58,391 nucleotides of DNA from Tychonema sp. LEGE 07203 (GTDB lineage: Bacteria; Cyanobacteriota; Cyanobacteriia; Cyanobacteriales; Microcoleaceae). Position numbers and translations under genes: made by a program. Positions 1 to 58,391 of the stretch are shown here, piece after piece; the first letter of the stretch is position 1, and each line of letters opens with the position of its first letter. The notes under the pieces are model-generated. The model worked only from the letters and a program-made list of their open reading frames with translations, searched no databases and was not told the origin of the DNA. The DNA is taken from the NCBI RefSeq assembly GCF_015207285.1, contig NZ_JADEXD010000014.1:1-58391 (forward strand), in the 5' to 3' direction.

Positions 1-17
1 GGGTGGGCGGGCAAAAC

Positions 18-40
18 AAATCCTGCTTGGAGCAGGATTT
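18..40 (-). terminator. Rho-independent terminator after the 119-aa gene
   Basis: A perfect 10-bp inverted repeat (AAATCCTGCT / AGCAGGATTT) with a 3-nt loop lies just downstream of the stop codon of the minus-strand gene ending at 69. On the minus strand the right arm runs into TTTGTTTTG, a usable U tract. A second hairpin (CCCC...GGGG) lies between it and the gene, at about 45-58. Confidence 0.7.
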
Positions 41-68
41 TATCCCCTTTATCGGGGGTCGTCATTGA

Positions 69-428
69 TTACTTGATAAAATCATCAATCTCTTCATTAT
101 CGTCAGTTGCCTTTTTCTTATGAGAAGCTTTGACTGCCGATTCGATATAACGGAAGTGCAAGTCAATCACTGCTTGCTCAGATGAAAGCCAGTAAACGTT
201 GCTCAAGATTTCTTCAAGCATCTCGTCAGCCGAGTAGCCTTCATATTGCTTGTTAAACCAAGTATTGAACGCTTCCCAGTCAAGAGCTTTACCTTTCTGC
301 AACTGTCGTTGTTTGGCACGTCCCGTTAACTCGCGGGCAACGTGCAAAAACATCTCGAAGCGCTGTTCTTCAAGAGTTTCTGCAAATTGCTTTTGCATCG
401 GAGTTGGAGCGGATTTGCGATTAGCCAT
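69..428 (-). CDS. hypothetical acidic-tailed protein, 119 aa
   Basis: I do not recognise a named family. The product is mostly helical with a basic N-terminus, a central tryptophan-containing segment (LDWEAFNTWF, about residues 50-59) and a short acidic C-terminus (DDNEEIDDF). The start is ATG at 428, preceded by a GAGGG ribosome-binding site. The next gene upstream on the same strand (712-1443) has a comparable centre (FDWQEWNNTVF) followed by a helical stretch of similar length and a much longer acidic tail, so the two may be distant paralogues. It is separated from that gene by a terminator and by two further hairpins (530-570 and 648-661). The function is unknown; a small nucleic-acid-associated plasmid protein is possible. 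Confidence 0.7.
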   Translation of the reverse strand: MANRKSAPTPMQKQFAETLEEQRFEMFLHVARELTGRAKQRQLQKGKALDWEAFNTWFNKQYEGYSADEMLEEILSNVYWLSSEQAVIDLHFRYIESAVKASHKKKATDDNEEIDDFIK

Positions 429-529
429 GATTAACCCTCAAGCGTGTTTTTTTTCACAACTAAAGCGACGGCAGTCTGCTAATTACAATTAATTCAAAAA
501 AATTAGTGGGTGGGTGAGTGGGTAAAATT

Positions 530-570
530 AAATTCACAATCAAGGTCAAAACTTCCTTGATTGTGAATTT
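530..570. repeat. perfect 16-bp inverted repeat
   Basis: The arms AAATTCACAATCAAGG (530-545) and CCTTGATTGTGAATTT (555-570) are exactly complementary around a 9-nt loop. It lies in the leader region of the 119-aa gene, on the far side of the terminator at 670-690. There is no obvious U tract, so it may be an operator, a leader structure or the core of a small RNA. A G-rich run (GTGGGTGGGTGAGTGGG) sits just beside it at about 506-522. Confidence 0.6.
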
Positions 571-669
571 GTTGGGTATGCTTCCCAGAGCGTCCTGATT
601 CGGACGGTGGCGACAATCATTACCCTGAATTGCGATTCGTGGAAAAGGCCTCGATAGAGGCAAAAAAAT

Positions 670-690
670 GCTCTGCTTTTTCAGCAGAGC
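670..690 (-). terminator. Rho-independent terminator of the 246-aa acidic protein gene
   Basis: The hairpin GCTCTGCT...CAGCAGAGC is followed on the minus strand by ATTTTTTTG, a strong U tract. It is 21 bp beyond the stop codon at 712. Confidence 0.8.
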
Positions 691-711
691 TTTCTAATCA
701 AACTTTAGCAA

Positions 712-1443
712 TTATTCGTCGTCTTCCTCAAATTCTTCGTCTTCGTCTAAACTAAAATCATCCTCCTCATCGTCATCATCCTCATCCTCATCCTCATCGC
801 CTTCCTCGTCTTCGTCATCCTCATCAATTTCATCGAGTATGTCATCAATTTCATCATCTTCATCATCGAGTTCGTCGTCCTCATCTAGTTCTTCAGTATC
901 TTCTTCAGAGGATTTAGCTAACTCGTTGCGACGCTTTAAACTTTGAGCATTGAACTCCATTAAATCGGCAATGGCAGCTTGCGGGTTGTCAGCAATTGTA
1001 TCGTAAAGTTGGCTCATCGCTAAGGCAACAACTTCGACACCATACTTGAGTTCCTCGGGCCGGCCAACTAGCTTGGGAAACACAGTATTGTTCCACTCTT
1101 GCCAGTCGAACTTTTTACCATTGCCATTGCCGTTGCGCTTGTTCAACTGAGCTTGAATATCCAATCCCAGTTTTTCGCGAACTGCGTGGCCAACCTTTGT
1201 CGAAATACGGCTATCGCGACGCTGAATTGTCACGCCGTACTTCTTATGAATTGTATTGCGAATCTGTTTGACTAGCTCGCCAGCAAGTTGCTCGGAGCTG
1301 AGGTTAGGTTGAGGTTTTGATTTGGCTCCATTGTTACTGCCGACTGTTTGACTGTTCTGCTTTTCAGGCGGTTTTGATTTAGCAGGCACTGGTGACTGAG
1401 AGCGATTTGGAGTGGCTGCTGTTTGTTTTTTAGTTGTGGCCAT
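712..1443 (-). CDS. hypothetical protein with a long acidic C-terminal tail, about 243 aa
   Basis: The product has three parts: a low-complexity basic and polar N-terminus (about residues 1-50), a helical core (about 50-185) and a C-terminal tail made almost entirely of Asp and Glu (about 186-243). Reading can begin at a TTG at 1452, but I prefer ATG at 1443. No enzyme motif is visible. Long acidic tails occur in DNA mimics, histone-like chaperones and single-stranded DNA-binding proteins, so a role in plasmid DNA packaging or replication is plausible but unproven. Upstream, 37 nt before the start, is a hairpin of the shared leader type (1480-1493). The gene is divergent from the Ycf46-like ATPase. 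It has a clear terminator. Confidence 0.75.
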   Translation of the reverse strand: MATTKKQTAATPNRSQSPVPAKSKPPEKQNSQTVGSNNGAKSKPQPNLSSEQLAGELVKQIRNTIHKKYGVTIQRRDSRISTKVGHAVREKLGLDIQAQLNKRNGNGNGKKFDWQEWNNTVFPKLVGRPEELKYGVEVVALAMSQLYDTIADNPQAAIADLMEFNAQSLKRRNELAKSSEEDTEELDEDDELDDEDDEIDDILDEIDEDDEDEEGDEDEDEDDDDEEDDFSLDEDEEFEEDDE

Positions 1444-1479
1444 GATTGACAATTTAACTTACATAACATCAATTTATGA

Positions 1480-1517
1480 GTGCCGTTAGGCACAATTACC
1501 CCCTCCAGTTGAGGGGG
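1480..1517. promoter_or_regulatory. twin-hairpin element (GTTA-loop hairpin plus C5TC/GAG5 hairpin)
   Basis: Two hairpins lie side by side: GTGCC-GTTA-GGCAC (1480-1493), then CCCCCTC-CAGTT-GAGGGGG (1499-1517). A second copy with the same order and orientation is at 15192-15237, and both copies are followed by CGCTCA and GAAGTT within about 60 nt. The element sits between divergent genes: 37 nt upstream of the minus-strand acidic protein and about 90 nt upstream of the plus-strand ATPase. The first hairpin belongs to the leader-hairpin family described in the findings. Confidence 0.6.
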
Positions 1518-1606
1518 CGTATTTCGCTCATTAGCAGGAAGTTAAATTTTAATTATGTTAGTTAAATTTTTATGTTAAACATCCTGTATTTAGTTGTATA
1601 TGAATC

Positions 1607-3301
1607 ATGAAAACTTTCAATAATTGGTCTAAGTTAAGAGTTATTCAAACTCCCATAGTTGCCCTTGAATATTACAGTGCCGATCGCCAAAAAATCTTGT
1701 CATCATTTCATCAGTACGCCAGTGAGTGTTGTTTACCTGTTTATTATTGGAATCCAGGCTATGCAACTCTTCAACAGGTGCGGTGTTTGGATAAACATCT
1801 CCCGAATTTAGGTTTTCTTTCAGATATGGCAAGCCTTTCAGATATTTCCGAGATGTATAATAGTGAATGCGTTCTATATAAAACTGAGCTATCTGTCGAG
1901 AGTGATGTCCTGCAATTTCTGCTGGAAAATGACTACCCCGGTATCTTTTTGTTAGAGGACATTTTGGAATCAGAGAGTAGCGAACAGCCTCTTGTCCGCC
2001 GTTATTCTCAATTGGCTAACGCATTTTTTGAGCTGAAAGGGCGTTGGGCCGAGCTGAAAGGGCGTTGGGCCAACCAATATTGGGTACTGCTGGGTGAGTA
2101 CATCCAACTGCCATCAAAGCTAAGTCCATTAATTCCTCTACTCAAATGTCCGTTACCCGATCGTTTTGAAGTCGAAGTTCTTGTAGATAATTTTTGCGAG
2201 CGCAATTGTTCCCTTGATTTTGGTTCAGATGCGGTAGCTGCTAAAAAACGGCTGGCTGTTTCTAGTCTAGGGCTGCCAACTGCTGAAATTGAATTAGTAT
2301 TAGATCGATCGCTCTCTGTCACTACTTCAGTTGTCCATATCGCACAGTTGGTATTGGAGCATAAGATATCGCAACTTCGAGACCAGGGGTTGGAGTTCAT
2401 TGCTTCTCCAGACGTGCCTCATGCTGGCGGTTTAGATTTATTAGACGCTTATTTGAGCGAAGTCGTAAAGCTGTCAGAAGCTGATGCCAAGAAATATCAC
2501 CTCAGACCTCCCAAAGGAATGCTGCTGTGGGGGCCGCCGGGGACGGGCAAAAGTTTGAGTGCAAAGCTAGCTGCTAAGAAACTAGGTTATGCGCTTTTAG
2601 CAGCAAGTTGGGGCAATATTCTAGGTTCCTCTAATCCCGATCGCGCTCTCAACAAAATGCTGGATACAGCCGATAATTTGGGCGGCTGCGTGCTGTTTTT
2701 TGACGATTTTGACAAGGGTTTTTCTGGTTGGGAATCTAATGCTGATGGCGGTGCAGCTAGGCGACTGTCGCAGAAATTGCTCACATGGATGCAGGAGCAT
2801 GAAAGCCCCGTGTTAATGTTAGCTACTGTTAACCGCTTAGAAATGCTGCCGGCTGAACTTATTCGCAGATTTGACGACGGCGGAATCTGGTTTGTGGATT
2901 TGCCACACAGCGGCGCTCGCTATGAGATTTTCAACTTGCATTTGGCTAAGTATTTCCCAGAGCAATTTGGGGAAGGAAAAGAGAACCTTTGGAGCGACAG
3001 GCAGTGGTATTCGCTACTATCTGACTATGCCGGAGCAACGAGTGCTGAAATTGCGATCGCAGTTAAACGCTGTGCTGAGCGAGCTTATTGTGAAGGGCGA
3101 CCTGGTAAAATTGAATTGGCCGATCTGCGTTATCAGAGAACTCAGTTTGTGCTGTCGTCTGAGCGTTCTTCTGAAGATATCCAGGGGATTCGGAACAAAG
3201 CATCCTTTGCTCGGCCTGCTTCTGGGAGCGATCGGTCTTTATTTGCGGCCCGAGAGCAAGAATTATTCGAGTATCGACCGACTGCTTACGATAAAATTTG
3301 A
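1607..3301 (+). CDS. AAA+ ATPase, Ycf46-like
   Basis: A 564-aa protein with an N-terminal region lacking a recognised motif (about 1-230) and a C-terminal AAA+ domain. The Walker A motif GPPGTGKS is near residue 308. The Walker B-type segment VLFFDDFDK is near 363, sensor ATVNRL follows, and a candidate arginine finger lies in LIRRFDDGG near 416. The layout matches the cyanobacterial and plastid Ycf46 family, whose members have been linked to carbon and redox responses. Walker B has DD where many AAA+ proteins have DE; this may be normal for the family. A perfect 21-bp tandem repeat (2030-2050 and 2051-2071) duplicates seven residues (ELKGRWA) in frame. The gene is divergent from the acidic-protein gene and 86 bp upstream of the TPR-CHAT gene. 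Confidence 0.85.
   Translation: MKTFNNWSKLRVIQTPIVALEYYSADRQKILSSFHQYASECCLPVYYWNPGYATLQQVRCLDKHLPNLGFLSDMASLSDISEMYNSECVLYKTELSVESDVLQFLLENDYPGIFLLEDILESESSEQPLVRRYSQLANAFFELKGRWAELKGRWANQYWVLLGEYIQLPSKLSPLIPLLKCPLPDRFEVEVLVDNFCERNCSLDFGSDAVAAKKRLAVSSLGLPTAEIELVLDRSLSVTTSVVHIAQLVLEHKISQLRDQGLEFIASPDVPHAGGLDLLDAYLSEVVKLSEADAKKYHLRPPKGMLLWGPPGTGKSLSAKLAAKKLGYALLAASWGNILGSSNPDRALNKMLDTADNLGGCVLFFDDFDKGFSGWESNADGGAARRLSQKLLTWMQEHESPVLMLATVNRLEMLPAELIRRFDDGGIWFVDLPHSGARYEIFNLHLAKYFPEQFGEGKENLWSDRQWYSLLSDYAGATSAEIAIAVKRCAERAYCEGRPGKIELADLRYQRTQFVLSSERSSEDIQGIRNKASFARPASGSDRSLFAAREQELFEYRPTAYDKI
2030..2071 (+). repeat. perfect 21-bp in-frame tandem duplication
   Basis: Two identical 21-bp copies, 2030-2050 and 2051-2071, each encode ELKGRWA within the Ycf46-like ATPase. 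Their complete identity suggests recent slippage or duplication. Confidence 0.9.
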
Positions 3302-3387
3302 GTGCAACTAACTGAATTTTCCTAAACATTGCGCTACACCAAAAGTAACACAATTGAAACTTTATTGTTCGTCTCGCGCTCTCAGTA

Positions 3388-6300
3388 ATGTTTCTGCCCA
3401 CTGGCTGTCTGCCTCGAACAGCAACTGATCTAGATGCTATAATTCGGGTTATATGTGAATACATACACCGGGGGCTAAGTGTGGAAGAAAGCGAAATTAC
3501 CCGCCTGGAGCAACAATTATCCGTCGCCAAAGAAACAGGCGATCGCAGTGAAGAGTGCAATGCTTTAGGAAATTTAGGAATTTACCTATATCAGCTTGGG
3601 CAATTCCGTGAAGCTGTGGGATATTGCCAACAATATTTGAGTATAGCGCAAGAAATTCAGAATTCTTGGGGAGAAGCGACAGCTCAATGGTATCTGGGCT
3701 ACAGCTACACAGCTCTCGAAAAGCAGCCAGAGGCTATTGAAGCTTTGAGCCAAGCTTATCGGCTGTTTAGAAAAATGTGTAACCAGGAACATTCCGAGCA
3801 AGCTTGGACGACGCTTAACCAGTTGGGCGATAGCTATCTAGCTCAACAGCAGTATGCCAAAGCAGAAGAGCTTTATCATAATCAGAGAGAAGTTTTACAG
3901 GAATTTAACGATCAAAAATTGCTAGGCTGGGTACTGCAACACCTTGGCAAAGTGCAATACTATCAAACCAACTATTCAAGCGCAATTGAGTCCCACACCC
4001 TGATGCTGGAAATAGCTGGAGATGTGGAAGACAAGGCGATGGAAAGTTCGGCGCTAATGTGGTTGGGGTACGATTTCTGGGCAGCGGGTCAACTAGATTC
4101 AGCCCTAGAATATTTAAAACAACGATTAGCTCTTACCAAAAAACTCAATGATACCAATGCTCAAAGGGAAACATTAGGCTGGTTGGTAAATCTTTGTAAA
4201 AACATCGATGGTGACGGGGTACTCCCATGTTTTTACATGACGGAACAAATAGAATTATTTCGGCAGTTAGATGACAAAAATAGCGAACTGAATACGGTTG
4301 ATGACTTTTACAATTTAGGAATGTTGTATTTTAACCAGCAGAAATATCAGCAAGCTCTCGCCTGTTTCCAGTCACATTTTACCTTTATACAAGAATTAGA
4401 ACAACCTATTAGGAGAGCGAATGCTCGCTATATGCTAGGTCAAAGTTATCGAAATTTAGGTCAGCAAACAGAGGCAATTGAGAATTATCAACGAGCGGTT
4501 GAACTCTATATAGAGCAGAACAGCACTAAGGAATGGGCAGCAAAAGCACTGGATTATCTGAGTAAGCTTTATCGAAATTCCTATGATTATTTCCAAGCTA
4601 TAGAGCAACAAAAAAAACGCTTAGAGTTAGTGAAAGAACTGGGCGATCCGTATTCTGAACAAGATGCTCTTTATCAGCTAGGCTGTATTTATGACGATGT
4701 AAGAGAGCACCCTCAAGCACTTGAGTATTTTTCTTCCGCCCTGATTTTAGCTAAGGATTTAGCTCGGAAAGACTATAGTGCTAATGCTCACTATATGTTG
4801 GGGCTAACTTATGAAAAGTTGGGTCAAATAGACGAAGCGATCGACCATACCAATCAATCAGAAAAACTTTACACAGAAACTGAAAATCAAACATGGGTAG
4901 AAAACAGTCGTCTTCAGTTACAAAAATTAGAGAATAAAAAAATAGAATCCGATCCTCAAACGTGGAAAATTCTAGGCGATCGACTATTTAACTCAGGGGA
5001 TTATCAAGAAGCAATTAACTGTTATGACAAGCTACTCCAGCCTGAATTAGAACCCAATTATTTGCTAGCGTTGCAGGGATTAGGTGAGCGCCAACTATCT
5101 AGTGGTAACTACTATGCGGCCTTGGCTTCTTTTAAAAAAGTTGTTGAACTCAATTCTAGTAGTATTTTTGGTTGGGTTTGGCAAGGATTGGCGTTAATCA
5201 CATTGCAACAAAATGAAGAAGCAACTTCTGCTCTCCGGTTCGCTTTAGAACTCGATCGAAACAATTCGGATGCTTGGTATTGCTTGAGTCAAGCTCTCTT
5301 TAATTTACAGGAATATCAAGAAGCTCTCAAAGCTTCTAGTCTGGCTGTAGAATTGAATGCTAACTCCTATGATGCTTGGAATGTTCGAGGAGCTATATTA
5401 GCGAATGGCTTTCAACTCTACCTAGAAGCCCTTGATGCTTTTAACAAAGCTTTATCTATTAACCCCACTAATGAAGTGGCTATAAAAAACCGCTCTATTA
5501 TTTTATCTAAACTTGGATTTTCTCAAGAAGAGCTTAATAATAAAAGTGATACTTATTTGCTTGATTTTGATTTTAATAATATTCAAGATTGGAAAAATTT
5601 AGGTAGCCTTCGGAGAAGTCAAGGGCGGGATAGCGATGCACTGATTGCCTACGATCAAGCATTAGCTTTGAATAGTAATAATGCTGAGTTATGGAGAGAG
5701 AAGGGGAGTACACTATGGGATTTAGGAAGCCTGCAAAATGCCCTTGAATCTTGGAATAAAGCAATTGCTTTGAATCCCAATGATTTTCAAACCTATTTAG
5801 CTTTTGGGAATGCCCTACTCGCTAAAGGATTAAATGAAAATGCAGTTTATTACTTTAACCAAGCTCTCCTTTGGTCAGAAAATAGTTTAGCTTGGCCCGG
5901 TAGGTGCAAGGCACTGTCAAACTTGGGACACTATCTGACAGCAGTACAAAGCTGCAATGAGGCGCAGCAACGTCTTAACATTAAGTGTATCACAGCAGTT
6001 GCTTTTACTATGGATGAATATAATAAGGAGTATGGAATTTTACAATATGCTGAAGGTTTAGCTCACGCTATAGAAGCACAAAAACACAACAATTCGAGTG
6101 ATTATTGGCAAAAATCTTATCCATGCTTTCAGGAGGCTTTGAAAAGATTTAAGGAATCAAACTTGCAAGAATGGTATATGCGAGTTCTACAAGAGTTGCT
6201 CACTGTATGTCGAGAGTTAGGTAGAACAAAAGAGGCAAAATACCGCTTATATGAAGGAGTGGATTTGTTAACGCAATTAGTAGAAGAATCTTCATCAAAG

Positions 6301-8976
6301 CGAGAAAAAGACCTATTATCCAAAGAATTTGATAGGCTAAAACAATGGCATACGGATGAAGTTATTGAGTACAAAACCTTATTTATGGAACTGCTTGATG
6401 GAGTAGACGAGGGATGGGAGCAAGAGCAGATATTGGAGCATTTGGGAGAACACTGCGATAATCCCTATTTAATTCGGTGGCTGAAGGGTTTTGGCATGGA
6501 AGAGTTAGAGAAGTTGTGGGGTTCTCCAGATTTTGATCGAGGCTATCTAATGATTAAGCTTGGAGAAATTCACTGTGGAGAGTTAGGAAAAGTTTCTCAA
6601 ACATTCGGGTATCAGATCATTGAAAAGACAATAGAAAAAGCTGAAGAGGCAATAGAGACAGTCTATCAAAAATATCAATCAGGAGATTATAAAGAGGCTC
6701 GTTTTAACTATCGATATTCTCTAAATCAATGGAGTTTTGATTACCGTATAGTTCAGTCTTGCCGTCAGGAGTGTCAGGACAAGCTAGAACACCTTGAAGA
6801 AGGGCTGGTATCGCGCTATGCAGATACGCCAACTCAAGCTGACGACTACCTCGCTTGGTTTAATCTTGGTGAAGAACTCAGAAAGTTAGAATATGACGAA
6901 GCAGCTATTATTACTTTTCGTCGCACTCTACGTCTAACTAAAGGACAGTTCTGGGAAGCCTGGGCTAGTTGGGGATGGATTGAGCTAAAGAGACCTAGTG
7001 TTGGTGATAATCAACCTGCTGACTTAGGACTGAAATTTCTTAAAAGAAATGCGCCTTATTATCAAGATGCTTGTGGAATTTTGTATGAAATTAAAGGAGA
7101 CTACTATCAAGAAGGATTAGGAGTTTTATATGAAATCAAAGGAGATTCATGGTATCGGTACGAACATACAAAAGGACCTTCTAGGGGAATGATTCCTTTA
7201 ATTAATATTGGCTCCCTTCCTGACTATGAATTGTGGCGTGGGTGGTGGGAGGGGGCCTATGAGGCTTATCGAAAAGCTCTGGATTGCTTCACCACGCCTC
7301 GACTGCGAGAGCGACGACTCGGCGTACTACAGAAACTTGTTAAAATCTGTCGCTGCCTTGGTAAAAAAGATGAAGTGCAACATTTTGAACAGGAAGGTTC
7401 TGACTTACTAGGATGCTTGCTGCAAGAAATGCCATCAGAGACAGCTAGGTTAGCTAGAAAGTTTGCTGCTTTTGACCAATATCGGGTAGACTCTTTAGCC
7501 GAATCAGAAAAAGTCTGGCAAGCTTTAAAGTTTGCAGAATGGCGAAAAAATATTTGCCTGCGCTGGTTAGCTTCTAATCAATGGAGTAACGATAAACCTG
7601 ATTTAGATGAACAAGCCCTTCTTTATTTTTCAACCAAAATCACATCGTTATTAGATTCTCGGACTGCGATAATTTATTGGCATCTTAGCCCAGCAGCCAT
7701 TAGCATATTTGTCCTTAAACACAAGGAAATACCAAAAGTTTATGTTCTTAAAAACAAAAAAATATATGAAGCTTTTACAAACCCTAAGCCCACGCAAATT
7801 GTTTGGGGAGGTGAAACAGTAACTTTTCCAATACCAACAGTTACAGAAGAGGATGTAGTTAAAGGGACTTCTGGAGTTTATGACAACCAGTTAGTCAAGT
7901 TTGAATACTGGATGGAAGAATGGAAAAAGAATTATCGAGACTATCGCTATGGCAAAAAAAAGGAGCCTGACGAAACTTTATTGGAAGCAGAAAATAAAAA
8001 TATCGCCCCAGCGAGTCATCCCTGGCGAGAAAAAATGCTAGAAGAACTAGATCAACTGGCAGAAATTCTCCATATTAAGGAAATAGTCGATGAATATCTG
8101 ACCGACATTAAAAAATTGATTTTGATACCTCACCGAGATTTGCACCTGCTACCTCTAGAATACCTGTTTCGAGACAAAGGATTCACAATCTCCCGCCTGC
8201 CCAGCATAAATTTAGGACTAAACTTAGAACGGTTACGAGCCACTCCCACATTACCTCCGCTTAGCATTGAGCATCCTGATGTCGGCAGCACCTTGCGTTT
8301 TGCCAAAATAGAATCAATCTTCTTAGCGCATCTATATCAAATTCCCCAGGAAAATCGCATTGCGGATAAAGATGCAACCAAAAAACGTATTCTGGAAGTC
8401 ATACGAGTTGCGGCTGATATCATGCACTTCACTGGTCACGGCGAACACGATACCGACTGCCCCGCTGAATCAGCATTAATTCTTGCAAATGGAGACAAAT
8501 TAACTCTGCGCGATCTTCTAAATTTACCGTTACGAGAGTATTATTTAGTTTGCCTGTCTGCTTGCGAAACAGGATTGACCAGCACAAGCAACCTCATGGA
8601 TGAATTCGTGGGTTTGGTTAGCGGCTTCCTTGCCCGCAAAACCGCCTACGTCCTCAGTACGCTTTGGAGAGTTGACGAACTTTCTACGGCCTTGCTCGTC
8701 ATCGACTTCTACCGACGCTTTCAAGCAGGCCTGCACCCAGCCCAAGCTTTGGGAGAAGCACAGCAATGGCTTTGTACGCTGACTTATCCCAAACTAGCTG
8801 AGGAATATGCTATACTAGCCGATCAGATCGACGGATGTTCACCGGCTTTTGCCGAGTATCTAGAATCTGAAGCGTATGACATTCAGGAAAATACAGATAA
8901 AATGGAATCAAGCCAGCCTCCTTTTGCCGATCCTTACTATTGGGCTGGTTTCACAATTACAGGTTTGGTGAAATAA
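3388..8976 (+). CDS. TPR-CHAT protein, putative caspase-like protease
   Basis: A very large protein (1862 aa). Residues from about 40 to at least 900 are tetratricopeptide repeats (recurrent LG..Y...G....A...Y patterns); a helical and TPR-like middle follows. The C-terminal 300 residues form a CHAT domain. The catalytic dyad is visible as histidine in HFTGHG (His about 1684) and cysteine in LSACETG (Cys about 1726). CHAT proteases of known systems cleave partner proteins after activation through their repeats. No CRISPR array or cas gene is present, so this is not a type III-E craspase. The stop codon overlaps the start of the next gene by one base (TAATG), so the downstream proteins are probable partners or substrates. 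Confidence 0.9.
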   Translation: MFLPTGCLPRTATDLDAIIRVICEYIHRGLSVEESEITRLEQQLSVAKETGDRSEECNALGNLGIYLYQLGQFREAVGYCQQYLSIAQEIQNSWGEATAQWYLGYSYTALEKQPEAIEALSQAYRLFRKMCNQEHSEQAWTTLNQLGDSYLAQQQYAKAEELYHNQREVLQEFNDQKLLGWVLQHLGKVQYYQTNYSSAIESHTLMLEIAGDVEDKAMESSALMWLGYDFWAAGQLDSALEYLKQRLALTKKLNDTNAQRETLGWLVNLCKNIDGDGVLPCFYMTEQIELFRQLDDKNSELNTVDDFYNLGMLYFNQQKYQQALACFQSHFTFIQELEQPIRRANARYMLGQSYRNLGQQTEAIENYQRAVELYIEQNSTKEWAAKALDYLSKLYRNSYDYFQAIEQQKKRLELVKELGDPYSEQDALYQLGCIYDDVREHPQALEYFSSALILAKDLARKDYSANAHYMLGLTYEKLGQIDEAIDHTNQSEKLYTETENQTWVENSRLQLQKLENKKIESDPQTWKILGDRLFNSGDYQEAINCYDKLLQPELEPNYLLALQGLGERQLSSGNYYAALASFKKVVELNSSSIFGWVWQGLALITLQQNEEATSALRFALELDRNNSDAWYCLSQALFNLQEYQEALKASSLAVELNANSYDAWNVRGAILANGFQLYLEALDAFNKALSINPTNEVAIKNRSIILSKLGFSQEELNNKSDTYLLDFDFNNIQDWKNLGSLRRSQGRDSDALIAYDQALALNSNNAELWREKGSTLWDLGSLQNALESWNKAIALNPNDFQTYLAFGNALLAKGLNENAVYYFNQALLWSENSLAWPGRCKALSNLGHYLTAVQSCNEAQQRLNIKCITAVAFTMDEYNKEYGILQYAEGLAHAIEAQKHNNSSDYWQKSYPCFQEALKRFKESNLQEWYMRVLQELLTVCRELGRTKEAKYRLYEGVDLLTQLVEESSSKREKDLLSKEFDRLKQWHTDEVIEYKTLFMELLDGVDEGWEQEQILEHLGEHCDNPYLIRWLKGFGMEELEKLWGSPDFDRGYLMIKLGEIHCGELGKVSQTFGYQIIEKTIEKAEEAIETVYQKYQSGDYKEARFNYRYSLNQWSFDYRIVQSCRQECQDKLEHLEEGLVSRYADTPTQADDYLAWFNLGEELRKLEYDEAAIITFRRTLRLTKGQFWEAWASWGWIELKRPSVGDNQPADLGLKFLKRNAPYYQDACGILYEIKGDYYQEGLGVLYEIKGDSWYRYEHTKGPSRGMIPLINIGSLPDYELWRGWWEGAYEAYRKALDCFTTPRLRERRLGVLQKLVKICRCLGKKDEVQHFEQEGSDLLGCLLQEMPSETARLARKFAAFDQYRVDSLAESEKVWQALKFAEWRKNICLRWLASNQWSNDKPDLDEQALLYFSTKITSLLDSRTAIIYWHLSPAAISIFVLKHKEIPKVYVLKNKKIYEAFTNPKPTQIVWGGETVTFPIPTVTEEDVVKGTSGVYDNQLVKFEYWMEEWKKNYRDYRYGKKKEPDETLLEAENKNIAPASHPWREKMLEELDQLAEILHIKEIVDEYLTDIKKLILIPHRDLHLLPLEYLFRDKGFTISRLPSINLGLNLERLRATPTLPPLSIEHPDVGSTLRFAKIESIFLAHLYQIPQENRIADKDATKKRILEVIRVAADIMHFTGHGEHDTDCPAESALILANGDKLTLRDLLNLPLREYYLVCLSACETGLTSTSNLMDEFVGLVSGFLARKTAYVLSTLWRVDELSTALLVIDFYRRFQAGLHPAQALGEAQQWLCTLTYPKLAEEYAILADQIDGCSPAFAEYLESEAYDIQENTDKMESSQPPFADPYYWAGFTITGLVK

Positions 8977-9422
8977 TGGCTGCTATGCAAGAAGAAGATG
9001 CTATTACCCTCCACGCTTTTTCAGAAGCTTTGAGGAAATTCGATTCCTCTTTACCAGAGGAACTAATTATACAAATTAATCAAGTGGGTCAACAGTTAGC
9101 AGCAAACACATCTAACGTAGATCAATTTGCCGAGCTCTACAGGCTCACAGCCACAATAAAGAAAAATCCAGAATATGCTCGCTTCTATAAGCTTTATCGA
9201 GACGAGCGCCGCTGCCTGCAACAACCATATAATACTCAGGAACGCGGAAAGGCAATTCAAAATACAAGTTCGCTCCTCCCTTTTGCTCCTTTAGAAAATG
9301 TTGCGGGTGATATTAGTTATCTAAACACCTATAAACCTTCTGCTTTACCCGAACGAGCAAATACTAACACGAATAATGCAACTGGGATAAATGAAGCAGA
9401 AGTAATAGGACGCGGTATGTGA
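8976..9422 (+). CDS. small helical protein of the CHAT operon, 148 aa
   Basis: I do not recognise the family. The first 75 residues look all-helical (ITLHAFSEALRKF, LPEELIIQINQVGQQLA) and the last 70 are polar, Asn/Thr/Pro-rich and probably disordered. The chosen start is ATG at 8976, which overlaps the stop of the TPR-CHAT gene in TAATG. Its own stop overlaps the next start in TGATG, so all three genes should be translated as a coupled unit. A helical domain of this size could be an adaptor, similar in role to effector-associated domains in cyanobacterial conflict systems, but I see no diagnostic motif. Confidence 0.75.
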   Translation: MAAMQEEDAITLHAFSEALRKFDSSLPEELIIQINQVGQQLAANTSNVDQFAELYRLTATIKKNPEYARFYKLYRDERRCLQQPYNTQERGKAIQNTSSLLPFAPLENVAGDISYLNTYKPSALPERANTNTNNATGINEAEVIGRGM

Positions 9423-10987
9423 TGAGTAAAGTTTTTTACCCGACACTGGATTTATTTGTTTATCAACTTGGAGAAGCGTTGGGGGCTGATAAGCAAAACG
9501 TCCAGGCTAATCAAAGGGCTTTTTTGAATAACTTTCCGAGTCCTGAAATCAAGCAAAAAGTTGAGGAGGCGCTTAAGAGAAGTGACTTACCCAAGTCAGC
9601 TAGGTTTACTTTTTTACTCACAGATCCCAATCATTGCGAAATTCCCAACCAATTTATTAATGACTACTCAGTAGAGCAATTTTACCAGCCTGTAATTTCT
9701 AGCGATACTTATGGATTGCTGTTTGACAGCTCAATTATTCCACCTGAACAATGTCAACCAATTGAATCATTTCAAACTCTCAAAAGTTTAGTATCTCATA
9801 CTCAAGGCAACTTAGGTAAAACCTGGCTACTTTCAGGTTATTATCCCGAAGGAAGCGAACCAGAAAATTTAGCTAAAGAGATATTTAAAATAATTCGCTG
9901 CGATTTAACCACTCCTCCAGGGCTTAGCTGCGAATGGGAGCAAAAATCTACAGGTGACTTTCTCGAAGGAAAATTTTATTGGATACGCTCTCTTTATCCA
10001 ACAAAAGACAGTTTAACAGAGCGAGCATTTTTAATCATTCTCTATCCCGAAACACAACTAGATAAAAAAATTCCGCATCCCGAAACACAACTAGATGAAG
10101 AATTTCCGCAGGTGGCAGGAAATTTTAATCAATTTTGGTTAGAATTATTTGGATATCAAAACAAAATTTTTTGGGCACAGGAGCAGGCATTCTATTTAAA
10201 AAGAGAGTTAGAAACAGGATTCCTAAAAATTCGTAACATTCTCGCCGAAATTAAACTCCTAGCAAACCACACAAAAAAAATTGAAGAGGGTCAAATTCAG
10301 CAAATAGAGGACATAGAAGTAGAAAATGTGATAGCTGTCAAAGAAATTAAAGCGATTATCAAAAATAGTGCCGGGACGATTGCGGACTATGCAATTAATC
10401 TCAGCTATCTAAAAATTCAGTTGACTACGATTGAAACTCAGTTGCAAAATCATCGACTTTTAATTGACCACATTGAAACACAAGCTCAGCCTTTCGGCAA
10501 AACAAATTTAGATGGTATAAGAGAATTTAATAAAGTAGTTGAGAACCGTTATATTAAACAGGTTGAACAAGATTACGCGAGTCTCAGGCCAGGGTTAGAG
10601 GCATTAGAAAACCTGCTGCATCCGATTCAAAGCCTTGTAGAATTAGAGGAAGGAGAGCGCGATCGGCGACTAGAAAATTGGATTGCGGTTATCGGCATCG
10701 GTATGGGAACAGCATCAATAGCCGCGTCTGCTATTGCTAACTTTGTTGAACAAATCAGACAGCCTCAAACGATTAAAACAATACCCCCTTCAAAATCACC
10801 AACCCCTTCAACACCACAGGCACTTCCCCTCTCTCCTTGGTCAAATTTTTGGTTTGCCTTCCTCATTAGTATTGCAATAGGATCGGCATTTAGCTTGTTA
10901 ACTTTGATAAGTTTGCCAATAGTGCGTTCTTGGAGTTCTCTGGGAAAAAAGTTGCAACATTCAAAAAAAAGCAATATTCAGAAATAA
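9422..10987 (+). CDS. coiled-coil protein with two C-terminal membrane segments, CHAT operon
   Basis: A 521-aa protein starting at ATG 9422 in a TGATG overlap with the previous stop (an in-frame GTG at 9419 is an alternative). The N-terminal half (about 1-240) is a globular region I do not recognise. Residues about 255-405 are strongly helical and coiled-coil-like. Two hydrophobic segments follow, ENWIAVIGIGMGTASIAASA (near 420) and WFAFLISIAIGSAF (near 485), separated by a Pro/Thr/Ser-rich linker. A 20-bp repeat (10044-10063, 10077-10096) duplicates an 11-residue unit (PETQLD core). The order protease, adaptor, membrane protein suggests a membrane effector controlled by CHAT cleavage; this is inference. 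Confidence 0.8.
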   Translation: MSKVFYPTLDLFVYQLGEALGADKQNVQANQRAFLNNFPSPEIKQKVEEALKRSDLPKSARFTFLLTDPNHCEIPNQFINDYSVEQFYQPVISSDTYGLLFDSSIIPPEQCQPIESFQTLKSLVSHTQGNLGKTWLLSGYYPEGSEPENLAKEIFKIIRCDLTTPPGLSCEWEQKSTGDFLEGKFYWIRSLYPTKDSLTERAFLIILYPETQLDKKIPHPETQLDEEFPQVAGNFNQFWLELFGYQNKIFWAQEQAFYLKRELETGFLKIRNILAEIKLLANHTKKIEEGQIQQIEDIEVENVIAVKEIKAIIKNSAGTIADYAINLSYLKIQLTTIETQLQNHRLLIDHIETQAQPFGKTNLDGIREFNKVVENRYIKQVEQDYASLRPGLEALENLLHPIQSLVELEEGERDRRLENWIAVIGIGMGTASIAASAIANFVEQIRQPQTIKTIPPSKSPTPSTPQALPLSPWSNFWFAFLISIAIGSAFSLLTLISLPIVRSWSSLGKKLQHSKKSNIQK

Positions 10988-11150
10988 TAAAAATAAAACG
11001 ATATCAAACTTGCGACCCATATTCCACAGTCGGTCTGCGAAAGTCTGAGGTATTTTATATAGTTGGTTAGACCTAAAAATTAACTTAGCCGAGTGCCTTA
11101 GCTATGTTCATGGGTTTAAGAAAATCGTCGTCGTTCAATAAATTAAATAA

Positions 11151-11188
11151 TAACCAGTGCATATGGTTAATAACAAATGCACTGGTTA
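11151..11188. terminator. 12-bp inverted repeat between convergent genes
   Basis: TAACCAGTGCAT (11151-11162) and ATGCACTGGTTA (11177-11188) are perfect complements with a 14-nt loop. It lies between the end of the CHAT operon and the 3' end of the convergent DNA polymerase gene. It lacks a U tract on either strand, so a bidirectional terminator is likely by position only. The remainder of 10988-11248 shows no gene. Confidence 0.4.
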
Positions 11189-11248
11189 GCAATGGCTGCG
11201 GTTCGTTTTCTCCCTACTCCCACTCCCCAATCTTTCCCCGTTAATCTC

Positions 11249-13105
11249 TTACCCTCCCCAACTTTCCATCACCTTAATTTCTACCTCGCAAGGAATCGGA
11301 GAGAGAAACTTATTCCCAGCTCTCACCATACATTTTTTAAGCAAGGCTTTAACTGGCCTCACTTCTTCAAGAGGACACTCTATTAAAATTTCATCGTGAA
11401 CCACACAAATCAGTTTAGCATCCGTGCAGCTTAGAGGTGAAAAAATGAGAGCAATAGCGAGTTTAGTAATGTCAGCGCTCATCCCTTGAATTGGATTATT
11501 TAGCATTTCGTTAAGCAGCGGTTTAGTATCTTTTGACCATAATCTCCTTCTGCCTAAGACTGTCCGACTCTCTCGAATACCTCGGCTCCAGGCCTTCCGA
11601 ACTTTGGCGTGAAATTGTTTGATACCTGTATAGGATTCAAAGAACTTCTTACGAAAGTGTGAAGCTTGTTGCAGCGTTAAAGTGACTCCATGCTCTGCTT
11701 GAGCCATATTCTTAAATTTCTGTGTTCCCATGCCATAAATTAAACCGAAGTTAATAATTTTACCGAGCTGTCTGTCTTCGACAGTAATTTTAGATAAAGG
11801 TTTTGCTAGCACCAAAGAAGCTGTGAGAGAGTGCAAATCTTCCCCTTTGGAGTAAGCTTTCACCATCGTGCGATCGCCCGAAACCTTCGCCATGATCCGC
11901 AGTTCAATCTGACTGTAATCGGCTTTCAGCAAGACGTAACCGGGTGCAGCTTTAAAACACTGTCGGGTTTCCTTATCTCTGGGGATATTCGTTAAATTTG
12001 GTTCTCGACAACTAAACCGTCCTGATCTAGCACCAATCTGAAACCAATTGGGATGGATGCGCCCTGTAATCGGGTGAATGTGTTCTGGCAAACCCAGAGT
12101 AAAAGTGTCGATACGAGCCGATAAACTGCGGTATTCTAACAGTGCTTGAATAACGGGATACTCGCCTTGCAAAGGAATTAAATGTTGAGAGCTAGTGGAA
12201 GTAACAGGAATACCTTTTTCTTGCAAAGCGGCTAAGACTTGCTTGGGAGAGCGAGGATTAATTGTATCCGTAAATTCCGGCAGGAGAGAGATTTGTTGAT
12301 TAGGGTTAGGTCGATGGAGTTGTGAATTAATTTGTTTTAAAAGAGAGTCGCGTTGATGACAGAGCTTGACTCCCAAAACTTTCCACTGTTCTCTATCTAA
12401 AAGCATTCCGTTGAGTTCCATAGAAGCCACCGCAGGCAGACAAGCAAACTCTAGTAAAGCAGTTTTCCAAAGCTTAGAAGATTTCAGTTTTTGTTGCAGA
12501 GCAGCAGCCAGCGGGAGTAAGATTGCAGCATCGGTAGCAGCATATTGGAGTTGAGCGAGTGTTAAGTTTCCCGACCAATCGCTAACTTGCTGCGTTTTGT
12601 CTAGCTTTACTTTCAGCAAATTCTCAGTGACAGCATCTAGGGACAAATGCCGTTTTAGTCCAGCCGTCAGCACTCGGTAAGCTAAATAGGTATCGAAAAA
12701 GGGTTTCGATGGTTCCAGTCCGGCAAAAGTGAGCATTTGCCATTCAAATTTGAGGTTGTGACCTACCTTCAGTGCAGGACTCGCTAAGAGCAAGCGTAAT
12801 GGTTCGAGAGAACTCGGTTCAATTGCCCATAAATCTACAATGATTACTGGATGGTCAGGAATGGCAAGTTGTAACAATCTAATTTTGGCTTTGTAGGGGT
12901 CAAGCCCTGTCGTTTCGCAGTCTATACCGATAATTTTTGCTTGTTGGAATGGTTGAAGGGCTGTTTCAAGATTGAAAGCAGTATCGATCAGTTGGTAAGG
13001 GGTTTTAAGTGTAACTGGGAACTGAGCTATTTTAAGTTTCTCGGGCGTCAAAGAAGTTGGAATAGCGGTTGATTGTTTCTGCTGGTTTAGCGGAGTAGGT
13101 TTCAT
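11249..13105 (-). CDS. DNA polymerase, family A (3'-5' exonuclease plus polymerase, no 5' nuclease)
   Basis: A 618-aa Klenow-like polymerase. The DEDD exonuclease is intact: Exo I in GIDCETTGLDP (near residue 58), Exo II in VGHNLKFEWQM, and Exo III in YAATDAAILL. Polymerase motif A is LKADYSQIELR (near 393), motif B is RQLGKIINFGLIYG (near 440) and motif C is CVVHDEI (near 568). The 5' nuclease domain of chromosomal Pol I is missing, as in many phage and plasmid enzymes. The start is ATG at 13105. A small hairpin (GAAAG/CTTTC, 13131-13145) precedes it by 26 nt and may be a variant of the shared leader hairpin. Its likely role is plasmid replication or gap repair. Confidence 0.93.
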   Translation of the reverse strand: MKPTPLNQQKQSTAIPTSLTPEKLKIAQFPVTLKTPYQLIDTAFNLETALQPFQQAKIIGIDCETTGLDPYKAKIRLLQLAIPDHPVIIVDLWAIEPSSLEPLRLLLASPALKVGHNLKFEWQMLTFAGLEPSKPFFDTYLAYRVLTAGLKRHLSLDAVTENLLKVKLDKTQQVSDWSGNLTLAQLQYAATDAAILLPLAAALQQKLKSSKLWKTALLEFACLPAVASMELNGMLLDREQWKVLGVKLCHQRDSLLKQINSQLHRPNPNQQISLLPEFTDTINPRSPKQVLAALQEKGIPVTSTSSQHLIPLQGEYPVIQALLEYRSLSARIDTFTLGLPEHIHPITGRIHPNWFQIGARSGRFSCREPNLTNIPRDKETRQCFKAAPGYVLLKADYSQIELRIMAKVSGDRTMVKAYSKGEDLHSLTASLVLAKPLSKITVEDRQLGKIINFGLIYGMGTQKFKNMAQAEHGVTLTLQQASHFRKKFFESYTGIKQFHAKVRKAWSRGIRESRTVLGRRRLWSKDTKPLLNEMLNNPIQGMSADITKLAIALIFSPLSCTDAKLICVVHDEILIECPLEEVRPVKALLKKCMVRAGNKFLSPIPCEVEIKVMESWGG

Positions 13106-13244
13106 AATTACTTGCTTTTCTAAAAAAAGTGAAAGGATATCTTTCTGTCAATCATGCACGAACTTTAACTATTTTAAAGCAGGTATTCGAGATTAGGTAG
13201 CTTGAGGATAATGGGTTTTATTTGGGAAGTATACGAGTTTTAAG

Positions 13245-13350
13245 TCAATACGCTTGGACTCAGAACAATGTGACTTCCTTTCACAAGTCGGGAATTCCCA
13301 AAAATCCGTGAAATTAAATTCGTCTGAAAGCGCTAACCCAAGCGTATTGA
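13245..13350. repeat. 106-bp element bounded by perfect 13-bp inverted repeats
   Basis: TCAATACGCTTGG (13245-13257) and CCAAGCGTATTGA (13338-13350) are exact complements about 80 bp apart. The interior has no ORF; it contains a GGGAATTCCC palindrome (about 13289-13298) and a short GACTT/AAGTC pair. It could be a miniature mobile element, a structured RNA or a two-site operator. It lies in the 13106-13477 gap upstream of the polymerase gene; apart from the terminator at 13440-13458 and the small hairpin at 13131-13145 I see nothing else there. Confidence 0.6.
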
Positions 13351-13439
13351 GTTATTATTCGGTTTTTTGTAAATCAATTTAAGTCCTGAACTTTAGAAAT
13401 AAGGTAAAAGACATAAAGGATGGCGGTTGGTCTAAAAAC

Positions 13440-13458
13440 AACCAGGGGTTGCCTGGTT
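13440..13458 (-). terminator. terminator of the 51-aa secreted peptide gene
   Basis: AACCAGG/CCTGGTT arms with a 5-nt loop are followed on the minus strand by TGTTTTTAG. The position is 20 bp beyond the peptide's stop codon. Confidence 0.75.
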
Positions 13459-13477
13459 TTGAAAATAGTTGCCAACT

Positions 13478-13633
13478 TTAGAGTCGGTAACAGTTGTTTT
13501 GACTATCCCAAGTGCCGCCTAAAAGGTCGCAGCCTGGTTTGCCCTCTGTAATCTTTTTACAGACGACTGCGTTAGCGTCTGTTGCCATTAAGAGCAAAAG
13601 GCTTGTTAGAGCGATAGCGAGGAGTTTTTTCAT
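13478..13633 (-). CDS. small secreted cysteine-containing peptide, 51 aa
   Basis: A short gene from ATG 13633 to TAA 13478. It begins with a textbook signal peptide: MKKLLAIALT, a leucine-rich core, then DANA with predicted cleavage before VVCKK. The mature part is about 29 residues and carries three cysteines (VVCKK, PGCD, NNCYRL) and a GGTWD motif, a pattern common in small exported bacterial proteins of unknown role. A downstream hairpin with a U tract supports a real transcription unit. I cannot name the family. Confidence 0.7.
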   Translation of the reverse strand: MKKLLAIALTSLLLLMATDANAVVCKKITEGKPGCDLLGGTWDSQNNCYRL

Positions 13634-13812
13634 AACGGTGAGTTCAGATGTATGAACTTCACCGATACAGCACTGTTAAGTGCGACTTTAATTCGGAACG
13701 ATTAGATTGTAAAAAAGATTTTTATATAGAGGTGGGTGGGAAAATATTGCTTGAATTTAAAGTTAAAGATTAGGATATATAATATAGTTGTCACAATAAT
13801 TAGGTTTGGCAA

Positions 13813-14373
13813 TTGAATCGCCCTATCCAGCTTCTTAGAGTTCGAGATCGACAGGTAGTTAATGCTATCCTGACATCCGTTACTGAGAAGCATTTAGAAG
13901 ATGCCACCAACCTCTGGGAACCAACCCTTCGAGGGAGTGGAGAAGAAGATGAATACTGGAATTGGGTTAGTAAAAGCTATCGAACTCAATTTTTACCAGG
14001 AGATGAACTATATGCCATTGAGTGTGATGGCATAACTCAGGGTTTAATGACTATCGATATTTTAAAAAAACGCTGCTATATTGAGTCTCAATTGAGACGA
14101 AGATTGGTTTACGTCAGAGCCCTAGCAACGGCTCCCTGGAATCGACCAACTATTAGCAATCCTCCAACTTATAAGGGAGTAGGTGGAACTCTGATAGATT
14201 TTGCGATCGCTCGTAGTGAGGAACTAGGATACCAAGGAAGGATAGGCTTCCACGCACTGCCTGGTGCGCTAGTATTTTATAGAAAGTTGAAAGTGGGGCT
14301 GCTAGACTGCGGTCCCGATCCTGAAGAACCCGACAATCTTAATTACTTTGAAACATTAAGGAAAGACAAATGA
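13813..14373 (+). CDS. GNAT-like N-acetyltransferase family protein
   Basis: A 186-aa protein starting at TTG 13813 with no better upstream ATG. The stretch YKGVGGTLIDFAIARSEE (near 118-135) resembles the acetyl-CoA-binding motif A of GNAT enzymes (V..GxG.x.L). The following strand and FHALPGALVFYRKLK resemble the end of the GNAT fold. The substrate is unknown. The stop overlaps the next start by 4 nt (ATGA), so the two genes are translationally coupled and may act together. A toxin-antitoxin arrangement is possible, but the partner lacks a known antitoxin motif. Confidence 0.6.
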   Translation: MNRPIQLLRVRDRQVVNAILTSVTEKHLEDATNLWEPTLRGSGEEDEYWNWVSKSYRTQFLPGDELYAIECDGITQGLMTIDILKKRCYIESQLRRRLVYVRALATAPWNRPTISNPPTYKGVGGTLIDFAIARSEELGYQGRIGFHALPGALVFYRKLKVGLLDCGPDPEEPDNLNYFETLRKDK

Positions 14374-15041
14374 GTAACTCAATTCCCTCCCAGCCCCAAT
14401 CCACAATAGATGATACAACCAGTTATCCGCGCTTGATGGAACTGATAGAAGCAGAAGATGCAGCTAATGGAGAAGTTGGCTGCGGTCGGGATTTGGGTAA
14501 TAAACCTTCAGTTTATCTGAAAACCTGCGGTATGAATATCTCTGATGAAAAGCTAAGAAATTTGTTAAGGGAGTATTTAGGTCATTTATTGATGGAGCTA
14601 GATTTTGACTCAATCATCAACCAGGTGAGTCACTTCGTAGAGTCATTAGTCGTGCAGGAACACACTCAATTAGAGCAGACAAGACCAGCATTAATGCTCT
14701 TAGAATCAGTTTTTGAGCAAATTCCTGCGAAAGAACTCAAACAATGTATTGAGTCTGAATTGGGGGAGTTTTGTTCGGAAACTGCGATCGAGCAAATTGT
14801 TCAGTACACTGGTCAAGTGATTCACTATTCAATTCTCCAACCTCGACATAAGTGGCCCAAACCTATTTGGGTACTAAGTGCTCTTGAGAAGGTGTATATT
14901 GCTCAGGCATCTAGTTTAGATGCAGCAATTGCCCAAGTTAAAGCACAATATCCCGACGAAAGCGGAGAGCTGCAAGTAATAAAAGTCGGAGGTGTTCTCG
15001 CACCAAACCAAGTGATTTGCTTGGAGTTATTGAACAATTAA
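14370..15041 (+). CDS. hypothetical partner of the GNAT-like protein, 223 aa
   Basis: The start ATG overlaps the stop of the GNAT-like gene. The N-terminal 55 residues are polar with a GCGRDLGNKPSVYLKTCG segment. The centre (about 60-150) is helical and acidic, and the C-terminal 50 residues (WVLSALEKVYIAQASSLD onward) look like a small mixed alpha/beta domain. I recognise no family or catalytic motif. It is probably the second gene of a two-gene unit. Confidence 0.65.
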   Translation: MSNSIPSQPQSTIDDTTSYPRLMELIEAEDAANGEVGCGRDLGNKPSVYLKTCGMNISDEKLRNLLREYLGHLLMELDFDSIINQVSHFVESLVVQEHTQLEQTRPALMLLESVFEQIPAKELKQCIESELGEFCSETAIEQIVQYTGQVIHYSILQPRHKWPKPIWVLSALEKVYIAQASSLDAAIAQVKAQYPDESGELQVIKVGGVLAPNQVICLELLNN

Positions 15042-15191
15042 TAAAAAATGCGGAAGTAATTTGGTAGCTTTGAACGCACCCCAACCTGCATCATATCCCC
15101 TCTCTTAAGCATGGGTATTCTTTAGCTTTTAGTTCCTACTTTCTCTTAAAAAACATTTTTCTCGACTTCGTATAATTGCCCAGTGCTGAGA

Positions 15192-15237
15192 GCCGTTAGG
15201 CAACCTTCATAAAGCTGCCCCCTCCATTTAGAGGGGG
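15192..15237 (+). promoter_or_regulatory. second copy of the twin-hairpin element
   Basis: GCC-GTTA-GGC (15192-15201) is followed by CCCCCTC-CATTTA-GAGGGGG (15218-15237). This matches the order and orientation of the element at 1480-1517, with shared flanks (GAG before the first hairpin; CGCTCA and GAAGTT after the second). It lies in the 15042-15333 gap, about 100 nt upstream of the 73-aa gene. TAATTTTTA follows, so the second hairpin could also terminate transcription of the preceding genes. Confidence 0.6.
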
Positions 15238-15333
15238 TAATTTTTACTGAACGCAATCGCTCACAGGAATGAAGTTGCAGGAACGCGATGCGATTTAAAT
15301 TGGAATTGTTGACCACATAAACTAAGAAAAACC

Positions 15334-15555
15334 ATGCACAATGCTTCGATCGAACCTAATTCCGGCTATAACAACTCCGGTTACGAATCAGCACCCGATT
15401 TGACTGTCGGTTACTCGTCATCTAAAGAAGTTCGCCAAGGTAATTTTGACAACGGTTACCAAGAAAATGTCTATGACTTGTCCAACCTAGCAGATACTCC
15501 TTGGACAGATTCAGCAGTCCGCCCGAATCCACAGCTTGAGCTGGAGCTTGATTAA
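15334..15555 (+). CDS. hypothetical small polar protein, 73 aa
   Basis: A low-complexity sequence rich in Asn, Ser, Gly, Tyr and Asp (NSGYNNSGYESAPD) with an acidic end (LELELD). No signal peptide or domain is seen. The support is an ATG start, a leader with a structured element, and spacing independent of other genes. It may be a disordered regulatory or structural protein. Confidence 0.5.
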   Translation: MHNASIEPNSGYNNSGYESAPDLTVGYSSSKEVRQGNFDNGYQENVYDLSNLADTPWTDSAVRPNPQLELELD

Positions 15556-15660
15556 AGAAAAAAGCGAAGATGGAGAAATGCAGTCCAGGACGCACTATCA
15601 ACCTAAAAAAAACAGTTTCTCGTTCTCATCCTCAACCTAAAATGACGGAATTACATTCAA

Positions 15661-15758
15661 AAACCGGGTTTTTGGGTAATTCCTAAAATGGAGAGGGAGA
15701 GAGGAAGAGGGGGAGAAAGGGAGAGAGGGAGAGGGCGAGAGAGGGGGAGAGGGAGATT
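15661..15758. repeat. short palindromic repeat and homopurine tract
   Basis: AAACCGGGTTT at about 15661-15674 is of the same type as GAAACCCGGTTTC at about 38914-38926, a short palindrome common in Oscillatoria-type genomes. It is followed by an almost pure G/A run at about 15690-15758 that could form triplex DNA. A similar purine run lies at about 38811-38870. No gene is visible between 15556 and 15783. Confidence 0.6.
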
Positions 15759-15783
15759 TAGCTGATGGCTAATTTCTGCAATA

Positions 15784-15859
15784 CTGCTCTATTTTTCGTA
15801 ATGTTTTAAAAACCATTTAACGTTTTTCCAAACTAGAGAGAATAGAGCAGCTTTTTTTA
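15784..15859 (+). promoter_or_regulatory. leader stem with terminal T7 tract (possible attenuator)
   Basis: CTGCTCTATT (15784-15793) and AATAGAGCAG (15841-15850) are perfect complements separated by 47 nt, and the second arm is followed directly by CTTTTTTTA. The structure ends 33 nt before the start codon at 15892. A terminator-like structure this close to a start codon suggests regulation by attenuation, or termination of upstream transcripts. Confidence 0.45.
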
Positions 15860-15891
15860 CCCGCATTTGAGTTAACATCAATAGGATTCCC

Positions 15892-17979
15892 ATGAACAGT
15901 CCAAAGCAGTTAATAAAATTCAGCCAGGTAGGATCTGCTTTAATAGCTGCCAGTACACTCTGCCTAATTTTTGCTTTCATCTGCATTACTTTCTTCAGCT
16001 TCCCATCAATTGCTAGCGCTAGTTCCTTACCTACTAAAATTTGGGAAAAAGAACAATCTAGAGTTTTGCTGCCAGATTGGAACCAGATTACCTTTAGTTC
16101 CCTGCCCGCCGTTGCTAGTTCTGGAAGTTCAGGCGGTCGAAGCTGGCAAGCCGGCACTTCTGTTGACAACATCTTGAAGCTGGGGGACATCAACGATGTA
16201 AAACCTGAAATTCTGTCTTTGCAAGCAATTGAACAATTGGCACTAGGGGATATCAATTTAGAAAATATCAGCTTGTCAGCATTTCCCTTAGCTGGTAAGC
16301 AAACTGTCGGTCACTTAGTTGAAATTGTTCCGAATCTGGGTCAATTTCAATTGAGCGATGTTCCTCCAATTGCTTCTTTATCTTCTCAAATAGCCGGAGT
16401 GAACCCTAACATCAACCAATTACCAATTGGTCAAGCTGTAAAACAAGTACCGCAACTAGCGCAGGCAAAACTCAACCAAATTGACCTATCTGAGTTTGCG
16501 ATCGCCCAAATCCCCAACCTTAATAGCGTAAATTTAGAACAGTTCTCTGGCTGGTCAGAGGAACTCATCAGCAATATTCCGCTGCTGAGTCAAGTCCCGC
16601 TTTCTAGCTTTCCGGTTCCTATTGCGTCTATTGGCAGCGCAGTTATGCGAATTGACATGATTTACAGTCGGTACGAGAGCAAGCGCAATAACACAATTTC
16701 CGGTTCTGATGTAGAAGGATTTGCCGTAGCCTGCGAGAAAGATTGCGCTTATATCGAACTCGACGACATGGAAAACGCCGGTCGCCGCGCCACAGAGCCA
16801 CTAGAAGGCAAGCAGTGGATTAGCGGCAAATACCAGGAAGTGCGAGGCGGTTCTGGCTGTTTGAGCGGTTGGGAACCGACGGGCCGGCATCCTTTTGGGG
16901 AAGTGTTTAAAGTAGTGGTAATGGAACCGTCAGAAACCAGCGATACTGTTGACACGGCTCTGTACTTCAGGTTTACTTTGCCCTGCGGCAAATCGCCTTA
17001 CATTATTGGTCCGGTTCCGTTTCTCAGTTACAGCGTTAATTCGCCTATGTTTGTCGGTCGATTGGAGGGCGGTTCTTCTAACAGTATTTCGCGTTCAAAA
17101 GGCGTCGCATCTGAAACAAAATCTTCAAAGCCGCTGAGTTCCAATCAAGCTAAAGAAAACACTTTACCAACTCAGCCTCTACCTGAATCAAAGCGAGAGT
17201 GCGCGCGCCCAGCGACTTACGTGAGCGGTGTGGATGTGGCTTCATTAGGGGAGGCATTAGCGAAGCTTTCCGAAGGAATCGCCAATTTGGAAAATGCAGC
17301 CAGTGGCGACTACGAAGCCATTGGCGAGATGGTTTGTACCGAAGGATCTCAAAACTGCGGGCGGGCGTTCGGTCGCTATCAGTTGATGAGTTACCGGGAA
17401 GACGTGCAGCGTGCTGTCAGCTCAATTCCAGGGGGGGCTAACTTTATCCTGAACGTCAACAAAGGCCAAAAACCTACAAGAGAGGAACTCTTCCAATATT
17501 TTCCTCCTGCTGTTCAGGATAAAGTCTTGCAGAATTCTCTAGCTGAGAACTTAGTCAGCAGCCAACAGGAAATTGACCCTAAAACTGGGCAGGTGTTCAA
17601 GGGCGATCGCTTAATTGAGCGAGTAGCACAGAAACACTTTGGGGGTTCTGGCAGTAAAATTGATGCCAGCTATTCCAACATTTTAGGTGGCTACTCTCTC
17701 AAACAGTACGGGGAAAAAGTTCGAGAGCTTTATAACCACAATACCACCGACAATTGCCAAGCTAATTCTGGTGACAGCAACGGCATCAGCAACTCGGTCG
17801 GCTCCGGCCTTACTTTAAATGCTAGTGGGAGTATTAAGATTGCGCTGTTCATTAGCTCTTTTTTGATGGGAATGTGGTTCTTAATTCGACTTTTTTACAA
17901 GCGAAAGCAGCAACTTTTTATGATTCTAATCGGTTTGGGACTAGCAATTAGTTTTGGCACGGCTGCACTCTCCCATTGA
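15892..17979 (+). CDS. secreted/membrane transfer protein with lysozyme-like domain
   Basis: A 695-aa protein with an N-terminal hydrophobic signal or anchor (about residues 13-43). Residues 60-260 consist of degenerate repeats (PNLGQFQLSDVPP, PQLAQAKLNQIDLSEFA). A cysteine-containing domain lies near 280-375. A C-terminal region from about 455 (GDYEAIGEMVC...NCGRAFGRYQLMSYRED) resembles the lysozyme or transglycosylase fold. Two membrane segments follow at the very C-terminus (IALFISSFLMGMWFLIRLF and LFMILIGLGLAISFG). Cell-wall-cleaving proteins of this kind open the peptidoglycan for conjugation machinery, and the coupling ATPase lies 2.3 kb downstream. The catalytic glutamate is probably in YEAIGE, which is tentative. 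Confidence 0.65.
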   Translation: MNSPKQLIKFSQVGSALIAASTLCLIFAFICITFFSFPSIASASSLPTKIWEKEQSRVLLPDWNQITFSSLPAVASSGSSGGRSWQAGTSVDNILKLGDINDVKPEILSLQAIEQLALGDINLENISLSAFPLAGKQTVGHLVEIVPNLGQFQLSDVPPIASLSSQIAGVNPNINQLPIGQAVKQVPQLAQAKLNQIDLSEFAIAQIPNLNSVNLEQFSGWSEELISNIPLLSQVPLSSFPVPIASIGSAVMRIDMIYSRYESKRNNTISGSDVEGFAVACEKDCAYIELDDMENAGRRATEPLEGKQWISGKYQEVRGGSGCLSGWEPTGRHPFGEVFKVVVMEPSETSDTVDTALYFRFTLPCGKSPYIIGPVPFLSYSVNSPMFVGRLEGGSSNSISRSKGVASETKSSKPLSSNQAKENTLPTQPLPESKRECARPATYVSGVDVASLGEALAKLSEGIANLENAASGDYEAIGEMVCTEGSQNCGRAFGRYQLMSYREDVQRAVSSIPGGANFILNVNKGQKPTREELFQYFPPAVQDKVLQNSLAENLVSSQQEIDPKTGQVFKGDRLIERVAQKHFGGSGSKIDASYSNILGGYSLKQYGEKVRELYNHNTTDNCQANSGDSNGISNSVGSGLTLNASGSIKIALFISSFLMGMWFLIRLFYKRKQQLFMILIGLGLAISFGTAALSH

Positions 17980-18250
17980 ACCAGGGGAAAGAGGAGGTGG
18001 AAAAGCAAGTTATTAACAACCAGCCGGGAAGTCCCTCGGTATATTTAGAGGGGATTAATCTGAGCGCTGCGCGAAGTACCCCGAATAAATTACCGTAGGG
18101 ATGTCCAGAAGCGTCGGGTGTCGCGGACGGAAACCGACAATTAGACATTGCGAGTACCTTTAACAACTCTAACAACCTTCTCTACAACCAGGACGTTTTT
18201 AATTGCTGAAACCATTAATGATTTTATGGCATTGATATCAAATTTGGTGG

Positions 18251-18324
18251 TATCGGAATGATTAAACCACAGAGGGCACAGAGGACACAGAGAAAGAGAA
18301 GAGAGAGAGATAATAATTCCGATA
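18251..18324. repeat. repeat with 9-bp inverted ends and CACAGAGG motifs
   Basis: TATCGGAAT (18251-18259) and ATTCCGATA (18316-18324) bracket a purine-rich interior with CACAGAGGGCACAGAGG, a motif widespread as an intergenic repeat in cyanobacteria. The 17980-18527 gap holds this element and no convincing gene. The minus-strand reading frame across 17948-18175 has no start signal or homology I can recognise. Confidence 0.5.
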
Positions 18325-18527
18325 TCAACTGATTAGATATGACTTCTAAGCTGTTCAGGATATAAATTGTAGAGTCGTTTAGTCTTCCCCGAAGGAAGTC
18401 ATAAAAATTGACTGTAAGATTTAGACAGACAACAGCTTACTTCAGCAAAACAAGCTCTATTTTAGAGTCTTTATTTTCTGATTTAGTGTCCTTTTTTTTC
18501 TTGTATTTTGTATGATGGGAGTAACAA

Positions 18528-19163
18528 ATGGTTAAACAAAATAGAGTTAAGCAACAAACAGCAGGCACCCAAAAGATTGTCAACCCCCCGGTTTGGTTAA
18601 ATCAACTTGGTTACTGGTTTCGCATTGGTTTGACAGTTTTTACCGCCCTGTCGCTATTATTGGGGACAGTTGCTTGCACGAATTCTAGTTCAGCAACAAC
18701 CGCACCAGCTTCTTGGCAACAAGCTTTGCGAGTCACTCCAAAAGAAACTTTAACCCTTATCGTAAAGGAACACAGCAGCCTTCCAGAACTCAAAGTAGCG
18801 GCTGGGCAAAGTGCAGCAGCGGAAGCAATTAAGAGAATGCGAGTGTGGCAAGTTAATGGCTCGGTAGGACGGCTGAACCTTTATGATTTCAATAATTCCA
18901 CTCTGTGCGGCACAAAAGGCTGCCTTTATGTTGGCTACTTAATTCCTAATGATTCAAGTCAAATGCCAACAGAAGTATTTGCAGCTTATCTCGACCCCCA
19001 TAAACCGCCGAAAACTCCTTTGTTTGAGGCTGACAGTTCCTCGCACGAGGGTTTGCCTTGTCTAGGAGTGAATCAGCTTTCCAAAGAAGGCCGCCGCCAG
19101 CTTCAATTTTGCTACGACGGCCTTACCTATCAACTTGCTGACAGCCAGCTTTTCAGTAGTTAG
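18528..19163 (+). CDS. lipoprotein of the transfer region, 211 aa
   Basis: The ATG at 18528 has a good ribosome-binding site (ATGGGAG). After a hydrophobic segment (IGLTVFTALSLLLGTVAC) the protein carries a lipobox, LGTVAC, near residue 50. This predicts cleavage and lipidation at the cysteine and a periplasmic mature part. The mature domain has four cysteines (TLCGTKGCLYVGY, LPCLG, FCYDG) that could form disulfides. The position between the secreted hydrolase and the coupling ATPase suggests an accessory lipoprotein of a type IV transfer apparatus, but there is no clear VirB7 similarity. Confidence 0.7.
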   Translation: MVKQNRVKQQTAGTQKIVNPPVWLNQLGYWFRIGLTVFTALSLLLGTVACTNSSSATTAPASWQQALRVTPKETLTLIVKEHSSLPELKVAAGQSAAAEAIKRMRVWQVNGSVGRLNLYDFNNSTLCGTKGCLYVGYLIPNDSSQMPTEVFAAYLDPHKPPKTPLFEADSSSHEGLPCLGVNQLSKEGRRQLQFCYDGLTYQLADSQLFSS

Positions 19164-19166
19164 TGT

Positions 19167-20231
19167 TTAGTAGTCTGCGGGTTCATCGAAGTCAAAATCT
19201 TCTGCTGAATCAACCTCAACTTCAACCTCAGCAGCCTCGGAAAATTCATCTAATTCCTCTAATTCTGAGTCTGTTCCTCCTTCAACTTGTGCAATTTTGC
19301 GAGGGGGTGACAATTTACCTCGATTTTTGCGGTTAGTTACGCTTTCTGGCAATGCCTGGACTTCAGGTTCCGCACCAGCAGCTATAGCTGGCAACCCGGC
19401 ATCGCTAGCCTCAATGAAACCAGCAATGTTATTGTGCAGTCCCCAAATCAATTTCTTTTGTGGTTTTTGACCGAGAAATAGCTTGTGAAAATTAGCATCA
19501 GTTGGCTGAGTAATGCTGTGAGTTTTGCAGCAAAACGATTTATTTTTGCCTTCCCCTTCTTTAAGAGCTCTAAACTCGACATTCAACACTCCCAAAGAGC
19601 GCCACTTGTCATTTTTACCGCTGTAATCTCTCCCAAAGCAATCAGCAAATGCCCGTTCCAAATTGCGGTAAAATTCTTCTCTAGCGCTCTTAAAGCTCCA
19701 GAGGGCTACATTTTTGAAGCGGACGACAATCGGTACCTGATGCAGGGGTTGGTTTTTGGGATTTAGAAAGATGAGAGCGTGTTCGGAACACACTTCCTGC
19801 GTCTTTTTATCGAGGGAATCGCGATATTCGTCGTAAAGCCCAATAAAACTACCTGCTAATTCTCCATTTTCTTCAATATCTTTGTAGCGGATGTACTCAG
19901 GCACAAAAGCTAATACCAACATTCTCGCTTTTGGGAGCAGTAAGCCTGTCACTTCTTCGCTTAGTTCGACCGTTGTCAATTCCTCAACATTAGGCATTAC
20001 GTGCCATTCCGCTTTGACAAGCTGGTCGTTCGGGAGCAAAATACCTGCTGGGTTATCGTTAATCACGATTCCATAGGGCAAAGAGGGCTTGCGAGTTTGG
20101 TTGTATTCACTGTTGAATAGCTCCGGATCTATCTCGTAATAATCAGCACTCTTGTTCTTTTGCGTGTTGGACTTTCCACTAGAATTCTGTACTGTCTTAC
20201 TTGGAGATTTCGCGTTATTGCTTCTTACCAT
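19167..20231 (-). CDS. acidic-tailed DUF5895-like protein, candidate ssDNA-binding protein
   Basis: A 354-aa protein. It has a basic disordered N-terminus (1-30), a folded domain (about 35-260, starting DYYEIDPELFNSEYNQTRKP), then a linker and a strongly acidic end (EVEVEVDSAEDFDFDEPADY). From memory it matches a cyanobacterial plasmid family catalogued as DUF5895; I could not check. A globular domain with an acidic tail ending in an aromatic residue is the layout of T7 gp2.5, T4 gp32 and SSB proteins, so a single-stranded DNA-binding role is a reasonable guess. The start ATG 20231 is 35 nt downstream of a leader hairpin (GGC-TATC-GCC in gene sense) of the type found at dnaX and dnaN. It is divergent from the coupling ATPase gene. 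Confidence 0.75.
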   Translation of the reverse strand: MVRSNNAKSPSKTVQNSSGKSNTQKNKSADYYEIDPELFNSEYNQTRKPSLPYGIVINDNPAGILLPNDQLVKAEWHVMPNVEELTTVELSEEVTGLLLPKARMLVLAFVPEYIRYKDIEENGELAGSFIGLYDEYRDSLDKKTQEVCSEHALIFLNPKNQPLHQVPIVVRFKNVALWSFKSAREEFYRNLERAFADCFGRDYSGKNDKWRSLGVLNVEFRALKEGEGKNKSFCCKTHSITQPTDANFHKLFLGQKPQKKLIWGLHNNIAGFIEASDAGLPAIAAGAEPEVQALPESVTNRKNRGKLSPPRKIAQVEGGTDSELEELDEFSEAAEVEVEVDSAEDFDFDEPADY

Positions 20232-20265
20232 TGTTTACCTATTTTTGTCATTGTCTCCCCCTTGA

Positions 20266-20283
20266 GGCGATAGCCGCTATCGG
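20266..20283. promoter_or_regulatory. divergent leader hairpins between DUF5895-like and traG/virD4-like genes
   Basis: GGC-GATA-GCC (20266-20275) lies 35 nt upstream of the minus-strand start at 20231. The overlapping CCG-CTAT-CGG (20274-20283) lies 32 nt upstream of the plus-strand start at 20315. Each reads CTATCG in the sense of its own gene. Both match the leader-hairpin family. Confidence 0.55.
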
Positions 20284-20314
20284 AAACATTTAGTTTTTTT
20301 TATACCTAAAAAAA

Positions 20315-22249
20315 ATGAACAATTTGCAATTTCTGCCTAAAATTAACAAAGCTACCTTGATACCAATGGCAGTTCAACCTCCTAAACGTTCGTTAACTAG
20401 CATAGATTTTGGCGGGTTGTTGGGTCAGTTTATGAAGCCAGAGGGACTGGCAATGTTAGGGCTAATGGCAGGCTTACTTATTGCTTCCAAATTAGTTGGA
20501 AACGGGAAAGGTAAAATTACCTCCGGGCGGCTGTGCGGGACAGCAGAAAAATTGGCAGCCACAGGCTCTGCCCTCAAGCAAATGAAAGAAAAAAAACGGC
20601 AGCCCGTTACTTTGTGGAGCGGTACGCCGAGTTATTGGTTTAAAGGTTGTCAGGGATTGAGTGCTCGATTGCAAACGCTATTAGGTGCAAATCCGACGGT
20701 TTGGTTTCCCCACGCAGAACGCGGAACTTTAGTCATTGGTGCTCCGGGTTCTGGCAAAACATTCAGCGTCATTGACCGGATGGTTGAAAGTGCATTCCAG
20801 CAAGGTTTTCCTGCCATTATTTACGACAAAAAAGGAGACCAGATGAAAGTGCTTGCACCCCTTGCAGTGCGCTATGGCTACGATGTGCAAGTGTTTGCGC
20901 CAGGGGAAGCTTACAGCGGCACTATCAATCCTCTGGATTTTATGAGAGATGCACAAGATGCAGTAATGGCAGCAGAAATTGGACAAGTTATTGCTCGAAA
21001 TGCTAGTCCGGGGGATAGTAAAGGCAATGAGTTTTTTGAGAAAGCAGGCGAGTTGATGGCGAAGGGTTTAGTGCAGTTGGCAAAAAGCAGTCCTTACCCG
21101 GATTTAGCTTTTGTGTACGCAATTATTCAACTGCCTGATTTGGTCAAGCGCATCGACCACGCCGTTCACCGACCCGACGGTCATCCCCTCAAAATGGACA
21201 GGTGGATTGCCTCTAGTTTTTCGCAGTTATTAAGTTCAAAAGATGCTGAAAAAACAGTGGCGGGCATTAAGGCAACCGCAGAGGCAACCTACTCCAGTTT
21301 CATTCAAAAAGATTTGCTGCGGGCATTTATTGGTCGCAGCACCATTCCGATTGCTTTAGAAGGCAAAAAGTGCATTATTTTCAAATTAGATGACCAAAGA
21401 CGCACTGTAGTGGGGCCGCTGTTAGCTGCTGCTATTCACTTATGTGTGGTGTCTAATTTGAGTCGGGTACGTTCTGACCCATTTTTGTACTGCTTAGACG
21501 AGTTTCCGTCTCTCAAGTTCGACAGAATGGATCAGTGGGCTAACGAATATCGTTCTGCTGGCGGCGTACCGATTGTTGGCATTCAATCGCTCAATCAACT
21601 CTATAATCTCTATGGGGATAAAAAAGGGGCTGCGATCGCCAGTGCTCTGTCAACTCATGTCCTCTTCAACCCCGGCGATTTTGAGACAGCCGAAAAATAC
21701 TCTAAGCGTTACGGTGAAGTGGAAGTGTTGGTAAAAAATCGATCGACCGGCAGTTCGACGGGGCAGCAAACGAGCCGTTCTGTCAACTGGAGCGAACAGT
21801 TGCAAAAAAAACCGCTGATTAGTCCTGACGAAATTCTGAGGTTTCCTCAAGGCAAGTGCGTCATCACTTCACCGGCTTACGCAACGGGGACGGAAGCTTT
21901 ATTTCCCTACCCTCTCAAGATTCCGGTGCGGCCCGGCGACATAAAGCGAGCTAAAGAATCTGAAGAACTGTGGGACAGCAGCATCAGACCGCAGCTTGAA
22001 AGGCGGGCGAAAGCTTTGTCAGTAGAGCAGCAGACGGGTAAACTGCTCAATATAGATGAAGAGCTGGATCAGCGGATTCGATTCGCTCGGGCATTGCTGC
22101 CACATCCGAACGATCCAGAAGAACCCGTGACTGTGGCTGATGTTGAGTCGCCTGTTAATGCTGCTGGTGCGAACAGTGCGGCTGAGAAAATAGCGGTTGG
22201 CAATATTCGGAAAAAACTCAAAACTCTGTCCTTTGGTGGCGATAGATGA
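20315..22249 (+). CDS. type IV coupling protein, VirD4/TraG family ATPase
   Basis: A 644-aa protein with a hydrophobic N-terminal segment (MLGLMAGLLIASKLV, near 47-61) for membrane anchoring. Walker A GAPGSGKT is at about 143-150. Walker B is FLYCLDEF, near 389. The conserved IQSLNQL stretch typical of TraG/VirD4/TraD proteins is also present. It would link plasmid DNA to a type IV secretion channel during conjugation. The other mating-pair proteins and a relaxase are not in this window. The stop overlaps the start of the histidine kinase by 4 nt (ATGA), an unusual coupling of transfer and signalling genes. Confidence 0.9.
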   Translation: MNNLQFLPKINKATLIPMAVQPPKRSLTSIDFGGLLGQFMKPEGLAMLGLMAGLLIASKLVGNGKGKITSGRLCGTAEKLAATGSALKQMKEKKRQPVTLWSGTPSYWFKGCQGLSARLQTLLGANPTVWFPHAERGTLVIGAPGSGKTFSVIDRMVESAFQQGFPAIIYDKKGDQMKVLAPLAVRYGYDVQVFAPGEAYSGTINPLDFMRDAQDAVMAAEIGQVIARNASPGDSKGNEFFEKAGELMAKGLVQLAKSSPYPDLAFVYAIIQLPDLVKRIDHAVHRPDGHPLKMDRWIASSFSQLLSSKDAEKTVAGIKATAEATYSSFIQKDLLRAFIGRSTIPIALEGKKCIIFKLDDQRRTVVGPLLAAAIHLCVVSNLSRVRSDPFLYCLDEFPSLKFDRMDQWANEYRSAGGVPIVGIQSLNQLYNLYGDKKGAAIASALSTHVLFNPGDFETAEKYSKRYGEVEVLVKNRSTGSSTGQQTSRSVNWSEQLQKKPLISPDEILRFPQGKCVITSPAYATGTEALFPYPLKIPVRPGDIKRAKESEELWDSSIRPQLERRAKALSVEQQTGKLLNIDEELDQRIRFARALLPHPNDPEEPVTVADVESPVNAAGANSAAEKIAVGNIRKKLKTLSFGGDR

Positions 22250-23409
22250 TGGAGCAAACTAAACAATTTTTGGCTGACATTTTGATTGTTGACGATATTC
22301 CCGCTAACATTCAACTACTTTCTCAATTGCTAATTGAAAACGGTTACAAAGTCAGGAAGTTGATTAGTGGACAGCGAGCTTTAAAAGCAGTAGAGTTGCA
22401 AGCGCCCGACTTGATTTTGCTAGACATAAAAATGCCCGGTATGGATGGTTATGAAGTCTGTCGTCAACTTAAAGCATCTGAAGCTACTTGTGATATCCCT
22501 ATAATTTTTATCAGCGCTTTAGATGACGTATTTGACAAAGTAAAAGGGTTTGAGGCGGGCGGTGCTGACTACATTATAAAACCTTTTGAGCCTGTTGAAG
22601 TGTTAGCGCGGGTATCTGCCCAACTTAAAATGCAGCGTTTACAGCAACAACTTCGCTGCGCTAACGTGCAATTGGCTACACAAAATGTTCAGCTCAGCCA
22701 AGAAATTCAAGAAAGACAGCAAGCAGAAACCAATTTAAGAATGCTGTTGCACGCTGTTTCGCACGATTTGCGCTCGCCTCTATCGGGAATGTCGCTGCTG
22801 CTGCGAAGTCGCCTCAATGATGCTGGCAGTAACATTGCTATTGATAGGCGGACTATGGAGGTTATGGTGCAAAGTTGTTCGCGCCAACTCCAGTTGATTG
22901 AGTCACTAACAGCAACACAACAGTTTGATGTGAAAAGTGCTTCTTTAGCCATGAAGCCGCTGTCGCTGCCCACTTTAGTCCAAAATATTCTTATTGAAAG
23001 ATTACCAATTCTCAACCAGCATCGAGTCAAGGTTAAGCAGCTTTTTGCAGCCGATTTGCCTTTAGTCAATGCTGATGCCCAGCAGCTCTGGCGGGTGTTT
23101 GGCAATCTGATCGACAATGCTGTTAAATACAATCAGTCTGGGTTTATTTTGACTGTAGAAGCTAAAAAGGAAGGTGAGATGGTTCGCTGTACGGTTGCAG
23201 ACAATGGGGCAGGAATTTCTCTTCAGCAATGTGCAAGATTATTCGAGCCTTATACGAGGGGAGTTGGAGTTAGTTTAAGGCAAGGGTTGGGATTGGGACT
23301 TTACATTTGCAGGCAAATTGTTGAGGCTCACGGCGGAGAGATTGGCGTTGATAGCGAATTGGGAAAAGGAGCGAGGTTTTGGTTGACATTGCCAAAGTTT
23401 GAAGATTGA
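22246..23409 (+). CDS. hybrid response regulator/histidine kinase
   Basis: A 387-aa protein. The N-terminal receiver domain has DD near 18-19, phospho-acceptor Asp in LLDIKMPG (near 60) and the conserved Lys in IIKPFE. A short coiled coil (about 128-165) leads to the kinase core, with H-box VSHDLRSPL (His near 173), N-box GNLIDNAVKY, G1 VADNGAGI and G2 RQGLGLGLYICRQ. There is no membrane segment, so the signal is cytoplasmic or comes from another kinase via the receiver. The start overlaps the end of the coupling ATPase gene. A NarL-type regulator is encoded convergently just downstream and is a plausible partner. Confidence 0.92.
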   Translation: MMEQTKQFLADILIVDDIPANIQLLSQLLIENGYKVRKLISGQRALKAVELQAPDLILLDIKMPGMDGYEVCRQLKASEATCDIPIIFISALDDVFDKVKGFEAGGADYIIKPFEPVEVLARVSAQLKMQRLQQQLRCANVQLATQNVQLSQEIQERQQAETNLRMLLHAVSHDLRSPLSGMSLLLRSRLNDAGSNIAIDRRTMEVMVQSCSRQLQLIESLTATQQFDVKSASLAMKPLSLPTLVQNILIERLPILNQHRVKVKQLFAADLPLVNADAQQLWRVFGNLIDNAVKYNQSGFILTVEAKKEGEMVRCTVADNGAGISLQQCARLFEPYTRGVGVSLRQGLGLGLYICRQIVEAHGGEIGVDSELGKGARFWLTLPKFED

Positions 23410-23490
23410 CAAGATGTCATAATTTGCTACGCGATAGCTACGCCTCAAAAACCACTTTTTTTAGAACAATTAGAAGCTGCATTCCAACGG

Positions 23491-24168
23491 CTAAACCAGC
23501 CCCAAACGCAGTGCTTTAACGGCAGCCTGGGTGCGATCGCTCGCTTCAAATTTAGCTATAATCATCTCTACATGACCTTTGGCGGTGTGGACGCTCATTC
23601 CTAGTTGAGCAGCGATTTGTTTATTGCTTTTACCCTCAACTAGCTGCTGCAAAACCTGCATTTCCCGTTCTGTCAGCTTGATGTCGTCATTCGCATAGCT
23701 TTCGGGCAGTGGCGTTTTGAGATTTTGCAGCACGCAGTCGGCAATCTTAGGGTCTAGGTAACTGCCACCTTCTTGCACAGTCGTAATCGCTGCTAGAAGT
23801 TGTTCTGCGTTAGTGCCTTTAACGCAGTAGCCGTGAGCGCCGCTTGACAAAGCCGCCATTACCTGAGTTGGATTGCTGTGGTGGGTGAGCATCAGGATGC
23901 GAGTATGTGGCAGTGCGGCTCTGATTTGCTGGGCGGCTGCAATACCGTCGATTCCGGGTAAGTCAATGTCCATCAGGGCGATGTCTGGTTGGTGTTGCAG
24001 TGCAGCACTGACGGCTTCGTTGCCGTTAACAGCTTGTGCGACAACTGTTAAATGGGTTTGGTTATTGAGGATATGCTGTAGACCGAGCTGCATCATCGGG
24101 TCATCTTCAACTATCAGGATGGTTTTTAGTTGGCTTGTTTTTGGTTGGGTGGCGGTAGTTGCAGTCAC
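23491..24168 (-). CDS. NarL/LuxR-family response regulator
   Basis: A 225-aa protein with an N-terminal receiver domain (VEDDPM, phospho-acceptor Asp in LMDIDLPG near 67, Lys in YCVKGTN) and a C-terminal LuxR-type helix-turn-helix (LTEREMQVLQQLVEGKSNKQIAAQLGMS...). All phosphorylation residues are present. It converges with the hybrid kinase gene, leaving 81 bp. Its promoter region contains strong inverted repeats (24191-24245 and 24228-24310) that may be its operator. It could control the transfer genes. Confidence 0.92.
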   Translation of the reverse strand: MTATTATQPKTSQLKTILIVEDDPMMQLGLQHILNNQTHLTVVAQAVNGNEAVSAALQHQPDIALMDIDLPGIDGIAAAQQIRAALPHTRILMLTHHSNPTQVMAALSSGAHGYCVKGTNAEQLLAAITTVQEGGSYLDPKIADCVLQNLKTPLPESYANDDIKLTEREMQVLQQLVEGKSNKQIAAQLGMSVHTAKGHVEMIIAKFEASDRTQAAVKALRLGLV

Positions 24169-24227
24169 GGCTAAGATTCCTACTACATTTTATCCATAGT
24201 CTATTGTTTTTCCTCATATTAAAGAGT

Positions 24228-24310
24228 GTCATCCTCCTATGGATAGAAGAAAAGTATTGATTTTTGGACAATTTCGTCGGAAGGTGGATGTCTCTCGATA
24301 GGAGGATGAC
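24228..24310. repeat. 83-bp element with perfect 13-bp inverted ends
   Basis: GTCATCCTCCTAT (24228-24240) and ATAGGAGGATGAC (24298-24310) are exact complements. A second pair, TATCCATAG (24191-24199) and CTATGGATA (24237-24245), overlaps the left arm. The element lies upstream of the NarL-type regulator gene and downstream of the 24328-25023 gene, so it could be an operator, an alternative-fold leader or a miniature element. Confidence 0.6.
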
Positions 24311-24327
24311 AATTAAATGTGAACTGA

Positions 24328-25023
24328 TTATATCGACACTTCGTTGATTTCATCCAAATTGACTTCATCCAAATTGATAGCTGTTGCTACTTCCTTCGGT
24401 TGAGGTGTTAGATGACCATTGAGCTTGATAACTGTTTGTTTTCTCTCTCGTTCAATGGTAGTCAAAAGCCAATTTTGAGTGTGTCGGTGTTGCTTGCTGT
24501 CCCAGGCAAACTGAACTTTTTCTGCTGGTTGAGTCGGGTGCAGTGCCAAAATAATCAGTTGCAGCTTGTGAGGCTCGATCTCGAAGAATTCGGCAGCTAC
24601 CCATAACTTAACTCGGTCTTGCCAAGTCAGTACAGGATGGCGAATCGCCCACTCAAATAGTCTGGGTGTTCCTTTGACTAAACCCACATTTGTACGGACT
24701 TGTATCACTTTAAATGGAGGAGAAGGGGAAGAATTTTCTTCTGTCACTCCCCTTTTTGTTCGGTCTAGTTTTGTTTGAAGTGGAATGTCAACAAACAGTT
24801 TTCGCTGCGGTAAAAACAGTGATGGCGATAGTTCTTGGAGCTGGAAAACCCACTGCTGGAACTGGGGGTAACTGTTGAGAATTGGCTCGACAGGTAATCC
24901 CATTAAAATTTGCTTGACAAGCAGTTGCAAGCGTTCTTGCAGATAGGAAGGAACAAGAGGTGGCTCTTGTAGTGGGCTAGTATGAATAGTTTGATTGAGG
25001 TCGGATAGAGTAAGGAGGTACAT
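24328..25023 (-). CDS. hypothetical cyanobacterial protein, 231 aa
   Basis: I recognise no domain. The centre contains WVFQLQELSPSLFLPQRKLF and a compact region near 120-200 (WAIRHPVLTWQDRVKLWVAAEFFEI then VQFAWDSKQHRHTQNWL). The C-terminus ends with a near repeat NLDEVNLDEINEV, encoded by a short direct repeat at about 24345-24375. The start ATG is at 25023, preceded by an 8-bp inverted repeat (TTGCTCAG/CTGAGCAA). It is followed by the regulatory element at 24228-24310. Confidence 0.65.
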   Translation of the reverse strand: MYLLTLSDLNQTIHTSPLQEPPLVPSYLQERLQLLVKQILMGLPVEPILNSYPQFQQWVFQLQELSPSLFLPQRKLFVDIPLQTKLDRTKRGVTEENSSPSPPFKVIQVRTNVGLVKGTPRLFEWAIRHPVLTWQDRVKLWVAAEFFEIEPHKLQLIILALHPTQPAEKVQFAWDSKQHRHTQNWLLTTIERERKQTVIKLNGHLTPQPKEVATAINLDEVNLDEINEVSI

Positions 25024-25151
25024 TGCTCAGAGCATAAAAGACTGAGCAATAGCGGCGATCGCCAGAAGTCAGGGGGGAATGGAGAATGAGACGCTGACTT
25101 TTCCGGCTTCTCAACCGAAAACCGTGAGGGTGTAGGCTGCTTGTTACCTAA

Positions 25152-25583
25152 TTATACAAGTTTGGCTAAAAATGCTACTGATGAAGAAATGATATCGGCA
25201 ATATCATCTGGATCGAGGGAATAAATCTTTGCTAAAACTTCTTTTTTAATTTTTTCAGAGCCTATCCTCTTGCTGCCACTCACTTGACCGATCGCCACCT
25301 CATCCAAACCGCGTTGATAAACTGATAGGGATATTTCTCCATCCAAATAAAGTTGCAGAGTCTTGGTACTGCCACCGCTTAACTTTGCCAGTTGCCGAAA
25401 GTTCTTAGAATCGGATTCGGGTATTGTTTTCCCCTTTAACCACCGATATACGGTTGAAAAATCTACTCCGATAGCGGACGCTAAAGCGCTTTGAGTCCAG
25501 CCTTCTTTCAGCAGCAGCTCGATCAACTGAGTCAGCCGCTTTTGGCGATCGAGTATAAGAGAAGATACAGAGCTAACAGTCAC
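25152..25583 (-). CDS. helix-turn-helix (Cro/C1-type) transcriptional regulator
   Basis: A 143-aa protein starting at GTG 25583. Residues about 15-70 form an XRE-type helix-turn-helix (GWTQSALASAIGVDFSTVYRWLKGKTIPES), with the recognition helix at VDFSTVYRWL. The C-terminal half (about 75-143) is helical and unclassified. Its start codon lies directly beside the tnpB remnant on the opposite strand. A regulator of a plasmid maintenance or transfer function is likely; the target is unknown. Confidence 0.8.
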   Translation of the reverse strand: MTVSSVSSLILDRQKRLTQLIELLLKEGWTQSALASAIGVDFSTVYRWLKGKTIPESDSKNFRQLAKLSGGSTKTLQLYLDGEISLSVYQRGLDEVAIGQVSGSKRIGSEKIKKEVLAKIYSLDPDDIADIISSSVAFLAKLV

Positions 25584-25599
25584 AATTGCTTACCGAAAA

Positions 25600-25766
25600 T
25601 TTAGGTTTAAAGTCCTGGGGCACACGGGAACTAACGCCCTTGCGAGACACCGACAAGAGTTGGGCTGAGGAGACTCCTCCGAGTGTAAGCCGAGTAGTGG
25701 AAAGAGGAAGCCCAAAGAGTGGTCTTGGGAATCCCCGCGCGCGAACGCACCCGGAGGATGTCAACT
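25600..25766 (+). pseudogene. 3' remnant of a tnpB gene with omega-RNA-like end
   Basis: One frame reads KVLGHTGTNAL and the next reads RDTDKSWAEETPPSVSRVV, which together resemble the end of cyanobacterial TnpB proteins broken by a one-base frameshift. The sequence then runs through GGAATCCCCGCGC to GGAGGATGTCAA, the usual right end of IS200/IS605-type elements. In such elements this stretch encodes the guide-RNA scaffold (omega-RNA). The rest of tnpB and any tnpA are absent. The family call is from memory of typical ends. Confidence 0.55.
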
Positions 25767-25937
25767 AACGCTTTTACCGTACACTATTTTACTTTCTGCT
25801 GCGTTGAAGCCGATACTTTTTCGCTATTTTACGCCCTTTCTACAAAATTTGAGCCATCAAAGCCTTAATCGATTACGCAACTATCCTTGCATTATGCAAT
25901 ACTTAATCTTGCACCGCGCAAGACGGACGGAACATCA

Positions 25938-26999
25938 ATGTCAACCTCCAAAACAGTTCGCGGTTCTGATGCACATAACTTCTCTGTTGTTCGCAGCGCT
26001 GAACTCACTGCGAGAGTTGCACAGGACTGCCAGCTAAACAAAGCCGACGCTAAAGATTTGTCTGCCCAGAGCACGCTCACTGATGCTGAAGCATTAGAAT
26101 TAAGCAGCTTGGAAGCGAAAGTCGAACGGAGCTTGAAAGCTTTTTGGGAAATAGGGCAAGCTTTGCGCCATATCCGCGATCGGCGTCTCTACCGACAAGA
26201 CTTCTCGACTTTTGAAGACTATTGCACTAAGCGGTGGGAAATGTCTCGTCGCTCAGCTTACCAATTGATCGAGGCGGCAACCGTCTATGAAAATGTGCGC
26301 CATGGCGCACAAATCCTTCCCGCCAATGAGCGCCAAGTTCGCCCTCTAACAGCACTACCCTCCCAAGAGCAGCCTAGGGCTTGGGCCCAAGCCGTTTCTA
26401 CTGCTCCGAACGGCAAACTTACGGCTTTTCACGTTGCCCAAGTTGTTGAAGAACACCAGAAAAAAATTTCGAGGAATAAGTCTAACAACGAGAGCAGTTC
26501 CAAAAACCAACGAACTCAAACAGCCAATCATCCGTCAAACCGTGAAATTTCAGCATCCACTCAAAAGAATGCTGGGGAATTGGGAGCAACATCCAGTCAG
26601 AAAGAAACTCCATGCCGAAGCTGCTGGAATTGCTATCATTGCAGTTTTGAGCCTGTTCAAGACGACCCTCACAGTTTTTATTGTCAAAAGCTAGGCAAAC
26701 TAAGCTTTATTGAGAAAGATGGTAACGAACGAGGATCTAAATGTAAATTGTGGCTCGATCGATGGATCGAGCCAGAGTTAGTCAAAAAGGCAAAACGAGC
26801 CCAACGAGATACTTTTACCTTAACTATACAGCTCCCGATACACCTGCAAGCCCAGATGCAAGATGTGGCTAAAACTCAAGGGCTGGCTGTAGTAGATTGG
26901 GCAGCACAAGTCCTCAAAGCAGCAGCTTCTACAATCAGTTTTGCTTCTGAAGTCCAGCCTACTCATAACATTACGCTCGCCGCCACAAGTGAGAATTAG
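25938..26999 (+). CDS. plasmid DNA-binding/partition-like protein with Cys cluster
   Basis: A 353-aa protein from ATG 25938; a TTG at 25887 would add 17 residues. Residues about 40-130 (IGQALRHIRDRRLYRQ, FSTFEDYCTKRWEMSRRSAY, then ERQVRPL) resemble the helical DNA-binding region of plasmid-borne proteins related to ParB/KorB regulators. Residues about 215-265 hold a cysteine cluster (CRSCWNCYHC, FYCQ, SKCKLW) able to bind zinc. A disordered Ser/Asn/Lys-rich linker joins the two. The C-terminal part (TLTIQLPIHLQAQMQDVAK) may be ribbon-helix-like. The likely role is partition, copy control or recruitment to plasmid DNA. It may be involved in plasmid stability, but no ParA gene is in the window. 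Confidence 0.6.
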   Translation: MSTSKTVRGSDAHNFSVVRSAELTARVAQDCQLNKADAKDLSAQSTLTDAEALELSSLEAKVERSLKAFWEIGQALRHIRDRRLYRQDFSTFEDYCTKRWEMSRRSAYQLIEAATVYENVRHGAQILPANERQVRPLTALPSQEQPRAWAQAVSTAPNGKLTAFHVAQVVEEHQKKISRNKSNNESSSKNQRTQTANHPSNREISASTQKNAGELGATSSQKETPCRSCWNCYHCSFEPVQDDPHSFYCQKLGKLSFIEKDGNERGSKCKLWLDRWIEPELVKKAKRAQRDTFTLTIQLPIHLQAQMQDVAKTQGLAVVDWAAQVLKAAASTISFASEVQPTHNITLAATSEN

Positions 27000-27011
27000 G
27001 TACGTATTGGG

Positions 27012-28193
27012 TTAGAAATCATCCAAATTAAACAGCGTAAATTGGTGAGGAGATGTTGTCGTTTTTCTGGAGCGGCGTTTGCCCTTAACAACTTCTTGAA
27101 TTACTGGATTTGAGTGAATTGATGTCTGATCATTCAAGTCAATAACTTCTGAGCTTTCTCCTGAACTTATTTCATGTTCGACACGACAATCAGTATAATT
27201 TTCAGCCTGGGACTCGACTGGCTCAAACCACTCATTATACCAGTAAGCAGCGTTTATTGATTGAGGTCGATCGCTACTTAAAGTATTGCCAAGGAGCAAA
27301 TCAGTTTGACCCAACCACCAAATCGGAACAGCCAGCCAAGGTGAAAACATATAAAACTGAAACAAAGCGCATTTTAACAGAGTAGGGTCTATATCTTGAC
27401 CGATACCGCTCAGACAGTAATTCGACTGTGTTAACATTAAAGCACCCGTACCGCACGCAGGTTCATTGAAGCTGGAAATTCGCTCTGTTTTATCACCACT
27501 GACTAACTTAGATATGAACTGACACAAAGCTAAGGGTGTCGGATAAAACCCTGAACTTTTTTGAGCAGTCTTTCCGCAAATTTGGGGTAGCAGTCTGCCC
27601 ATATAATCTTCAGGATATAGCATGAGAATTGACAGGTCAAACATCTGATAGAGACGCATTGATGCACCTTCACAGCCGGCGGGTTCTTTGGGTAACATTT
27701 TATAAGCTGGATGTCCGAATGCGAACAAAACCCAGTCCAAGAAAAACTCCAAATAGTCCCAAGCTGACCAAGTTTTCCATTCTCCATGTTGAGGAATGCA
27801 ATTGAGAGTGTTATCTAGCATGGCTTCTGCGGTAGGAGAATGCTGCCATTCGATTTGGGGAATCGGTTCTGCTGGCAAAGTTTCCTCAATTACAAATTTG
27901 GGTAAAACTTCTGGTTTTCTGTTCTCCAGAATGGCTAGCATTGGCTCCATCTTCCACCGCATCCAGGCATGACTAGGGACAGCTTGACACAAAGCCCAAT
28001 AATCCCACCTTCCCCACAAACATCGGTCTATTTGTGCGAGAATTGTTAAAAGCCAGCCATGCTTTAAATCTCGTTTTAAGTTAGGGATTAGAGCTTGCTT
28101 TTTCTTTGGTTTATAGGGTTGCTTTCTGAAATGTAACAGCGTTAACTCTCTAGTCTTGGAGTCAATAACTGGTAAGACAAGCTTGTTTTTCAT
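27012..28193 (-). CDS. N6-adenine methyltransferase-like protein lacking NPPF/Y
   Basis: A 393-aa protein from ATG 28193 (a TTG lies 3 nt earlier). FYPTPLALCQFISKLV resembles the motif X region of N6-adenine methylases. NEPACGTGALMLT (near 242-254) is an S-adenosylmethionine-binding motif I, and GQDIDPTLLKCALFQF matches motif II. After GNTL, where active enzymes carry NPPF or NPPY, this protein reads SSDRPQSINAAYW, so the catalytic motif is missing or highly altered. No restriction endonuclease is adjacent. It may bind SAM or DNA without methylating, or be a divergent subgroup. It lies just downstream of iscB on the same strand. Confidence 0.65.
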   Translation of the reverse strand: MKNKLVLPVIDSKTRELTLLHFRKQPYKPKKKQALIPNLKRDLKHGWLLTILAQIDRCLWGRWDYWALCQAVPSHAWMRWKMEPMLAILENRKPEVLPKFVIEETLPAEPIPQIEWQHSPTAEAMLDNTLNCIPQHGEWKTWSAWDYLEFFLDWVLFAFGHPAYKMLPKEPAGCEGASMRLYQMFDLSILMLYPEDYMGRLLPQICGKTAQKSSGFYPTPLALCQFISKLVSGDKTERISSFNEPACGTGALMLTQSNYCLSGIGQDIDPTLLKCALFQFYMFSPWLAVPIWWLGQTDLLLGNTLSSDRPQSINAAYWYNEWFEPVESQAENYTDCRVEHEISSGESSEVIDLNDQTSIHSNPVIQEVVKGKRRSRKTTTSPHQFTLFNLDDF

Positions 28194-28240
28194 CAAAATA
28201 ATGGGTAGAAAGCCCGTCTTAAAAAACGGCTTTACTTGAG

Positions 28241-29533
28241 TTAAAATTGGTATGAATATCCATCTTTCCTCTGAAGAATATGACAGTATTTGTGGCTAAT
28301 ACCTTGTACCAATTCTTTTGCAGAAATATTGAAAGAGCCACTGCTGCGAACAGCCACTCGACCAATATATTGACCAACTTTCTTTCCACTGGTTACTACT
28401 GCTTTAACAATGTCGCCAGTTTGAAAACCTTTGACAAATTTGTCACGAGGTACATAACGAGATGGAAAACCAAATTTATCAGTGCGGCACATTTGTCGAG
28501 TGCCGTGACCGTTGGCCTTGATTAACAATGGTTGAGTGGTTAACACAATTAATTTATCAACCTTGCCAACACAAGCAGCATCAAAATAATGAGTTTTGGG
28601 CAACTCTAATCGAATGCGATTGTATTTTGTCTGCCCGCCGGAACCCGTCGTAACAGGTAATCCCGTTAGCTTGAGTTGATTAAACAATGCCCAGCGGGTT
28701 GAGTTGACGGCGGTAGCATCTTTGAGTGGTTGTTTGACTTGTGCCATAATTTGCTTGAGCAAATCTGGCTTCTTTAAAAGGAAGTCGTTAATATCTTGAG
28801 TACCTTTCTTGAGATTACATTTTTCGCAAGCTAAACACAGATTAGAGATTCGATTGCTACCTCCTTTTGCCTTGGGATGAATGTGCTCTACCTGCAAAGG
28901 AATATTTTCTACCTTGCAGTAAGTACATTTTCTCTCCCATTTGTTGAGCAGATATTCTCTGATTTCGTACCCAAGTAATTCGCCTTGCTGATATCCGACC
29001 CCATAAATTTCAGGTTTCTCTAGTTGTTGAAGGTCGAATCGAACTAACTCCATCGCAATACTATTTACGGGTGCAAATTTGATGAATTTGTTGACCCAGG
29101 TCAGCGTAGTATCTACTCGATGTTTTAAGCTAGGAGCTAGCCAACCTTTCGGACGAATGCGATTTAGGAAACGCGCTTGACGGTAGCGGGTATGTCTAGC
29201 TCGACGACTTCTACGGATAGCACGACGAGAATCCAAGCTAGCTTTAATTGCTTGTCCTCTGTGATTTAGCTCACCTACGAAGATGATATTTTCACCTTTT
29301 AGTAGCGCAATTCCCGTAGTTTTACTACCGGGATCGAGTTTGATCTCGTAGCTTGCGGGGCGGAACGCCATCGACTGTTCAGTTGTATTGACAGCACGTT
29401 TAAGAATGATGGTAAATGGGTATCTACGGAAGACCGCAGCTTCGCCATTTGAGAGTAATCTTCTAGCCACGGCAGGATGAACGGGATGTAGTGGTTGTTT
29501 ATTTGGGTCCAGTACAAAGGTATAGTTTTGCAT
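28241..29533 (-). CDS. iscB: IscB, RNA-guided nuclease (Cas9 ancestor family)
   Basis: A 430-aa protein from ATG 29533, with GGGAG as ribosome-binding site. The N-terminal PLMP region is recognisable (LDPNKQPLHPVHPAVARRLL). RuvC-I is LDPGSKTTGIAL (near 63), an arginine-rich bridge helix spans about 100-122, and RuvC-II is IAMELVRFD (Glu near 160). The HNH domain has CTYC, VEHIHPKAKGG, and CEKCN (near 197-245). RuvC-III is HYFDAACVG (near 313). All catalytic residues appear intact, so it should be an active nuclease guided by the omega-RNA encoded upstream. There is no tnpA transposase nearby, so the element is not autonomous. Confidence 0.92.
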   Translation of the reverse strand: MQNYTFVLDPNKQPLHPVHPAVARRLLSNGEAAVFRRYPFTIILKRAVNTTEQSMAFRPASYEIKLDPGSKTTGIALLKGENIIFVGELNHRGQAIKASLDSRRAIRRSRRARHTRYRQARFLNRIRPKGWLAPSLKHRVDTTLTWVNKFIKFAPVNSIAMELVRFDLQQLEKPEIYGVGYQQGELLGYEIREYLLNKWERKCTYCKVENIPLQVEHIHPKAKGGSNRISNLCLACEKCNLKKGTQDINDFLLKKPDLLKQIMAQVKQPLKDATAVNSTRWALFNQLKLTGLPVTTGSGGQTKYNRIRLELPKTHYFDAACVGKVDKLIVLTTQPLLIKANGHGTRQMCRTDKFGFPSRYVPRDKFVKGFQTGDIVKAVVTSGKKVGQYIGRVAVRSSGSFNISAKELVQGISHKYCHILQRKDGYSYQF

Positions 29534-29544
29534 GAAATTCTCCC

Positions 29545-29815
29545 TTGCGGGGTAATGTTTGCTTCGCCAATATTTCAAGAGCTTGTTAAGCTAACAACAC
29601 TGTTTCAGTGACCGTAAAACTGTTTAATTGTTAGCGACAGAGCAGAAGACTAGCACGCATCTAAGGGTGTCGTGACTCTCGAAATGTAGTCAGTTAAGAC
29701 TGTGGCTGGTCAGAATGGCTTACTGGATTTCTCCGGCAAGCCTCATGCATTTAGGCTGAGGTTCCTGACGAGTACAAGTCTGAAAAATGCACCCCTAAAA
29801 ACCGCGGTAGCGGTT
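29545..29815 (-). ncRNA. IscB omega-RNA region
   Basis: IscB guide RNAs are transcribed from the region just upstream of iscB, with the guide at the 5' end. Reading the minus strand from about 29790 toward iscB there is a non-coding, structured stretch (CCTCAGCC...GAGGCTTGCCGG, CAGCCACAG, and a long AACAGTGTTGTTAGC hairpin region) that fits an omega-RNA scaffold. The guide segment would lie at or beyond about 29795-29815, where a 6-bp hairpin AACCGC-GGTA-GCGGTT occurs (29800-29815). Exact ends cannot be set by eye. Confidence 0.6.
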
Positions 29816-29819
29816 CACA

Positions 29820-30019
29820 CATTTTAAGAATAGGGAGTGGGGAATGGGGAGTGGGGAGTAGCTTTTTATAATTAGAATCGCTCTGGAAGCAATGTTGAAC
29901 AATTGCCTATTTGTTTGATAACTTTTATGAAGTGAGTTCGTTTCCGGTTGCATTGGAATGGGAGTGGAGGTCAATAATTCCACATTCCCCCCCACTCCCA
30001 TTCCCCCATTCTTAAAATG
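29820..30019. repeat. 200-bp imperfect inverted repeat with G-rich arms at the helicase 3' end
   Basis: CATTTTAAGAAT (29820-29831) and ATTCTTAAAATG (30008-30019) are exact complements. Each continues inward into GGGAGTGGGG-type runs on its own strand. The right copy includes the stop codon of the helicase gene, so the left copy looks like an inverted duplication of that gene's end, placed next to the iscB element. Confidence 0.65.
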
Positions 30020-32636
30020 CTTCGCACAGCAGCAGCCCCACCTGCTTGAGTAAAGCTTTGTTACCATCAGGGCATCCCGACTGAATCAAACATTTAGGAC
30101 AGCCAGAACTGCAAGAACAACTGCGGGCTAACTCAGCAGCCGCATGAGCTAATTGAGGGAGAGAACGAAAAATAGCTTCCGAGGTTCCCGAACCCCCTTC
30201 TGCTAAATCGTAAAAGAGTCCTGCATAGTCATTTGCACCTCTCTTCTCTACCAGAAAATTCACATCATTAGGTGAAGCCAAAATAGTCAGAGGTAAAGCT
30301 GCTAAAATTTGATGGCCGAAACTGTGAATAGCCAACAAATTCGCGGGGTACTCCCACAACTGCTGATATCCGGGCTCCATCTCCTGTTGAGATTGAAGCA
30401 ATTCCTGGCGAGTAGCTGTTACTACGTGTTGCAGATAACATTCAACCGGGGAATTAAAACTAATTTGCAGTACAGGAGTCGCAAATTTGATTTCGTAAGG
30501 TTGCTCAAAGTTTACCTCATTAAGAACCGATGTTAGCTCAGCAGAGCGAGTTCTCTTGCCACAAACAGGACAGGCAGTACATTTTGGTAAATGCTCTTTG
30601 TAATTGACACACTTTCTATTGAGACAAGTTAACTCGTAATTGCGAGTTAATAATTGATAACCAGTGACGAGTTGGCTAATTTCTCCCCAAACCAGTTCCA
30701 GAATAGCTTGAGCTGGAATTGCCTTACTATCCGTTGAATTGGTTTGAACATTTCCTTCAACTTCTGGAATGACCAACGGGATTTGTTGAGGCAAACTCAA
30801 ATTCTGTTTGAGGCTGGTATCAGTGTGGCTAATCGCTACAGTAAACAGTCGAGTTTCAGGGGTGTTTTGCAAAATAGCTTTGCCATTCAAGAGTGAGCGC
30901 GAAGTATAAGTCACCAAACAGCCGTCTGAGTTTTGCGTGCGGTAAATAGCACCAGGAAATACCTCTCGATAAGCAATCTCCGCACTGAGGAGTTCAATCT
31001 CTTCTTGAGTCTCCGCATCCACCAGTTGTATCGTGCTAGAACCCGTTCCCCCTCGAAAGTTTACATCTTTATGGGGAAAGCCCTTAGCCCATAATTTATC
31101 CCGGCTTCTGTGAAGAACACCTTGCTCAATTAAAGCCGTTGCAATTATATGAGCGCTCTTGCCAAAGTAGTGCTTGAGCTTACTGGCAGGAATGCCTGTT
31201 TCGACAGCCGCGCACATCAAATGTTTGGCAATATCTATGGGATAATTGGCATTAAAGCTCACCAATTCAGATTCGGCCGACAGCAACAATTCAGGGCGTT
31301 CGGCAAAATAGTTATCCAAAGGTGATTGTGCAATGGGAATGAAGACAATTAAACCGGAGTTTGCGCGACCAGCCCTGCCAGCCCTCTGCCTAAAAGCTTG
31401 CAAGCTTCCCGGCCATCCCCTAATAATAGCAAAATCAAGTTGAGGCAAATCAATACCCGCTTCGAGAGCGCTAGTGCTCAGGATACACTTAACTGTTCCT
31501 GACTGCAAAGAGTTAATAATTTCCATGCGGCGCTCGCTTGTTAAACTGCCGTAGAAAATTGCTACTTGCGACTCAATTCCCGAGTTAGTTTGAGTTACAG
31601 CTTCTTGCTTAAAAGTTGCCCACAAGTTCTTAATTGCTTGTCTGCCGTTACCGAAGCAAATTCCGCTTTGCCCTTGCTGCAACAAAAACATAATGATGCG
31701 AGCAACATCGGAATTAGCATCATGAGTCGGTTTAGTAACAATTAATTGCCGTTCTGGGACAGCAGCTCCGCTAGAGTTAATCCAAACTAACCGCTCGGGT
31801 TTATTGATATTTCGCTTTCGACTTCTACCAGATAGTAACTTCGCTAATTTAACGGGATTGCCAACGGTAGCACTCAACATTAGGAATTGCAGTTTTTGAG
31901 AACAACCTCCGCGCTCGTCTACTGCCAATTTTAATCGGCGAATTAAGCTAGCCATGTTAGCTCCGTAAACTCCGTTAAAAGTGTGAGCTTCATCTAGGAC
32001 AATATAGCGGAGGCGACTTAAAAAATGCTGCCAAGGCTGACTCCAGTGAACGCCTTTCAGCGCATAGTGAATTAACTCTGGTGTGGCGCTGATTATGCTA
32101 GGATTTGCAGCTAATAATTGTTCTCGGGTTTTGGGAGGAGTATCCCCAGTTAGAAGGGCAAGGCGCGGGCGCGCAGGCTCAGGAATCAGTTGGAGCAAAT
32201 CGGCAAGTTTTTGACTTTGGTCGGCTGTTAAAGCTTTCAAGCCATAAATAGAGAGTGCAGTAAATTGATGTTGGAGAATGCCCTCTAAAATAGGCAAGTA
32301 CGCACTTAAAGATTTGCCAGAAGCTGTTGCTGTGCTGAGGATGACATCTTTGCCCTGGCGCACAGCTTTGAGTGTTTTAATTTGGTGCGAATAAAGCTGT
32401 TGAATGCCTTGGCTGTGCAAAGCAGAAATTATTGAAGGCGGCAAGTCTTGAGGAATTTTGTAGAGCTTAGGAGTTGTAGCAGTCGCGATTGTCTGATAAA
32501 TAACCTCTTCGCCTAAAAACTCACACAAATCGGCTGTTGCAGTTGGCTGCAAGTGGCTTGCTTCTGGGAAGTTATTTGGGTGAAAATCATGTCTGGCTAT
32601 TAGTTGGGAAAGAAGGTTGATATAATTGGGAGGCAT
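30012..32636 (-). CDS. MrfA/Hrq1-type DEAH helicase with C-terminal zinc domain
   Basis: An 874-aa superfamily 2 helicase. Walker A is STATASGKS (near 103-111). The DEAH box is VLDEAHTF (near 211). Motif III is MLSATVGNP, and motif VI is QRAGRAGRANSG. A zinc-ribbon-like insert lies near 690-720 (CLNRKC, KCTACPVCGK). The C-terminal DUF1998-type cysteine cluster is CSCSSGCPKCLIQSGCP (near 840-856). This matches MrfA/YprA and Hrq1, which repair bulky DNA damage and cross-links. One polypeptide carries both parts, unlike the split DrmA/DrmB of DISARM. A perfect leader hairpin (32670-32683) is 34 nt upstream of ATG 32636, as at dnaX and dnaN. Confidence 0.9.
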   Translation of the reverse strand: MPPNYINLLSQLIARHDFHPNNFPEASHLQPTATADLCEFLGEEVIYQTIATATTPKLYKIPQDLPPSIISALHSQGIQQLYSHQIKTLKAVRQGKDVILSTATASGKSLSAYLPILEGILQHQFTALSIYGLKALTADQSQKLADLLQLIPEPARPRLALLTGDTPPKTREQLLAANPSIISATPELIHYALKGVHWSQPWQHFLSRLRYIVLDEAHTFNGVYGANMASLIRRLKLAVDERGGCSQKLQFLMLSATVGNPVKLAKLLSGRSRKRNINKPERLVWINSSGAAVPERQLIVTKPTHDANSDVARIIMFLLQQGQSGICFGNGRQAIKNLWATFKQEAVTQTNSGIESQVAIFYGSLTSERRMEIINSLQSGTVKCILSTSALEAGIDLPQLDFAIIRGWPGSLQAFRQRAGRAGRANSGLIVFIPIAQSPLDNYFAERPELLLSAESELVSFNANYPIDIAKHLMCAAVETGIPASKLKHYFGKSAHIIATALIEQGVLHRSRDKLWAKGFPHKDVNFRGGTGSSTIQLVDAETQEEIELLSAEIAYREVFPGAIYRTQNSDGCLVTYTSRSLLNGKAILQNTPETRLFTVAISHTDTSLKQNLSLPQQIPLVIPEVEGNVQTNSTDSKAIPAQAILELVWGEISQLVTGYQLLTRNYELTCLNRKCVNYKEHLPKCTACPVCGKRTRSAELTSVLNEVNFEQPYEIKFATPVLQISFNSPVECYLQHVVTATRQELLQSQQEMEPGYQQLWEYPANLLAIHSFGHQILAALPLTILASPNDVNFLVEKRGANDYAGLFYDLAEGGSGTSEAIFRSLPQLAHAAAELARSCSCSSGCPKCLIQSGCPDGNKALLKQVGLLLCEAF

Positions 32637-32669
32637 TGGTCACTCTAAGAATGAATCTTTTCTCTCTTA

Positions 32670-32683
32670 CTACCGATAGGTAG
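32670..32683 (-). promoter_or_regulatory. leader hairpin of the MrfA/Hrq1-type helicase gene
   Basis: CTACC-GATA-GGTAG, in gene sense CTACC-TATC-GGTAG, is a 5-bp perfect stem 34 nt before the start codon. The loop with its closing pair reads C-TATC-G. Confidence 0.55.
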
Positions 32684-32775
32684 GAAAAAGAACGAGAGAG
32701 GAAATTAATAAAAAAACCAACTGGGAGTCGGACTGCTTTTGGTAGGAGTTACAACCTTTTAGACTTAAGACGATC

Positions 32776-32803
32776 TTGACAGACTTTACAATTATGCTAG
32801 AAT
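32776..32803 (+). promoter_or_regulatory. sigma-70-type promoter of the MNT/HEPN pair
   Basis: TTGACA (32776-32781) and TAGAAT (32798-32803) with a 16-bp spacer lie about 110 bp upstream of the MNT start codon. Confidence 0.55.
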
Positions 32804-32913
32804 AAATTTAATTGATTAAACTAAATGCAATTTATTCCTATTTGAGACTGGTCTTAATTACAAAAAAATCAATAAAGGAGCATTGATTGAGTATGATAGA
32901 AAGGGAGAACATC

Positions 32914-33174
32914 ATGCAATTAAGTCAGGCTATTGTCAATGAATTTCAGCCAGAAAAAATTATTTTATTTGGCTCCTATGCTTATGGAAACCCTCAAAAT
33001 GACTCGGATGTAGATCTGCTAGTGATTTTGCCATACAAAGGGAGCAATTTTCGCAAAACTTGGGAAATTTTAAATAAAGTTCAACCAAAGTTTGCCATAG
33101 ATTTGTTAGTGCGAACTCCTGTAGAGATTGAGCAACGCCTAGCCTGGAATGATTTTTTTTGCGAGAAATTATAG
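32914..33174 (+). pseudogene. MNT nucleotidyltransferase antitoxin, probably frameshifted at its 3' end
   Basis: An 86-aa reading frame from ATG 32914, preceded by AGGGAG. The nucleotidyltransferase motif is FGSYAYGNPQNDSDVDLLV (GS...D.D), with a third Asp in AIDLLV. MNT proteins are the antitoxins of HEPN toxins and work by adenylylating them. The frame ends early at CEKL after a run of eight T (about 33163-33170). With nine T it would read FFLREIIEKGKLIYESANS and stop inside the HEPN start, as in intact pairs. So the tract carries a one-base deletion, a slippage switch or a sequencing error. Confidence 0.75.
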
Positions 33175-33192
33175 AAAAAGGAAAGCTGATTT

Positions 33193-33482
33193 ATGAATCC
33201 GCTAACAGTTGAATGGGTTGATAAAGCTGAAGGGGATTTTACTACGGCTTTGCGGGAATTAGTTTTAGTAAAACTCATAATTTGACATTTTTATTGGATT
33301 TACTTTTACCTGTTGAACCTAATTATGATATTTCTCGCCAGAAACTTTTAGCGTTAACTGCTTTTGCGGTTGCTTATCGTTATCCAGGGGCTTCTGCTGA
33401 TAAGGATACAGCACGTCAAGCATTAAAGTTTTGCAAAGAAGTCCCGCAAGAAGTGAGGTTAAGTTTGGGATTGAGTCCCTAA
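33193..33482 (+). pseudogene. HEPN toxin gene with internal deletion
   Basis: The gene starts normally (MNPLTVEWVDKAEGDF), overlapping the intact-length end of the MNT gene. After RELV the frame is lost. In another frame it resumes as FSKTHNLTFLLDLLLPVEP and runs through FAVAYRYPGASADKDTARQ to the usual C-terminus at 33482. Compared with full-length cyanobacterial HEPN proteins, about 30 residues (the NYD...HAQQCAEKYLKA helix) are missing, with a frameshift at the junction. The toxin should be dead. Confidence 0.75.
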
Positions 33483-33602
33483 AAATATAGCAGAAGGAAA
33501 AGAAGAATGTTAGAGTGGCGATCGCTACCCCAAAACAAAAAAAACAGGATTAATACAGCAGATTCCACGTTTATGAAGTACATCCCGGATTGATAAATCC
33601 AC

Positions 33603-33631
33603 GTAGGGACACGGCAATGCCGTGTCCCTAC
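33603..33631. repeat. 29-bp palindromic REP-type element
   Basis: GTAGGGACACGGCA and its complement face each other almost without a loop. This is a very common dispersed palindrome in Oscillatoria/Microcoleus-type genomes, with the conserved words GGGACACGGC and GCCGTGTCCC. Confidence 0.8.
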
Positions 33632-33659
33632 TGCACTCCAGAAATCTGGGATACGCTGT

Positions 33660-33691
33660 AAAAGGCTGCCAATTTAATTCGGCAGCCTTTT
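33660..33691. terminator. bidirectional terminator between HEPN remnant and holA
   Basis: AAAAGGCTGCC (33660-33670) and GGCAGCCTTTT (33681-33691) form an 11-bp stem with A and T tracts on both sides, so it can stop transcription in either direction. It lies 3 bp beyond the holA stop codon. Confidence 0.85.
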
Positions 33692-33694
33692 CTG

Positions 33695-34645
33695 TTATTT
33701 AGTGAGTTGAGTGATTCTGAGCAAAGCAGGCAACATTGAATCAGACTTTTCTCCGGTTTTGAGGGCAATTTCTAAATCAAACAAAATGGATAGCGATCGA
33801 CTTAAGAAGTTCGCAGATACTTCCTTAACCTCCTGCTTAAGGAAATACAGCCGTTTGGGGTTACTAATTCCGCACATACTAGCAATTTCACTATCAGAAA
33901 GTTTGCCGCCGGAATCCAGAGTAGCTTTTACCCACAGCCAAGTTTTAAACTGAGTTTGAAGAGTAGCAATAATTGCTAAAGAAAACTCTGCCCGAGATAG
34001 CAATTCATCAAGCACCTTAATTGCCGCCACTGCTTGACCTTTTAAAAGAGCTTCTGCCAGTTGAAAACAGTTGGCTGTGGTAGCTGGAACGAGGATTTTA
34101 GCAGCTTCTTTGGTAATGCGATCGCCCGCAGCATAAATGGCTAATTTCTCCAGTTCACTAACTCTTCTAGCAGAATCGTTACCAATCGCTACCGCTAGAT
34201 AACTGACAGCATCTCTGGCAATTGAGAGATTCATCTGTTTAGCAGTAGCAGCGATTGCATTTTCAATTAAATCAGTACGCCAAGGAGGAATGAGAGTAAA
34301 CTCCTTAAGTTTACCAAACAGCAATAAATGCTTGACTACCTTGAGCCGTTTGTCGATAACAGCAGCAGTGAAAACTAAGTGCGTTGTGGTAGGTAAATGG
34401 GGCAAGATTTGCAGTAGTTCTAGCCCCGTCTCCCCAAATTGCTTGAAATCACAATTCTCAACTACGATAAGTTTACTTCCGACACCAAAAGGAACTGAAG
34501 CAGCCGCAGAAATAGCTATATCCAGGGAAGAAGCATCAAACCGATGGATGTTGAAATCTCGCCAGAGAGGATGAGTTTGAGTCTTAAACTTTTCAACTTC
34601 TCGTTCAATTGCGTAGGTGTCATTCCCAATTAGGATGCTAATCAT
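33695..34645 (-). CDS. holA: DNA polymerase III delta subunit
   Basis: A 316-aa protein with the layout of HolA: LIGNDTYAIEREVEKF at the N-terminus, a FTAAVIDKRLKVVKHL region, then the helical collar domain (FQLAEALLKGQAVAAIKVLDELL). Delta opens the beta clamp in the clamp-loader complex. The start overlaps the end of dnaX by 4 nt, forming a dnaX-holA operon; chromosomal copies are normally separate. A second, plasmid-borne clamp loader is implied. The gene ends at a strong terminator. Confidence 0.88.
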   Translation of the reverse strand: MISILIGNDTYAIEREVEKFKTQTHPLWRDFNIHRFDASSLDIAISAAASVPFGVGSKLIVVENCDFKQFGETGLELLQILPHLPTTTHLVFTAAVIDKRLKVVKHLLLFGKLKEFTLIPPWRTDLIENAIAATAKQMNLSIARDAVSYLAVAIGNDSARRVSELEKLAIYAAGDRITKEAAKILVPATTANCFQLAEALLKGQAVAAIKVLDELLSRAEFSLAIIATLQTQFKTWLWVKATLDSGGKLSDSEIASMCGISNPKRLYFLKQEVKEVSANFLSRSLSILFDLEIALKTGEKSDSMLPALLRITQLTK

Positions 34646-36057
34646 GCTGCTAACTCCTCCTGTTGTTTGACAGTGACAGTAACCGAGCGGCCTAAAGCTT
34701 TAGTAACAATCCGCTGCACGGATTCAAGGTGACTCTGAAACTTGTTCGCGTACTTTCTTTCTACTGCTAACACACATGAATCAGCCGAAAGTTCGGCAAT
34801 TTGAGCGCGGTTTAATAGGCTACGATTGCCTGGTTTCGCTGCTGCTACTACTTGCGCCCAAGTTGTTTCAAAGTCAGGAGAATCTGCCTCTATTTTTTGA
34901 GGGGTTTTATCAAATTTGTCAGGCTGATTAGATTGGGAAGTTGCCGGCAACCGCGTTTCGGGGGCAGCGGGTTTGCTTGACAGCATCAAGTTCAGCAGGC
35001 AAACTTCTAACCACGTAGCTGCATTGGTGCTAGTTCTCAATTGAAATTCTGATTTCTGCAATTGTGCACAAGCCGCATCAATTGTTTCAAAATCCAGATG
35101 AAGAGCGATCGATCGCAGTTGTGAGTAGCCTACTGGCCCTGCAATTAAATTCTGGCAGTGGCGCGTTGATTTGACAATGAGCAAATCTCTCATTGCTGCT
35201 AGCAAGCTGCTGAGAATAAGTTTAGGGGTTTTGCCGCTGTCAATGAGCGTTCTCGAAGATTGCAGTACGCTTAGGGTATCGCCAGAATGAATGGCTTTGA
35301 GAAGGGCGATCGACTCTTGCTCGCTGATACTGCCAGATACTTCTGCAACTTGAGTTAGGGTAATCTCTGAGTTTAGCAGTGAAAGCTGAGAAAGTAATTG
35401 CAGGGCATCTCTTAACCCCCCGTCACAGGTGCGAGCGAGATCCCGCATGGCCTCACTTGCGATCGCAATAGATTCAGCAGAGCTAATTTTGTGCAATTGT
35501 CCGACAATAGCATCAACTGACAAGGCTCGGAAGTTAAAAGTTTGGCAGCGGGAGATAATTGTCGGCAGGACTTTATGTGCTTCAGTCGTACAGAGAATAA
35601 ACACCACATGAGCCGGAGGTTCTTCAAGGCATTTGAGGAGAGCATTTTGAGCGCTGGTACTGAGTTGGTGACACTCGTCTAAAATCCAAATGCGGTAACG
35701 GCTCATCGCTGGGGCAAAGTTGCTGTGTTGTATTAATTCTCTGGCATCATCCACGCCATTGTGAGAGGCAGCATCGATTTCAGTTACGTCTAAGCTTGAA
35801 CAGGAGTCAATGGTTTTGCAGCTTGAACATTCCCCGCAAGGAGTGGCGGTTGGCTTTTTGTTATTCAAACAATTGAGTGATTTAGCAAGGATGCGAGCGG
35901 TTGAGGTTTTGCCTGTTCCTCTGGGGCCAGTAAACAGGTAAGCTTGAGCAATTTTGTCGGAGGTGATGGCATTGGTCAAGGTTGTTTTGATGGTGTCTTG
36001 ACCCACTAATTCTTGGAGGCTTTTGGGTCGGTATTTGAGGTGCAGTGGTTGGTACAT
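34642..36057 (-). CDS. dnaX: DNA polymerase III gamma/tau subunit
   Basis: A 471-aa AAA+ clamp-loader ATPase. Walker A is FTGPRGTGKTSTARILAKSL (near 42-60). A zinc site is formed by the CGECSSCKTIDSC cluster, and Walker B is WILDECHQLS. The sensor region is CTTEAHKVLPTIISRCQTF, with the SRC arginine finger. At 471 residues it is nearer gamma length than full tau. It is the first gene of the dnaX-holA operon. ATG 36057 follows a perfect leader hairpin TCCCC-TATC-GGGGA (gene sense, 36089-36102) by 32 nt. It is presumably specific to replication of this replicon. Confidence 0.93.
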   Translation of the reverse strand: MYQPLHLKYRPKSLQELVGQDTIKTTLTNAITSDKIAQAYLFTGPRGTGKTSTARILAKSLNCLNNKKPTATPCGECSSCKTIDSCSSLDVTEIDAASHNGVDDARELIQHSNFAPAMSRYRIWILDECHQLSTSAQNALLKCLEEPPAHVVFILCTTEAHKVLPTIISRCQTFNFRALSVDAIVGQLHKISSAESIAIASEAMRDLARTCDGGLRDALQLLSQLSLLNSEITLTQVAEVSGSISEQESIALLKAIHSGDTLSVLQSSRTLIDSGKTPKLILSSLLAAMRDLLIVKSTRHCQNLIAGPVGYSQLRSIALHLDFETIDAACAQLQKSEFQLRTSTNAATWLEVCLLNLMLSSKPAAPETRLPATSQSNQPDKFDKTPQKIEADSPDFETTWAQVVAAAKPGNRSLLNRAQIAELSADSCVLAVERKYANKFQSHLESVQRIVTKALGRSVTVTVKQQEELAA

Positions 36058-36088
36058 TTTGAGTCGTTAGAATACTTCTGGTAACTAT

Positions 36089-36102
36089 TCCCCGATAGGG
36101 GA
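36089..36102 (-). promoter_or_regulatory. leader hairpin of dnaX-holA
   Basis: TCCCC-GATA-GGGGA on the plus strand; in gene sense the loop with its closing pair is C-TATC-G. A pyrimidine run (CGTTCCCC) directly precedes it in gene sense, and it lies 32 nt before the dnaX start codon. Confidence 0.55.
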
Positions 36103-36370
36103 GGGGAACGAGTGGGGAGTGGGGAAGAATAAGGGGGATATATAGCAAGTCTAAATCCGTTGTACGATTCATCATTTAGACGTGCTGGATATATGGTTTT
36201 TTTAGAGAATTTGGTATTGAAATAAAGCATACGTAACTTGATGCCACGATCCCCCTTAGAACCGAGAGAGGATGGGAGTGTGATGCTCCGCATTTTTGCC
36301 AAATAGATTGTATTAGAGATGGAACGTACCTCTTTCTATCATCCCTTTTCCACTTCGTTATCTTGCGATT

Positions 36371-37084
36371 ATGGCACCGAATTTTCCAGGCATGAATCCT
36401 TATCTTGAAAATCCTTCTTCGTGGTCAGAGGTTCACTCTTGGCTGATTGTCGAACTAGCACCCTCGCTCAATCCCTTACTCATACCAAAGTATCGAGCGG
36501 CTGTAGAAAAACGGGTTTACGATTATGCTCTACTGGTCGGTATTCCCGATGCGTCAGTTTTCCAACAAAACCCTTAAGCTGAGCGAGCTTCTGCGGTAAC
36601 AACTGGGGTAATAACCAAGCCAATTCGAGTAACATTGCCTCTGACTGAAGAAATTACCGAACGCTATCTGGAGATTCGGGAGGTCAAGACTGGAAAGGTG
36701 GTAACGGTGGTAGAAGTTCTCTCTCCTAAGAATAAACGAGTGGGTGAAGGTCGAGAAAAGTACCTCACCAAGCGACAAAAAGTGTTGAACAGGGCTACTC
36801 ACTTAGTTGAAATCGATCTGCTAAGAATGGGAAACTTTATACCAATGGATGTTTCGATTCGCTCAGACTACCGCATTCTGGTCAGTCGGACTAATCTCCG
36901 TCCCGAAGCTGAACTCTACCCGTTTAATGTGCGTGAATCGATTCCCCAATTCTTGTTTCCTTTGCAGCCATTAGAGCAAGAACCTGTTGTGAATTTATCT
37001 GAGGTTTTGGGACAAGTTTATCAAGAAGCAGCCTTAGACTTGGCAATTGATTACTCACAGCAGCCTGTTCCACCGCGCTCGTGA
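36371..37084 (+). pseudogene. DUF4058 family protein gene with an in-frame stop
   Basis: It begins with the hallmark FPGMNPYLENPSSWSEVHSWLI and continues through PKYRAAVEKRVYDYALLVGIPDAS. It then stops at TAA 36575-36577. The same frame carries on as AERASAVTTGVITKPIRV, then LEIREVKTGKVVTVVEVLSP and LVEIDLLR, to the natural end at 37084. One nonsense change (perhaps CAA to TAA) therefore splits an otherwise intact gene. DUF4058 proteins are abundant in cyanobacteria and related to PD-(D/E)XK-like folds. Confidence 0.85.
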
Positions 37085-37253
37085 GAGTGATTATCAATGG
37101 GTGATCGTTGACGGAATCGTATGACAGCGATCGCAATCGGGAATGCCTGACTTCTGCCCCGGTGTACATATCAACTTGATAGATGCGATCGCCGTTCATA
37201 GAGTAATTTGTAGAGAGGGCATCCAATTTAGATGCCACTCCCCATATGCACGA

Positions 37254-38765
37254 TTATTCTTGCGGAGCCACAACGTATTCGCACTCTAACGCCTCTGTAC
37301 CTGAAGCTGGCGTGCCAAAAGGTACAATCAGTAGAGGAGCCGTAGGAGTTGCCATCAGCAGCCGCAAATCCGAACTAGAAACAGCTTTAATTGTATCAAT
37401 CAAATAGCGGATATCGCACTTGAGCCGAAAGTCACAACCCCAGAGTTTGGCGTCAACTGTCTCAGTACCAGAACTGAGAGTATTGTTGAGTGAAGCTCGC
37501 ACCTGTTGCGCCTCTAAATCAAAGTCAAAAATTGCCGTGATATGAGACTTGTCACTATGAGTAGCCAACCTCTCTAAAGCTTTTAAAAAGCTGAGTCTTT
37601 CAACTACGATTTGATGACTAAGTTCAGACCGATAAGGAGCAATAATCTGGTCGCATTTCGGGTAATTTCCTTCAAGTAACTGTGCTGTTAGTCGCAAATT
37701 ATTCCACTCAAACGCCACAAATTTGCTAGCTTGTTCTGCCGAACCGTCATAATAAATCGTAACTTTGTCACTGGCATTTACAGAACGCTCCAATACCCGG
37801 AGTACCTTAGCGGGAACAGTAAAATTTACTGTTTGAAAGTTTAAAAACTGAGAATTGCTGCTTTCACTCAATCCGACAATCATAGCTACCCGATGCCCGT
37901 CAGTCGTCCACACTCTTAGTTGGTTAAGTCTTCTGTCTGCGTCATGACTCAGTTGAAAGTTAGCTCCCATCAAAATGCGTTTGGTTTCCTCAGAAGTAAC
38001 AGCAAATAAGCTAGCTTTGAGGACAGCGATTAATACACTAGCAGGAAGTGTTACAAGTTTTTGTTTAACACTAGGGATAGTCGGAAATTCATCCGCAGCT
38101 AACCCGCGAATAACGTGCTTGCTATTTGATGAACTTAAAGTCGCACTGACAGAGGGAATATCACTTCCTTTGATAATTTCAAAGGAACTCTTTAAGGTAA
38201 GGCGGCCGTTCGGAAATTTCCCCAGAATATCAGCGAGTATAGGTGCGGGGAGGGTGAGTTTTCCGGGTTGATTGACATTGGCATCAAAATTTACTTGCAT
38301 TCCAAATTCCAAATTGTACCCAGTGAGGTGCAGTTGTTGATTTTCGGCATCAGCCTCAATCAAGATATTGCACAAAATAGGATGACTGGTATTGCTAGGA
38401 ATGATGCTTTTGAGTGTCTGTATGTAATCGTTGAATTCTCTTAAATCACAGGCAATTTTAACAGTCGATGGGGAAGAGGTCGGAGTTAGAGATGCTGTGA
38501 TTTCATTATTGAGATGGGTTTCTAGAGTTGGATTTGTTGGGGTATCAGAAGGTGTAGAAGTTCCATTATCTGTAATGTAGTTCGCTTCTACTTCTTCTAT
38601 TTGTGTTGTTTTGGGTAGGGGAGAAGAAAGCTTAGTTGTTTTTTTGACTGATGGCTTCGTAGTAGGAGTCAAATTAGTGCCTGTTACAGTTGAGGGTTTT
38701 TTCTTAGCTGTTCTCTCCACTACTTCCTCTTTAGAAGGTGTTCCAGAAAGTCGAGATTTGGCCAT
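37254..38765 (-). CDS. dnaN: DNA polymerase III beta subunit (sliding clamp) with N-terminal extension
   Basis: A 503-aa protein. The first 100 residues are low-complexity (Thr, Ser, Pro, Lys-rich) and have no counterpart in the usual 370-390-aa clamps. The three clamp domains follow, starting KIACDLREFNDYIQTLKSII, with the central FPTIPSVKQKLVTLPASVL, TDGHRVAM and the GNYPKCDQIIAPYRS segment. The C-terminus (EYVVAPQE) differs from the conserved M-P-hydrophobic-R ending, so partner binding may be altered. A leader hairpin (CTGC-TATC-GCAG in gene sense, 38801-38812) is 36 nt upstream of ATG 38765. With dnaX-holA it suggests a plasmid-specific clamp system. Confidence 0.92.
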   Translation of the reverse strand: MAKSRLSGTPSKEEVVERTAKKKPSTVTGTNLTPTTKPSVKKTTKLSSPLPKTTQIEEVEANYITDNGTSTPSDTPTNPTLETHLNNEITASLTPTSSPSTVKIACDLREFNDYIQTLKSIIPSNTSHPILCNILIEADAENQQLHLTGYNLEFGMQVNFDANVNQPGKLTLPAPILADILGKFPNGRLTLKSSFEIIKGSDIPSVSATLSSSNSKHVIRGLAADEFPTIPSVKQKLVTLPASVLIAVLKASLFAVTSEETKRILMGANFQLSHDADRRLNQLRVWTTDGHRVAMIVGLSESSNSQFLNFQTVNFTVPAKVLRVLERSVNASDKVTIYYDGSAEQASKFVAFEWNNLRLTAQLLEGNYPKCDQIIAPYRSELSHQIVVERLSFLKALERLATHSDKSHITAIFDFDLEAQQVRASLNNTLSSGTETVDAKLWGCDFRLKCDIRYLIDTIKAVSSSDLRLLMATPTAPLLIVPFGTPASGTEALECEYVVAPQE

Positions 38766-38798
38766 AATAATTAGTCGGGTGTCAAGAATTTGATTGGT

Positions 38799-38814
38799 CG
38801 CTGCGATAGCAGTG
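38799..38814 (-). promoter_or_regulatory. leader hairpin of dnaN
   Basis: CGCTGC-GATA-GCAGTG on the plus strand (one G-T pair in the stem). In gene sense the loop with closing pair is C-TATC-G. CCCCCTC precedes it in gene sense. A homopurine tract (about 38811-38870) and a GAAACCCGGTTTC palindrome (about 38914-38926) fill the rest of the 38766-39003 gap. Confidence 0.55.
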
Positions 38815-39003
38815 AGGAGGGGGAAGGGGAAGGGGAAGGGGAAGGTTAAGAGAAGGAGAGGAAGGAAGGGTCAGGAAAAATCAAGTTTATACCAACTCTT
38901 AGATATCTACGAAGAAACCCGGTTTCTGGCATCGTGTGCGTAAGTCCTGAGAGAAGAAGGTTCAACTCAAAAAAGTGAAAACTTATCTTTCCTTCCCCTT
39001 CCT

Positions 39004-40407
39004 CTACAATTGAGCTAATACTCGTTGCACTCTGAATGAATTAGGAGGGACAAATAGTATTCGTTGACGACATCTACTTGTTCCAACATATAAAAGACGG
39101 TGGTACTCTTTAAGTTTCTCTTGGCTGCTCATTTCTTTGCCTACCAAAAGTCGAGTTAAAATGTCATTGCTGTCCAAACCAACTTCCTCAAAAGTGCTAC
39201 CTTGAGAATTGTGAATAGTCAGGGCAAAGCAATTGTCAACTTCGGCAAATACGTCATCTTTAAACCAATAATACTTCCGCCAGAGAAATCCATTACGTTT
39301 GGCACTTTTGAGTTTCTCTTTCAATTCAGCTTGGTAGCGCTTACTTTCCGATTCATGCAGCACAAAGATTTGCCGAAATAGACCATCATCAGTCATAATC
39401 TTCAACAGCCATACTCGGTAGCCGTAGTGCTGACTTATTTCAACTTGCTGTATGGTAAATTCAGTTGATGTGGCTAAAATCACAGTCTTACCATCAGGAG
39501 CGAGAACTGGTTTCTTAGTAATTAACCTTTCTCCAGATATAAATCGGGCAGTTGTTCGACCATAAAGTTGTTCTCGAACAGCCTGATTGTAATAGTTGAC
39601 TCGCTTGTTTGTCCAGCACAAAATCCGGAAACAATCAGGATTTGAGGCAAATTCTCGCTTGATGGTTTTGATAGCATATTGGATGAGTGCTTCTGGTTTA
39701 ACTTTGAATGCACCGTTAGATTTGTCTAATGAGTTGTAATTCGGATGTGGCAAAAAGACATCTGTTTTACTCTTGACAAATGAGCGACATTCCGTAATAA
39801 AATCAAGGACGGGGCTTTCTCCAGCTTGTCTAACCACTTGAGTTAATACAGCTTTATTGGCAATATTGAAAGCAGGCGAGCGCTTTTCTCCAACAGGATT
39901 AAGTTGCGCTGGGTCGCCCATGAGAATTAATTTCCGCTGATTGAAGAGAGTATGTTCAAATCTGCGCTCAATCCAAGACCACAATTGAGTTCCAACCATC
40001 GAACATTCATCGAGGAAAATGATATCATAGAGGTGGAGGTAACAACAGCTTGTCTGTTCTAAGACTTTCTCTTGTTCTTTGCGAACCATGCCTAAGCCTA
40101 AAAGCTGGTGTATCGTCATAAAATCTACTCCGAAAATGCCTTGAGATGCTGCCATTTTTCTGAGGATACCGACGGCTTTGTTAGTGGGTGCTGTGAGGGC
40201 AATGCGCTTGCTTTGAGCTAAGAGTTCTTTGATTATAAGGAAAATAAGTGTGCTTTTTCCCGTGCCTGCATAACCGCAAAGCAAGAAGAATGCGGAAGTG
40301 CTGCTTGCAAATGTTCTCAAATTGTTGAGTGCTTGCTGCTGCTGCGGCTTGAGAGTAAAGGGAATTTGTTTAAATTCCTGCGGTCGTTCTAGTAAAGTTT
40401 GAATCAT
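39004..40407 (-). CDS. SF1B DNA helicase, Dda/RecD-like
   Basis: A 467-aa helicase. Walker A is CGYAGTGKSTL (near 44-54), motif II is IFLDECSMVG, motif III is LMGDPAQLNPVGE and motif V is ALTIHNSQGSTFEEVGL. Motif VI is RLLYVGTSRCRQ. The compact size and TIHNSQG motif match T4 Dda and RecD-like 5'-3' helicases, which remove proteins from DNA and help initiate replication. A leader hairpin AAGC-TAGC-GCTT (gene sense, 40444-40455) is 37 nt upstream of ATG 40407, directly preceded by CCCCCTC. It belongs with the replication block. Confidence 0.9.
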   Translation of the reverse strand: MIQTLLERPQEFKQIPFTLKPQQQQALNNLRTFASSTSAFFLLCGYAGTGKSTLIFLIIKELLAQSKRIALTAPTNKAVGILRKMAASQGIFGVDFMTIHQLLGLGMVRKEQEKVLEQTSCCYLHLYDIIFLDECSMVGTQLWSWIERRFEHTLFNQRKLILMGDPAQLNPVGEKRSPAFNIANKAVLTQVVRQAGESPVLDFITECRSFVKSKTDVFLPHPNYNSLDKSNGAFKVKPEALIQYAIKTIKREFASNPDCFRILCWTNKRVNYYNQAVREQLYGRTTARFISGERLITKKPVLAPDGKTVILATSTEFTIQQVEISQHYGYRVWLLKIMTDDGLFRQIFVLHESESKRYQAELKEKLKSAKRNGFLWRKYYWFKDDVFAEVDNCFALTIHNSQGSTFEEVGLDSNDILTRLLVGKEMSSQEKLKEYHRLLYVGTSRCRQRILFVPPNSFRVQRVLAQL

Positions 40408-40443
40408 TAGTGTACAGTAATGCTAATTCGTTCGCATCCTAAT

Positions 40444-40455
40444 AAGCGCTAGCTT
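40444..40455 (-). promoter_or_regulatory. leader hairpin of the Dda-like helicase gene
   Basis: AAGC-GCTA-GCTT on the plus strand; in gene sense the loop with closing pair is C-TAGC-G. CCCCCTC immediately precedes it. The 40408-40676 gap otherwise holds the terminator at 40625-40653. Confidence 0.5.
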
Positions 40456-40624
40456 GAGGGGGAGTATGGAGGAACATTCAAATCAAAACTGACTTATAAC
40501 AATAGTTCCGAAATTCAGAAAAGAATGGCTGTAATGGTTGATTTTTCGTTAGGCGAACTTACCTAAAACTCTGATTATGTCATTGACAAAAAAAGTTATC
40601 ATAAGTATTGTTTAATCAAAAATA

Positions 40625-40653
40625 AGCTCTGAAATTTATGATAATTCAGAGCT
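40625..40653 (-). terminator. terminator of the SLOG-like gene
   Basis: AGCTCTGAA (40625-40633) and TTCAGAGCT (40645-40653) form a 9-bp stem followed on the minus strand by TATTTTTGA, 24 bp beyond the stop codon at 40677. Confidence 0.75.
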
Positions 40654-40676
40654 AGTTTTGCTGCTGTTGTTAGTTG

Positions 40677-41057
40677 TTAAACAATAATAACTTTGGTTTT
40701 CTTAACTCGTTTGATATTCACTGCTGTGCCAATACTATGTCCATCCCAAATGGCTAATCCGTAGTCACAATGCGAACACATTTCGATATCGCGATCGCTA
40801 TAGTGTCCAGGAATACCAACAACTGGATAACCAGAAGTATTTCTGGGTTTGCCATTGCCGCTAAACAAGGCATAGTAAACCAAAACTTTCTCGTAGTTCT
40901 TAGACCGCAAGTATTGCTGAACTAAGCTATCAACTCCAGGCGCATCACCGACTCTGACTTCAAACCCTAGTTCAATGATGCGATTGAGAGATGTATGAGC
41001 CTCTGATGGCAATTCCTGGATGGAACGACTGCCAGAAATCATTACTATTTTGTTCAT
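40677..41057 (-). CDS. SLOG/DprA-like nucleotide-binding protein, 126 aa
   Basis: The start is ATG 41057 with a GAGGAA site; five residues of an upstream in-frame start are less likely. The N-terminus KIVMISGSRSI and the VGDAPGVDSLVQQYL motif are typical of SLOG-type (DUF2493-like) Rossmann domains that bind nucleotides or NAD-derived ligands. The later SGYPVVGIPGHYSDRDIEM and DYGLAIWDGHSIGT parts complete the fold. It is adjacent to a NADAR-like gene on the same strand, suggesting a shared role with NAD or ADP-ribose signals. Confidence 0.7.
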   Translation of the reverse strand: MNKIVMISGSRSIQELPSEAHTSLNRIIELGFEVRVGDAPGVDSLVQQYLRSKNYEKVLVYYALFSGNGKPRNTSGYPVVGIPGHYSDRDIEMCSHCDYGLAIWDGHSIGTAVNIKRVKKTKVIIV

Positions 41058-41090
41058 GGTAAAATTCCTCAAATTTTTGGATAGCCAGTA

Positions 41091-41120
41091 AAAGACTCAA
41101 AGATTACTCCTTGAGTCTTT
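41091..41120 (-). terminator. terminator or attenuator hairpin between the NADAR-like and SLOG-like genes
   Basis: AAAGACTCAA (41091-41100) and TTGAGTCTTT (41111-41120) are perfect complements. On the minus strand the stem ends in TCTTTTACTG. It follows the stop of the gene at 41144 and precedes the start at 41057. Confidence 0.6.
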
Positions 41121-41143
41121 GTGAAGAATGCAATTGCTTCTTA

Positions 41144-41539
41144 CTAACACACCAAGATATAAGCTGAAATCAAGCATTGAATGAAATTGCTTTTTCTGCC
41201 TTGACCTTCCCAACGAGAGCCGCGCACACCAACAATGTGATTGCATTGTTCAAGCCAAGCAACTCCACCATATTTTGCGATTGTTTTTAATAATCGTGGA
41301 TGTTGTTGAAGTTTCGCAACAATAATTTCTGTCATTATTGTCATATCTTGTTGCAAATGTCCAAATTTGTGATTTTGATAAGCAGCTTCAGCATCACGGA
41401 AAACCTTGCCATTGAACTCAACTGGGTAGTGATTCTTGAGGTTTCCTTTTCTAAAAGCTAACTCTGTGGGATTAGTTAATGCTGCCCCAATTCCGATGCT
41501 GCATCCAGACCAAATATTGATTTCTTTCATCTTTTTCAT
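41144..41539 (-). CDS. NADAR/YbiA-like protein, 131 aa
   Basis: The protein reads WSGCSIGIGAALTNPTELAF, then YPVEFNGKVFRDAEAAYQNHKF, and ends with GVRGSRWEGQGRKSNFIQCL. The pattern of a short strand, a G-K-x-F..AEAAYQ.HK segment and a C-terminal helix resembles the NADAR superfamily, which removes ADP-ribose from nucleic acids or splits riboflavin intermediates. The call rests on motif resemblance only. ATG 41539 is used; MKEINI is a possible later start. A leader hairpin TCGCC-TAGC-GGCGA (gene sense, 41651-41664) and a 10-bp inverted repeat (41592-41643) lie upstream. Confidence 0.55.
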   Translation of the reverse strand: MKKMKEINIWSGCSIGIGAALTNPTELAFRKGNLKNHYPVEFNGKVFRDAEAAYQNHKFGHLQQDMTIMTEIIVAKLQQHPRLLKTIAKYGGVAWLEQCNHIVGVRGSRWEGQGRKSNFIQCLISAYILVC

Positions 41540-41591
41540 CTTCTAACTTTTAGCTCGTCAGCACTTTTAATTGAAGTGGTGTAGTAAACCC

Positions 41592-41664
41592 TGACTTTCT
41601 CGGATTGCTCCTTGTTGTTGGTATTTATAAGTAGAGAAAGTCAACATTTTTCGCCGCTAGGCGA
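41592..41664. promoter_or_regulatory. inverted repeat plus leader hairpin upstream of the NADAR-like gene
   Basis: TGACTTTCTC (41592-41601) and GAGAAAGTCA (41634-41643) are perfect complements. TCGCC-GCTA-GGCGA (41651-41664), a 5-bp perfect stem with the GNTA loop, follows. It may include a terminator for the upstream gene ending at 41745. Confidence 0.5.
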
Positions 41665-41744
41665 TTTATCTTCCGGATTTGTAACAGAGTTTTTAATCGC
41701 ATTTACATTGGTTACAGACTAGCCAATTTTCTTCCCAATTCCCA

Positions 41745-42980
41745 TCATTTTGGCATCTTTTCTAAATCAAGTTCAGCCACTTCCCGCAGAGCTTCTAAGC
41801 GCTTCTTTAAAGTTTTATGTCGGGGAGTTTCTACAACATACTCGTATTTAGAACCTGTATGTTGAAGTTCTGGAATTTGGCAATCAATTAGGTAGCTAAG
41901 GCGACCAACTAGCTTTTTAATAACTATTAGCCAAGCCTTAGCTAACGCTTTAGTACGGAAACCAATCCAAGCTTTAAAGTAAGAGCCGTCTTCGCTAACT
42001 TGGTAAGCAACATTGGGCGATAATTTAATAAGAGTTGGGATATGAGTAATGCCTAAACTTTTGAGTTCAGTCAAGCTGTAGCTTTGAATTTCTCCACTGT
42101 CCCATTGAATTTGAAATGGGCGTAGTGCCTGAATATTCAAACTAATGACTATTCCCCTTTGTTCCACTTGATTTCGGCGTTGTTCGAGGCAATCGCCCTC
42201 TCGAAAACCACTCCATCCATGTTTCTTAGCTAAATGTTTAAGGCAATATTCCCAGGCTTCTTCCCAAGCAATATCAAAGTCGAGAATGTGATAACTTTCT
42301 GTACTCAATTGTTTAGTCAATTTCTCTTTGATTTGCTGCTTTTGAATTGGTAGGACAATTTCTAAGAAATTGTCGGGGACTTCAAAAAATAAATGGGTCT
42401 TAGCCCTAATTTTTAGGTCATTGAAAGACAAAAAGCGACTGGCTTCTAATTGTTCGGGTGTAAAAACATCTATGGCACAACTTGTCGGGTAGCCAGGGAA
42501 CAAGTTGATGGGAAAGAGATAATAGTGGTCAAGAGTAAATATGAGAATGTGATGTTCAGTGAGCGATTCTACTTGGAAAGTAGTGGTGTTACTGAATTGT
42601 AGTTTTTGCGAATTAGCTAGTACAATTGTTGTGCAAGCGGGAAGTTCTCCAGTAGTTTTTTGAGGAATAAACAGAGGCACAAGGGATATTTTAAGCACCC
42701 GAATTTCATCTAAGGTATAATTCCAGGAAAAACTATCTTCGTTGTTACTAGCATCCCAAGTAATTATTACAGGTCTATCGGTTTGATGGAGGGCTGTTAT
42801 CGTGCCGTAATGGTTGCCAGATTTGACGATATCGCCTACTTTAAAGGGAAGTTGAGCGAAAGGAGGCGGAGTGAGAAAAGGAAAAATTACCGCTACCACT
42901 TCTTTGACTTCACTGGGGGGAGCGTTGTCAGGTTTAGAGCAAGTATTTGAGAAGCCAATTAAAGTCGTGTTAGAGTCCAT
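41745..42980 (-). CDS. hypothetical cyanobacterial protein, 411 aa, two SH3-like segments
   Basis: I do not recognise a named family. Near residue 45-100, FKVGDIVKSGNHYGTITAL looks like a small beta-barrel of the KOW/SH3 type. A second one may be near 240-300 (GFREGDCLEQRRNQVEQRGIV... IQWDSGEIQSYSLTEL). The C-terminus is rich in Lys and Glu (KTLKKRLEALREVAELDLEKM). ATG 42980 is preferred over a TTG at 43007. A leader hairpin (TCCC-CTAAC-GGGA in gene sense, 43012-43024) lies 32 nt upstream, as at the replication genes, so it may belong to the plasmid core set. Confidence 0.65.
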   Translation of the reverse strand: MDSNTTLIGFSNTCSKPDNAPPSEVKEVVAVIFPFLTPPPFAQLPFKVGDIVKSGNHYGTITALHQTDRPVIITWDASNNEDSFSWNYTLDEIRVLKISLVPLFIPQKTTGELPACTTIVLANSQKLQFSNTTTFQVESLTEHHILIFTLDHYYLFPINLFPGYPTSCAIDVFTPEQLEASRFLSFNDLKIRAKTHLFFEVPDNFLEIVLPIQKQQIKEKLTKQLSTESYHILDFDIAWEEAWEYCLKHLAKKHGWSGFREGDCLEQRRNQVEQRGIVISLNIQALRPFQIQWDSGEIQSYSLTELKSLGITHIPTLIKLSPNVAYQVSEDGSYFKAWIGFRTKALAKAWLIVIKKLVGRLSYLIDCQIPELQHTGSKYEYVVETPRHKTLKKRLEALREVAELDLEKMPK

Positions 42981-43217
42981 AACCTTTGAGAAGCTAATTG
43001 TTTTCAACTTCTCCCGTTAGGGGATATCTTCTCGCGCTTAATCCCTTAACTTTTTGTGGTTTAATATCAAATCCGAACTAGTTTGTGCTTTATTTCGGCT
43101 TAAATTTTTTTGAAGTCTTGCTAAGTACCTCCCCTGTTGTCTAATAAAGATTGCCAGAAGTGGATTGACCGACAATTGGCATATTCTGCAATAGAAAAAG
43201 CGTTTGGGAATCAATAA

Positions 43218-43781
43218 ATGCAGAAGTTCCTCAACGCCTTACCCCTGTTAGCCATCGCAGGTTTGATTTGGTTTCACTTCCACCAACCCGACAACGACAA
43301 ACCCAAACTAGCCAAGCGCCCCAGCGAAACGGCATCCCTCCGCTGCTCCGTTATAGATGGTTCGGTGTACGATGGCGATACTTTTCGGGTTAAGTGTGAC
43401 AATCGCGAACAAAAGATCCGACTGTGCGGCATCGACGCGCCCGAAGCCAAGCAACCGCTGGGTATCGAATCGCGAGATTACTTGCGTTCCCTAATTGCCA
43501 AAGCCAAAAGTCAGGTCATAGTTGTGGAGATGGATCGCGATCGCTACGGTCGCACCGTCGCCGAAGTGCTATTCGATACAGCGGAGGGAGAACAATCGGT
43601 GCAGGAGGAAATGCTCAAAGCGGGTATGGCTTACCATTACAAACAGTACAGCGGCAACTGCCACAATGCTGATGTATTCGATACCGCAGAGGAGATGGGG
43701 CGATCGCAAAAGCTGGGAGTGTGGCGGCTTCAGGGTGGCGGTCAGCGTCCTTGGGATTATCGCAAGCAAAATCAGAGGTGA
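43218..43781 (+). CDS. thermonuclease family (SNase-like) nuclease, membrane-anchored or secreted
   Basis: A 187-aa protein with an N-terminal hydrophobic segment (ALPLLAIAGLIWFHF) for export or anchoring. The staphylococcal-nuclease core follows: YDGDTFRVKC (calcium-binding Asp), IRLCGIDAPE (catalytic Arg and Glu region), and RYGRTVAEVLF (second Arg). Four cysteines may stabilise it outside the cell. It is divergent from the 41745-42980 gene. It would digest DNA or RNA in the periplasm; a role in DNA uptake or scavenging is possible. The 43782-43895 gap shows no gene. Confidence 0.88.
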   Translation: MQKFLNALPLLAIAGLIWFHFHQPDNDKPKLAKRPSETASLRCSVIDGSVYDGDTFRVKCDNREQKIRLCGIDAPEAKQPLGIESRDYLRSLIAKAKSQVIVVEMDRDRYGRTVAEVLFDTAEGEQSVQEEMLKAGMAYHYKQYSGNCHNADVFDTAEEMGRSQKLGVWRLQGGGQRPWDYRKQNQR

Positions 43782-43895
43782 TGTACGCCAAGCAGCGGTA
43801 TATACCAAGGTTGTTGGGAGCGATCTAACAGGGCAGGAAGTGCGGCGGCTTTCCAATGGTGATAAACGACTGTAAAATTATCCTCAACCAAAGCG

Positions 43896-44108
43896 TTAAT
43901 TGGGGTTGCGGAATTGTTTTTTTGCCCAGTCTAACAGTTCGTCATAGGTTGAATAAGCGCACAGTATCCGCGATGTATCGCCTTTTTTCCTTACCGCAAT
44001 CACTTTGCCGTTTCTATCTTCATAACCAGGCTTCCCGGTCATTTCTTCTAACTCTAGAACGAAGAATTTAAGCGCTTGAATGAATTGAGAAATCTTATTA
44101 TCTTCCAT
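43896..44108 (-). CDS. hypothetical protein, 70 aa
   Basis: The frame is open to 44312, but the upstream part overlaps the next gene, so I prefer ATG 44108 (MEDNKISQF). The short product is helical at the N-terminus and has a small beta-like part (GYEDRNGKVIAVRKKGDTSRIL). No known family is seen. Support is moderate. Confidence 0.5.
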   Translation of the reverse strand: MEDNKISQFIQALKFFVLELEEMTGKPGYEDRNGKVIAVRKKGDTSRILCAYSTYDELLDWAKKQFRNPN

Positions 44109-44208
44109 TCGTCGATTGCTCTTTAATTGAACAGGAAAGATGGGTTTCTTGGACTGCTGGCTACCAAGGAATTTCCGAATCGAAAAGTTCCAATTTTTGG
44201 GATCGCAA

Positions 44209-44793
44209 TTAACTCGGTTCCTCCTCAGCCCCCGGAATTCTCCAAGGGTCAATGCCGTTTTCTCGAAGCAGTAGCTCGTAGTAGTCGCGTTCGATTCTGG
44301 CTTCATTGTCAACCCAAAACGCTTCTCTGATATCGCGTTCTAGCTGCTGGACTCGCTGGCTGAGCAATTCGTTTCGTTCAGTCTCGGTGCGAGTAACGCC
44401 GAAAGCTTCGTCAAACCGCCGTTCGAGAGATTCGGTAATAAGTCCCATGCTCATAGTTAAAGCAGCTTTGTTCCCCCGGTGAGCTTGCCACAGCCAGTAA
44501 GCGCTGGCAATTTCTGGAGGGACGGACAGAAACCGACTTTGCCCCCGACTACCGGGTTCAGACTCGATTTCGATTTCTTCGCGCTCAACAATCGTACTCA
44601 TGTAACCTTCACCCAGCAAGCTTTCGCCGGCGTTTGAGCGTAAAAATCGGACACGTTGCGCCGTTTGAGAGCCCGCTGCTTCGGCGACTTGGGTTTGGCT
44701 CATCCGATACGAGCCGTCTGGCAGCATAAAACCATCGACTGTTAAGGAACCTATTTGTACCAAGGCTCTGACGGCTCTAGTGGATTCGGTCAT
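44209..44793 (-). CDS. cyanobacterial conserved hypothetical protein, 194 aa
   Basis: ATG 44793 is chosen for its GGGGAG ribosome-binding site; an in-frame start 24 codons upstream is less likely. The N-terminal part (VDGFMLPDGSYRMSQTQVAEAAG, then ARGNF-like RVRFLRSNAGESLLGEGY) resembles a family widespread in cyanobacteria and plasmids that may act as DNA-binding regulators. The centre has VPPEIASAYWLWQAHRGNKAA and a coiled-coil-like C-terminus (LSQRVQQLERDIREAF). The function is unknown. It is divergent from the 44985 gene across an operator-like palindrome. Confidence 0.75.
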   Translation of the reverse strand: MTESTRAVRALVQIGSLTVDGFMLPDGSYRMSQTQVAEAAGSQTAQRVRFLRSNAGESLLGEGYMSTIVEREEIEIESEPGSRGQSRFLSVPPEIASAYWLWQAHRGNKAALTMSMGLITESLERRFDEAFGVTRTETERNELLSQRVQQLERDIREAFWVDNEARIERDYYELLLRENGIDPWRIPGAEEEPS

Positions 44794-44952
44794 AGTTTGC
44801 TCCCCTGTTATACCTTTAATATTCCGTTTCTTGATTGTTGTCGCAAACGAACCGTACTGCACCACAGCTTGGCGAACACCACCACTACGGAGTTTTCAGC
44901 ATTCATTACATGATATTATCGTGTAAACTCAAGCGATTCTATCTCTATAAGA

Positions 44953-44971
44953 TACCATAACATATATGGTA
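44953..44971. promoter_or_regulatory. 19-bp operator-like palindrome, copy 1
   Basis: TACCATA-ACATA-TATGGTA has perfect 7-bp arms and is followed by AAC. It lies 14 bp upstream of ATG 44985. A second copy with the same spacing is at 45333-45351 (TACCATA-TATTA-TACGGTA), also followed by AAC. Confidence 0.6.
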
Positions 44972-44984
44972 AACGAGGTAGTTT

Positions 44985-45314
44985 ATGTTTGCACTAAAAA
45001 GACGTTCTATAGATAAATTTGTAAAACCTGTGAAAGCACGAGAGTTTTGTAGGCAGTGGTTTGATGCCGATGCCCAGATGGAAGCTACGAGGGGCTATAG
45101 AGCCGAGTGCGTTCGCTTGTTGAGTCGCATCCTGGCGGTGCAAACAGAGACTATTTCGAGTAAATGGGGAAGCGGCATTGATTTCGAGAAAATGCCCGAA
45201 CAGTACGAAAGAACGCTAGCTTATGCCAATTCTCTCCGTTCCATCCTCGACGCGGCAGGCAATAATCCCGAACTCTCCAGCATCATTGCCGATCGCCTCA
45301 AATCATCGCGCTAG
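44985..45314 (+). CDS. hypothetical protein, 109 aa
   Basis: A basic N-terminus (FALKRRSIDKFVKPVKAREF) precedes a helical body ending in LSSIIADRLKSSR. No family is recognised. It is the first of several short plus-strand cyanobacterial genes, flanked by the two 19-bp palindromes, which suggests a shared regulator. Confidence 0.6.
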   Translation: MFALKRRSIDKFVKPVKAREFCRQWFDADAQMEATRGYRAECVRLLSRILAVQTETISSKWGSGIDFEKMPEQYERTLAYANSLRSILDAAGNNPELSSIIADRLKSSR

Positions 45315-45332
45315 CAAATCACCCGAAATTAA

Positions 45333-45351
45333 TACCATATATTATACGGTA
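45333..45351. promoter_or_regulatory. 19-bp operator-like palindrome, copy 2
   Basis: TACCATA-TATTA-TACGGTA matches copy 1 at 44953-44971 in length, arm sequence (one mismatch) and flanking AAC. It precedes the gene starting at 45476 by 124 bp. Confidence 0.6.
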
Positions 45352-45475
45352 AACTTCTTGACAGCCCTAATCGCAGGTTTTAGGGTGGGAGTGACGCCCC
45401 GGCGCAGTGCTGCAAACACAGATGCCGGGACTTCTCCCATTCGCTGATAAGACCCAGCTATCAAGGAGCAATTTT

Positions 45476-46039
45476 ATGTTCGCAGATTACGGGCAGCCAT
45501 CACAAGCCGCCCAGCCCAGCTTTGTAGAAATACCCAACCCCCGCGTTACCGCGACCATCGGACGCATCGAAGTAACCGATGTTCGTTCTGAAACCGTCAC
45601 CGGTCGCCTGCTAAATGACCAAGATAATTTGATAGAGGAAGACGGACAGCCAGTTTACATCTGCGTTCGGAAACACGAGATTTTGTGTTCCACCGAACGA
45701 GCCGACGTGATGAGTTGGTGGGAACTGGGGGAACAAGCGATTACGGGACAAGCAACGCCTCGAAAATATTCCCTCGAATCCTTGATTAATCGCTTGGATG
45801 GACTCAACTTGGATGAACTCTACGCTTTGCGAACCTTCGTTTGTTTGGAGAGCGACCCGTTTCAAGCGTATTCGGGTAACGTCAACAGCGACTTATCCCA
45901 CTTGCAGGCTTGGTTCCCGACAGTACGAGTTCTTGATCGTGTCGAACAAAACCAACTAGCAAGTGCACTGTGCTGGCGAATATCAAGCGAATCCAACGCA
46001 CCGACAGCGCCTACACCGGGTGACGGGAGGCACGATTAA
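45476..46039 (+). CDS. hypothetical protein, 187 aa
   Basis: ATG 45476 has a strong AAGGAG site; an in-frame start at 45407 would add 23 residues. The sequence ATIGRIEVTDVRSETVTGRLLND suggests a beta-rich N-terminal domain, followed by a helical part (SLESLINRLDGLNLDELYALRTF). The function is not recognised. Flanking genes are equally short and uncharacterised. Confidence 0.65.
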   Translation: MFADYGQPSQAAQPSFVEIPNPRVTATIGRIEVTDVRSETVTGRLLNDQDNLIEEDGQPVYICVRKHEILCSTERADVMSWWELGEQAITGQATPRKYSLESLINRLDGLNLDELYALRTFVCLESDPFQAYSGNVNSDLSHLQAWFPTVRVLDRVEQNQLASALCWRISSESNAPTAPTPGDGRHD

Positions 46040-46207
46040 TTATTGAGTTGATAGAAGATGCCATCTAAGATTTCTCTTTGATTCCAGTTAGTGGGTTGGG
46101 GTTTTTTATGGGGAAATGATGCAATCTATAACTAATCACGCCAAGAAAGAATATCTGGAACATCTTCCATGCGACTAATCCCCTAGAACTATTAGAAGGC
46201 TCGAATT

Positions 46208-46540
46208 ATGACAACAAACTTTGGTATTGGGTTGGCAACGCCACCAAGTTTTAGGCCACAAGTGGTTTATTCGCAAAATCTAAATTTTGTGCCGAGTTCA
46301 GACGATACTTTACCGTCGGTCATTCCTGGTCTGAACAGTTTGCCAGTTCAATCTGATGGCTATGAACGGGTAAGGGTAATGGTTTTTGGATCGAGTTACG
46401 GGGTAACATACACGATTCGCTGGCTTTATGGGCTACAGTTCGCTCACATCAGCGAGTGGAGTTTCCTTATGCCTGCTCCAAGTGAGGGTGAATTTATGAG
46501 CATTGTTACTAAGCGAATCCCATTGAATCCAACTAACTAA
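46208..46540 (+). CDS. hypothetical protein, 110 aa
   Basis: A small protein with a beta-rich pattern (YERVRVMVFGSSYGVTYTIRWLYGL). No signal peptide or known domain. The start at 46208 follows a region with a CTAAT/ATTAG hairpin. It could be a small cyanobacterial regulatory protein; I cannot say more. Confidence 0.55.
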   Translation: MTTNFGIGLATPPSFRPQVVYSQNLNFVPSSDDTLPSVIPGLNSLPVQSDGYERVRVMVFGSSYGVTYTIRWLYGLQFAHISEWSFLMPAPSEGEFMSIVTKRIPLNPTN

Positions 46541-46661
46541 TTGGCATAAAACTTGGTAACAGTTTGGTAATAAATTGGTAACAATTTTGTAGCGACGCTG
46601 GCGATAGTTTCATCTGTATCTAAAGCGCTCGCTAGTTTTTTCTATCAGACACCAGTGAGGA

Positions 46662-46910
46662 ATGAGTATGACCAACGGCAACGGGTCTAACGGTGACACC
46701 CCTAACGGTGATACGCCCCAGCCAGATCCAATACAAAAGTTAACAGAATATGTCGAATCTGTGGAAATTTCTCTGGAAATCCAGGAAGATAAAACAGATG
46801 CCATTGAAGATCAGGTGGCAAATCTGACTGAGCAGATAACCGAGTTGAAACAACAAGTGAAAGACGTATATGGAGATGAAGAAGACTGGGAACGTATGTC
46901 AAAGACTTGA
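46662..46910 (+). CDS. hypothetical coiled-coil protein, 82 aa
   Basis: The N-terminus is low-complexity (GNGSNGDTPNGDTPQPDP, a duplicated NGDTP). The rest is a leucine-rich coiled coil (VANLTEQITELKQQVKDVY). It overlaps the next gene by about 41 bp, suggesting coupled translation. Function unknown. Confidence 0.55.
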   Translation: MSMTNGNGSNGDTPNGDTPQPDPIQKLTEYVESVEISLEIQEDKTDAIEDQVANLTEQITELKQQVKDVYGDEEDWERMSKT

Positions 46911-47157
46911 CGGGCTTATCACACGCCGTCAGGCTAAAAACAGATTCCAGCAATCTAAGCTGGAGCGAACCAAGCGCTTGCGAGATGAAGCTGCCTTGAC
47001 CCGACCTTTTAGAAAGTCTCCCCTGCTAGACTTCGTTGATGATTTGGTACACCGTCCGCCGAACCAAGAACAGATGCGCCAGCTCAAAGAACTACTTCTA
47101 GAAGAACAGAAGGCGATCGCTCAACTCATTGCCCTAATTGACCAGCATCTAGAGTAG
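46870..47157 (+). CDS. hypothetical helical protein, 95 aa
   Basis: Basic at the N-terminus (RRQAKNRFQQSKLERTKRLR) and helical at the C-terminus (QMRQLKELLLEEQKAIAQLIALIDQHL). It overlaps the previous gene in another frame. The exact start is uncertain. No family is recognised. Confidence 0.5.
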   Translation: MEMKKTGNVCQRLDGLITRRQAKNRFQQSKLERTKRLRDEAALTRPFRKSPLLDFVDDLVHRPPNQEQMRQLKELLLEEQKAIAQLIALIDQHLE

Positions 47158-47178
47158 CTATCTGCCGTGCACGAAAGA

Positions 47179-47202
47179 GCCCAGCGATACCCCTTGCTGG
47201 GC
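47179..47202 (+). terminator. terminator after the small-gene cluster
   Basis: GCCCAGC (47179-47185) and GCTGGGC (47196-47202) form a 7-bp stem followed by GAATTTTGTTG, 21 bp beyond the stop codon at 47157. The region 47203-47656 holds no clear gene. Confidence 0.65.
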
Positions 47203-47656
47203 GAATTTTGTTGTTTGTGGATGCTGGGAGATTGCGTCCGGGAAGCCTTGATTTCGTTTGACTTGCTGAGTGGAGATTAGCTCCGAATTGGGTGAATGCT
47301 GCAAATATTGAAATATCTCAAACAACCTTTTGAGATAGTTAAAAATATGAAATTGTGAAGGTAACAGGTAAGAAAAGCCACCCTTGGTACGGCAGGATAT
47401 TACAAGCAATTTTCATAAAATAGAGCCAAACGCAGGGTGATGGTGAAACGGGATTGCTTGTTTCAATTCGCAGGCAGTAACAGCATTTTGATGGGATAAT
47501 TAGATTGTCGTTTAGTTTTGCAGCGGGCGACTCATCCCCCAATCTGGGGGTTTTCTATTTCGATGTTACTGGCTTGGTGAGCTAGTTGTGTGGTTTGCAA
47601 ATACTACCCATTGGGTTATATTTTGAATGTGCTGTTTTGATATTACGCTATCAAAT

Positions 47657-48511
47657 ATGGAACTAACAAAATACAGTTGGTGGGGCGAATCCAACGAGCC
47701 ACCAGAACATCTGAAAACTAAAAAGCAACTGGGTGAATTAGGACTATCGCCTCTGAAACCTTCAGGCATCATCGAAACGCGGAAATACGATGTGTTCCTT
47801 TACGATTCCACTAATCCTGAATGTTGCCGACCCAAAAGAAAACCCACTCCCAAACAATTGGAAACCCTGGCCGCTAACCGCCTCAAAGCTAAAATCAAAC
47901 GGGATTATCAAGAGTGGTATCGAGAAGTAGGTTTCATAGAAAAAGATAGGGTGAATGCTGTTCTTTGGGCAAGAGAACAATTAAGCAAGAACGAGTGGCT
48001 GATTCTGGATACTGAAACTACGGGGATCGTGCGTGCTGAGATTGTAGAGATAGCAATTATCAATCATCTCGGTGAAATGTTGCTGAATACGCTCATCAAA
48101 CCCTCTATTCCGATACCTCCAGAAGTAACAGATATTCACGGCATTAGCGATGCAATGGTAGCCGATGCTCCGAGTTTCCCTGAAGTCTATCCCCGCATTG
48201 TTGAAGTCCTTAAAGATAAACGAGTATTAATCTACAATTCTGCTTTCGATATCAAGATTCTAAATTACTGCTGTCGGCTTCACAGTTTGCCCATTTTGAA
48301 GTTGACAAAGCGCTCCAACTGCCTGATGGAATGGGCGGCACAGTGGAGGGGATATTGGAGCTACTATTACGAAGATTATAAGTATTTCCCCCTGCCTGGT
48401 GGAGGACACCGAGCGTTAGGAGATTGCATAGCAGCCCTCCAATTAATTAAGAAGATGGCGGCGGATTCGGATCGAATCAATCGCCCCGTCCCCATTCCTC
48501 AGAAAAATTAA
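47657..48511 (+). CDS. DnaQ-like DEDDh 3'-5' exonuclease
   Basis: A 284-aa protein from ATG 47657. The N-terminal 110 residues are not recognised. The exonuclease core has LDTETTG (Exo I), YNSAFDIKIL (Exo II) and HRALGDCIAAL (Exo III, His and Asp), the full DEDDh set. Such proteins proofread for replicative polymerases or trim DNA and RNA. On this replicon it could be the proofreading subunit for the plasmid replication system. Its 3' end overlaps the convergent HNH gene by 35 bp. Confidence 0.88.
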   Translation: MELTKYSWWGESNEPPEHLKTKKQLGELGLSPLKPSGIIETRKYDVFLYDSTNPECCRPKRKPTPKQLETLAANRLKAKIKRDYQEWYREVGFIEKDRVNAVLWAREQLSKNEWLILDTETTGIVRAEIVEIAIINHLGEMLLNTLIKPSIPIPPEVTDIHGISDAMVADAPSFPEVYPRIVEVLKDKRVLIYNSAFDIKILNYCCRLHSLPILKLTKRSNCLMEWAAQWRGYWSYYYEDYKYFPLPGGGHRALGDCIAALQLIKKMAADSDRINRPVPIPQKN

Positions 48512-48827
48512 TGATATCCCAATCCACCGCATCATCGGGGAACAGCGACAACTGCCCCGGCGATACGTTAGACTGACCCCGATTATGATACGAAAGGTGA
48601 CACGCGGTACACAGAGCGATTAAGTTTTCAGGGCGGTTGTCCTCTGGTATCCGATTGCGATGATGCACCGCTAAAGTTAAAGCACACCGTTCAGATTTGG
48701 TTAACCCGCTTGGTTTACCCGGTCGGAGGCATTGTTGATGGCACTTAGTACAGCGCCACCCCGCATTTTCCTTGATTGATAGCGCAATCTCTTGCCAATT
48801 GTCGGGATACCTCTTGGGTTTAGGCAT
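48477..48827 (-). CDS. HNH endonuclease, 116 aa
   Basis: WRCTKCHQQC provides two cysteines, and LAVHHRNRIPEDNRPENLIALC gives the HH...N pattern. ACHLSYHN completes the HNH with a second metal site. It is small and has no extra domains, as in homing or phage-type HNH nucleases. It is convergent with, and overlaps, the DEDDh exonuclease gene. Its target is unknown. Confidence 0.85.
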   Translation of the reverse strand: MPKPKRYPDNWQEIALSIKENAGWRCTKCHQQCLRPGKPSGLTKSERCALTLAVHHRNRIPEDNRPENLIALCTACHLSYHNRGQSNVSPGQLSLFPDDAVDWDIINFSEEWGRGD

Positions 48828-48899
48828 AGTTTATTTCTCCACCAATATGGCGATCGCAACTGATAACTTGAAATTTAAACTATGTTGTCAAACGGTAGA

Positions 48900-49613
48900 T
48901 TAACCTTGGGGCGTTGTTTTATGCTGCTGACTTGATTTCTTTCGTTTCAGCCATCCTCCTACACCCAAGGCTATAGCTGAACCAAAGATTGTGGTCGGTT
49001 CGGGCACAGGCTCGGCAACGTCGGCGGTTTCAATTACTAGACTGGAACGACCAAGAGCATCAGTACCTCCCAGAGTGACCCCACCAACGTTCAAGAGACT
49101 GATGGCAAACCCAGCAAAAGTATCGCGGTTGCTAACTCGCTGATTAACAAACTGAGTTACGTCAAAGTTAAGAGTATCACCCGGAGATGAGGATGAGATA
49201 TCTACAGAAGTTAACAATACTTCATCCCCCAAAAGATCTGATGCTTCGGCTGTTCCGTTTCCTAAATAGCCAAAGATGCCCAGAGTACCAGGACGGCCTC
49301 CTTGGAAACTGGAGATCTTATCCTGAAAGATAGCACTACGAATAATTGTGTTAGGAGCAAGAAAAAAGTTGCTAATATTAAATTCAGCTAACCTTGTTGT
49401 TACACTACCCGGCCCGTATGACACGTGCTCATCCCCAGGGATAAGCCTAACGTCCTCATACACACCCATCTGATACATACTTGCAGTGGCTCCAAATTGG
49501 ATAGTAGGTGTCAAGGTAAATGTAGCTGCTTTAGCTTCTTCGCTTGTTCCCAGAACACAACCTAGAGCGGTGCAAACAGAGGCAACGGCAACTTGGCGGT
49601 AGAGGTTGTTCAT
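48900..49613 (-). CDS. PEP-CTERM sorted exported protein
   Basis: A 237-aa protein from ATG 49613. The signal peptide runs to about residue 30 (VASVCTALGCVLGTSEEAKA). The mature part is beta-rich. The end is a classic PEP-CTERM signal: VPEPTT, a glycine-rich hydrophobic segment, then KRKK. Such proteins are exported and processed by an exosortase, often for extracellular matrix. The exosortase itself is not in the window. It is an unusual cargo among replication and defence genes. Confidence 0.85.
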   Translation of the reverse strand: MNNLYRQVAVASVCTALGCVLGTSEEAKAATFTLTPTIQFGATASMYQMGVYEDVRLIPGDEHVSYGPGSVTTRLAEFNISNFFLAPNTIIRSAIFQDKISSFQGGRPGTLGIFGYLGNGTAEASDLLGDEVLLTSVDISSSSPGDTLNFDVTQFVNQRVSNRDTFAGFAISLLNVGGVTLGGTDALGRSSLVIETADVAEPVPEPTTIFGSAIALGVGGWLKRKKSSQQHKTTPQG

Positions 49614-49805
49614 AACAACTACATTTCCTTTTATACTAAACAACTTGACTGGAAAGCCCATTCAGTAATCAAGCTACCTAAATACTAGCTAGCTTACTTA
49701 AAAAATCATAATTCTTTATTCAACTTATTCAATCTTAACCACAAAGTTAAGTCCATGCTCTAAAAAGCAAGTAACGATCGCCATTATCAAAACAGAACCA
49801 TAGCC

Positions 49806-50156
49806 TCACACCGAATCATCCATCCATCCGCACTCCGAACAATCCCAATGAACAGGCGGCGTTTCATATTGGGGGAACGGGAGCTCACAGTGGGGACACC
49901 GACCAGTAAATAGTGGGTGCGTGTCCAGGAGGTCTAACTGTTGTTCTGGTGTCCACCGTTGCCTTGGTTGCAAGATTAGTTCGCCGTTGTAGTAGCTTGC
50001 ACCTTCGGGTTCCCACAATTCCTCTGATGCGGTGTTAGGGTCTGCTCGAAAGTCAATGCAAGTCTCCGTGTTAGGGCCTGTGGGATGCACGGCACAGACG
50101 AGGTGTGGGTTGCGGGCAAAGAGGAGACAGCGATGGCACTCATGGATTTTGGGCAT
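49806..50156 (-). CDS. cysteine-rich cyanobacterial protein, 116 aa
   Basis: ATG 50156 is preferred over the longer frame, whose first 66 residues lack conservation features. Cysteines occur in CHRCLLFARNPHLVCAVHP near the N-terminus and as CPHCELPFP and CSECGWMD at the C-terminus, giving two probable zinc sites. The family is conserved in cyanobacteria, but its function is unknown to me. Confidence 0.65.
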   Translation of the reverse strand: MPKIHECHRCLLFARNPHLVCAVHPTGPNTETCIDFRADPNTASEELWEPEGASYYNGELILQPRQRWTPEQQLDLLDTHPLFTGRCPHCELPFPQYETPPVHWDCSECGWMDDSV

Positions 50157-50305
50157 GGCGGGGGTGTGGAGGTTTTGGTCTGGGTTTAGTTTCCCAAAAA
50201 TTGGGGTGTTGGTGGCGATCGGCAACAAGTTTGGTAATAGATTGGTTATGGTGACAATAGAACTTGCTAAGCCGGACACTTCCCTTATTTCCGAATATAT
50301 TAACC

Positions 50306-50737
50306 GTGGATAAAAACTTGAAAACTTTGTCTGTTTTCCTACCGATTCTAGCACTGGGCATTGTTGTCACACCTGCACGCTCCGGCAGAATTGAGGGAGC
50401 ATCTGTTTCCTGTTGGTTGCTTCGCCAAGACCTGATAGAACTTAAACAAACCTGCATCTATGAGTCAGTTTCTTGGGCTGGAGGCGGAGGAAGGACTTTG
50501 CGGTGGGAAGATGGCGTACAAACAAAAATGACGTGGGGATTACAAGGGCGCGGAGAAACACCTTGTGCCGAGGATAGCATGAGCATAGATGGTGTCTGCG
50601 GTGTGGTATATTTCCGCCATCCCACCACCTTACAGCGGATTTCTGAAGAAGAGAGCTACAAGCGCGCCATAAACCGCCAACTGGCCGTGACCTGTGTCCA
50701 AGTACAAGATAAATCAATCTGCTGGCTATTTAGATGA
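50306..50737 (+). CDS. secreted hypothetical protein, 143 aa
   Basis: GTG 50306 gives a clean signal peptide (LSVFLPILALGIVVTPARS); the longer frame from 50264 adds 14 residues. The mature part has six cysteines (SCWLL, TCIYE, PCAED, GVCGV, VTCVQ, ICWLF), suggesting disulfides. It is divergent from the cysteine-rich 116-aa gene. No family is recognised. Confidence 0.6.
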   Translation: MDKNLKTLSVFLPILALGIVVTPARSGRIEGASVSCWLLRQDLIELKQTCIYESVSWAGGGGRTLRWEDGVQTKMTWGLQGRGETPCAEDSMSIDGVCGVVYFRHPTTLQRISEEESYKRAINRQLAVTCVQVQDKSICWLFR

Positions 50738-50870
50738 AATTAATCACAAATAGAGAGGTTTGAGTGTTAAAGTTACATTCGCCGAAGTACCAAAAATAGC
50801 TGAAATCTCAATAGCAGCAGCTTTCATTCTTATTGTCGGGCAGCAATTAATAATAAATGCTGTACCAGTT

Positions 50871-52802
50871 TCAACCTTGCTTACTCCTATTTTTTTTAAG
50901 AGATGCTTTTTTACCTGATGTTTTTTGAGGGCGATTGGGTTCTCTAACAACATATTTTAAAATAAAATCATCAGGCTTTACTAACGCCGAGTCTGCAATG
51001 TTCAGGCGACGGAATTGCGACCAATGTTCATTTAATAGCTTCAAAGCTTGGTGGCGATTTAAGGCGGAGATCGCACCCATAACTTGACGCAAACTCGACT
51101 GCAATAACTCAAGATTAGGGTCTGCCTCAGAAAATTGACTCACCATTGAAATTCCTGTTGCCAAATAAGGTGAATCCGGGGATATCTTTTTCGCTCTTAA
51201 CCCCTGACGAACCACATTTAGCCACACCGGATAAAGTTCTAACCAATTAGCGAGTTGCAATTCGTTTAATGCCATTTCTTCCATTCCCAACGCTCCCCAA
51301 GTGCAAAGCGATGTTTCAGCTAAATTAGCATTCCGATTTTTAACCGCTAACTCCCATAATTTTCGAGCATGATCCTTAAACCGAACTGCTAAAAAATCAT
51401 AAGCTTCCTCCACTTTATCAGTAGCCGTAACCTTATAAACCGTCTCACCGCGTGGTAGCTTATCGCCCCGATAAGATAGCCAATTGTGAGAACCGCACAA
51501 GTGAACTTCCCGATCTACAACAACTTCCTTCGCATGAGAATTTCCCAGCCAAAATACCTGCACTGCTGACAAACCTTCCCGCGTTTTAATTTCTCTTAGC
51601 TTTTGCTCAACCTGTGGCGGTATGGGTCTGGTTTCATTCTCTTGTCTCCGAGAAATACCGTGACCAATTAAAACCCATACTCCCCTATTAGCTAAATTTT
51701 GGAGTAATTGGATAAACTCATTATCTACTACTTCCTGGCTTACCCAAGGAGAATAAATTAAGACTTGATGATTCCCTCCTCTCAAAGTTTCTAAAAAAGA
51801 TTGCCGAATTTGAATGTCTCGCAGTAAAATTACCTGGTCTTTTTCCTGACTTCCCTTCGGCGGAACTTGTTTCCCAGTTTCCCTCAATTCTTTAACAGTT
51901 TCAATTGCCTGCTGTTCAATCTTCTTAATTCTGTCTTCAACTTCTTTATTTCGTTGATTGAGGAGCTGTTCACGCTCCGCAGCAATCGTTTCATCACTCA
52001 AATATAACAAAGTTTGTAAAGAAACTTTTCCTTCACTTTGGAAAATGTCAAGTAAATCAGAGGCATAGTGTAAAATTTGTTTTCCTCGTCTCACTTGCAA
52101 CTTAATGGCATCTTCAAGCGCATCAAAAATAACAAAAATTGAAACAGATTGCCAGATAGTTTGGCTCTCCTTGGTGAAAAAAGCAGCAGTAATGATTTTT
52201 CCATCTTCAGGAACGTGCAAGCCTAAACCAGAACCCTGAATAATTCGTTGGAGTTCCTCAAGTCCTAACTCAGACATTTCTTGACACCGATTTTCCAGGG
52301 TGATAAAATCACCAAATTTGGGTAGGTCAATTTCTACTGCCTCTACAGGGGAAAATACAAAAAATAGATTTCCTTGCAAGGGGTCAGCGAGCGCATAAAT
52401 CTGCTTTGTTTGTGGTGGTTGCGGCACAGAACCTTCCAGATAAAATTGCCGACCTTGAGGGGTTAGAATAATTTTGGCATCCGATGTCCAAGCTAAAGTT
52501 TCTAAACTCCGCAGAGTCTTAGCAGTATTTTGCACAAATACGGGATCAAGACCTAATGCTGCTGCTAATTCATTTTCAGTGGGTATCAATTCACTCTCCA
52601 TACCAGCGCGGAGAATAAATTCTTCCAGAATGTTAAATTTGCGAGGTTCGCTAATAGTAACTTCTACTGATATTTGCTCTAAAGGATAGCGGAATTGACG
52701 ACCAGCCAGCACTGATATGCCAGCCGGACTTTGCTTTTCTATTTGTTGAACAAAATCCTGTAATTGGGGGTCAATTGGTTTAGGAGAGGATACTAGAAAC
52801 AT
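50871..52802 (-). CDS. PLD-family nuclease, partner of the SF1 helicase (Mokosh-like)
   Basis: A 643-aa protein from ATG 52802 (GGAGG site; a TTG lies 3 nt earlier). The N-terminal 150 residues include a winged-helix-like part (LAAALGLDPVFVQNTAKTLR). The phospholipase D nuclease site is HAKEVVVDREVHLCGSHNW (near 422-440), the HxK...D...GS.N pattern. Only one such motif is visible, so it probably acts as a dimer. The gene overlaps the 3' end of the helicase gene by 23 nt, so they form one unit. Helicase-PLD pairs are the core of the Mokosh anti-phage system. Confidence 0.8.
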   Translation of the reverse strand: MFLVSSPKPIDPQLQDFVQQIEKQSPAGISVLAGRQFRYPLEQISVEVTISEPRKFNILEEFILRAGMESELIPTENELAAALGLDPVFVQNTAKTLRSLETLAWTSDAKIILTPQGRQFYLEGSVPQPPQTKQIYALADPLQGNLFFVFSPVEAVEIDLPKFGDFITLENRCQEMSELGLEELQRIIQGSGLGLHVPEDGKIITAAFFTKESQTIWQSVSIFVIFDALEDAIKLQVRRGKQILHYASDLLDIFQSEGKVSLQTLLYLSDETIAAEREQLLNQRNKEVEDRIKKIEQQAIETVKELRETGKQVPPKGSQEKDQVILLRDIQIRQSFLETLRGGNHQVLIYSPWVSQEVVDNEFIQLLQNLANRGVWVLIGHGISRRQENETRPIPPQVEQKLREIKTREGLSAVQVFWLGNSHAKEVVVDREVHLCGSHNWLSYRGDKLPRGETVYKVTATDKVEEAYDFLAVRFKDHARKLWELAVKNRNANLAETSLCTWGALGMEEMALNELQLANWLELYPVWLNVVRQGLRAKKISPDSPYLATGISMVSQFSEADPNLELLQSSLRQVMGAISALNRHQALKLLNEHWSQFRRLNIADSALVKPDDFILKYVVREPNRPQKTSGKKASLKKNRSKQG

Positions 52803-55800
52803 CAATCAGTCCTCCATTTCGGCGTACAATATTTGCTACTTCTGAATACATACTTCCAACTTTACCTTTGTGCTGTGTAAAAAGTGAATGGCATCCCACA
52901 ACTACCAGCAATTCTTGAGCGCGGGAAAAGGCGACGTTTACCCGTTCTGGCTTTTTAGCAAAACCAATATCTCCATTAGGGTTGTTCCTCACCATGCTGA
53001 CAATAACAATCTGCCGTTCCATACCCTGAAATCTGTCAACAGTCCCCGTTCTAATTGAAAGTGAAGGAAATTGGCGGTCACTAAGCATTTCTTCAATTCG
53101 CCTCAATTGAGCACCATAAAAAGTAATGATACCAATTTCTTTTTTGGGTTGTCCTTCGGCAACTTTTAGGCTCCAAACATCCTCCATTTGCTCGCAGAGA
53201 ATGTCAATCGCATCGATTTCCTTAAGATTATACCTTGACGTTCCATCGACCTGCTCTTCAAAACTATGTTCTTGCGGCATTTTTACCCAGAGCAGGTGAT
53301 GTTGTTCTCGGATGATGTCGCCAGCTAAATTGTGCGCCCGTTCCTTCTCAGGCTGAATAATGCCACAACGCAGACTATGGTCGTAAAATTGATTAATCGC
53401 TCCCATAATGTAGGGGTGCATCCGATACTGAATAGTCAGCCGTCGCTTGATGCTTTCTGGTGCAGCTTCAAATTGTTTCTTAAAGAGAGATTCTTCCAGA
53501 AAGCTAATATCATCCGGTTCGCTTCCCATTTCTGTTGCGATTTCCTCTAAACTCTTTTCATGTAGCATAGGAGGTAATTGGCGGTAATCGCCAATCAATA
53601 CTAATTTTTTACCTTTGAGTGCAGGTATCAGAATTTCTGGAGGCGTGCATTTACTCACTTCGTCAATGATGACTACATCGAAATTAGTAAATTCTTTGAA
53701 ACCGTAACCAGCTACTTGGCTGCAAGTAATACCGATGACGTTGGCATTGTCGATGTAAACTTGCCTCAATTCACTCTGATCTTGTTCGGAGGGGTTACGG
53801 AGTTTGGCTATCCAATCATGAGTTAGGTTCTCATAGCCTTTGAGCTGCGATTCTTCTTGAGTTAGTTCTTGATGCCAAGCATCGAATTGCGTTTTTACTA
53901 TGCGTAAGAAGTTCAAATCAAATAATCCGTTGACAGAAATTGGCGGTTTAAGGCGATCGGGGATACTTTGCCATGCTGACTCCCACCATTTTCGTTCAGA
54001 ATTTAAAGTTGGTGGTAGTTGTTGGGATTGTTGCAGTTGAACTTCCATTTGCTCAAGTTGGTTTTGACATTCTCGAAGCTGATTTAAGGCTTTACTAACC
54101 GCCTGTTGTAAGCTTGCTTGAATGCTTGTGAGAGTCTCTTTTGTTTCTTGTACTCCTAATAATGGATCGAGTGAAGAAATTAATTGTTCAAGCTGACTGA
54201 TCTGATTTTCCCACAACAGGGCTATATTCGAGTTAGACCACTGAGTTACATTGCGTAAGCTATTATGGGGAATTGCTGGCAATTTGAGGAACTCATTCAA
54301 TAACTGTTTATATCTTTCTAATTTAGCTTCTGATTCACGCTCAAGAGCCTCTAATCCCTTTTTAGCAGTTCTTATTGCCTGTTGTTGTTGGGCTGCCTCT
54401 TGCTGAGGTTTTTTAAGCTGTTGTTTAAAATTTTGAAGTTGTTTTTCAGTTTCCGGTTGCTGCTGCTCCAGCCATTGAGATACACTGACAGTAATGCCAT
54501 CAATCAGCTCGGCTGCAATAGTATTTAATTCCACATCAAAGTTAGAAACTTGGACTTCACTTGGTTTGGCAATTAAATTAGCAATTTTCGAGCGACACCT
54601 ATCCAGGTTAGAACGCCAAGGCTGAGGTTTTGCAGGGACACTAGCCAGCAACTCAGGGGGTAATTTAATCAGGTTATCTGTAAATTTTCGGTTCTCTTTG
54701 ACACATTTTTTTAATTCCTCATACACGCTCTCATAAGCTGTAGATTCCCAGTTTTTTAAGGCTTTTAAAACAGAGTTTTTTCGGTTGTGTTCTAATTCCT
54801 GTTGTTGGTTCAGCCAGTTTCGCGCACTAACAGCAATACCGCTGATAACTTCTTTGGCTACAACGTCCAGTGGAGGCTCAACAAGAGAATTTTGCTTGGC
54901 TTCACTTTTGCTTAAATTAGCAAGTTTTGACTTGCACCTATCAAGATGCGATCGCCAAGGCGCAGGATTAGCGTTTACAAATGACACCACATCGAGCGGT
55001 AGTTGAATCAGATTATCTGTAAAGGCTCGATTAGTTTCTACACATTGCTTCATCGCTACATAAATGCTATCATAAGCGGTGGATTTCCACTGGTCTATTT
55101 TAGTTCTGAGTGCAACAATTCTTGATTGTCGGTTTTCCCAACTATTGAGGCTTTGTTGTAGGTTTTTCTGGTTGGTAAGACTTTGCTGATAGTTTGTTTC
55201 CAAAAGTTGAACGGCGGCTGACTTCTCACGGAACACTTGTGCAGCTTGATCGGCTTCTCTAAGGGATGACATCGCATCTCGGAAATGAGACAATGACATT
55301 TGAATTTGTGGAAGACCTTGATTCTTTAACCAAGCCGCTAAACGAAAATGATTAAGCCGTAAATCGTGAGGAATTTGAAGATTCATTTTTGCAGCGAGAG
55401 TAACCGCTCTTTCAACTTTTACCTTGAAGCTTTCTTCAGAAAGATACCCCAATGTAAGGTCTTTGGTACTGTCGCAGAGTTTTAGAGCTGCTGTCAATAA
55501 ATTACTGACTGCTACATCTTCCCACTTAATTGAAGAGTGAGATATTAGCAATTCCAAACCAGGAAGGAGATATTCAACAATTTCGCGCTGTTTAGCTTCC
55601 GCTTTTTGATAGACACCTTCCTGCGTTCTACAGGTTTCCTCTAGCTCTACCTTATACCATCGCAACTCCTCTTGAATTTCTTGTAAGTTTTCCTCTTCTC
55701 GCAAATAACCATAAAATTGCTCCGAGCTTACTAATAATTCCCTGAAAAATTTTATATTTTCTCGCTGTTTTACTAAGCGCTGCTCGCAATCATCAGCCGT

Positions 55801-57912
55801 GTTTCTCAACCAATTACCAATCACTTTATCTTCCAGGAATGGCAACCCTTCCTCTTCAACTCGCTCGGCACGACCTTTTCGCAAAGCGCGGATAACAGGA
55901 CTATGAATTAAGCGACTCAACGCATTATCAACAGCTAAATTCGCTTGAGAAGCAATTAAAGTCCTCCCACCCCGCAGCGCAACTTGATAGGAAATTTCAG
56001 CGATGACTGTTGTTTTTCCTGTTCCTGGTGGCCCTTGGATTAGCACTAAATCGGGTGCAGATAACACAGCTTCTACTGCTGCAACTTGGTCATCATTTGC
56101 CCCAGATAGTAATAAATCCTCTGGCTTCAGTTTAACAGTTGTTTGCAAGGGCCTTGCCTTAGAAGCATCAAAGAAAAATTCTCCTACATAGGGATTTTGA
56201 GCTATTCCCATTTGCAAATCATCTAAAGCTTTTTTCTGTCGCTTAATTTGAGTTAAATCTCCGGCCGCCTCGAAAGATAAAAAGCCTTTTTGTGGCAATA
56301 GATAGCGCCCTTCTCCTATTTTTTCTACTAACTGAGAATCAAGCCTAACTCGGATAAATCCTTTTTTTCTATCAATTTCTTCAATAGCTCCTAATAGAAT
56401 TGCATTCCACCTTGCAGGCTGAATGGCAGATTCCTGCTTTGACGTGTTATCATCTTTTGTGTTATCATCTTTCTCACGGTTCTCTTCAACTCGAACTACA
56501 AGTTTTACATCCTCATTTCTAGCCTTAGCTGCTCTTGCCCAAAAGTCATCTTGTTTGAGATCGATGCCTGATGATTTGTCAAGTTGCGCTAAAGAGGCAG
56601 TTATCTCAAAAGTGATTTTGCGGGTAGCAGAGCCGTAGTTATGACCCGAAAAAGGTACGAAAAATTCTCGCGTCTTAGCTATCCGCTCTTCAATCTTTAA
56701 AAACGCTTTCCAAGTTTTTAACTGTTCTTCTGTTGGCACGCAATCCCCGCAAAAAGGAACTGCTTTCATACGATCGAAAGCTGAAATTGGCACTCCTATT
56801 CGAGACTGGTGATTGAGGTGCAAACGCAGGGAGAAAAGAACGGAAAAACCGTCAGTACGTCCCCGTTCTGGGGAAACTAAACGAGCGGAAAGTAAGCGCA
56901 AGCCATCGGATCTCCCTTCTGTGACAAGAGCTAATAAACTTAAAGTTTTTTGCCGTTTTTCAAGGATTGCTGGTAATTTTGCTGCTTCGATATCTGTGGC
57001 GATCGCCAGTTCCCATTTTTCTTCTCCCGGTTCTTCTCCCGGCCCTTTGCGGCGGACATAGAACCCCCTGGGTTCGTCTCCTAAAATGTCAGATAGCAAG
57101 TCTGCGGCGCGATCGCGACGATTGCTAAATTCAGGATATTTTAAGAGAGCATCTTTACCTTCTATCTCACGGATTAGGTAATCGATCGCCTGATTCCCTA
57201 AAAACCGATATCCCCAATTTTCCTCATTATTTTGATTGAGAGCTGTTGTGGCAATCTGTGGTGAGAAAGGGGAGTGATTATTACTTATTTGAGGTGCTGT
57301 AACAATTGCAGAAATTTCTATCGAGACGTTGTGGCTAGATGCTTGCAAAACAATAGAGCCACATAGGTTAGTTCCGGCTGGAATATCTTTGGAATTGACG
57401 ATAATATTTAGTTTCTGCAAGCCGCAACAAAGGTAAGGCTGCTGTACTTGTAACCAAGGCTGGGAGCAGGAAATTGTGCAGTCGCTGCCAAGTTGGAGTT
57501 GTTCGGTTCGTTCCAAGTGTCGGTCGGTTTGGATTTCCCCAAAGTAGACGGCGGCGGGAATGTCCCAGCTTACTCCTAGCCACTGGACGTGGGGAGCGGT
57601 TCCTAGACATCTTACTCTATCTAAAACTGGCGCGGTATTTACTGCGGCGGCGATCGCAACTTCTCCCGTATTGCCACCGACAGTCCGCTGAACGGTCAAG
57701 TTTTCCAGTTTCACTCCGGGAACTGTGATTTTTAAGGCAGGTTCGTCAGTGGCAAAAATGACGCTGTTTTCTCCCTCCCCCCGAAGCAAAATCGCTCGTT
57801 CAATGGTAAATGGCCCCTTATATTCCCCTCCTGTCAAAGCGATCTCGTGTCCATCTTTAACCATTTGCAGCAATTCGCCAAAGTTGTCGGGGTTAGCGGA
57901 GAAAGTAGGCAT
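52780..57912 (-). CDS. giant SF1 (Upf1/Dna2-like) helicase with beta-helix N-terminus
   Basis: A 1710-aa protein. Residues 1-140 resemble a right-handed beta-helix of the pectin-lyase type (GEYKGPFTIERAILLRGEGE). A beta-sandwich-like segment follows (about 140-205, SCSQPWLQVQQPYL). Walker A QGPPGTGKTTVIAEI is near 620. A coiled-coil insertion of nearly 800 residues separates it from Walker B VVIIDEVSKCTPPE (near 1415), then GDYRQLPPML, QYRMHP and VDRFQGMERQ. VNVAFSRAQELLVVVG completes a typical Upf1-like core. Mokosh helicases of type I carry a kinase domain; here a beta-helix takes that place, so this looks like a variant. It is the first gene of the pair. Confidence 0.85.
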   Translation of the reverse strand: MPTFSANPDNFGELLQMVKDGHEIALTGGEYKGPFTIERAILLRGEGENSVIFATDEPALKITVPGVKLENLTVQRTVGGNTGEVAIAAAVNTAPVLDRVRCLGTAPHVQWLGVSWDIPAAVYFGEIQTDRHLERTEQLQLGSDCTISCSQPWLQVQQPYLCCGLQKLNIIVNSKDIPAGTNLCGSIVLQASSHNVSIEISAIVTAPQISNNHSPFSPQIATTALNQNNEENWGYRFLGNQAIDYLIREIEGKDALLKYPEFSNRRDRAADLLSDILGDEPRGFYVRRKGPGEEPGEEKWELAIATDIEAAKLPAILEKRQKTLSLLALVTEGRSDGLRLLSARLVSPERGRTDGFSVLFSLRLHLNHQSRIGVPISAFDRMKAVPFCGDCVPTEEQLKTWKAFLKIEERIAKTREFFVPFSGHNYGSATRKITFEITASLAQLDKSSGIDLKQDDFWARAAKARNEDVKLVVRVEENREKDDNTKDDNTSKQESAIQPARWNAILLGAIEEIDRKKGFIRVRLDSQLVEKIGEGRYLLPQKGFLSFEAAGDLTQIKRQKKALDDLQMGIAQNPYVGEFFFDASKARPLQTTVKLKPEDLLLSGANDDQVAAVEAVLSAPDLVLIQGPPGTGKTTVIAEISYQVALRGGRTLIASQANLAVDNALSRLIHSPVIRALRKGRAERVEEEGLPFLEDKVIGNWLRNTADDCEQRLVKQRENIKFFRELLVSSEQFYGYLREEENLQEIQEELRWYKVELEETCRTQEGVYQKAEAKQREIVEYLLPGLELLISHSSIKWEDVAVSNLLTAALKLCDSTKDLTLGYLSEESFKVKVERAVTLAAKMNLQIPHDLRLNHFRLAAWLKNQGLPQIQMSLSHFRDAMSSLREADQAAQVFREKSAAVQLLETNYQQSLTNQKNLQQSLNSWENRQSRIVALRTKIDQWKSTAYDSIYVAMKQCVETNRAFTDNLIQLPLDVVSFVNANPAPWRSHLDRCKSKLANLSKSEAKQNSLVEPPLDVVAKEVISGIAVSARNWLNQQQELEHNRKNSVLKALKNWESTAYESVYEELKKCVKENRKFTDNLIKLPPELLASVPAKPQPWRSNLDRCRSKIANLIAKPSEVQVSNFDVELNTIAAELIDGITVSVSQWLEQQQPETEKQLQNFKQQLKKPQQEAAQQQQAIRTAKKGLEALERESEAKLERYKQLLNEFLKLPAIPHNSLRNVTQWSNSNIALLWENQISQLEQLISSLDPLLGVQETKETLTSIQASLQQAVSKALNQLRECQNQLEQMEVQLQQSQQLPPTLNSERKWWESAWQSIPDRLKPPISVNGLFDLNFLRIVKTQFDAWHQELTQEESQLKGYENLTHDWIAKLRNPSEQDQSELRQVYIDNANVIGITCSQVAGYGFKEFTNFDVVIIDEVSKCTPPEILIPALKGKKLVLIGDYRQLPPMLHEKSLEEIATEMGSEPDDISFLEESLFKKQFEAAPESIKRRLTIQYRMHPYIMGAINQFYDHSLRCGIIQPEKERAHNLAGDIIREQHHLLWVKMPQEHSFEEQVDGTSRYNLKEIDAIDILCEQMEDVWSLKVAEGQPKKEIGIITFYGAQLRRIEEMLSDRQFPSLSIRTGTVDRFQGMERQIVIVSMVRNNPNGDIGFAKKPERVNVAFSRAQELLVVVGCHSLFTQHKGKVGSMYSEVANIVRRNGGLIDVSSILS

Positions 57913-58093
57913 AGATGCTTATTTATGGGGGGTGATCGGAGAAAGTGTTGATTTTTGGGCTTCTGAGGTAAACTACAGTTTAACGCTGTTTAGTTACGGA
58001 TAAGCTGTTCCATACTTCAATATGCTTCACTTAAGGGTGACAGTCTGACTGATGATGCGAAATTTTGAGCCTTAACTCAATAGTATTGAGGCA

Positions 58094-58391
58094 GTGCGAT
58101 TCGTTGAAACGTGAATCACGGTGAAAGCCCGTACATAACGTTTCCAGCCACAAGGCTGAACTCTCGGTCTGATAAGGGTGCAAGCCCCTTCTGCCAGACT
58201 CAGGTATGACTCCCTATCTGCCCACACCGACCGAGCTCGATTCTTGGAGAGTGAAGCTGGGAACAGGGGTGCGACCCGAAAAGATTGTTTAGAAAGGGAA
58301 GCCGACTTCCCTAGCGGATTCATACCCGCTACTCTCACGGAAAAGACTCAGTGATGAGTCCAGTCACGTCCAAGTAGGTAACGAAAAAGAC
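58094..58391 (+). mobile_element. group II intron, 5' part, running off the window
   Basis: GTGCG at 58094-58098 fits the conserved GUGYG 5' end of group II introns. What follows (GAAAGCCCGTACATAACG, AAGGGTGCAAGCCCCTT, AACAGGGGTGCGACCCG) matches the structured, non-coding domain I of cyanobacterial group II introns. The insertion lies just after a hairpin (GCC...GGC around 58074-58092), a typical site for some classes. The reverse transcriptase ORF and 3' end are outside the window. No protein in this stretch should be annotated. Confidence 0.75.

Follow-up and report, generated by a model that had tools for sequence, protein, structure and literature searches.

C-TANC-G hairpins precede the replication and plasmid-core genes of contig NZ_JADEXD010000014.1 from Tychonema sp. 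LEGE 07203 (58,391 nucleotides; this whole stretch is referred to as the window), and hairpins of this kind are found again on related plasmids as well as in 78 loci of other cyanobacteria. Each hairpin has a 3–6 bp Watson–Crick stem closed by C-G, with the loop TANC in gene sense and C-GNTA-G in the template strand. The hairpins were first noted from the letters of the window alone, and our analysis confirms that observation and extends it far past the window. Its carriers are large cyanobacterial plasmids, on which it keeps almost exclusively to one strand. The collected evidence suggests that the hairpin works in the form of folded DNA, possibly marking transcription starts in an unusual way, rather than as an RNA switch. 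We give about even chances to the reading that each hairpin is the putative core of a promoter working as folded DNA, with the DUF5895 protein stabilising or selecting it. This reading is drawn from the strand and distance bias, the covariation and G.U content of the stems, the abutting terminators, the downstream motif and the co-occurrence with DUF5895.

Hairpins and their genes in the window

Of the 12 C-TANC-G hairpins with a stem of at least 3 bp in the window, 11 lie on one strand, and 7 of these stand 35–41 nt before a gene. The six main examples of the original prediction were all located where it had placed them, on the minus strand, with start codons 36–41 nt away as measured from the loop end. 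The features concerned are as follows.

1480–1493, minus strand: hairpin GTGCC-TAAC-GGCAC; the ATG of an acidic 243-aa protein (712–1443) follows 41 nt after the loop end
20266–20275, minus strand: hairpin GGC-TATC-GCC; the DUF5895 ATG follows 37 nt after the loop end
19167–20231, minus strand: DUF5895 protein (PF19247, E 1.5e-42), a putative SSB-like partner of the hairpins, as cofactor or reader
32670–32683, minus strand: hairpin CTACC-TATC-GGTAG, followed after 38 nt by the MrfA-like helicase gene (30012–32636)
36089–36102, minus strand: hairpin TCCCC-TATC-GGGGA, 36 nt before dnaX (34642–36057), which is followed by holA
38801–38812, minus strand: hairpin CTGC-TATC-GCAG, 39 nt before dnaN (37254–38765)
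40444–40455, minus strand: hairpin AAGC-TAGC-GCTT, followed after 40 nt by the Dda-like helicase gene (39004–40407)
43013–43022, minus strand: hairpin CCC-TAAC-GGG, followed after 35 nt by the gene of a 411-aa protein (41745–42980)
29800–29815, minus strand: hairpin AACCGC-TACC-GCGGTT, separated from gene 27012–28193 by an IscB/HEARO insertion
27012–28193, minus strand: gene MKNKLVLPVID..., originally preceded by the hairpin at 29800
648–661, minus strand: hairpin GCCTC-TATC-GAGGC, with only a 24-aa ORF and no intact gene at the usual distance
41651–41664, minus strand: hairpin TCGCC-TAGC-GGCGA, followed by a 131-aa ORF only after 116 nt and assigned to no gene

Several of these sites are conserved on related plasmids. 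The ortholog of the acidic-protein site, at 180733 of W01, carries an identical hairpin, the dnaX hairpin is identical on W01, W02 (Gloeocapsa) and W03, and the dnaN hairpin is present too on W01, W02, W03, W04, W05, W06, W07 and W13. The 411-aa protein, proposed as a weaker case, is backed by orthologous hairpins on W01 (CCC-TAGC-GGG) and W03 (CCC-TAAC-GGG). The coupling ATPase, another weaker case, finds no support, as the sole same-strand C-TANC-G there has a one-pair stem. Among the three hairpins described as lying farther from genes, that at 29800–29815 proved to be gene-linked, and the uninterrupted ortholog of its site in L123 has a spacing of 36 nt and the loop TACT; those at 648 and 41651 lack a gene of at least 60 aa at the usual distance. 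On W01, the same hairpin as at 648–661 has a 144-aa ORF 46 nt downstream. A CCCCCTC run does precede several hairpins but is not a general feature, with upstream positions carrying at most 0.1 bit at 105 nonredundant sites. An Rfam search of the window at gathering thresholds returned HEARO at 29552–29769 as its only match, with no known RNA family at the hairpins.

Loop, distance and strand bias

In the 78 loci, 85 of 124 C-TANC-G hairpins with a stem of at least 4 bp stand 24–45 nt before an ATG ORF, as compared with 702 of 12,454 hairpins with any tetraloop, and all 85 are on the plus strand (none on the minus strand). In 11 plasmids including the window, the corresponding count before ATG ORFs of at least 80 aa is 44/107, against 3/107 for the reversed loop C-GNTA-G and 709/17,612 for all tetraloops. 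The distances of 208 distinct TANC hairpins are concentrated accordingly: 76 lie 30–39 nt and 22 lie 40–49 nt before an ORF, the other 10-nt bins up to 200 nt hold at most 9 each, and 69 hairpins have no ORF within 200 nt. In control DNA (268 kb of host genome, W08, W12 with W20, and L009 with L011), 0 of 14 TANC hairpins are near an ATG, and W12 and W20, which carry distant DUF5895 relatives, have 0/7 near genes. The concern that chance would supply as many hairpins at that distance is thereby answered, as the reversed-loop, all-tetraloop and control-DNA rates are far below that of TANC.

The strand bias holds beyond the DUF5895 gene. Ten plasmids carry 63 hairpins on the main strand and 6 on the other, and the hairpins of genes other than DUF5895 are on the plus strand in 38 of 38 cases, though ATG ORFs of at least 100 aa split 666:497. 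A single opposite-strand hairpin stands before an ORF in each of W05, W10 and W13 (4, 3 and 3 bp, respectively); we take these three for chance.

DUF5895 accompanies the hairpins

DUF5895 is the sole family that is common to all 11 hairpin plasmids and absent from the hairpin-less W08; no other family is shared by all 11. A TANC hairpin with a stem of at least 3 bp precedes the DUF5895 gene in 63 of the 75 loci with upstream sequence and is missing from the other 12.

A search of a viral structure library with the predicted DUF5895 fold gave 28 matches at E ≤0.001; the best (TM 0.50–0.56) are two unnamed proteins and one named DUF5895, and two named ssDNA-binding proteins appear at TM about 0.2. 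In addition, the C-terminus is acidic in 11 of 14 aligned DUF5895 proteins. These matches of the predicted fold and the acidic C-terminus are the basis for reading DUF5895 as SSB-like, and it is the likely helper of the hairpins. Foldseek against the PDB gave no match at E ≤0.001; among the matches listed, TM-scores reach at most 0.24, and Whirly, RPA, Cdc13 and SsbA are mixed with unrelated proteins. A tblastn search of a phage collection with two DUF5895 queries yielded none, two scans of viral contigs with DUF5895 alignments confirmed no relative, and two pattern scans of viral contigs gave 1 and 0 stretches. By contrast, in one report a DUF5895 protein is named along with a beta clamp and a DnaB helicase for Planktothrix contigs called viral (PMC10343443).

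Stem pairing and flanking sequence point to DNA

At 226 nonredundant sites, chosen without selection for pairing, stem covariation reaches z values of 10.2, 9.6 and 6.9 at pairs 2, 3 and 4, respectively, whereas 78 other-strand sites show zero covariation. This covariation bears out the earlier view of a conserved, strand-specific structure before replication and core genes, as opposed to a dsDNA operator with fixed half-sites. Where all other pairs of the stem are intact, G.U occurs 6 times and A.C 9 times at stem positions 2–4 (3 and 5 times at position 5). By comparison, terminators in the same DNA contain 26 G.U versus 3 A.C at positions 2–5 (Fisher p 0.0009, hairpins versus terminators). 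Since G.U is no commoner than A.C in the stems, unlike in the terminators, a DNA hairpin is favoured over RNA, but a 4-bp stem might reject G.U even as RNA. The template-strand loop GNTA belongs to the d(cGNNAg) class, which the title of a work cited in PMC2984261 presents as stable. In two Nostocales gene families, the same site carries the loop TATT, GATT, GATC or GTTC, and not all of these variants would be able to form a sheared G.A pair in the template strand.

The sequence conserved around the hairpin lies downstream. The array sites (n = 51) share G(+8), T(+13)G(+14) and T(+16), followed by a T run, at fixed positions from the loop end, and purines are conserved at +8/+9 and +14/+15. 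At 105 nonredundant sites, we found no conserved sequence at a fixed distance upstream of the stem, and no –10 box at a fixed spacing on either side of the hairpin. A terminator stem ends within about 22 nt upstream at 15 of the 51 array sites versus 2.3 expected (wide scan with shuffles); this holds for only 2 of 52 other stem-4 sites, the remaining 50 being without one, and a stricter scan of all 105 nonredundant sites finds just 8 terminators within 60 nt. TANNNT is absent from the 25 nt before the hairpin at 14 of 18 terminator-abutting sites. A depletion of TATAAT-like boxes near hairpins (63 sites versus mononucleotide shuffles) was dropped and is not used as evidence, because genes without hairpins are equally depleted (612 vs 28 genes).

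These data bear on the main rival explanation, in which the structure is a 5'-UTR RNA hairpin. A plasmid protein, for which DUF5895 is one candidate, would recognise the C-UANC-G loop and thereby hold back or coordinate translation of the replisome genes, much as T4 gp32 attaches to its own mRNA. Translational operators of the T4 gp32/RegA type are RNA structures before the start codons of replication genes. The plasmid hairpins resemble them in preceding such start codons, by 30–45 nt, and the gene of DUF5895 itself usually carries one. Moreover, the ATG spacing in arrays is tight (32–34 nt in 29/51), which would also be expected from an RNA element near the start codon and counts against the promoter reading. 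Nevertheless, we consider an RNA hairpin rather unlikely: the stems do not favour G.U, the abutting array terminators leave scant space for an upstream promoter, the conserved flank is confined to the downstream side, the one-strand bias and relaxase co-orientation are left without explanation, and Rfam recognises only HEARO in the window. The original prediction of a conserved ssDNA- or RNA-type structure stands, but the RNA operator with a translational regulator, its preferred form, gives way to its second option, a putative hairpin promoter in single-stranded DNA, which fits better.

Co-orientation with the relaxase

On plasmids with a relaxase, most hairpin genes and DUF5895 run in the direction of the relaxase gene. 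The relaxase and DUF5895 genes are on the same strand in 12 of 13 plasmids; in the exception, W02, the relaxase and two hairpin genes (4–5 bp) are on the strand opposite to the dnaN/DUF5895 block. By the F-plasmid rule, genes co-directed with the relaxase have the transferred strand as template, so that the template of the hairpin genes would be the transferred strand. Transfer cannot be the whole story, since no PF03432 relaxase was found in the hairpin elements W03 and WA102 or in three array genomes, whose completeness is not established. T7-type RNA polymerase (PF00940) was matched in 0 of 15 records, and 14 control genomes were equally without a match.

The one-strand bias, the DNA-level pairing, the co-oriented relaxase and the resemblance of the DUF5895 fold to ssDNA-binding proteins would also suit a single-strand priming site, where a primase or RNA polymerase primes the second strand and the same RNA serves as mRNA, hence its position near genes. 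We regard this explanation as improbable, because pure priming needs neither a site 30–45 nt before start codons nor one site per gene in arrays.

A possible DNA-hairpin promoter and its relation to known systems

The favoured DNA-hairpin promoter would operate in the manner of phage N4 early promoters or Frpo of the F plasmid. The template strand would become single-stranded during conjugative transfer or replication, or be extruded by supercoiling, and the freed strand would fold into a hairpin of the stable d(cGNNAg) type. This hairpin would be recognised by a host- or plasmid-encoded polymerase starting 10–20 nt downstream, while the plasmid's SSB-like DUF5895 may stabilise or select the structure. 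If the transferred strand is the template, as under the F-plasmid rule, the incoming single-stranded DNA could itself serve for expression of the replisome and SSB genes. A fuller version, an undescribed class of DNA-hairpin promoter (template C-GNTA-G, no sigma70 boxes) that lies on one strand, is activated by DUF5895 and expresses replisome, SSB-like and accessory genes on entry or unwinding in a widespread family of cyanobacterial plasmids, is put forward tentatively and with some doubt. Literature searches covered DUF5895, hairpin or leading-region promoters of cyanobacterial plasmids, ssDNA promoters in cyanobacteria, and the core sequence of the arrays; no description of these hairpins was among the matches listed, which include few subscription papers.

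The N4 promoter hairpin has a 3-base loop of the template type C-GNA-G, whereas the plasmid loop has 4 bases, C-GNTA-G. N4 has three early promoters, whereas the plasmid hairpins serve dozens of genes; and N4 supplies a virion polymerase, whereas none was found on the plasmids, but the PF00940 controls also gave none. The early promoters of the N4 virion RNA polymerase are described as having a small DNA hairpin as core, with stem bases replaceable if paired, a template loop stabilised by a sheared G.A pair, the hairpin centred at –11 from the start site, and activation by E. coli SSB (PMC4496689). The plasmid stems likewise vary with pairing kept, as the covariation at pairs 2–4 indicates.

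Frpo/ssi promoters are reported to fold in transferred ssDNA, to be stimulated by SSB and to lie upstream of SSB genes in the leading region, where several kinds of enriched promoter families are all on one strand (PMC11541004). The plasmid hairpins share the one-strand bias and the position before a candidate SSB-like gene, that of DUF5895. However, the Frpo fold rebuilds –35/–10 boxes for the host RNA polymerase, whereas the plasmid hairpin spans 10–16 nt with no visible –10, its 3–6 bp stem is too short to rebuild such boxes, and the cyanobacterial hairpins serve replisome genes across whole plasmids.

Folded single-stranded DNA promoters are known from few systems, namely N4-like phages and Frpo of conjugative plasmids. 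If the DNA-hairpin reading is true, it would add a further, independent-looking system, in which a compact hairpin is used gene by gene on plasmids of many cyanobacterial genera, and would provide a simple sequence rule for picking out genes possibly expressed when a plasmid enters a cell, as well as suggest a function for DUF5895. The hairpin system makes the establishment of conjugative plasmids in cyanobacteria directly testable.

Two further explanations were weighed. The downstream motif at fixed spacing could be the remainder of a double-stranded promoter, with the hairpin serving as a palindromic operator or –35-like element for a plasmid regulator; this is improbable, because the stems change sequence freely but stay complementary, and the asymmetric loop is specific to one strand. 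Chance hairpins, or the dispersal of a repeat known from cyanobacteria, for instance HIP1 (GCGATCGC), which the GATC-loop variants look like, are refuted by the statistics on loop, strand and distance, by the covariation and by the control DNA, leaving them a negligible probability.

C-TANC-G hairpins precede plasmid genes beyond chance

Each perfect stem of at least 4 bp with any tetraloop was enumerated on both strands of 11 plasmids including the window (1.9 Mb), and a hairpin was scored positive when it lay 24–45 nt before an ATG ORF of at least 80 aa. Hairpins with a TANC loop in the gene-sense strand and a C-G closing pair preceded ORFs in 44/107 cases, the top of 256 tabulated classes (closing pair × loop XYNZ), versus 3/107 for the reversed loop C-GNTA-G and 709/17,612 for all tetraloops. 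Because W01, one of the comparison plasmids, is closely related to the window, these counts are not independent, and a second set was therefore chosen, comprising 78 loci around genes for DUF5895, a candidate SSB-like protein, from a genome collection (at least 80 loci were confirmed among 114 pattern matches). C-TANC-G again ranked first (85/124 versus 702/12,454 for all tetraloops), with 85 ORF-preceding hairpins on the DUF5895 strand and 0 on the opposite strand; 38 of these 85 precede genes other than DUF5895, representing 26 distinct N-termini.

In a control comparison restricted to the closing pair C-G, with scan edges slightly unlike those of the 78-locus count (85/123 in the loci rather than 85/124), TANC hairpins were gene-proximal in 46/109 cases on the 11 DUF5895 plasmids and 7/14 on W14 and W15, versus 0/3 on host contigs (268 kb), 0/7 on W12 and W20, 0/3 on plasmid W08 and 0/1 in loci L009 and L011. 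The excess over the reversed loop and over these controls bears out the original observation of a recurring hairpin with a TANC loop at a fixed distance before genes. The pattern is genuine and occurs widely on plasmids of cyanobacteria.

The window and its interrupted hairpin site

The window corresponds to one complete contig (C233) of a cyanobacterial genome, G000. At the DNA level, two plasmids of Oscillatoria nigro-viridis PCC 7112 match the window: for a 12-kb query, pOSC7112.02 reaches 92.9% over 54% of the query length and pOSC7112.04 reaches 83.5% over 42%. Genes for a beta clamp, DnaX, HolA, a family A polymerase, helicases, DUF5895 and a coupling ATPase all lie on the window itself, and its 12 C-TANC-G hairpins (stem of at least 3 bp) are split 11 versus 1 between the strands. 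One hairpin is separated by an insertion from the start codon, at 28193, of the gene that it originally preceded:

28197–29799: interval between start codon and hairpin, containing IscB and HEARO
28241–29578: IscB gene (RRXRR/HNH)
29552–29769: HEARO RNA of IscB (Rfam, 146 bits)
29800–29815: hairpin

An uninterrupted version of this site is present in locus L123. A larger palindrome (CGATAGCGGCTATCG, 20266–20285) overlaps the DUF5895 hairpin of the window and may account for the weak coupling-ATPase case listed originally. The same genome holds a second, diverged dnaN-like stretch (C194, 53456–54568) with 34% identity and one in-frame stop.

Stem covariation and DNA-level pairing

All CTANCG cores 28–45 nt before an ORF of at least 60 aa were collected without requiring pairing, and sites more than 70% alike were removed, giving 226 sites on the DUF5895 strand and 78 on the other (the plus strand was used for W08, which has no DUF5895). 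Stem pairs 2, 3 and 4 were formed at 163, 116 and 102 sites versus 110, 57 and 59 in shuffles (z 10.2, 9.6 and 6.9); since the sites share descent, z is not a probability, and the lack of any pairing excess at the 78 opposite-strand sites is the better control. All four pair types occur at each of these positions, in agreement with the proposal that the stems differ yet stay complementary.

That proposal left the structure as either RNA or ssDNA, with an RNA operator placed first. When one position was examined with the remaining stem pairs intact, G·U occurred at positions 2–4 in 1/69, 0/88 and 5/97 sites and A·C in 2, 3 and 4, respectively; position 5 (60 sites) had 3 G·U and 5 A·C. Terminator stems from the same DNA, which function as RNA, had 26 G·U and 3 A·C at positions 2–5. 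Since a short stem might reject G·U even as RNA, this contrast (6:9 versus 26:3, p 0.0009) is support rather than proof, and DNA-level pairing is favoured. The gene-sense loop TANC reads GNTA on the template strand and falls within d(cGNNAg), reportedly a class of unusually stable DNA tetraloops; with DNA parameters, the template-strand hairpin is lower in energy at 60/60 sites, owing to loop terms. A hairpin promoter, raised originally as the second option, is the best single candidate explanation of the pattern.

In two Nostocales gene families, the hairpin is kept while its loop varies among TATT, GATT, GATC and GTTC (MEQMNLIPPE and MNTQEIQE protein sites in L134, L136, L145 and other Nostocales loci; stems TAGCC and GAAGC), which means that, for these families at least, the loop is less constrained than TANC.

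Flanking sequence and transcription start

Among 105 sites, no position within 50 nt upstream of the stem exceeds 0.1 bit, and a weak pattern lies downstream at fixed spacing. The downstream pattern is strong at 51 gene-array sites selected for the core GCTANCGC (from Anabaena WA102, Dolichospermum and Spirulina, among others): numbering from the end of the loop, G +8 (75%), T +13 (75%), G +14 (73%) and T +16 (82%), with a T run. Terminator stems end within ~22 nt upstream at 15/51 array sites (2.3 expected) and 2/52 other sites (0.57 expected). TANNNT is absent from the 25 nt before the hairpin in 14/18 terminator-abutting sites, which were chosen by label and include one outside the 17 counted (15 + 2); a general –10 box test gave no discrimination. 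Some intergenic gaps consist of little more than terminator, hairpin and leader. The abutting terminators and near-empty gaps suggest that the next RNA begins at or after the hairpin, unless the terminators are leaky.

On the Anabaena WA102 plasmid (L115, 12000–22000), numerous small genes are lined up in an array on one strand, and many of its units run hairpin, short leader, gene, terminator; similar arrays occur in L185, L189, L193 and L196.

DUF5895 as the candidate partner protein

Predicted proteins of at least 50 aa from 12 plasmids were compared by all-against-all BLAST with single linkage. DUF5895 (window 19167–20231, minus strand) is the sole family common to all 11 hairpin plasmids and missing from W08, where no TANC hairpin lies near a gene. 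This comparison is limited by having a single negative plasmid as control and by the incompleteness of the window contig, and it could overlook diverged families. The DUF5895 gene is itself preceded by the hairpin in 63/75 loci with upstream sequence. Structure prediction gives a high-confidence core for the protein (193/354 residues with pLDDT ≥90, mean 77.2), and Foldseek matches of the model include a viral protein named DUF5895 and, at low TM-scores, phage ssDNA-binding proteins. SSB proteins have an acidic C-terminus, a feature shared by 11/14 aligned DUF5895 proteins. Passages of PMC4496689 and PMC11541004 describe activation by SSB of N4 hairpin promoters and of Frpo, respectively.

The viral Foldseek neighbour is from Armadillidium vulgare iridescent virus, so the modelled fold may extend to eukaryotic DNA viruses. 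A passage of PMC10343443 names DUF5895 alongside a beta clamp and a DnaB helicase for Planktothrix contigs that are classed as viral; the contigs may be members of this plasmid family, or phages sharing the module.

Strand bias, relaxase and transfer

ORF-preceding hairpins number 63 on the main strand versus 6 on the other across 10 plasmids including the window (W08 has none). On 12/13 plasmids carrying a PF03432 relaxase, the relaxase gene lies on the same strand as DUF5895. In F, genes oriented like the relaxase gene have the T-strand as their template; were this rule to apply here, transferred ssDNA could be the template from which hairpin genes are expressed. PF03432 relaxase is absent from W03, W16 (WA102) and 3/5 array genomes, which counts against ssDNA transfer as the sole role.

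Three of the six opposite-strand hairpins (5, 4 and 3 bp) are in W02 (NC_020051), and W05, W10 and W13 have one each. W02 is also the relaxase exception: its relaxase gene and two hairpin genes are on the strand opposite to the dnaN/DUF5895 block, an arrangement that looks like an inversion. It is the only plasmid with hairpins of stem ≥4 before ORFs of at least 190 aa on both strands.
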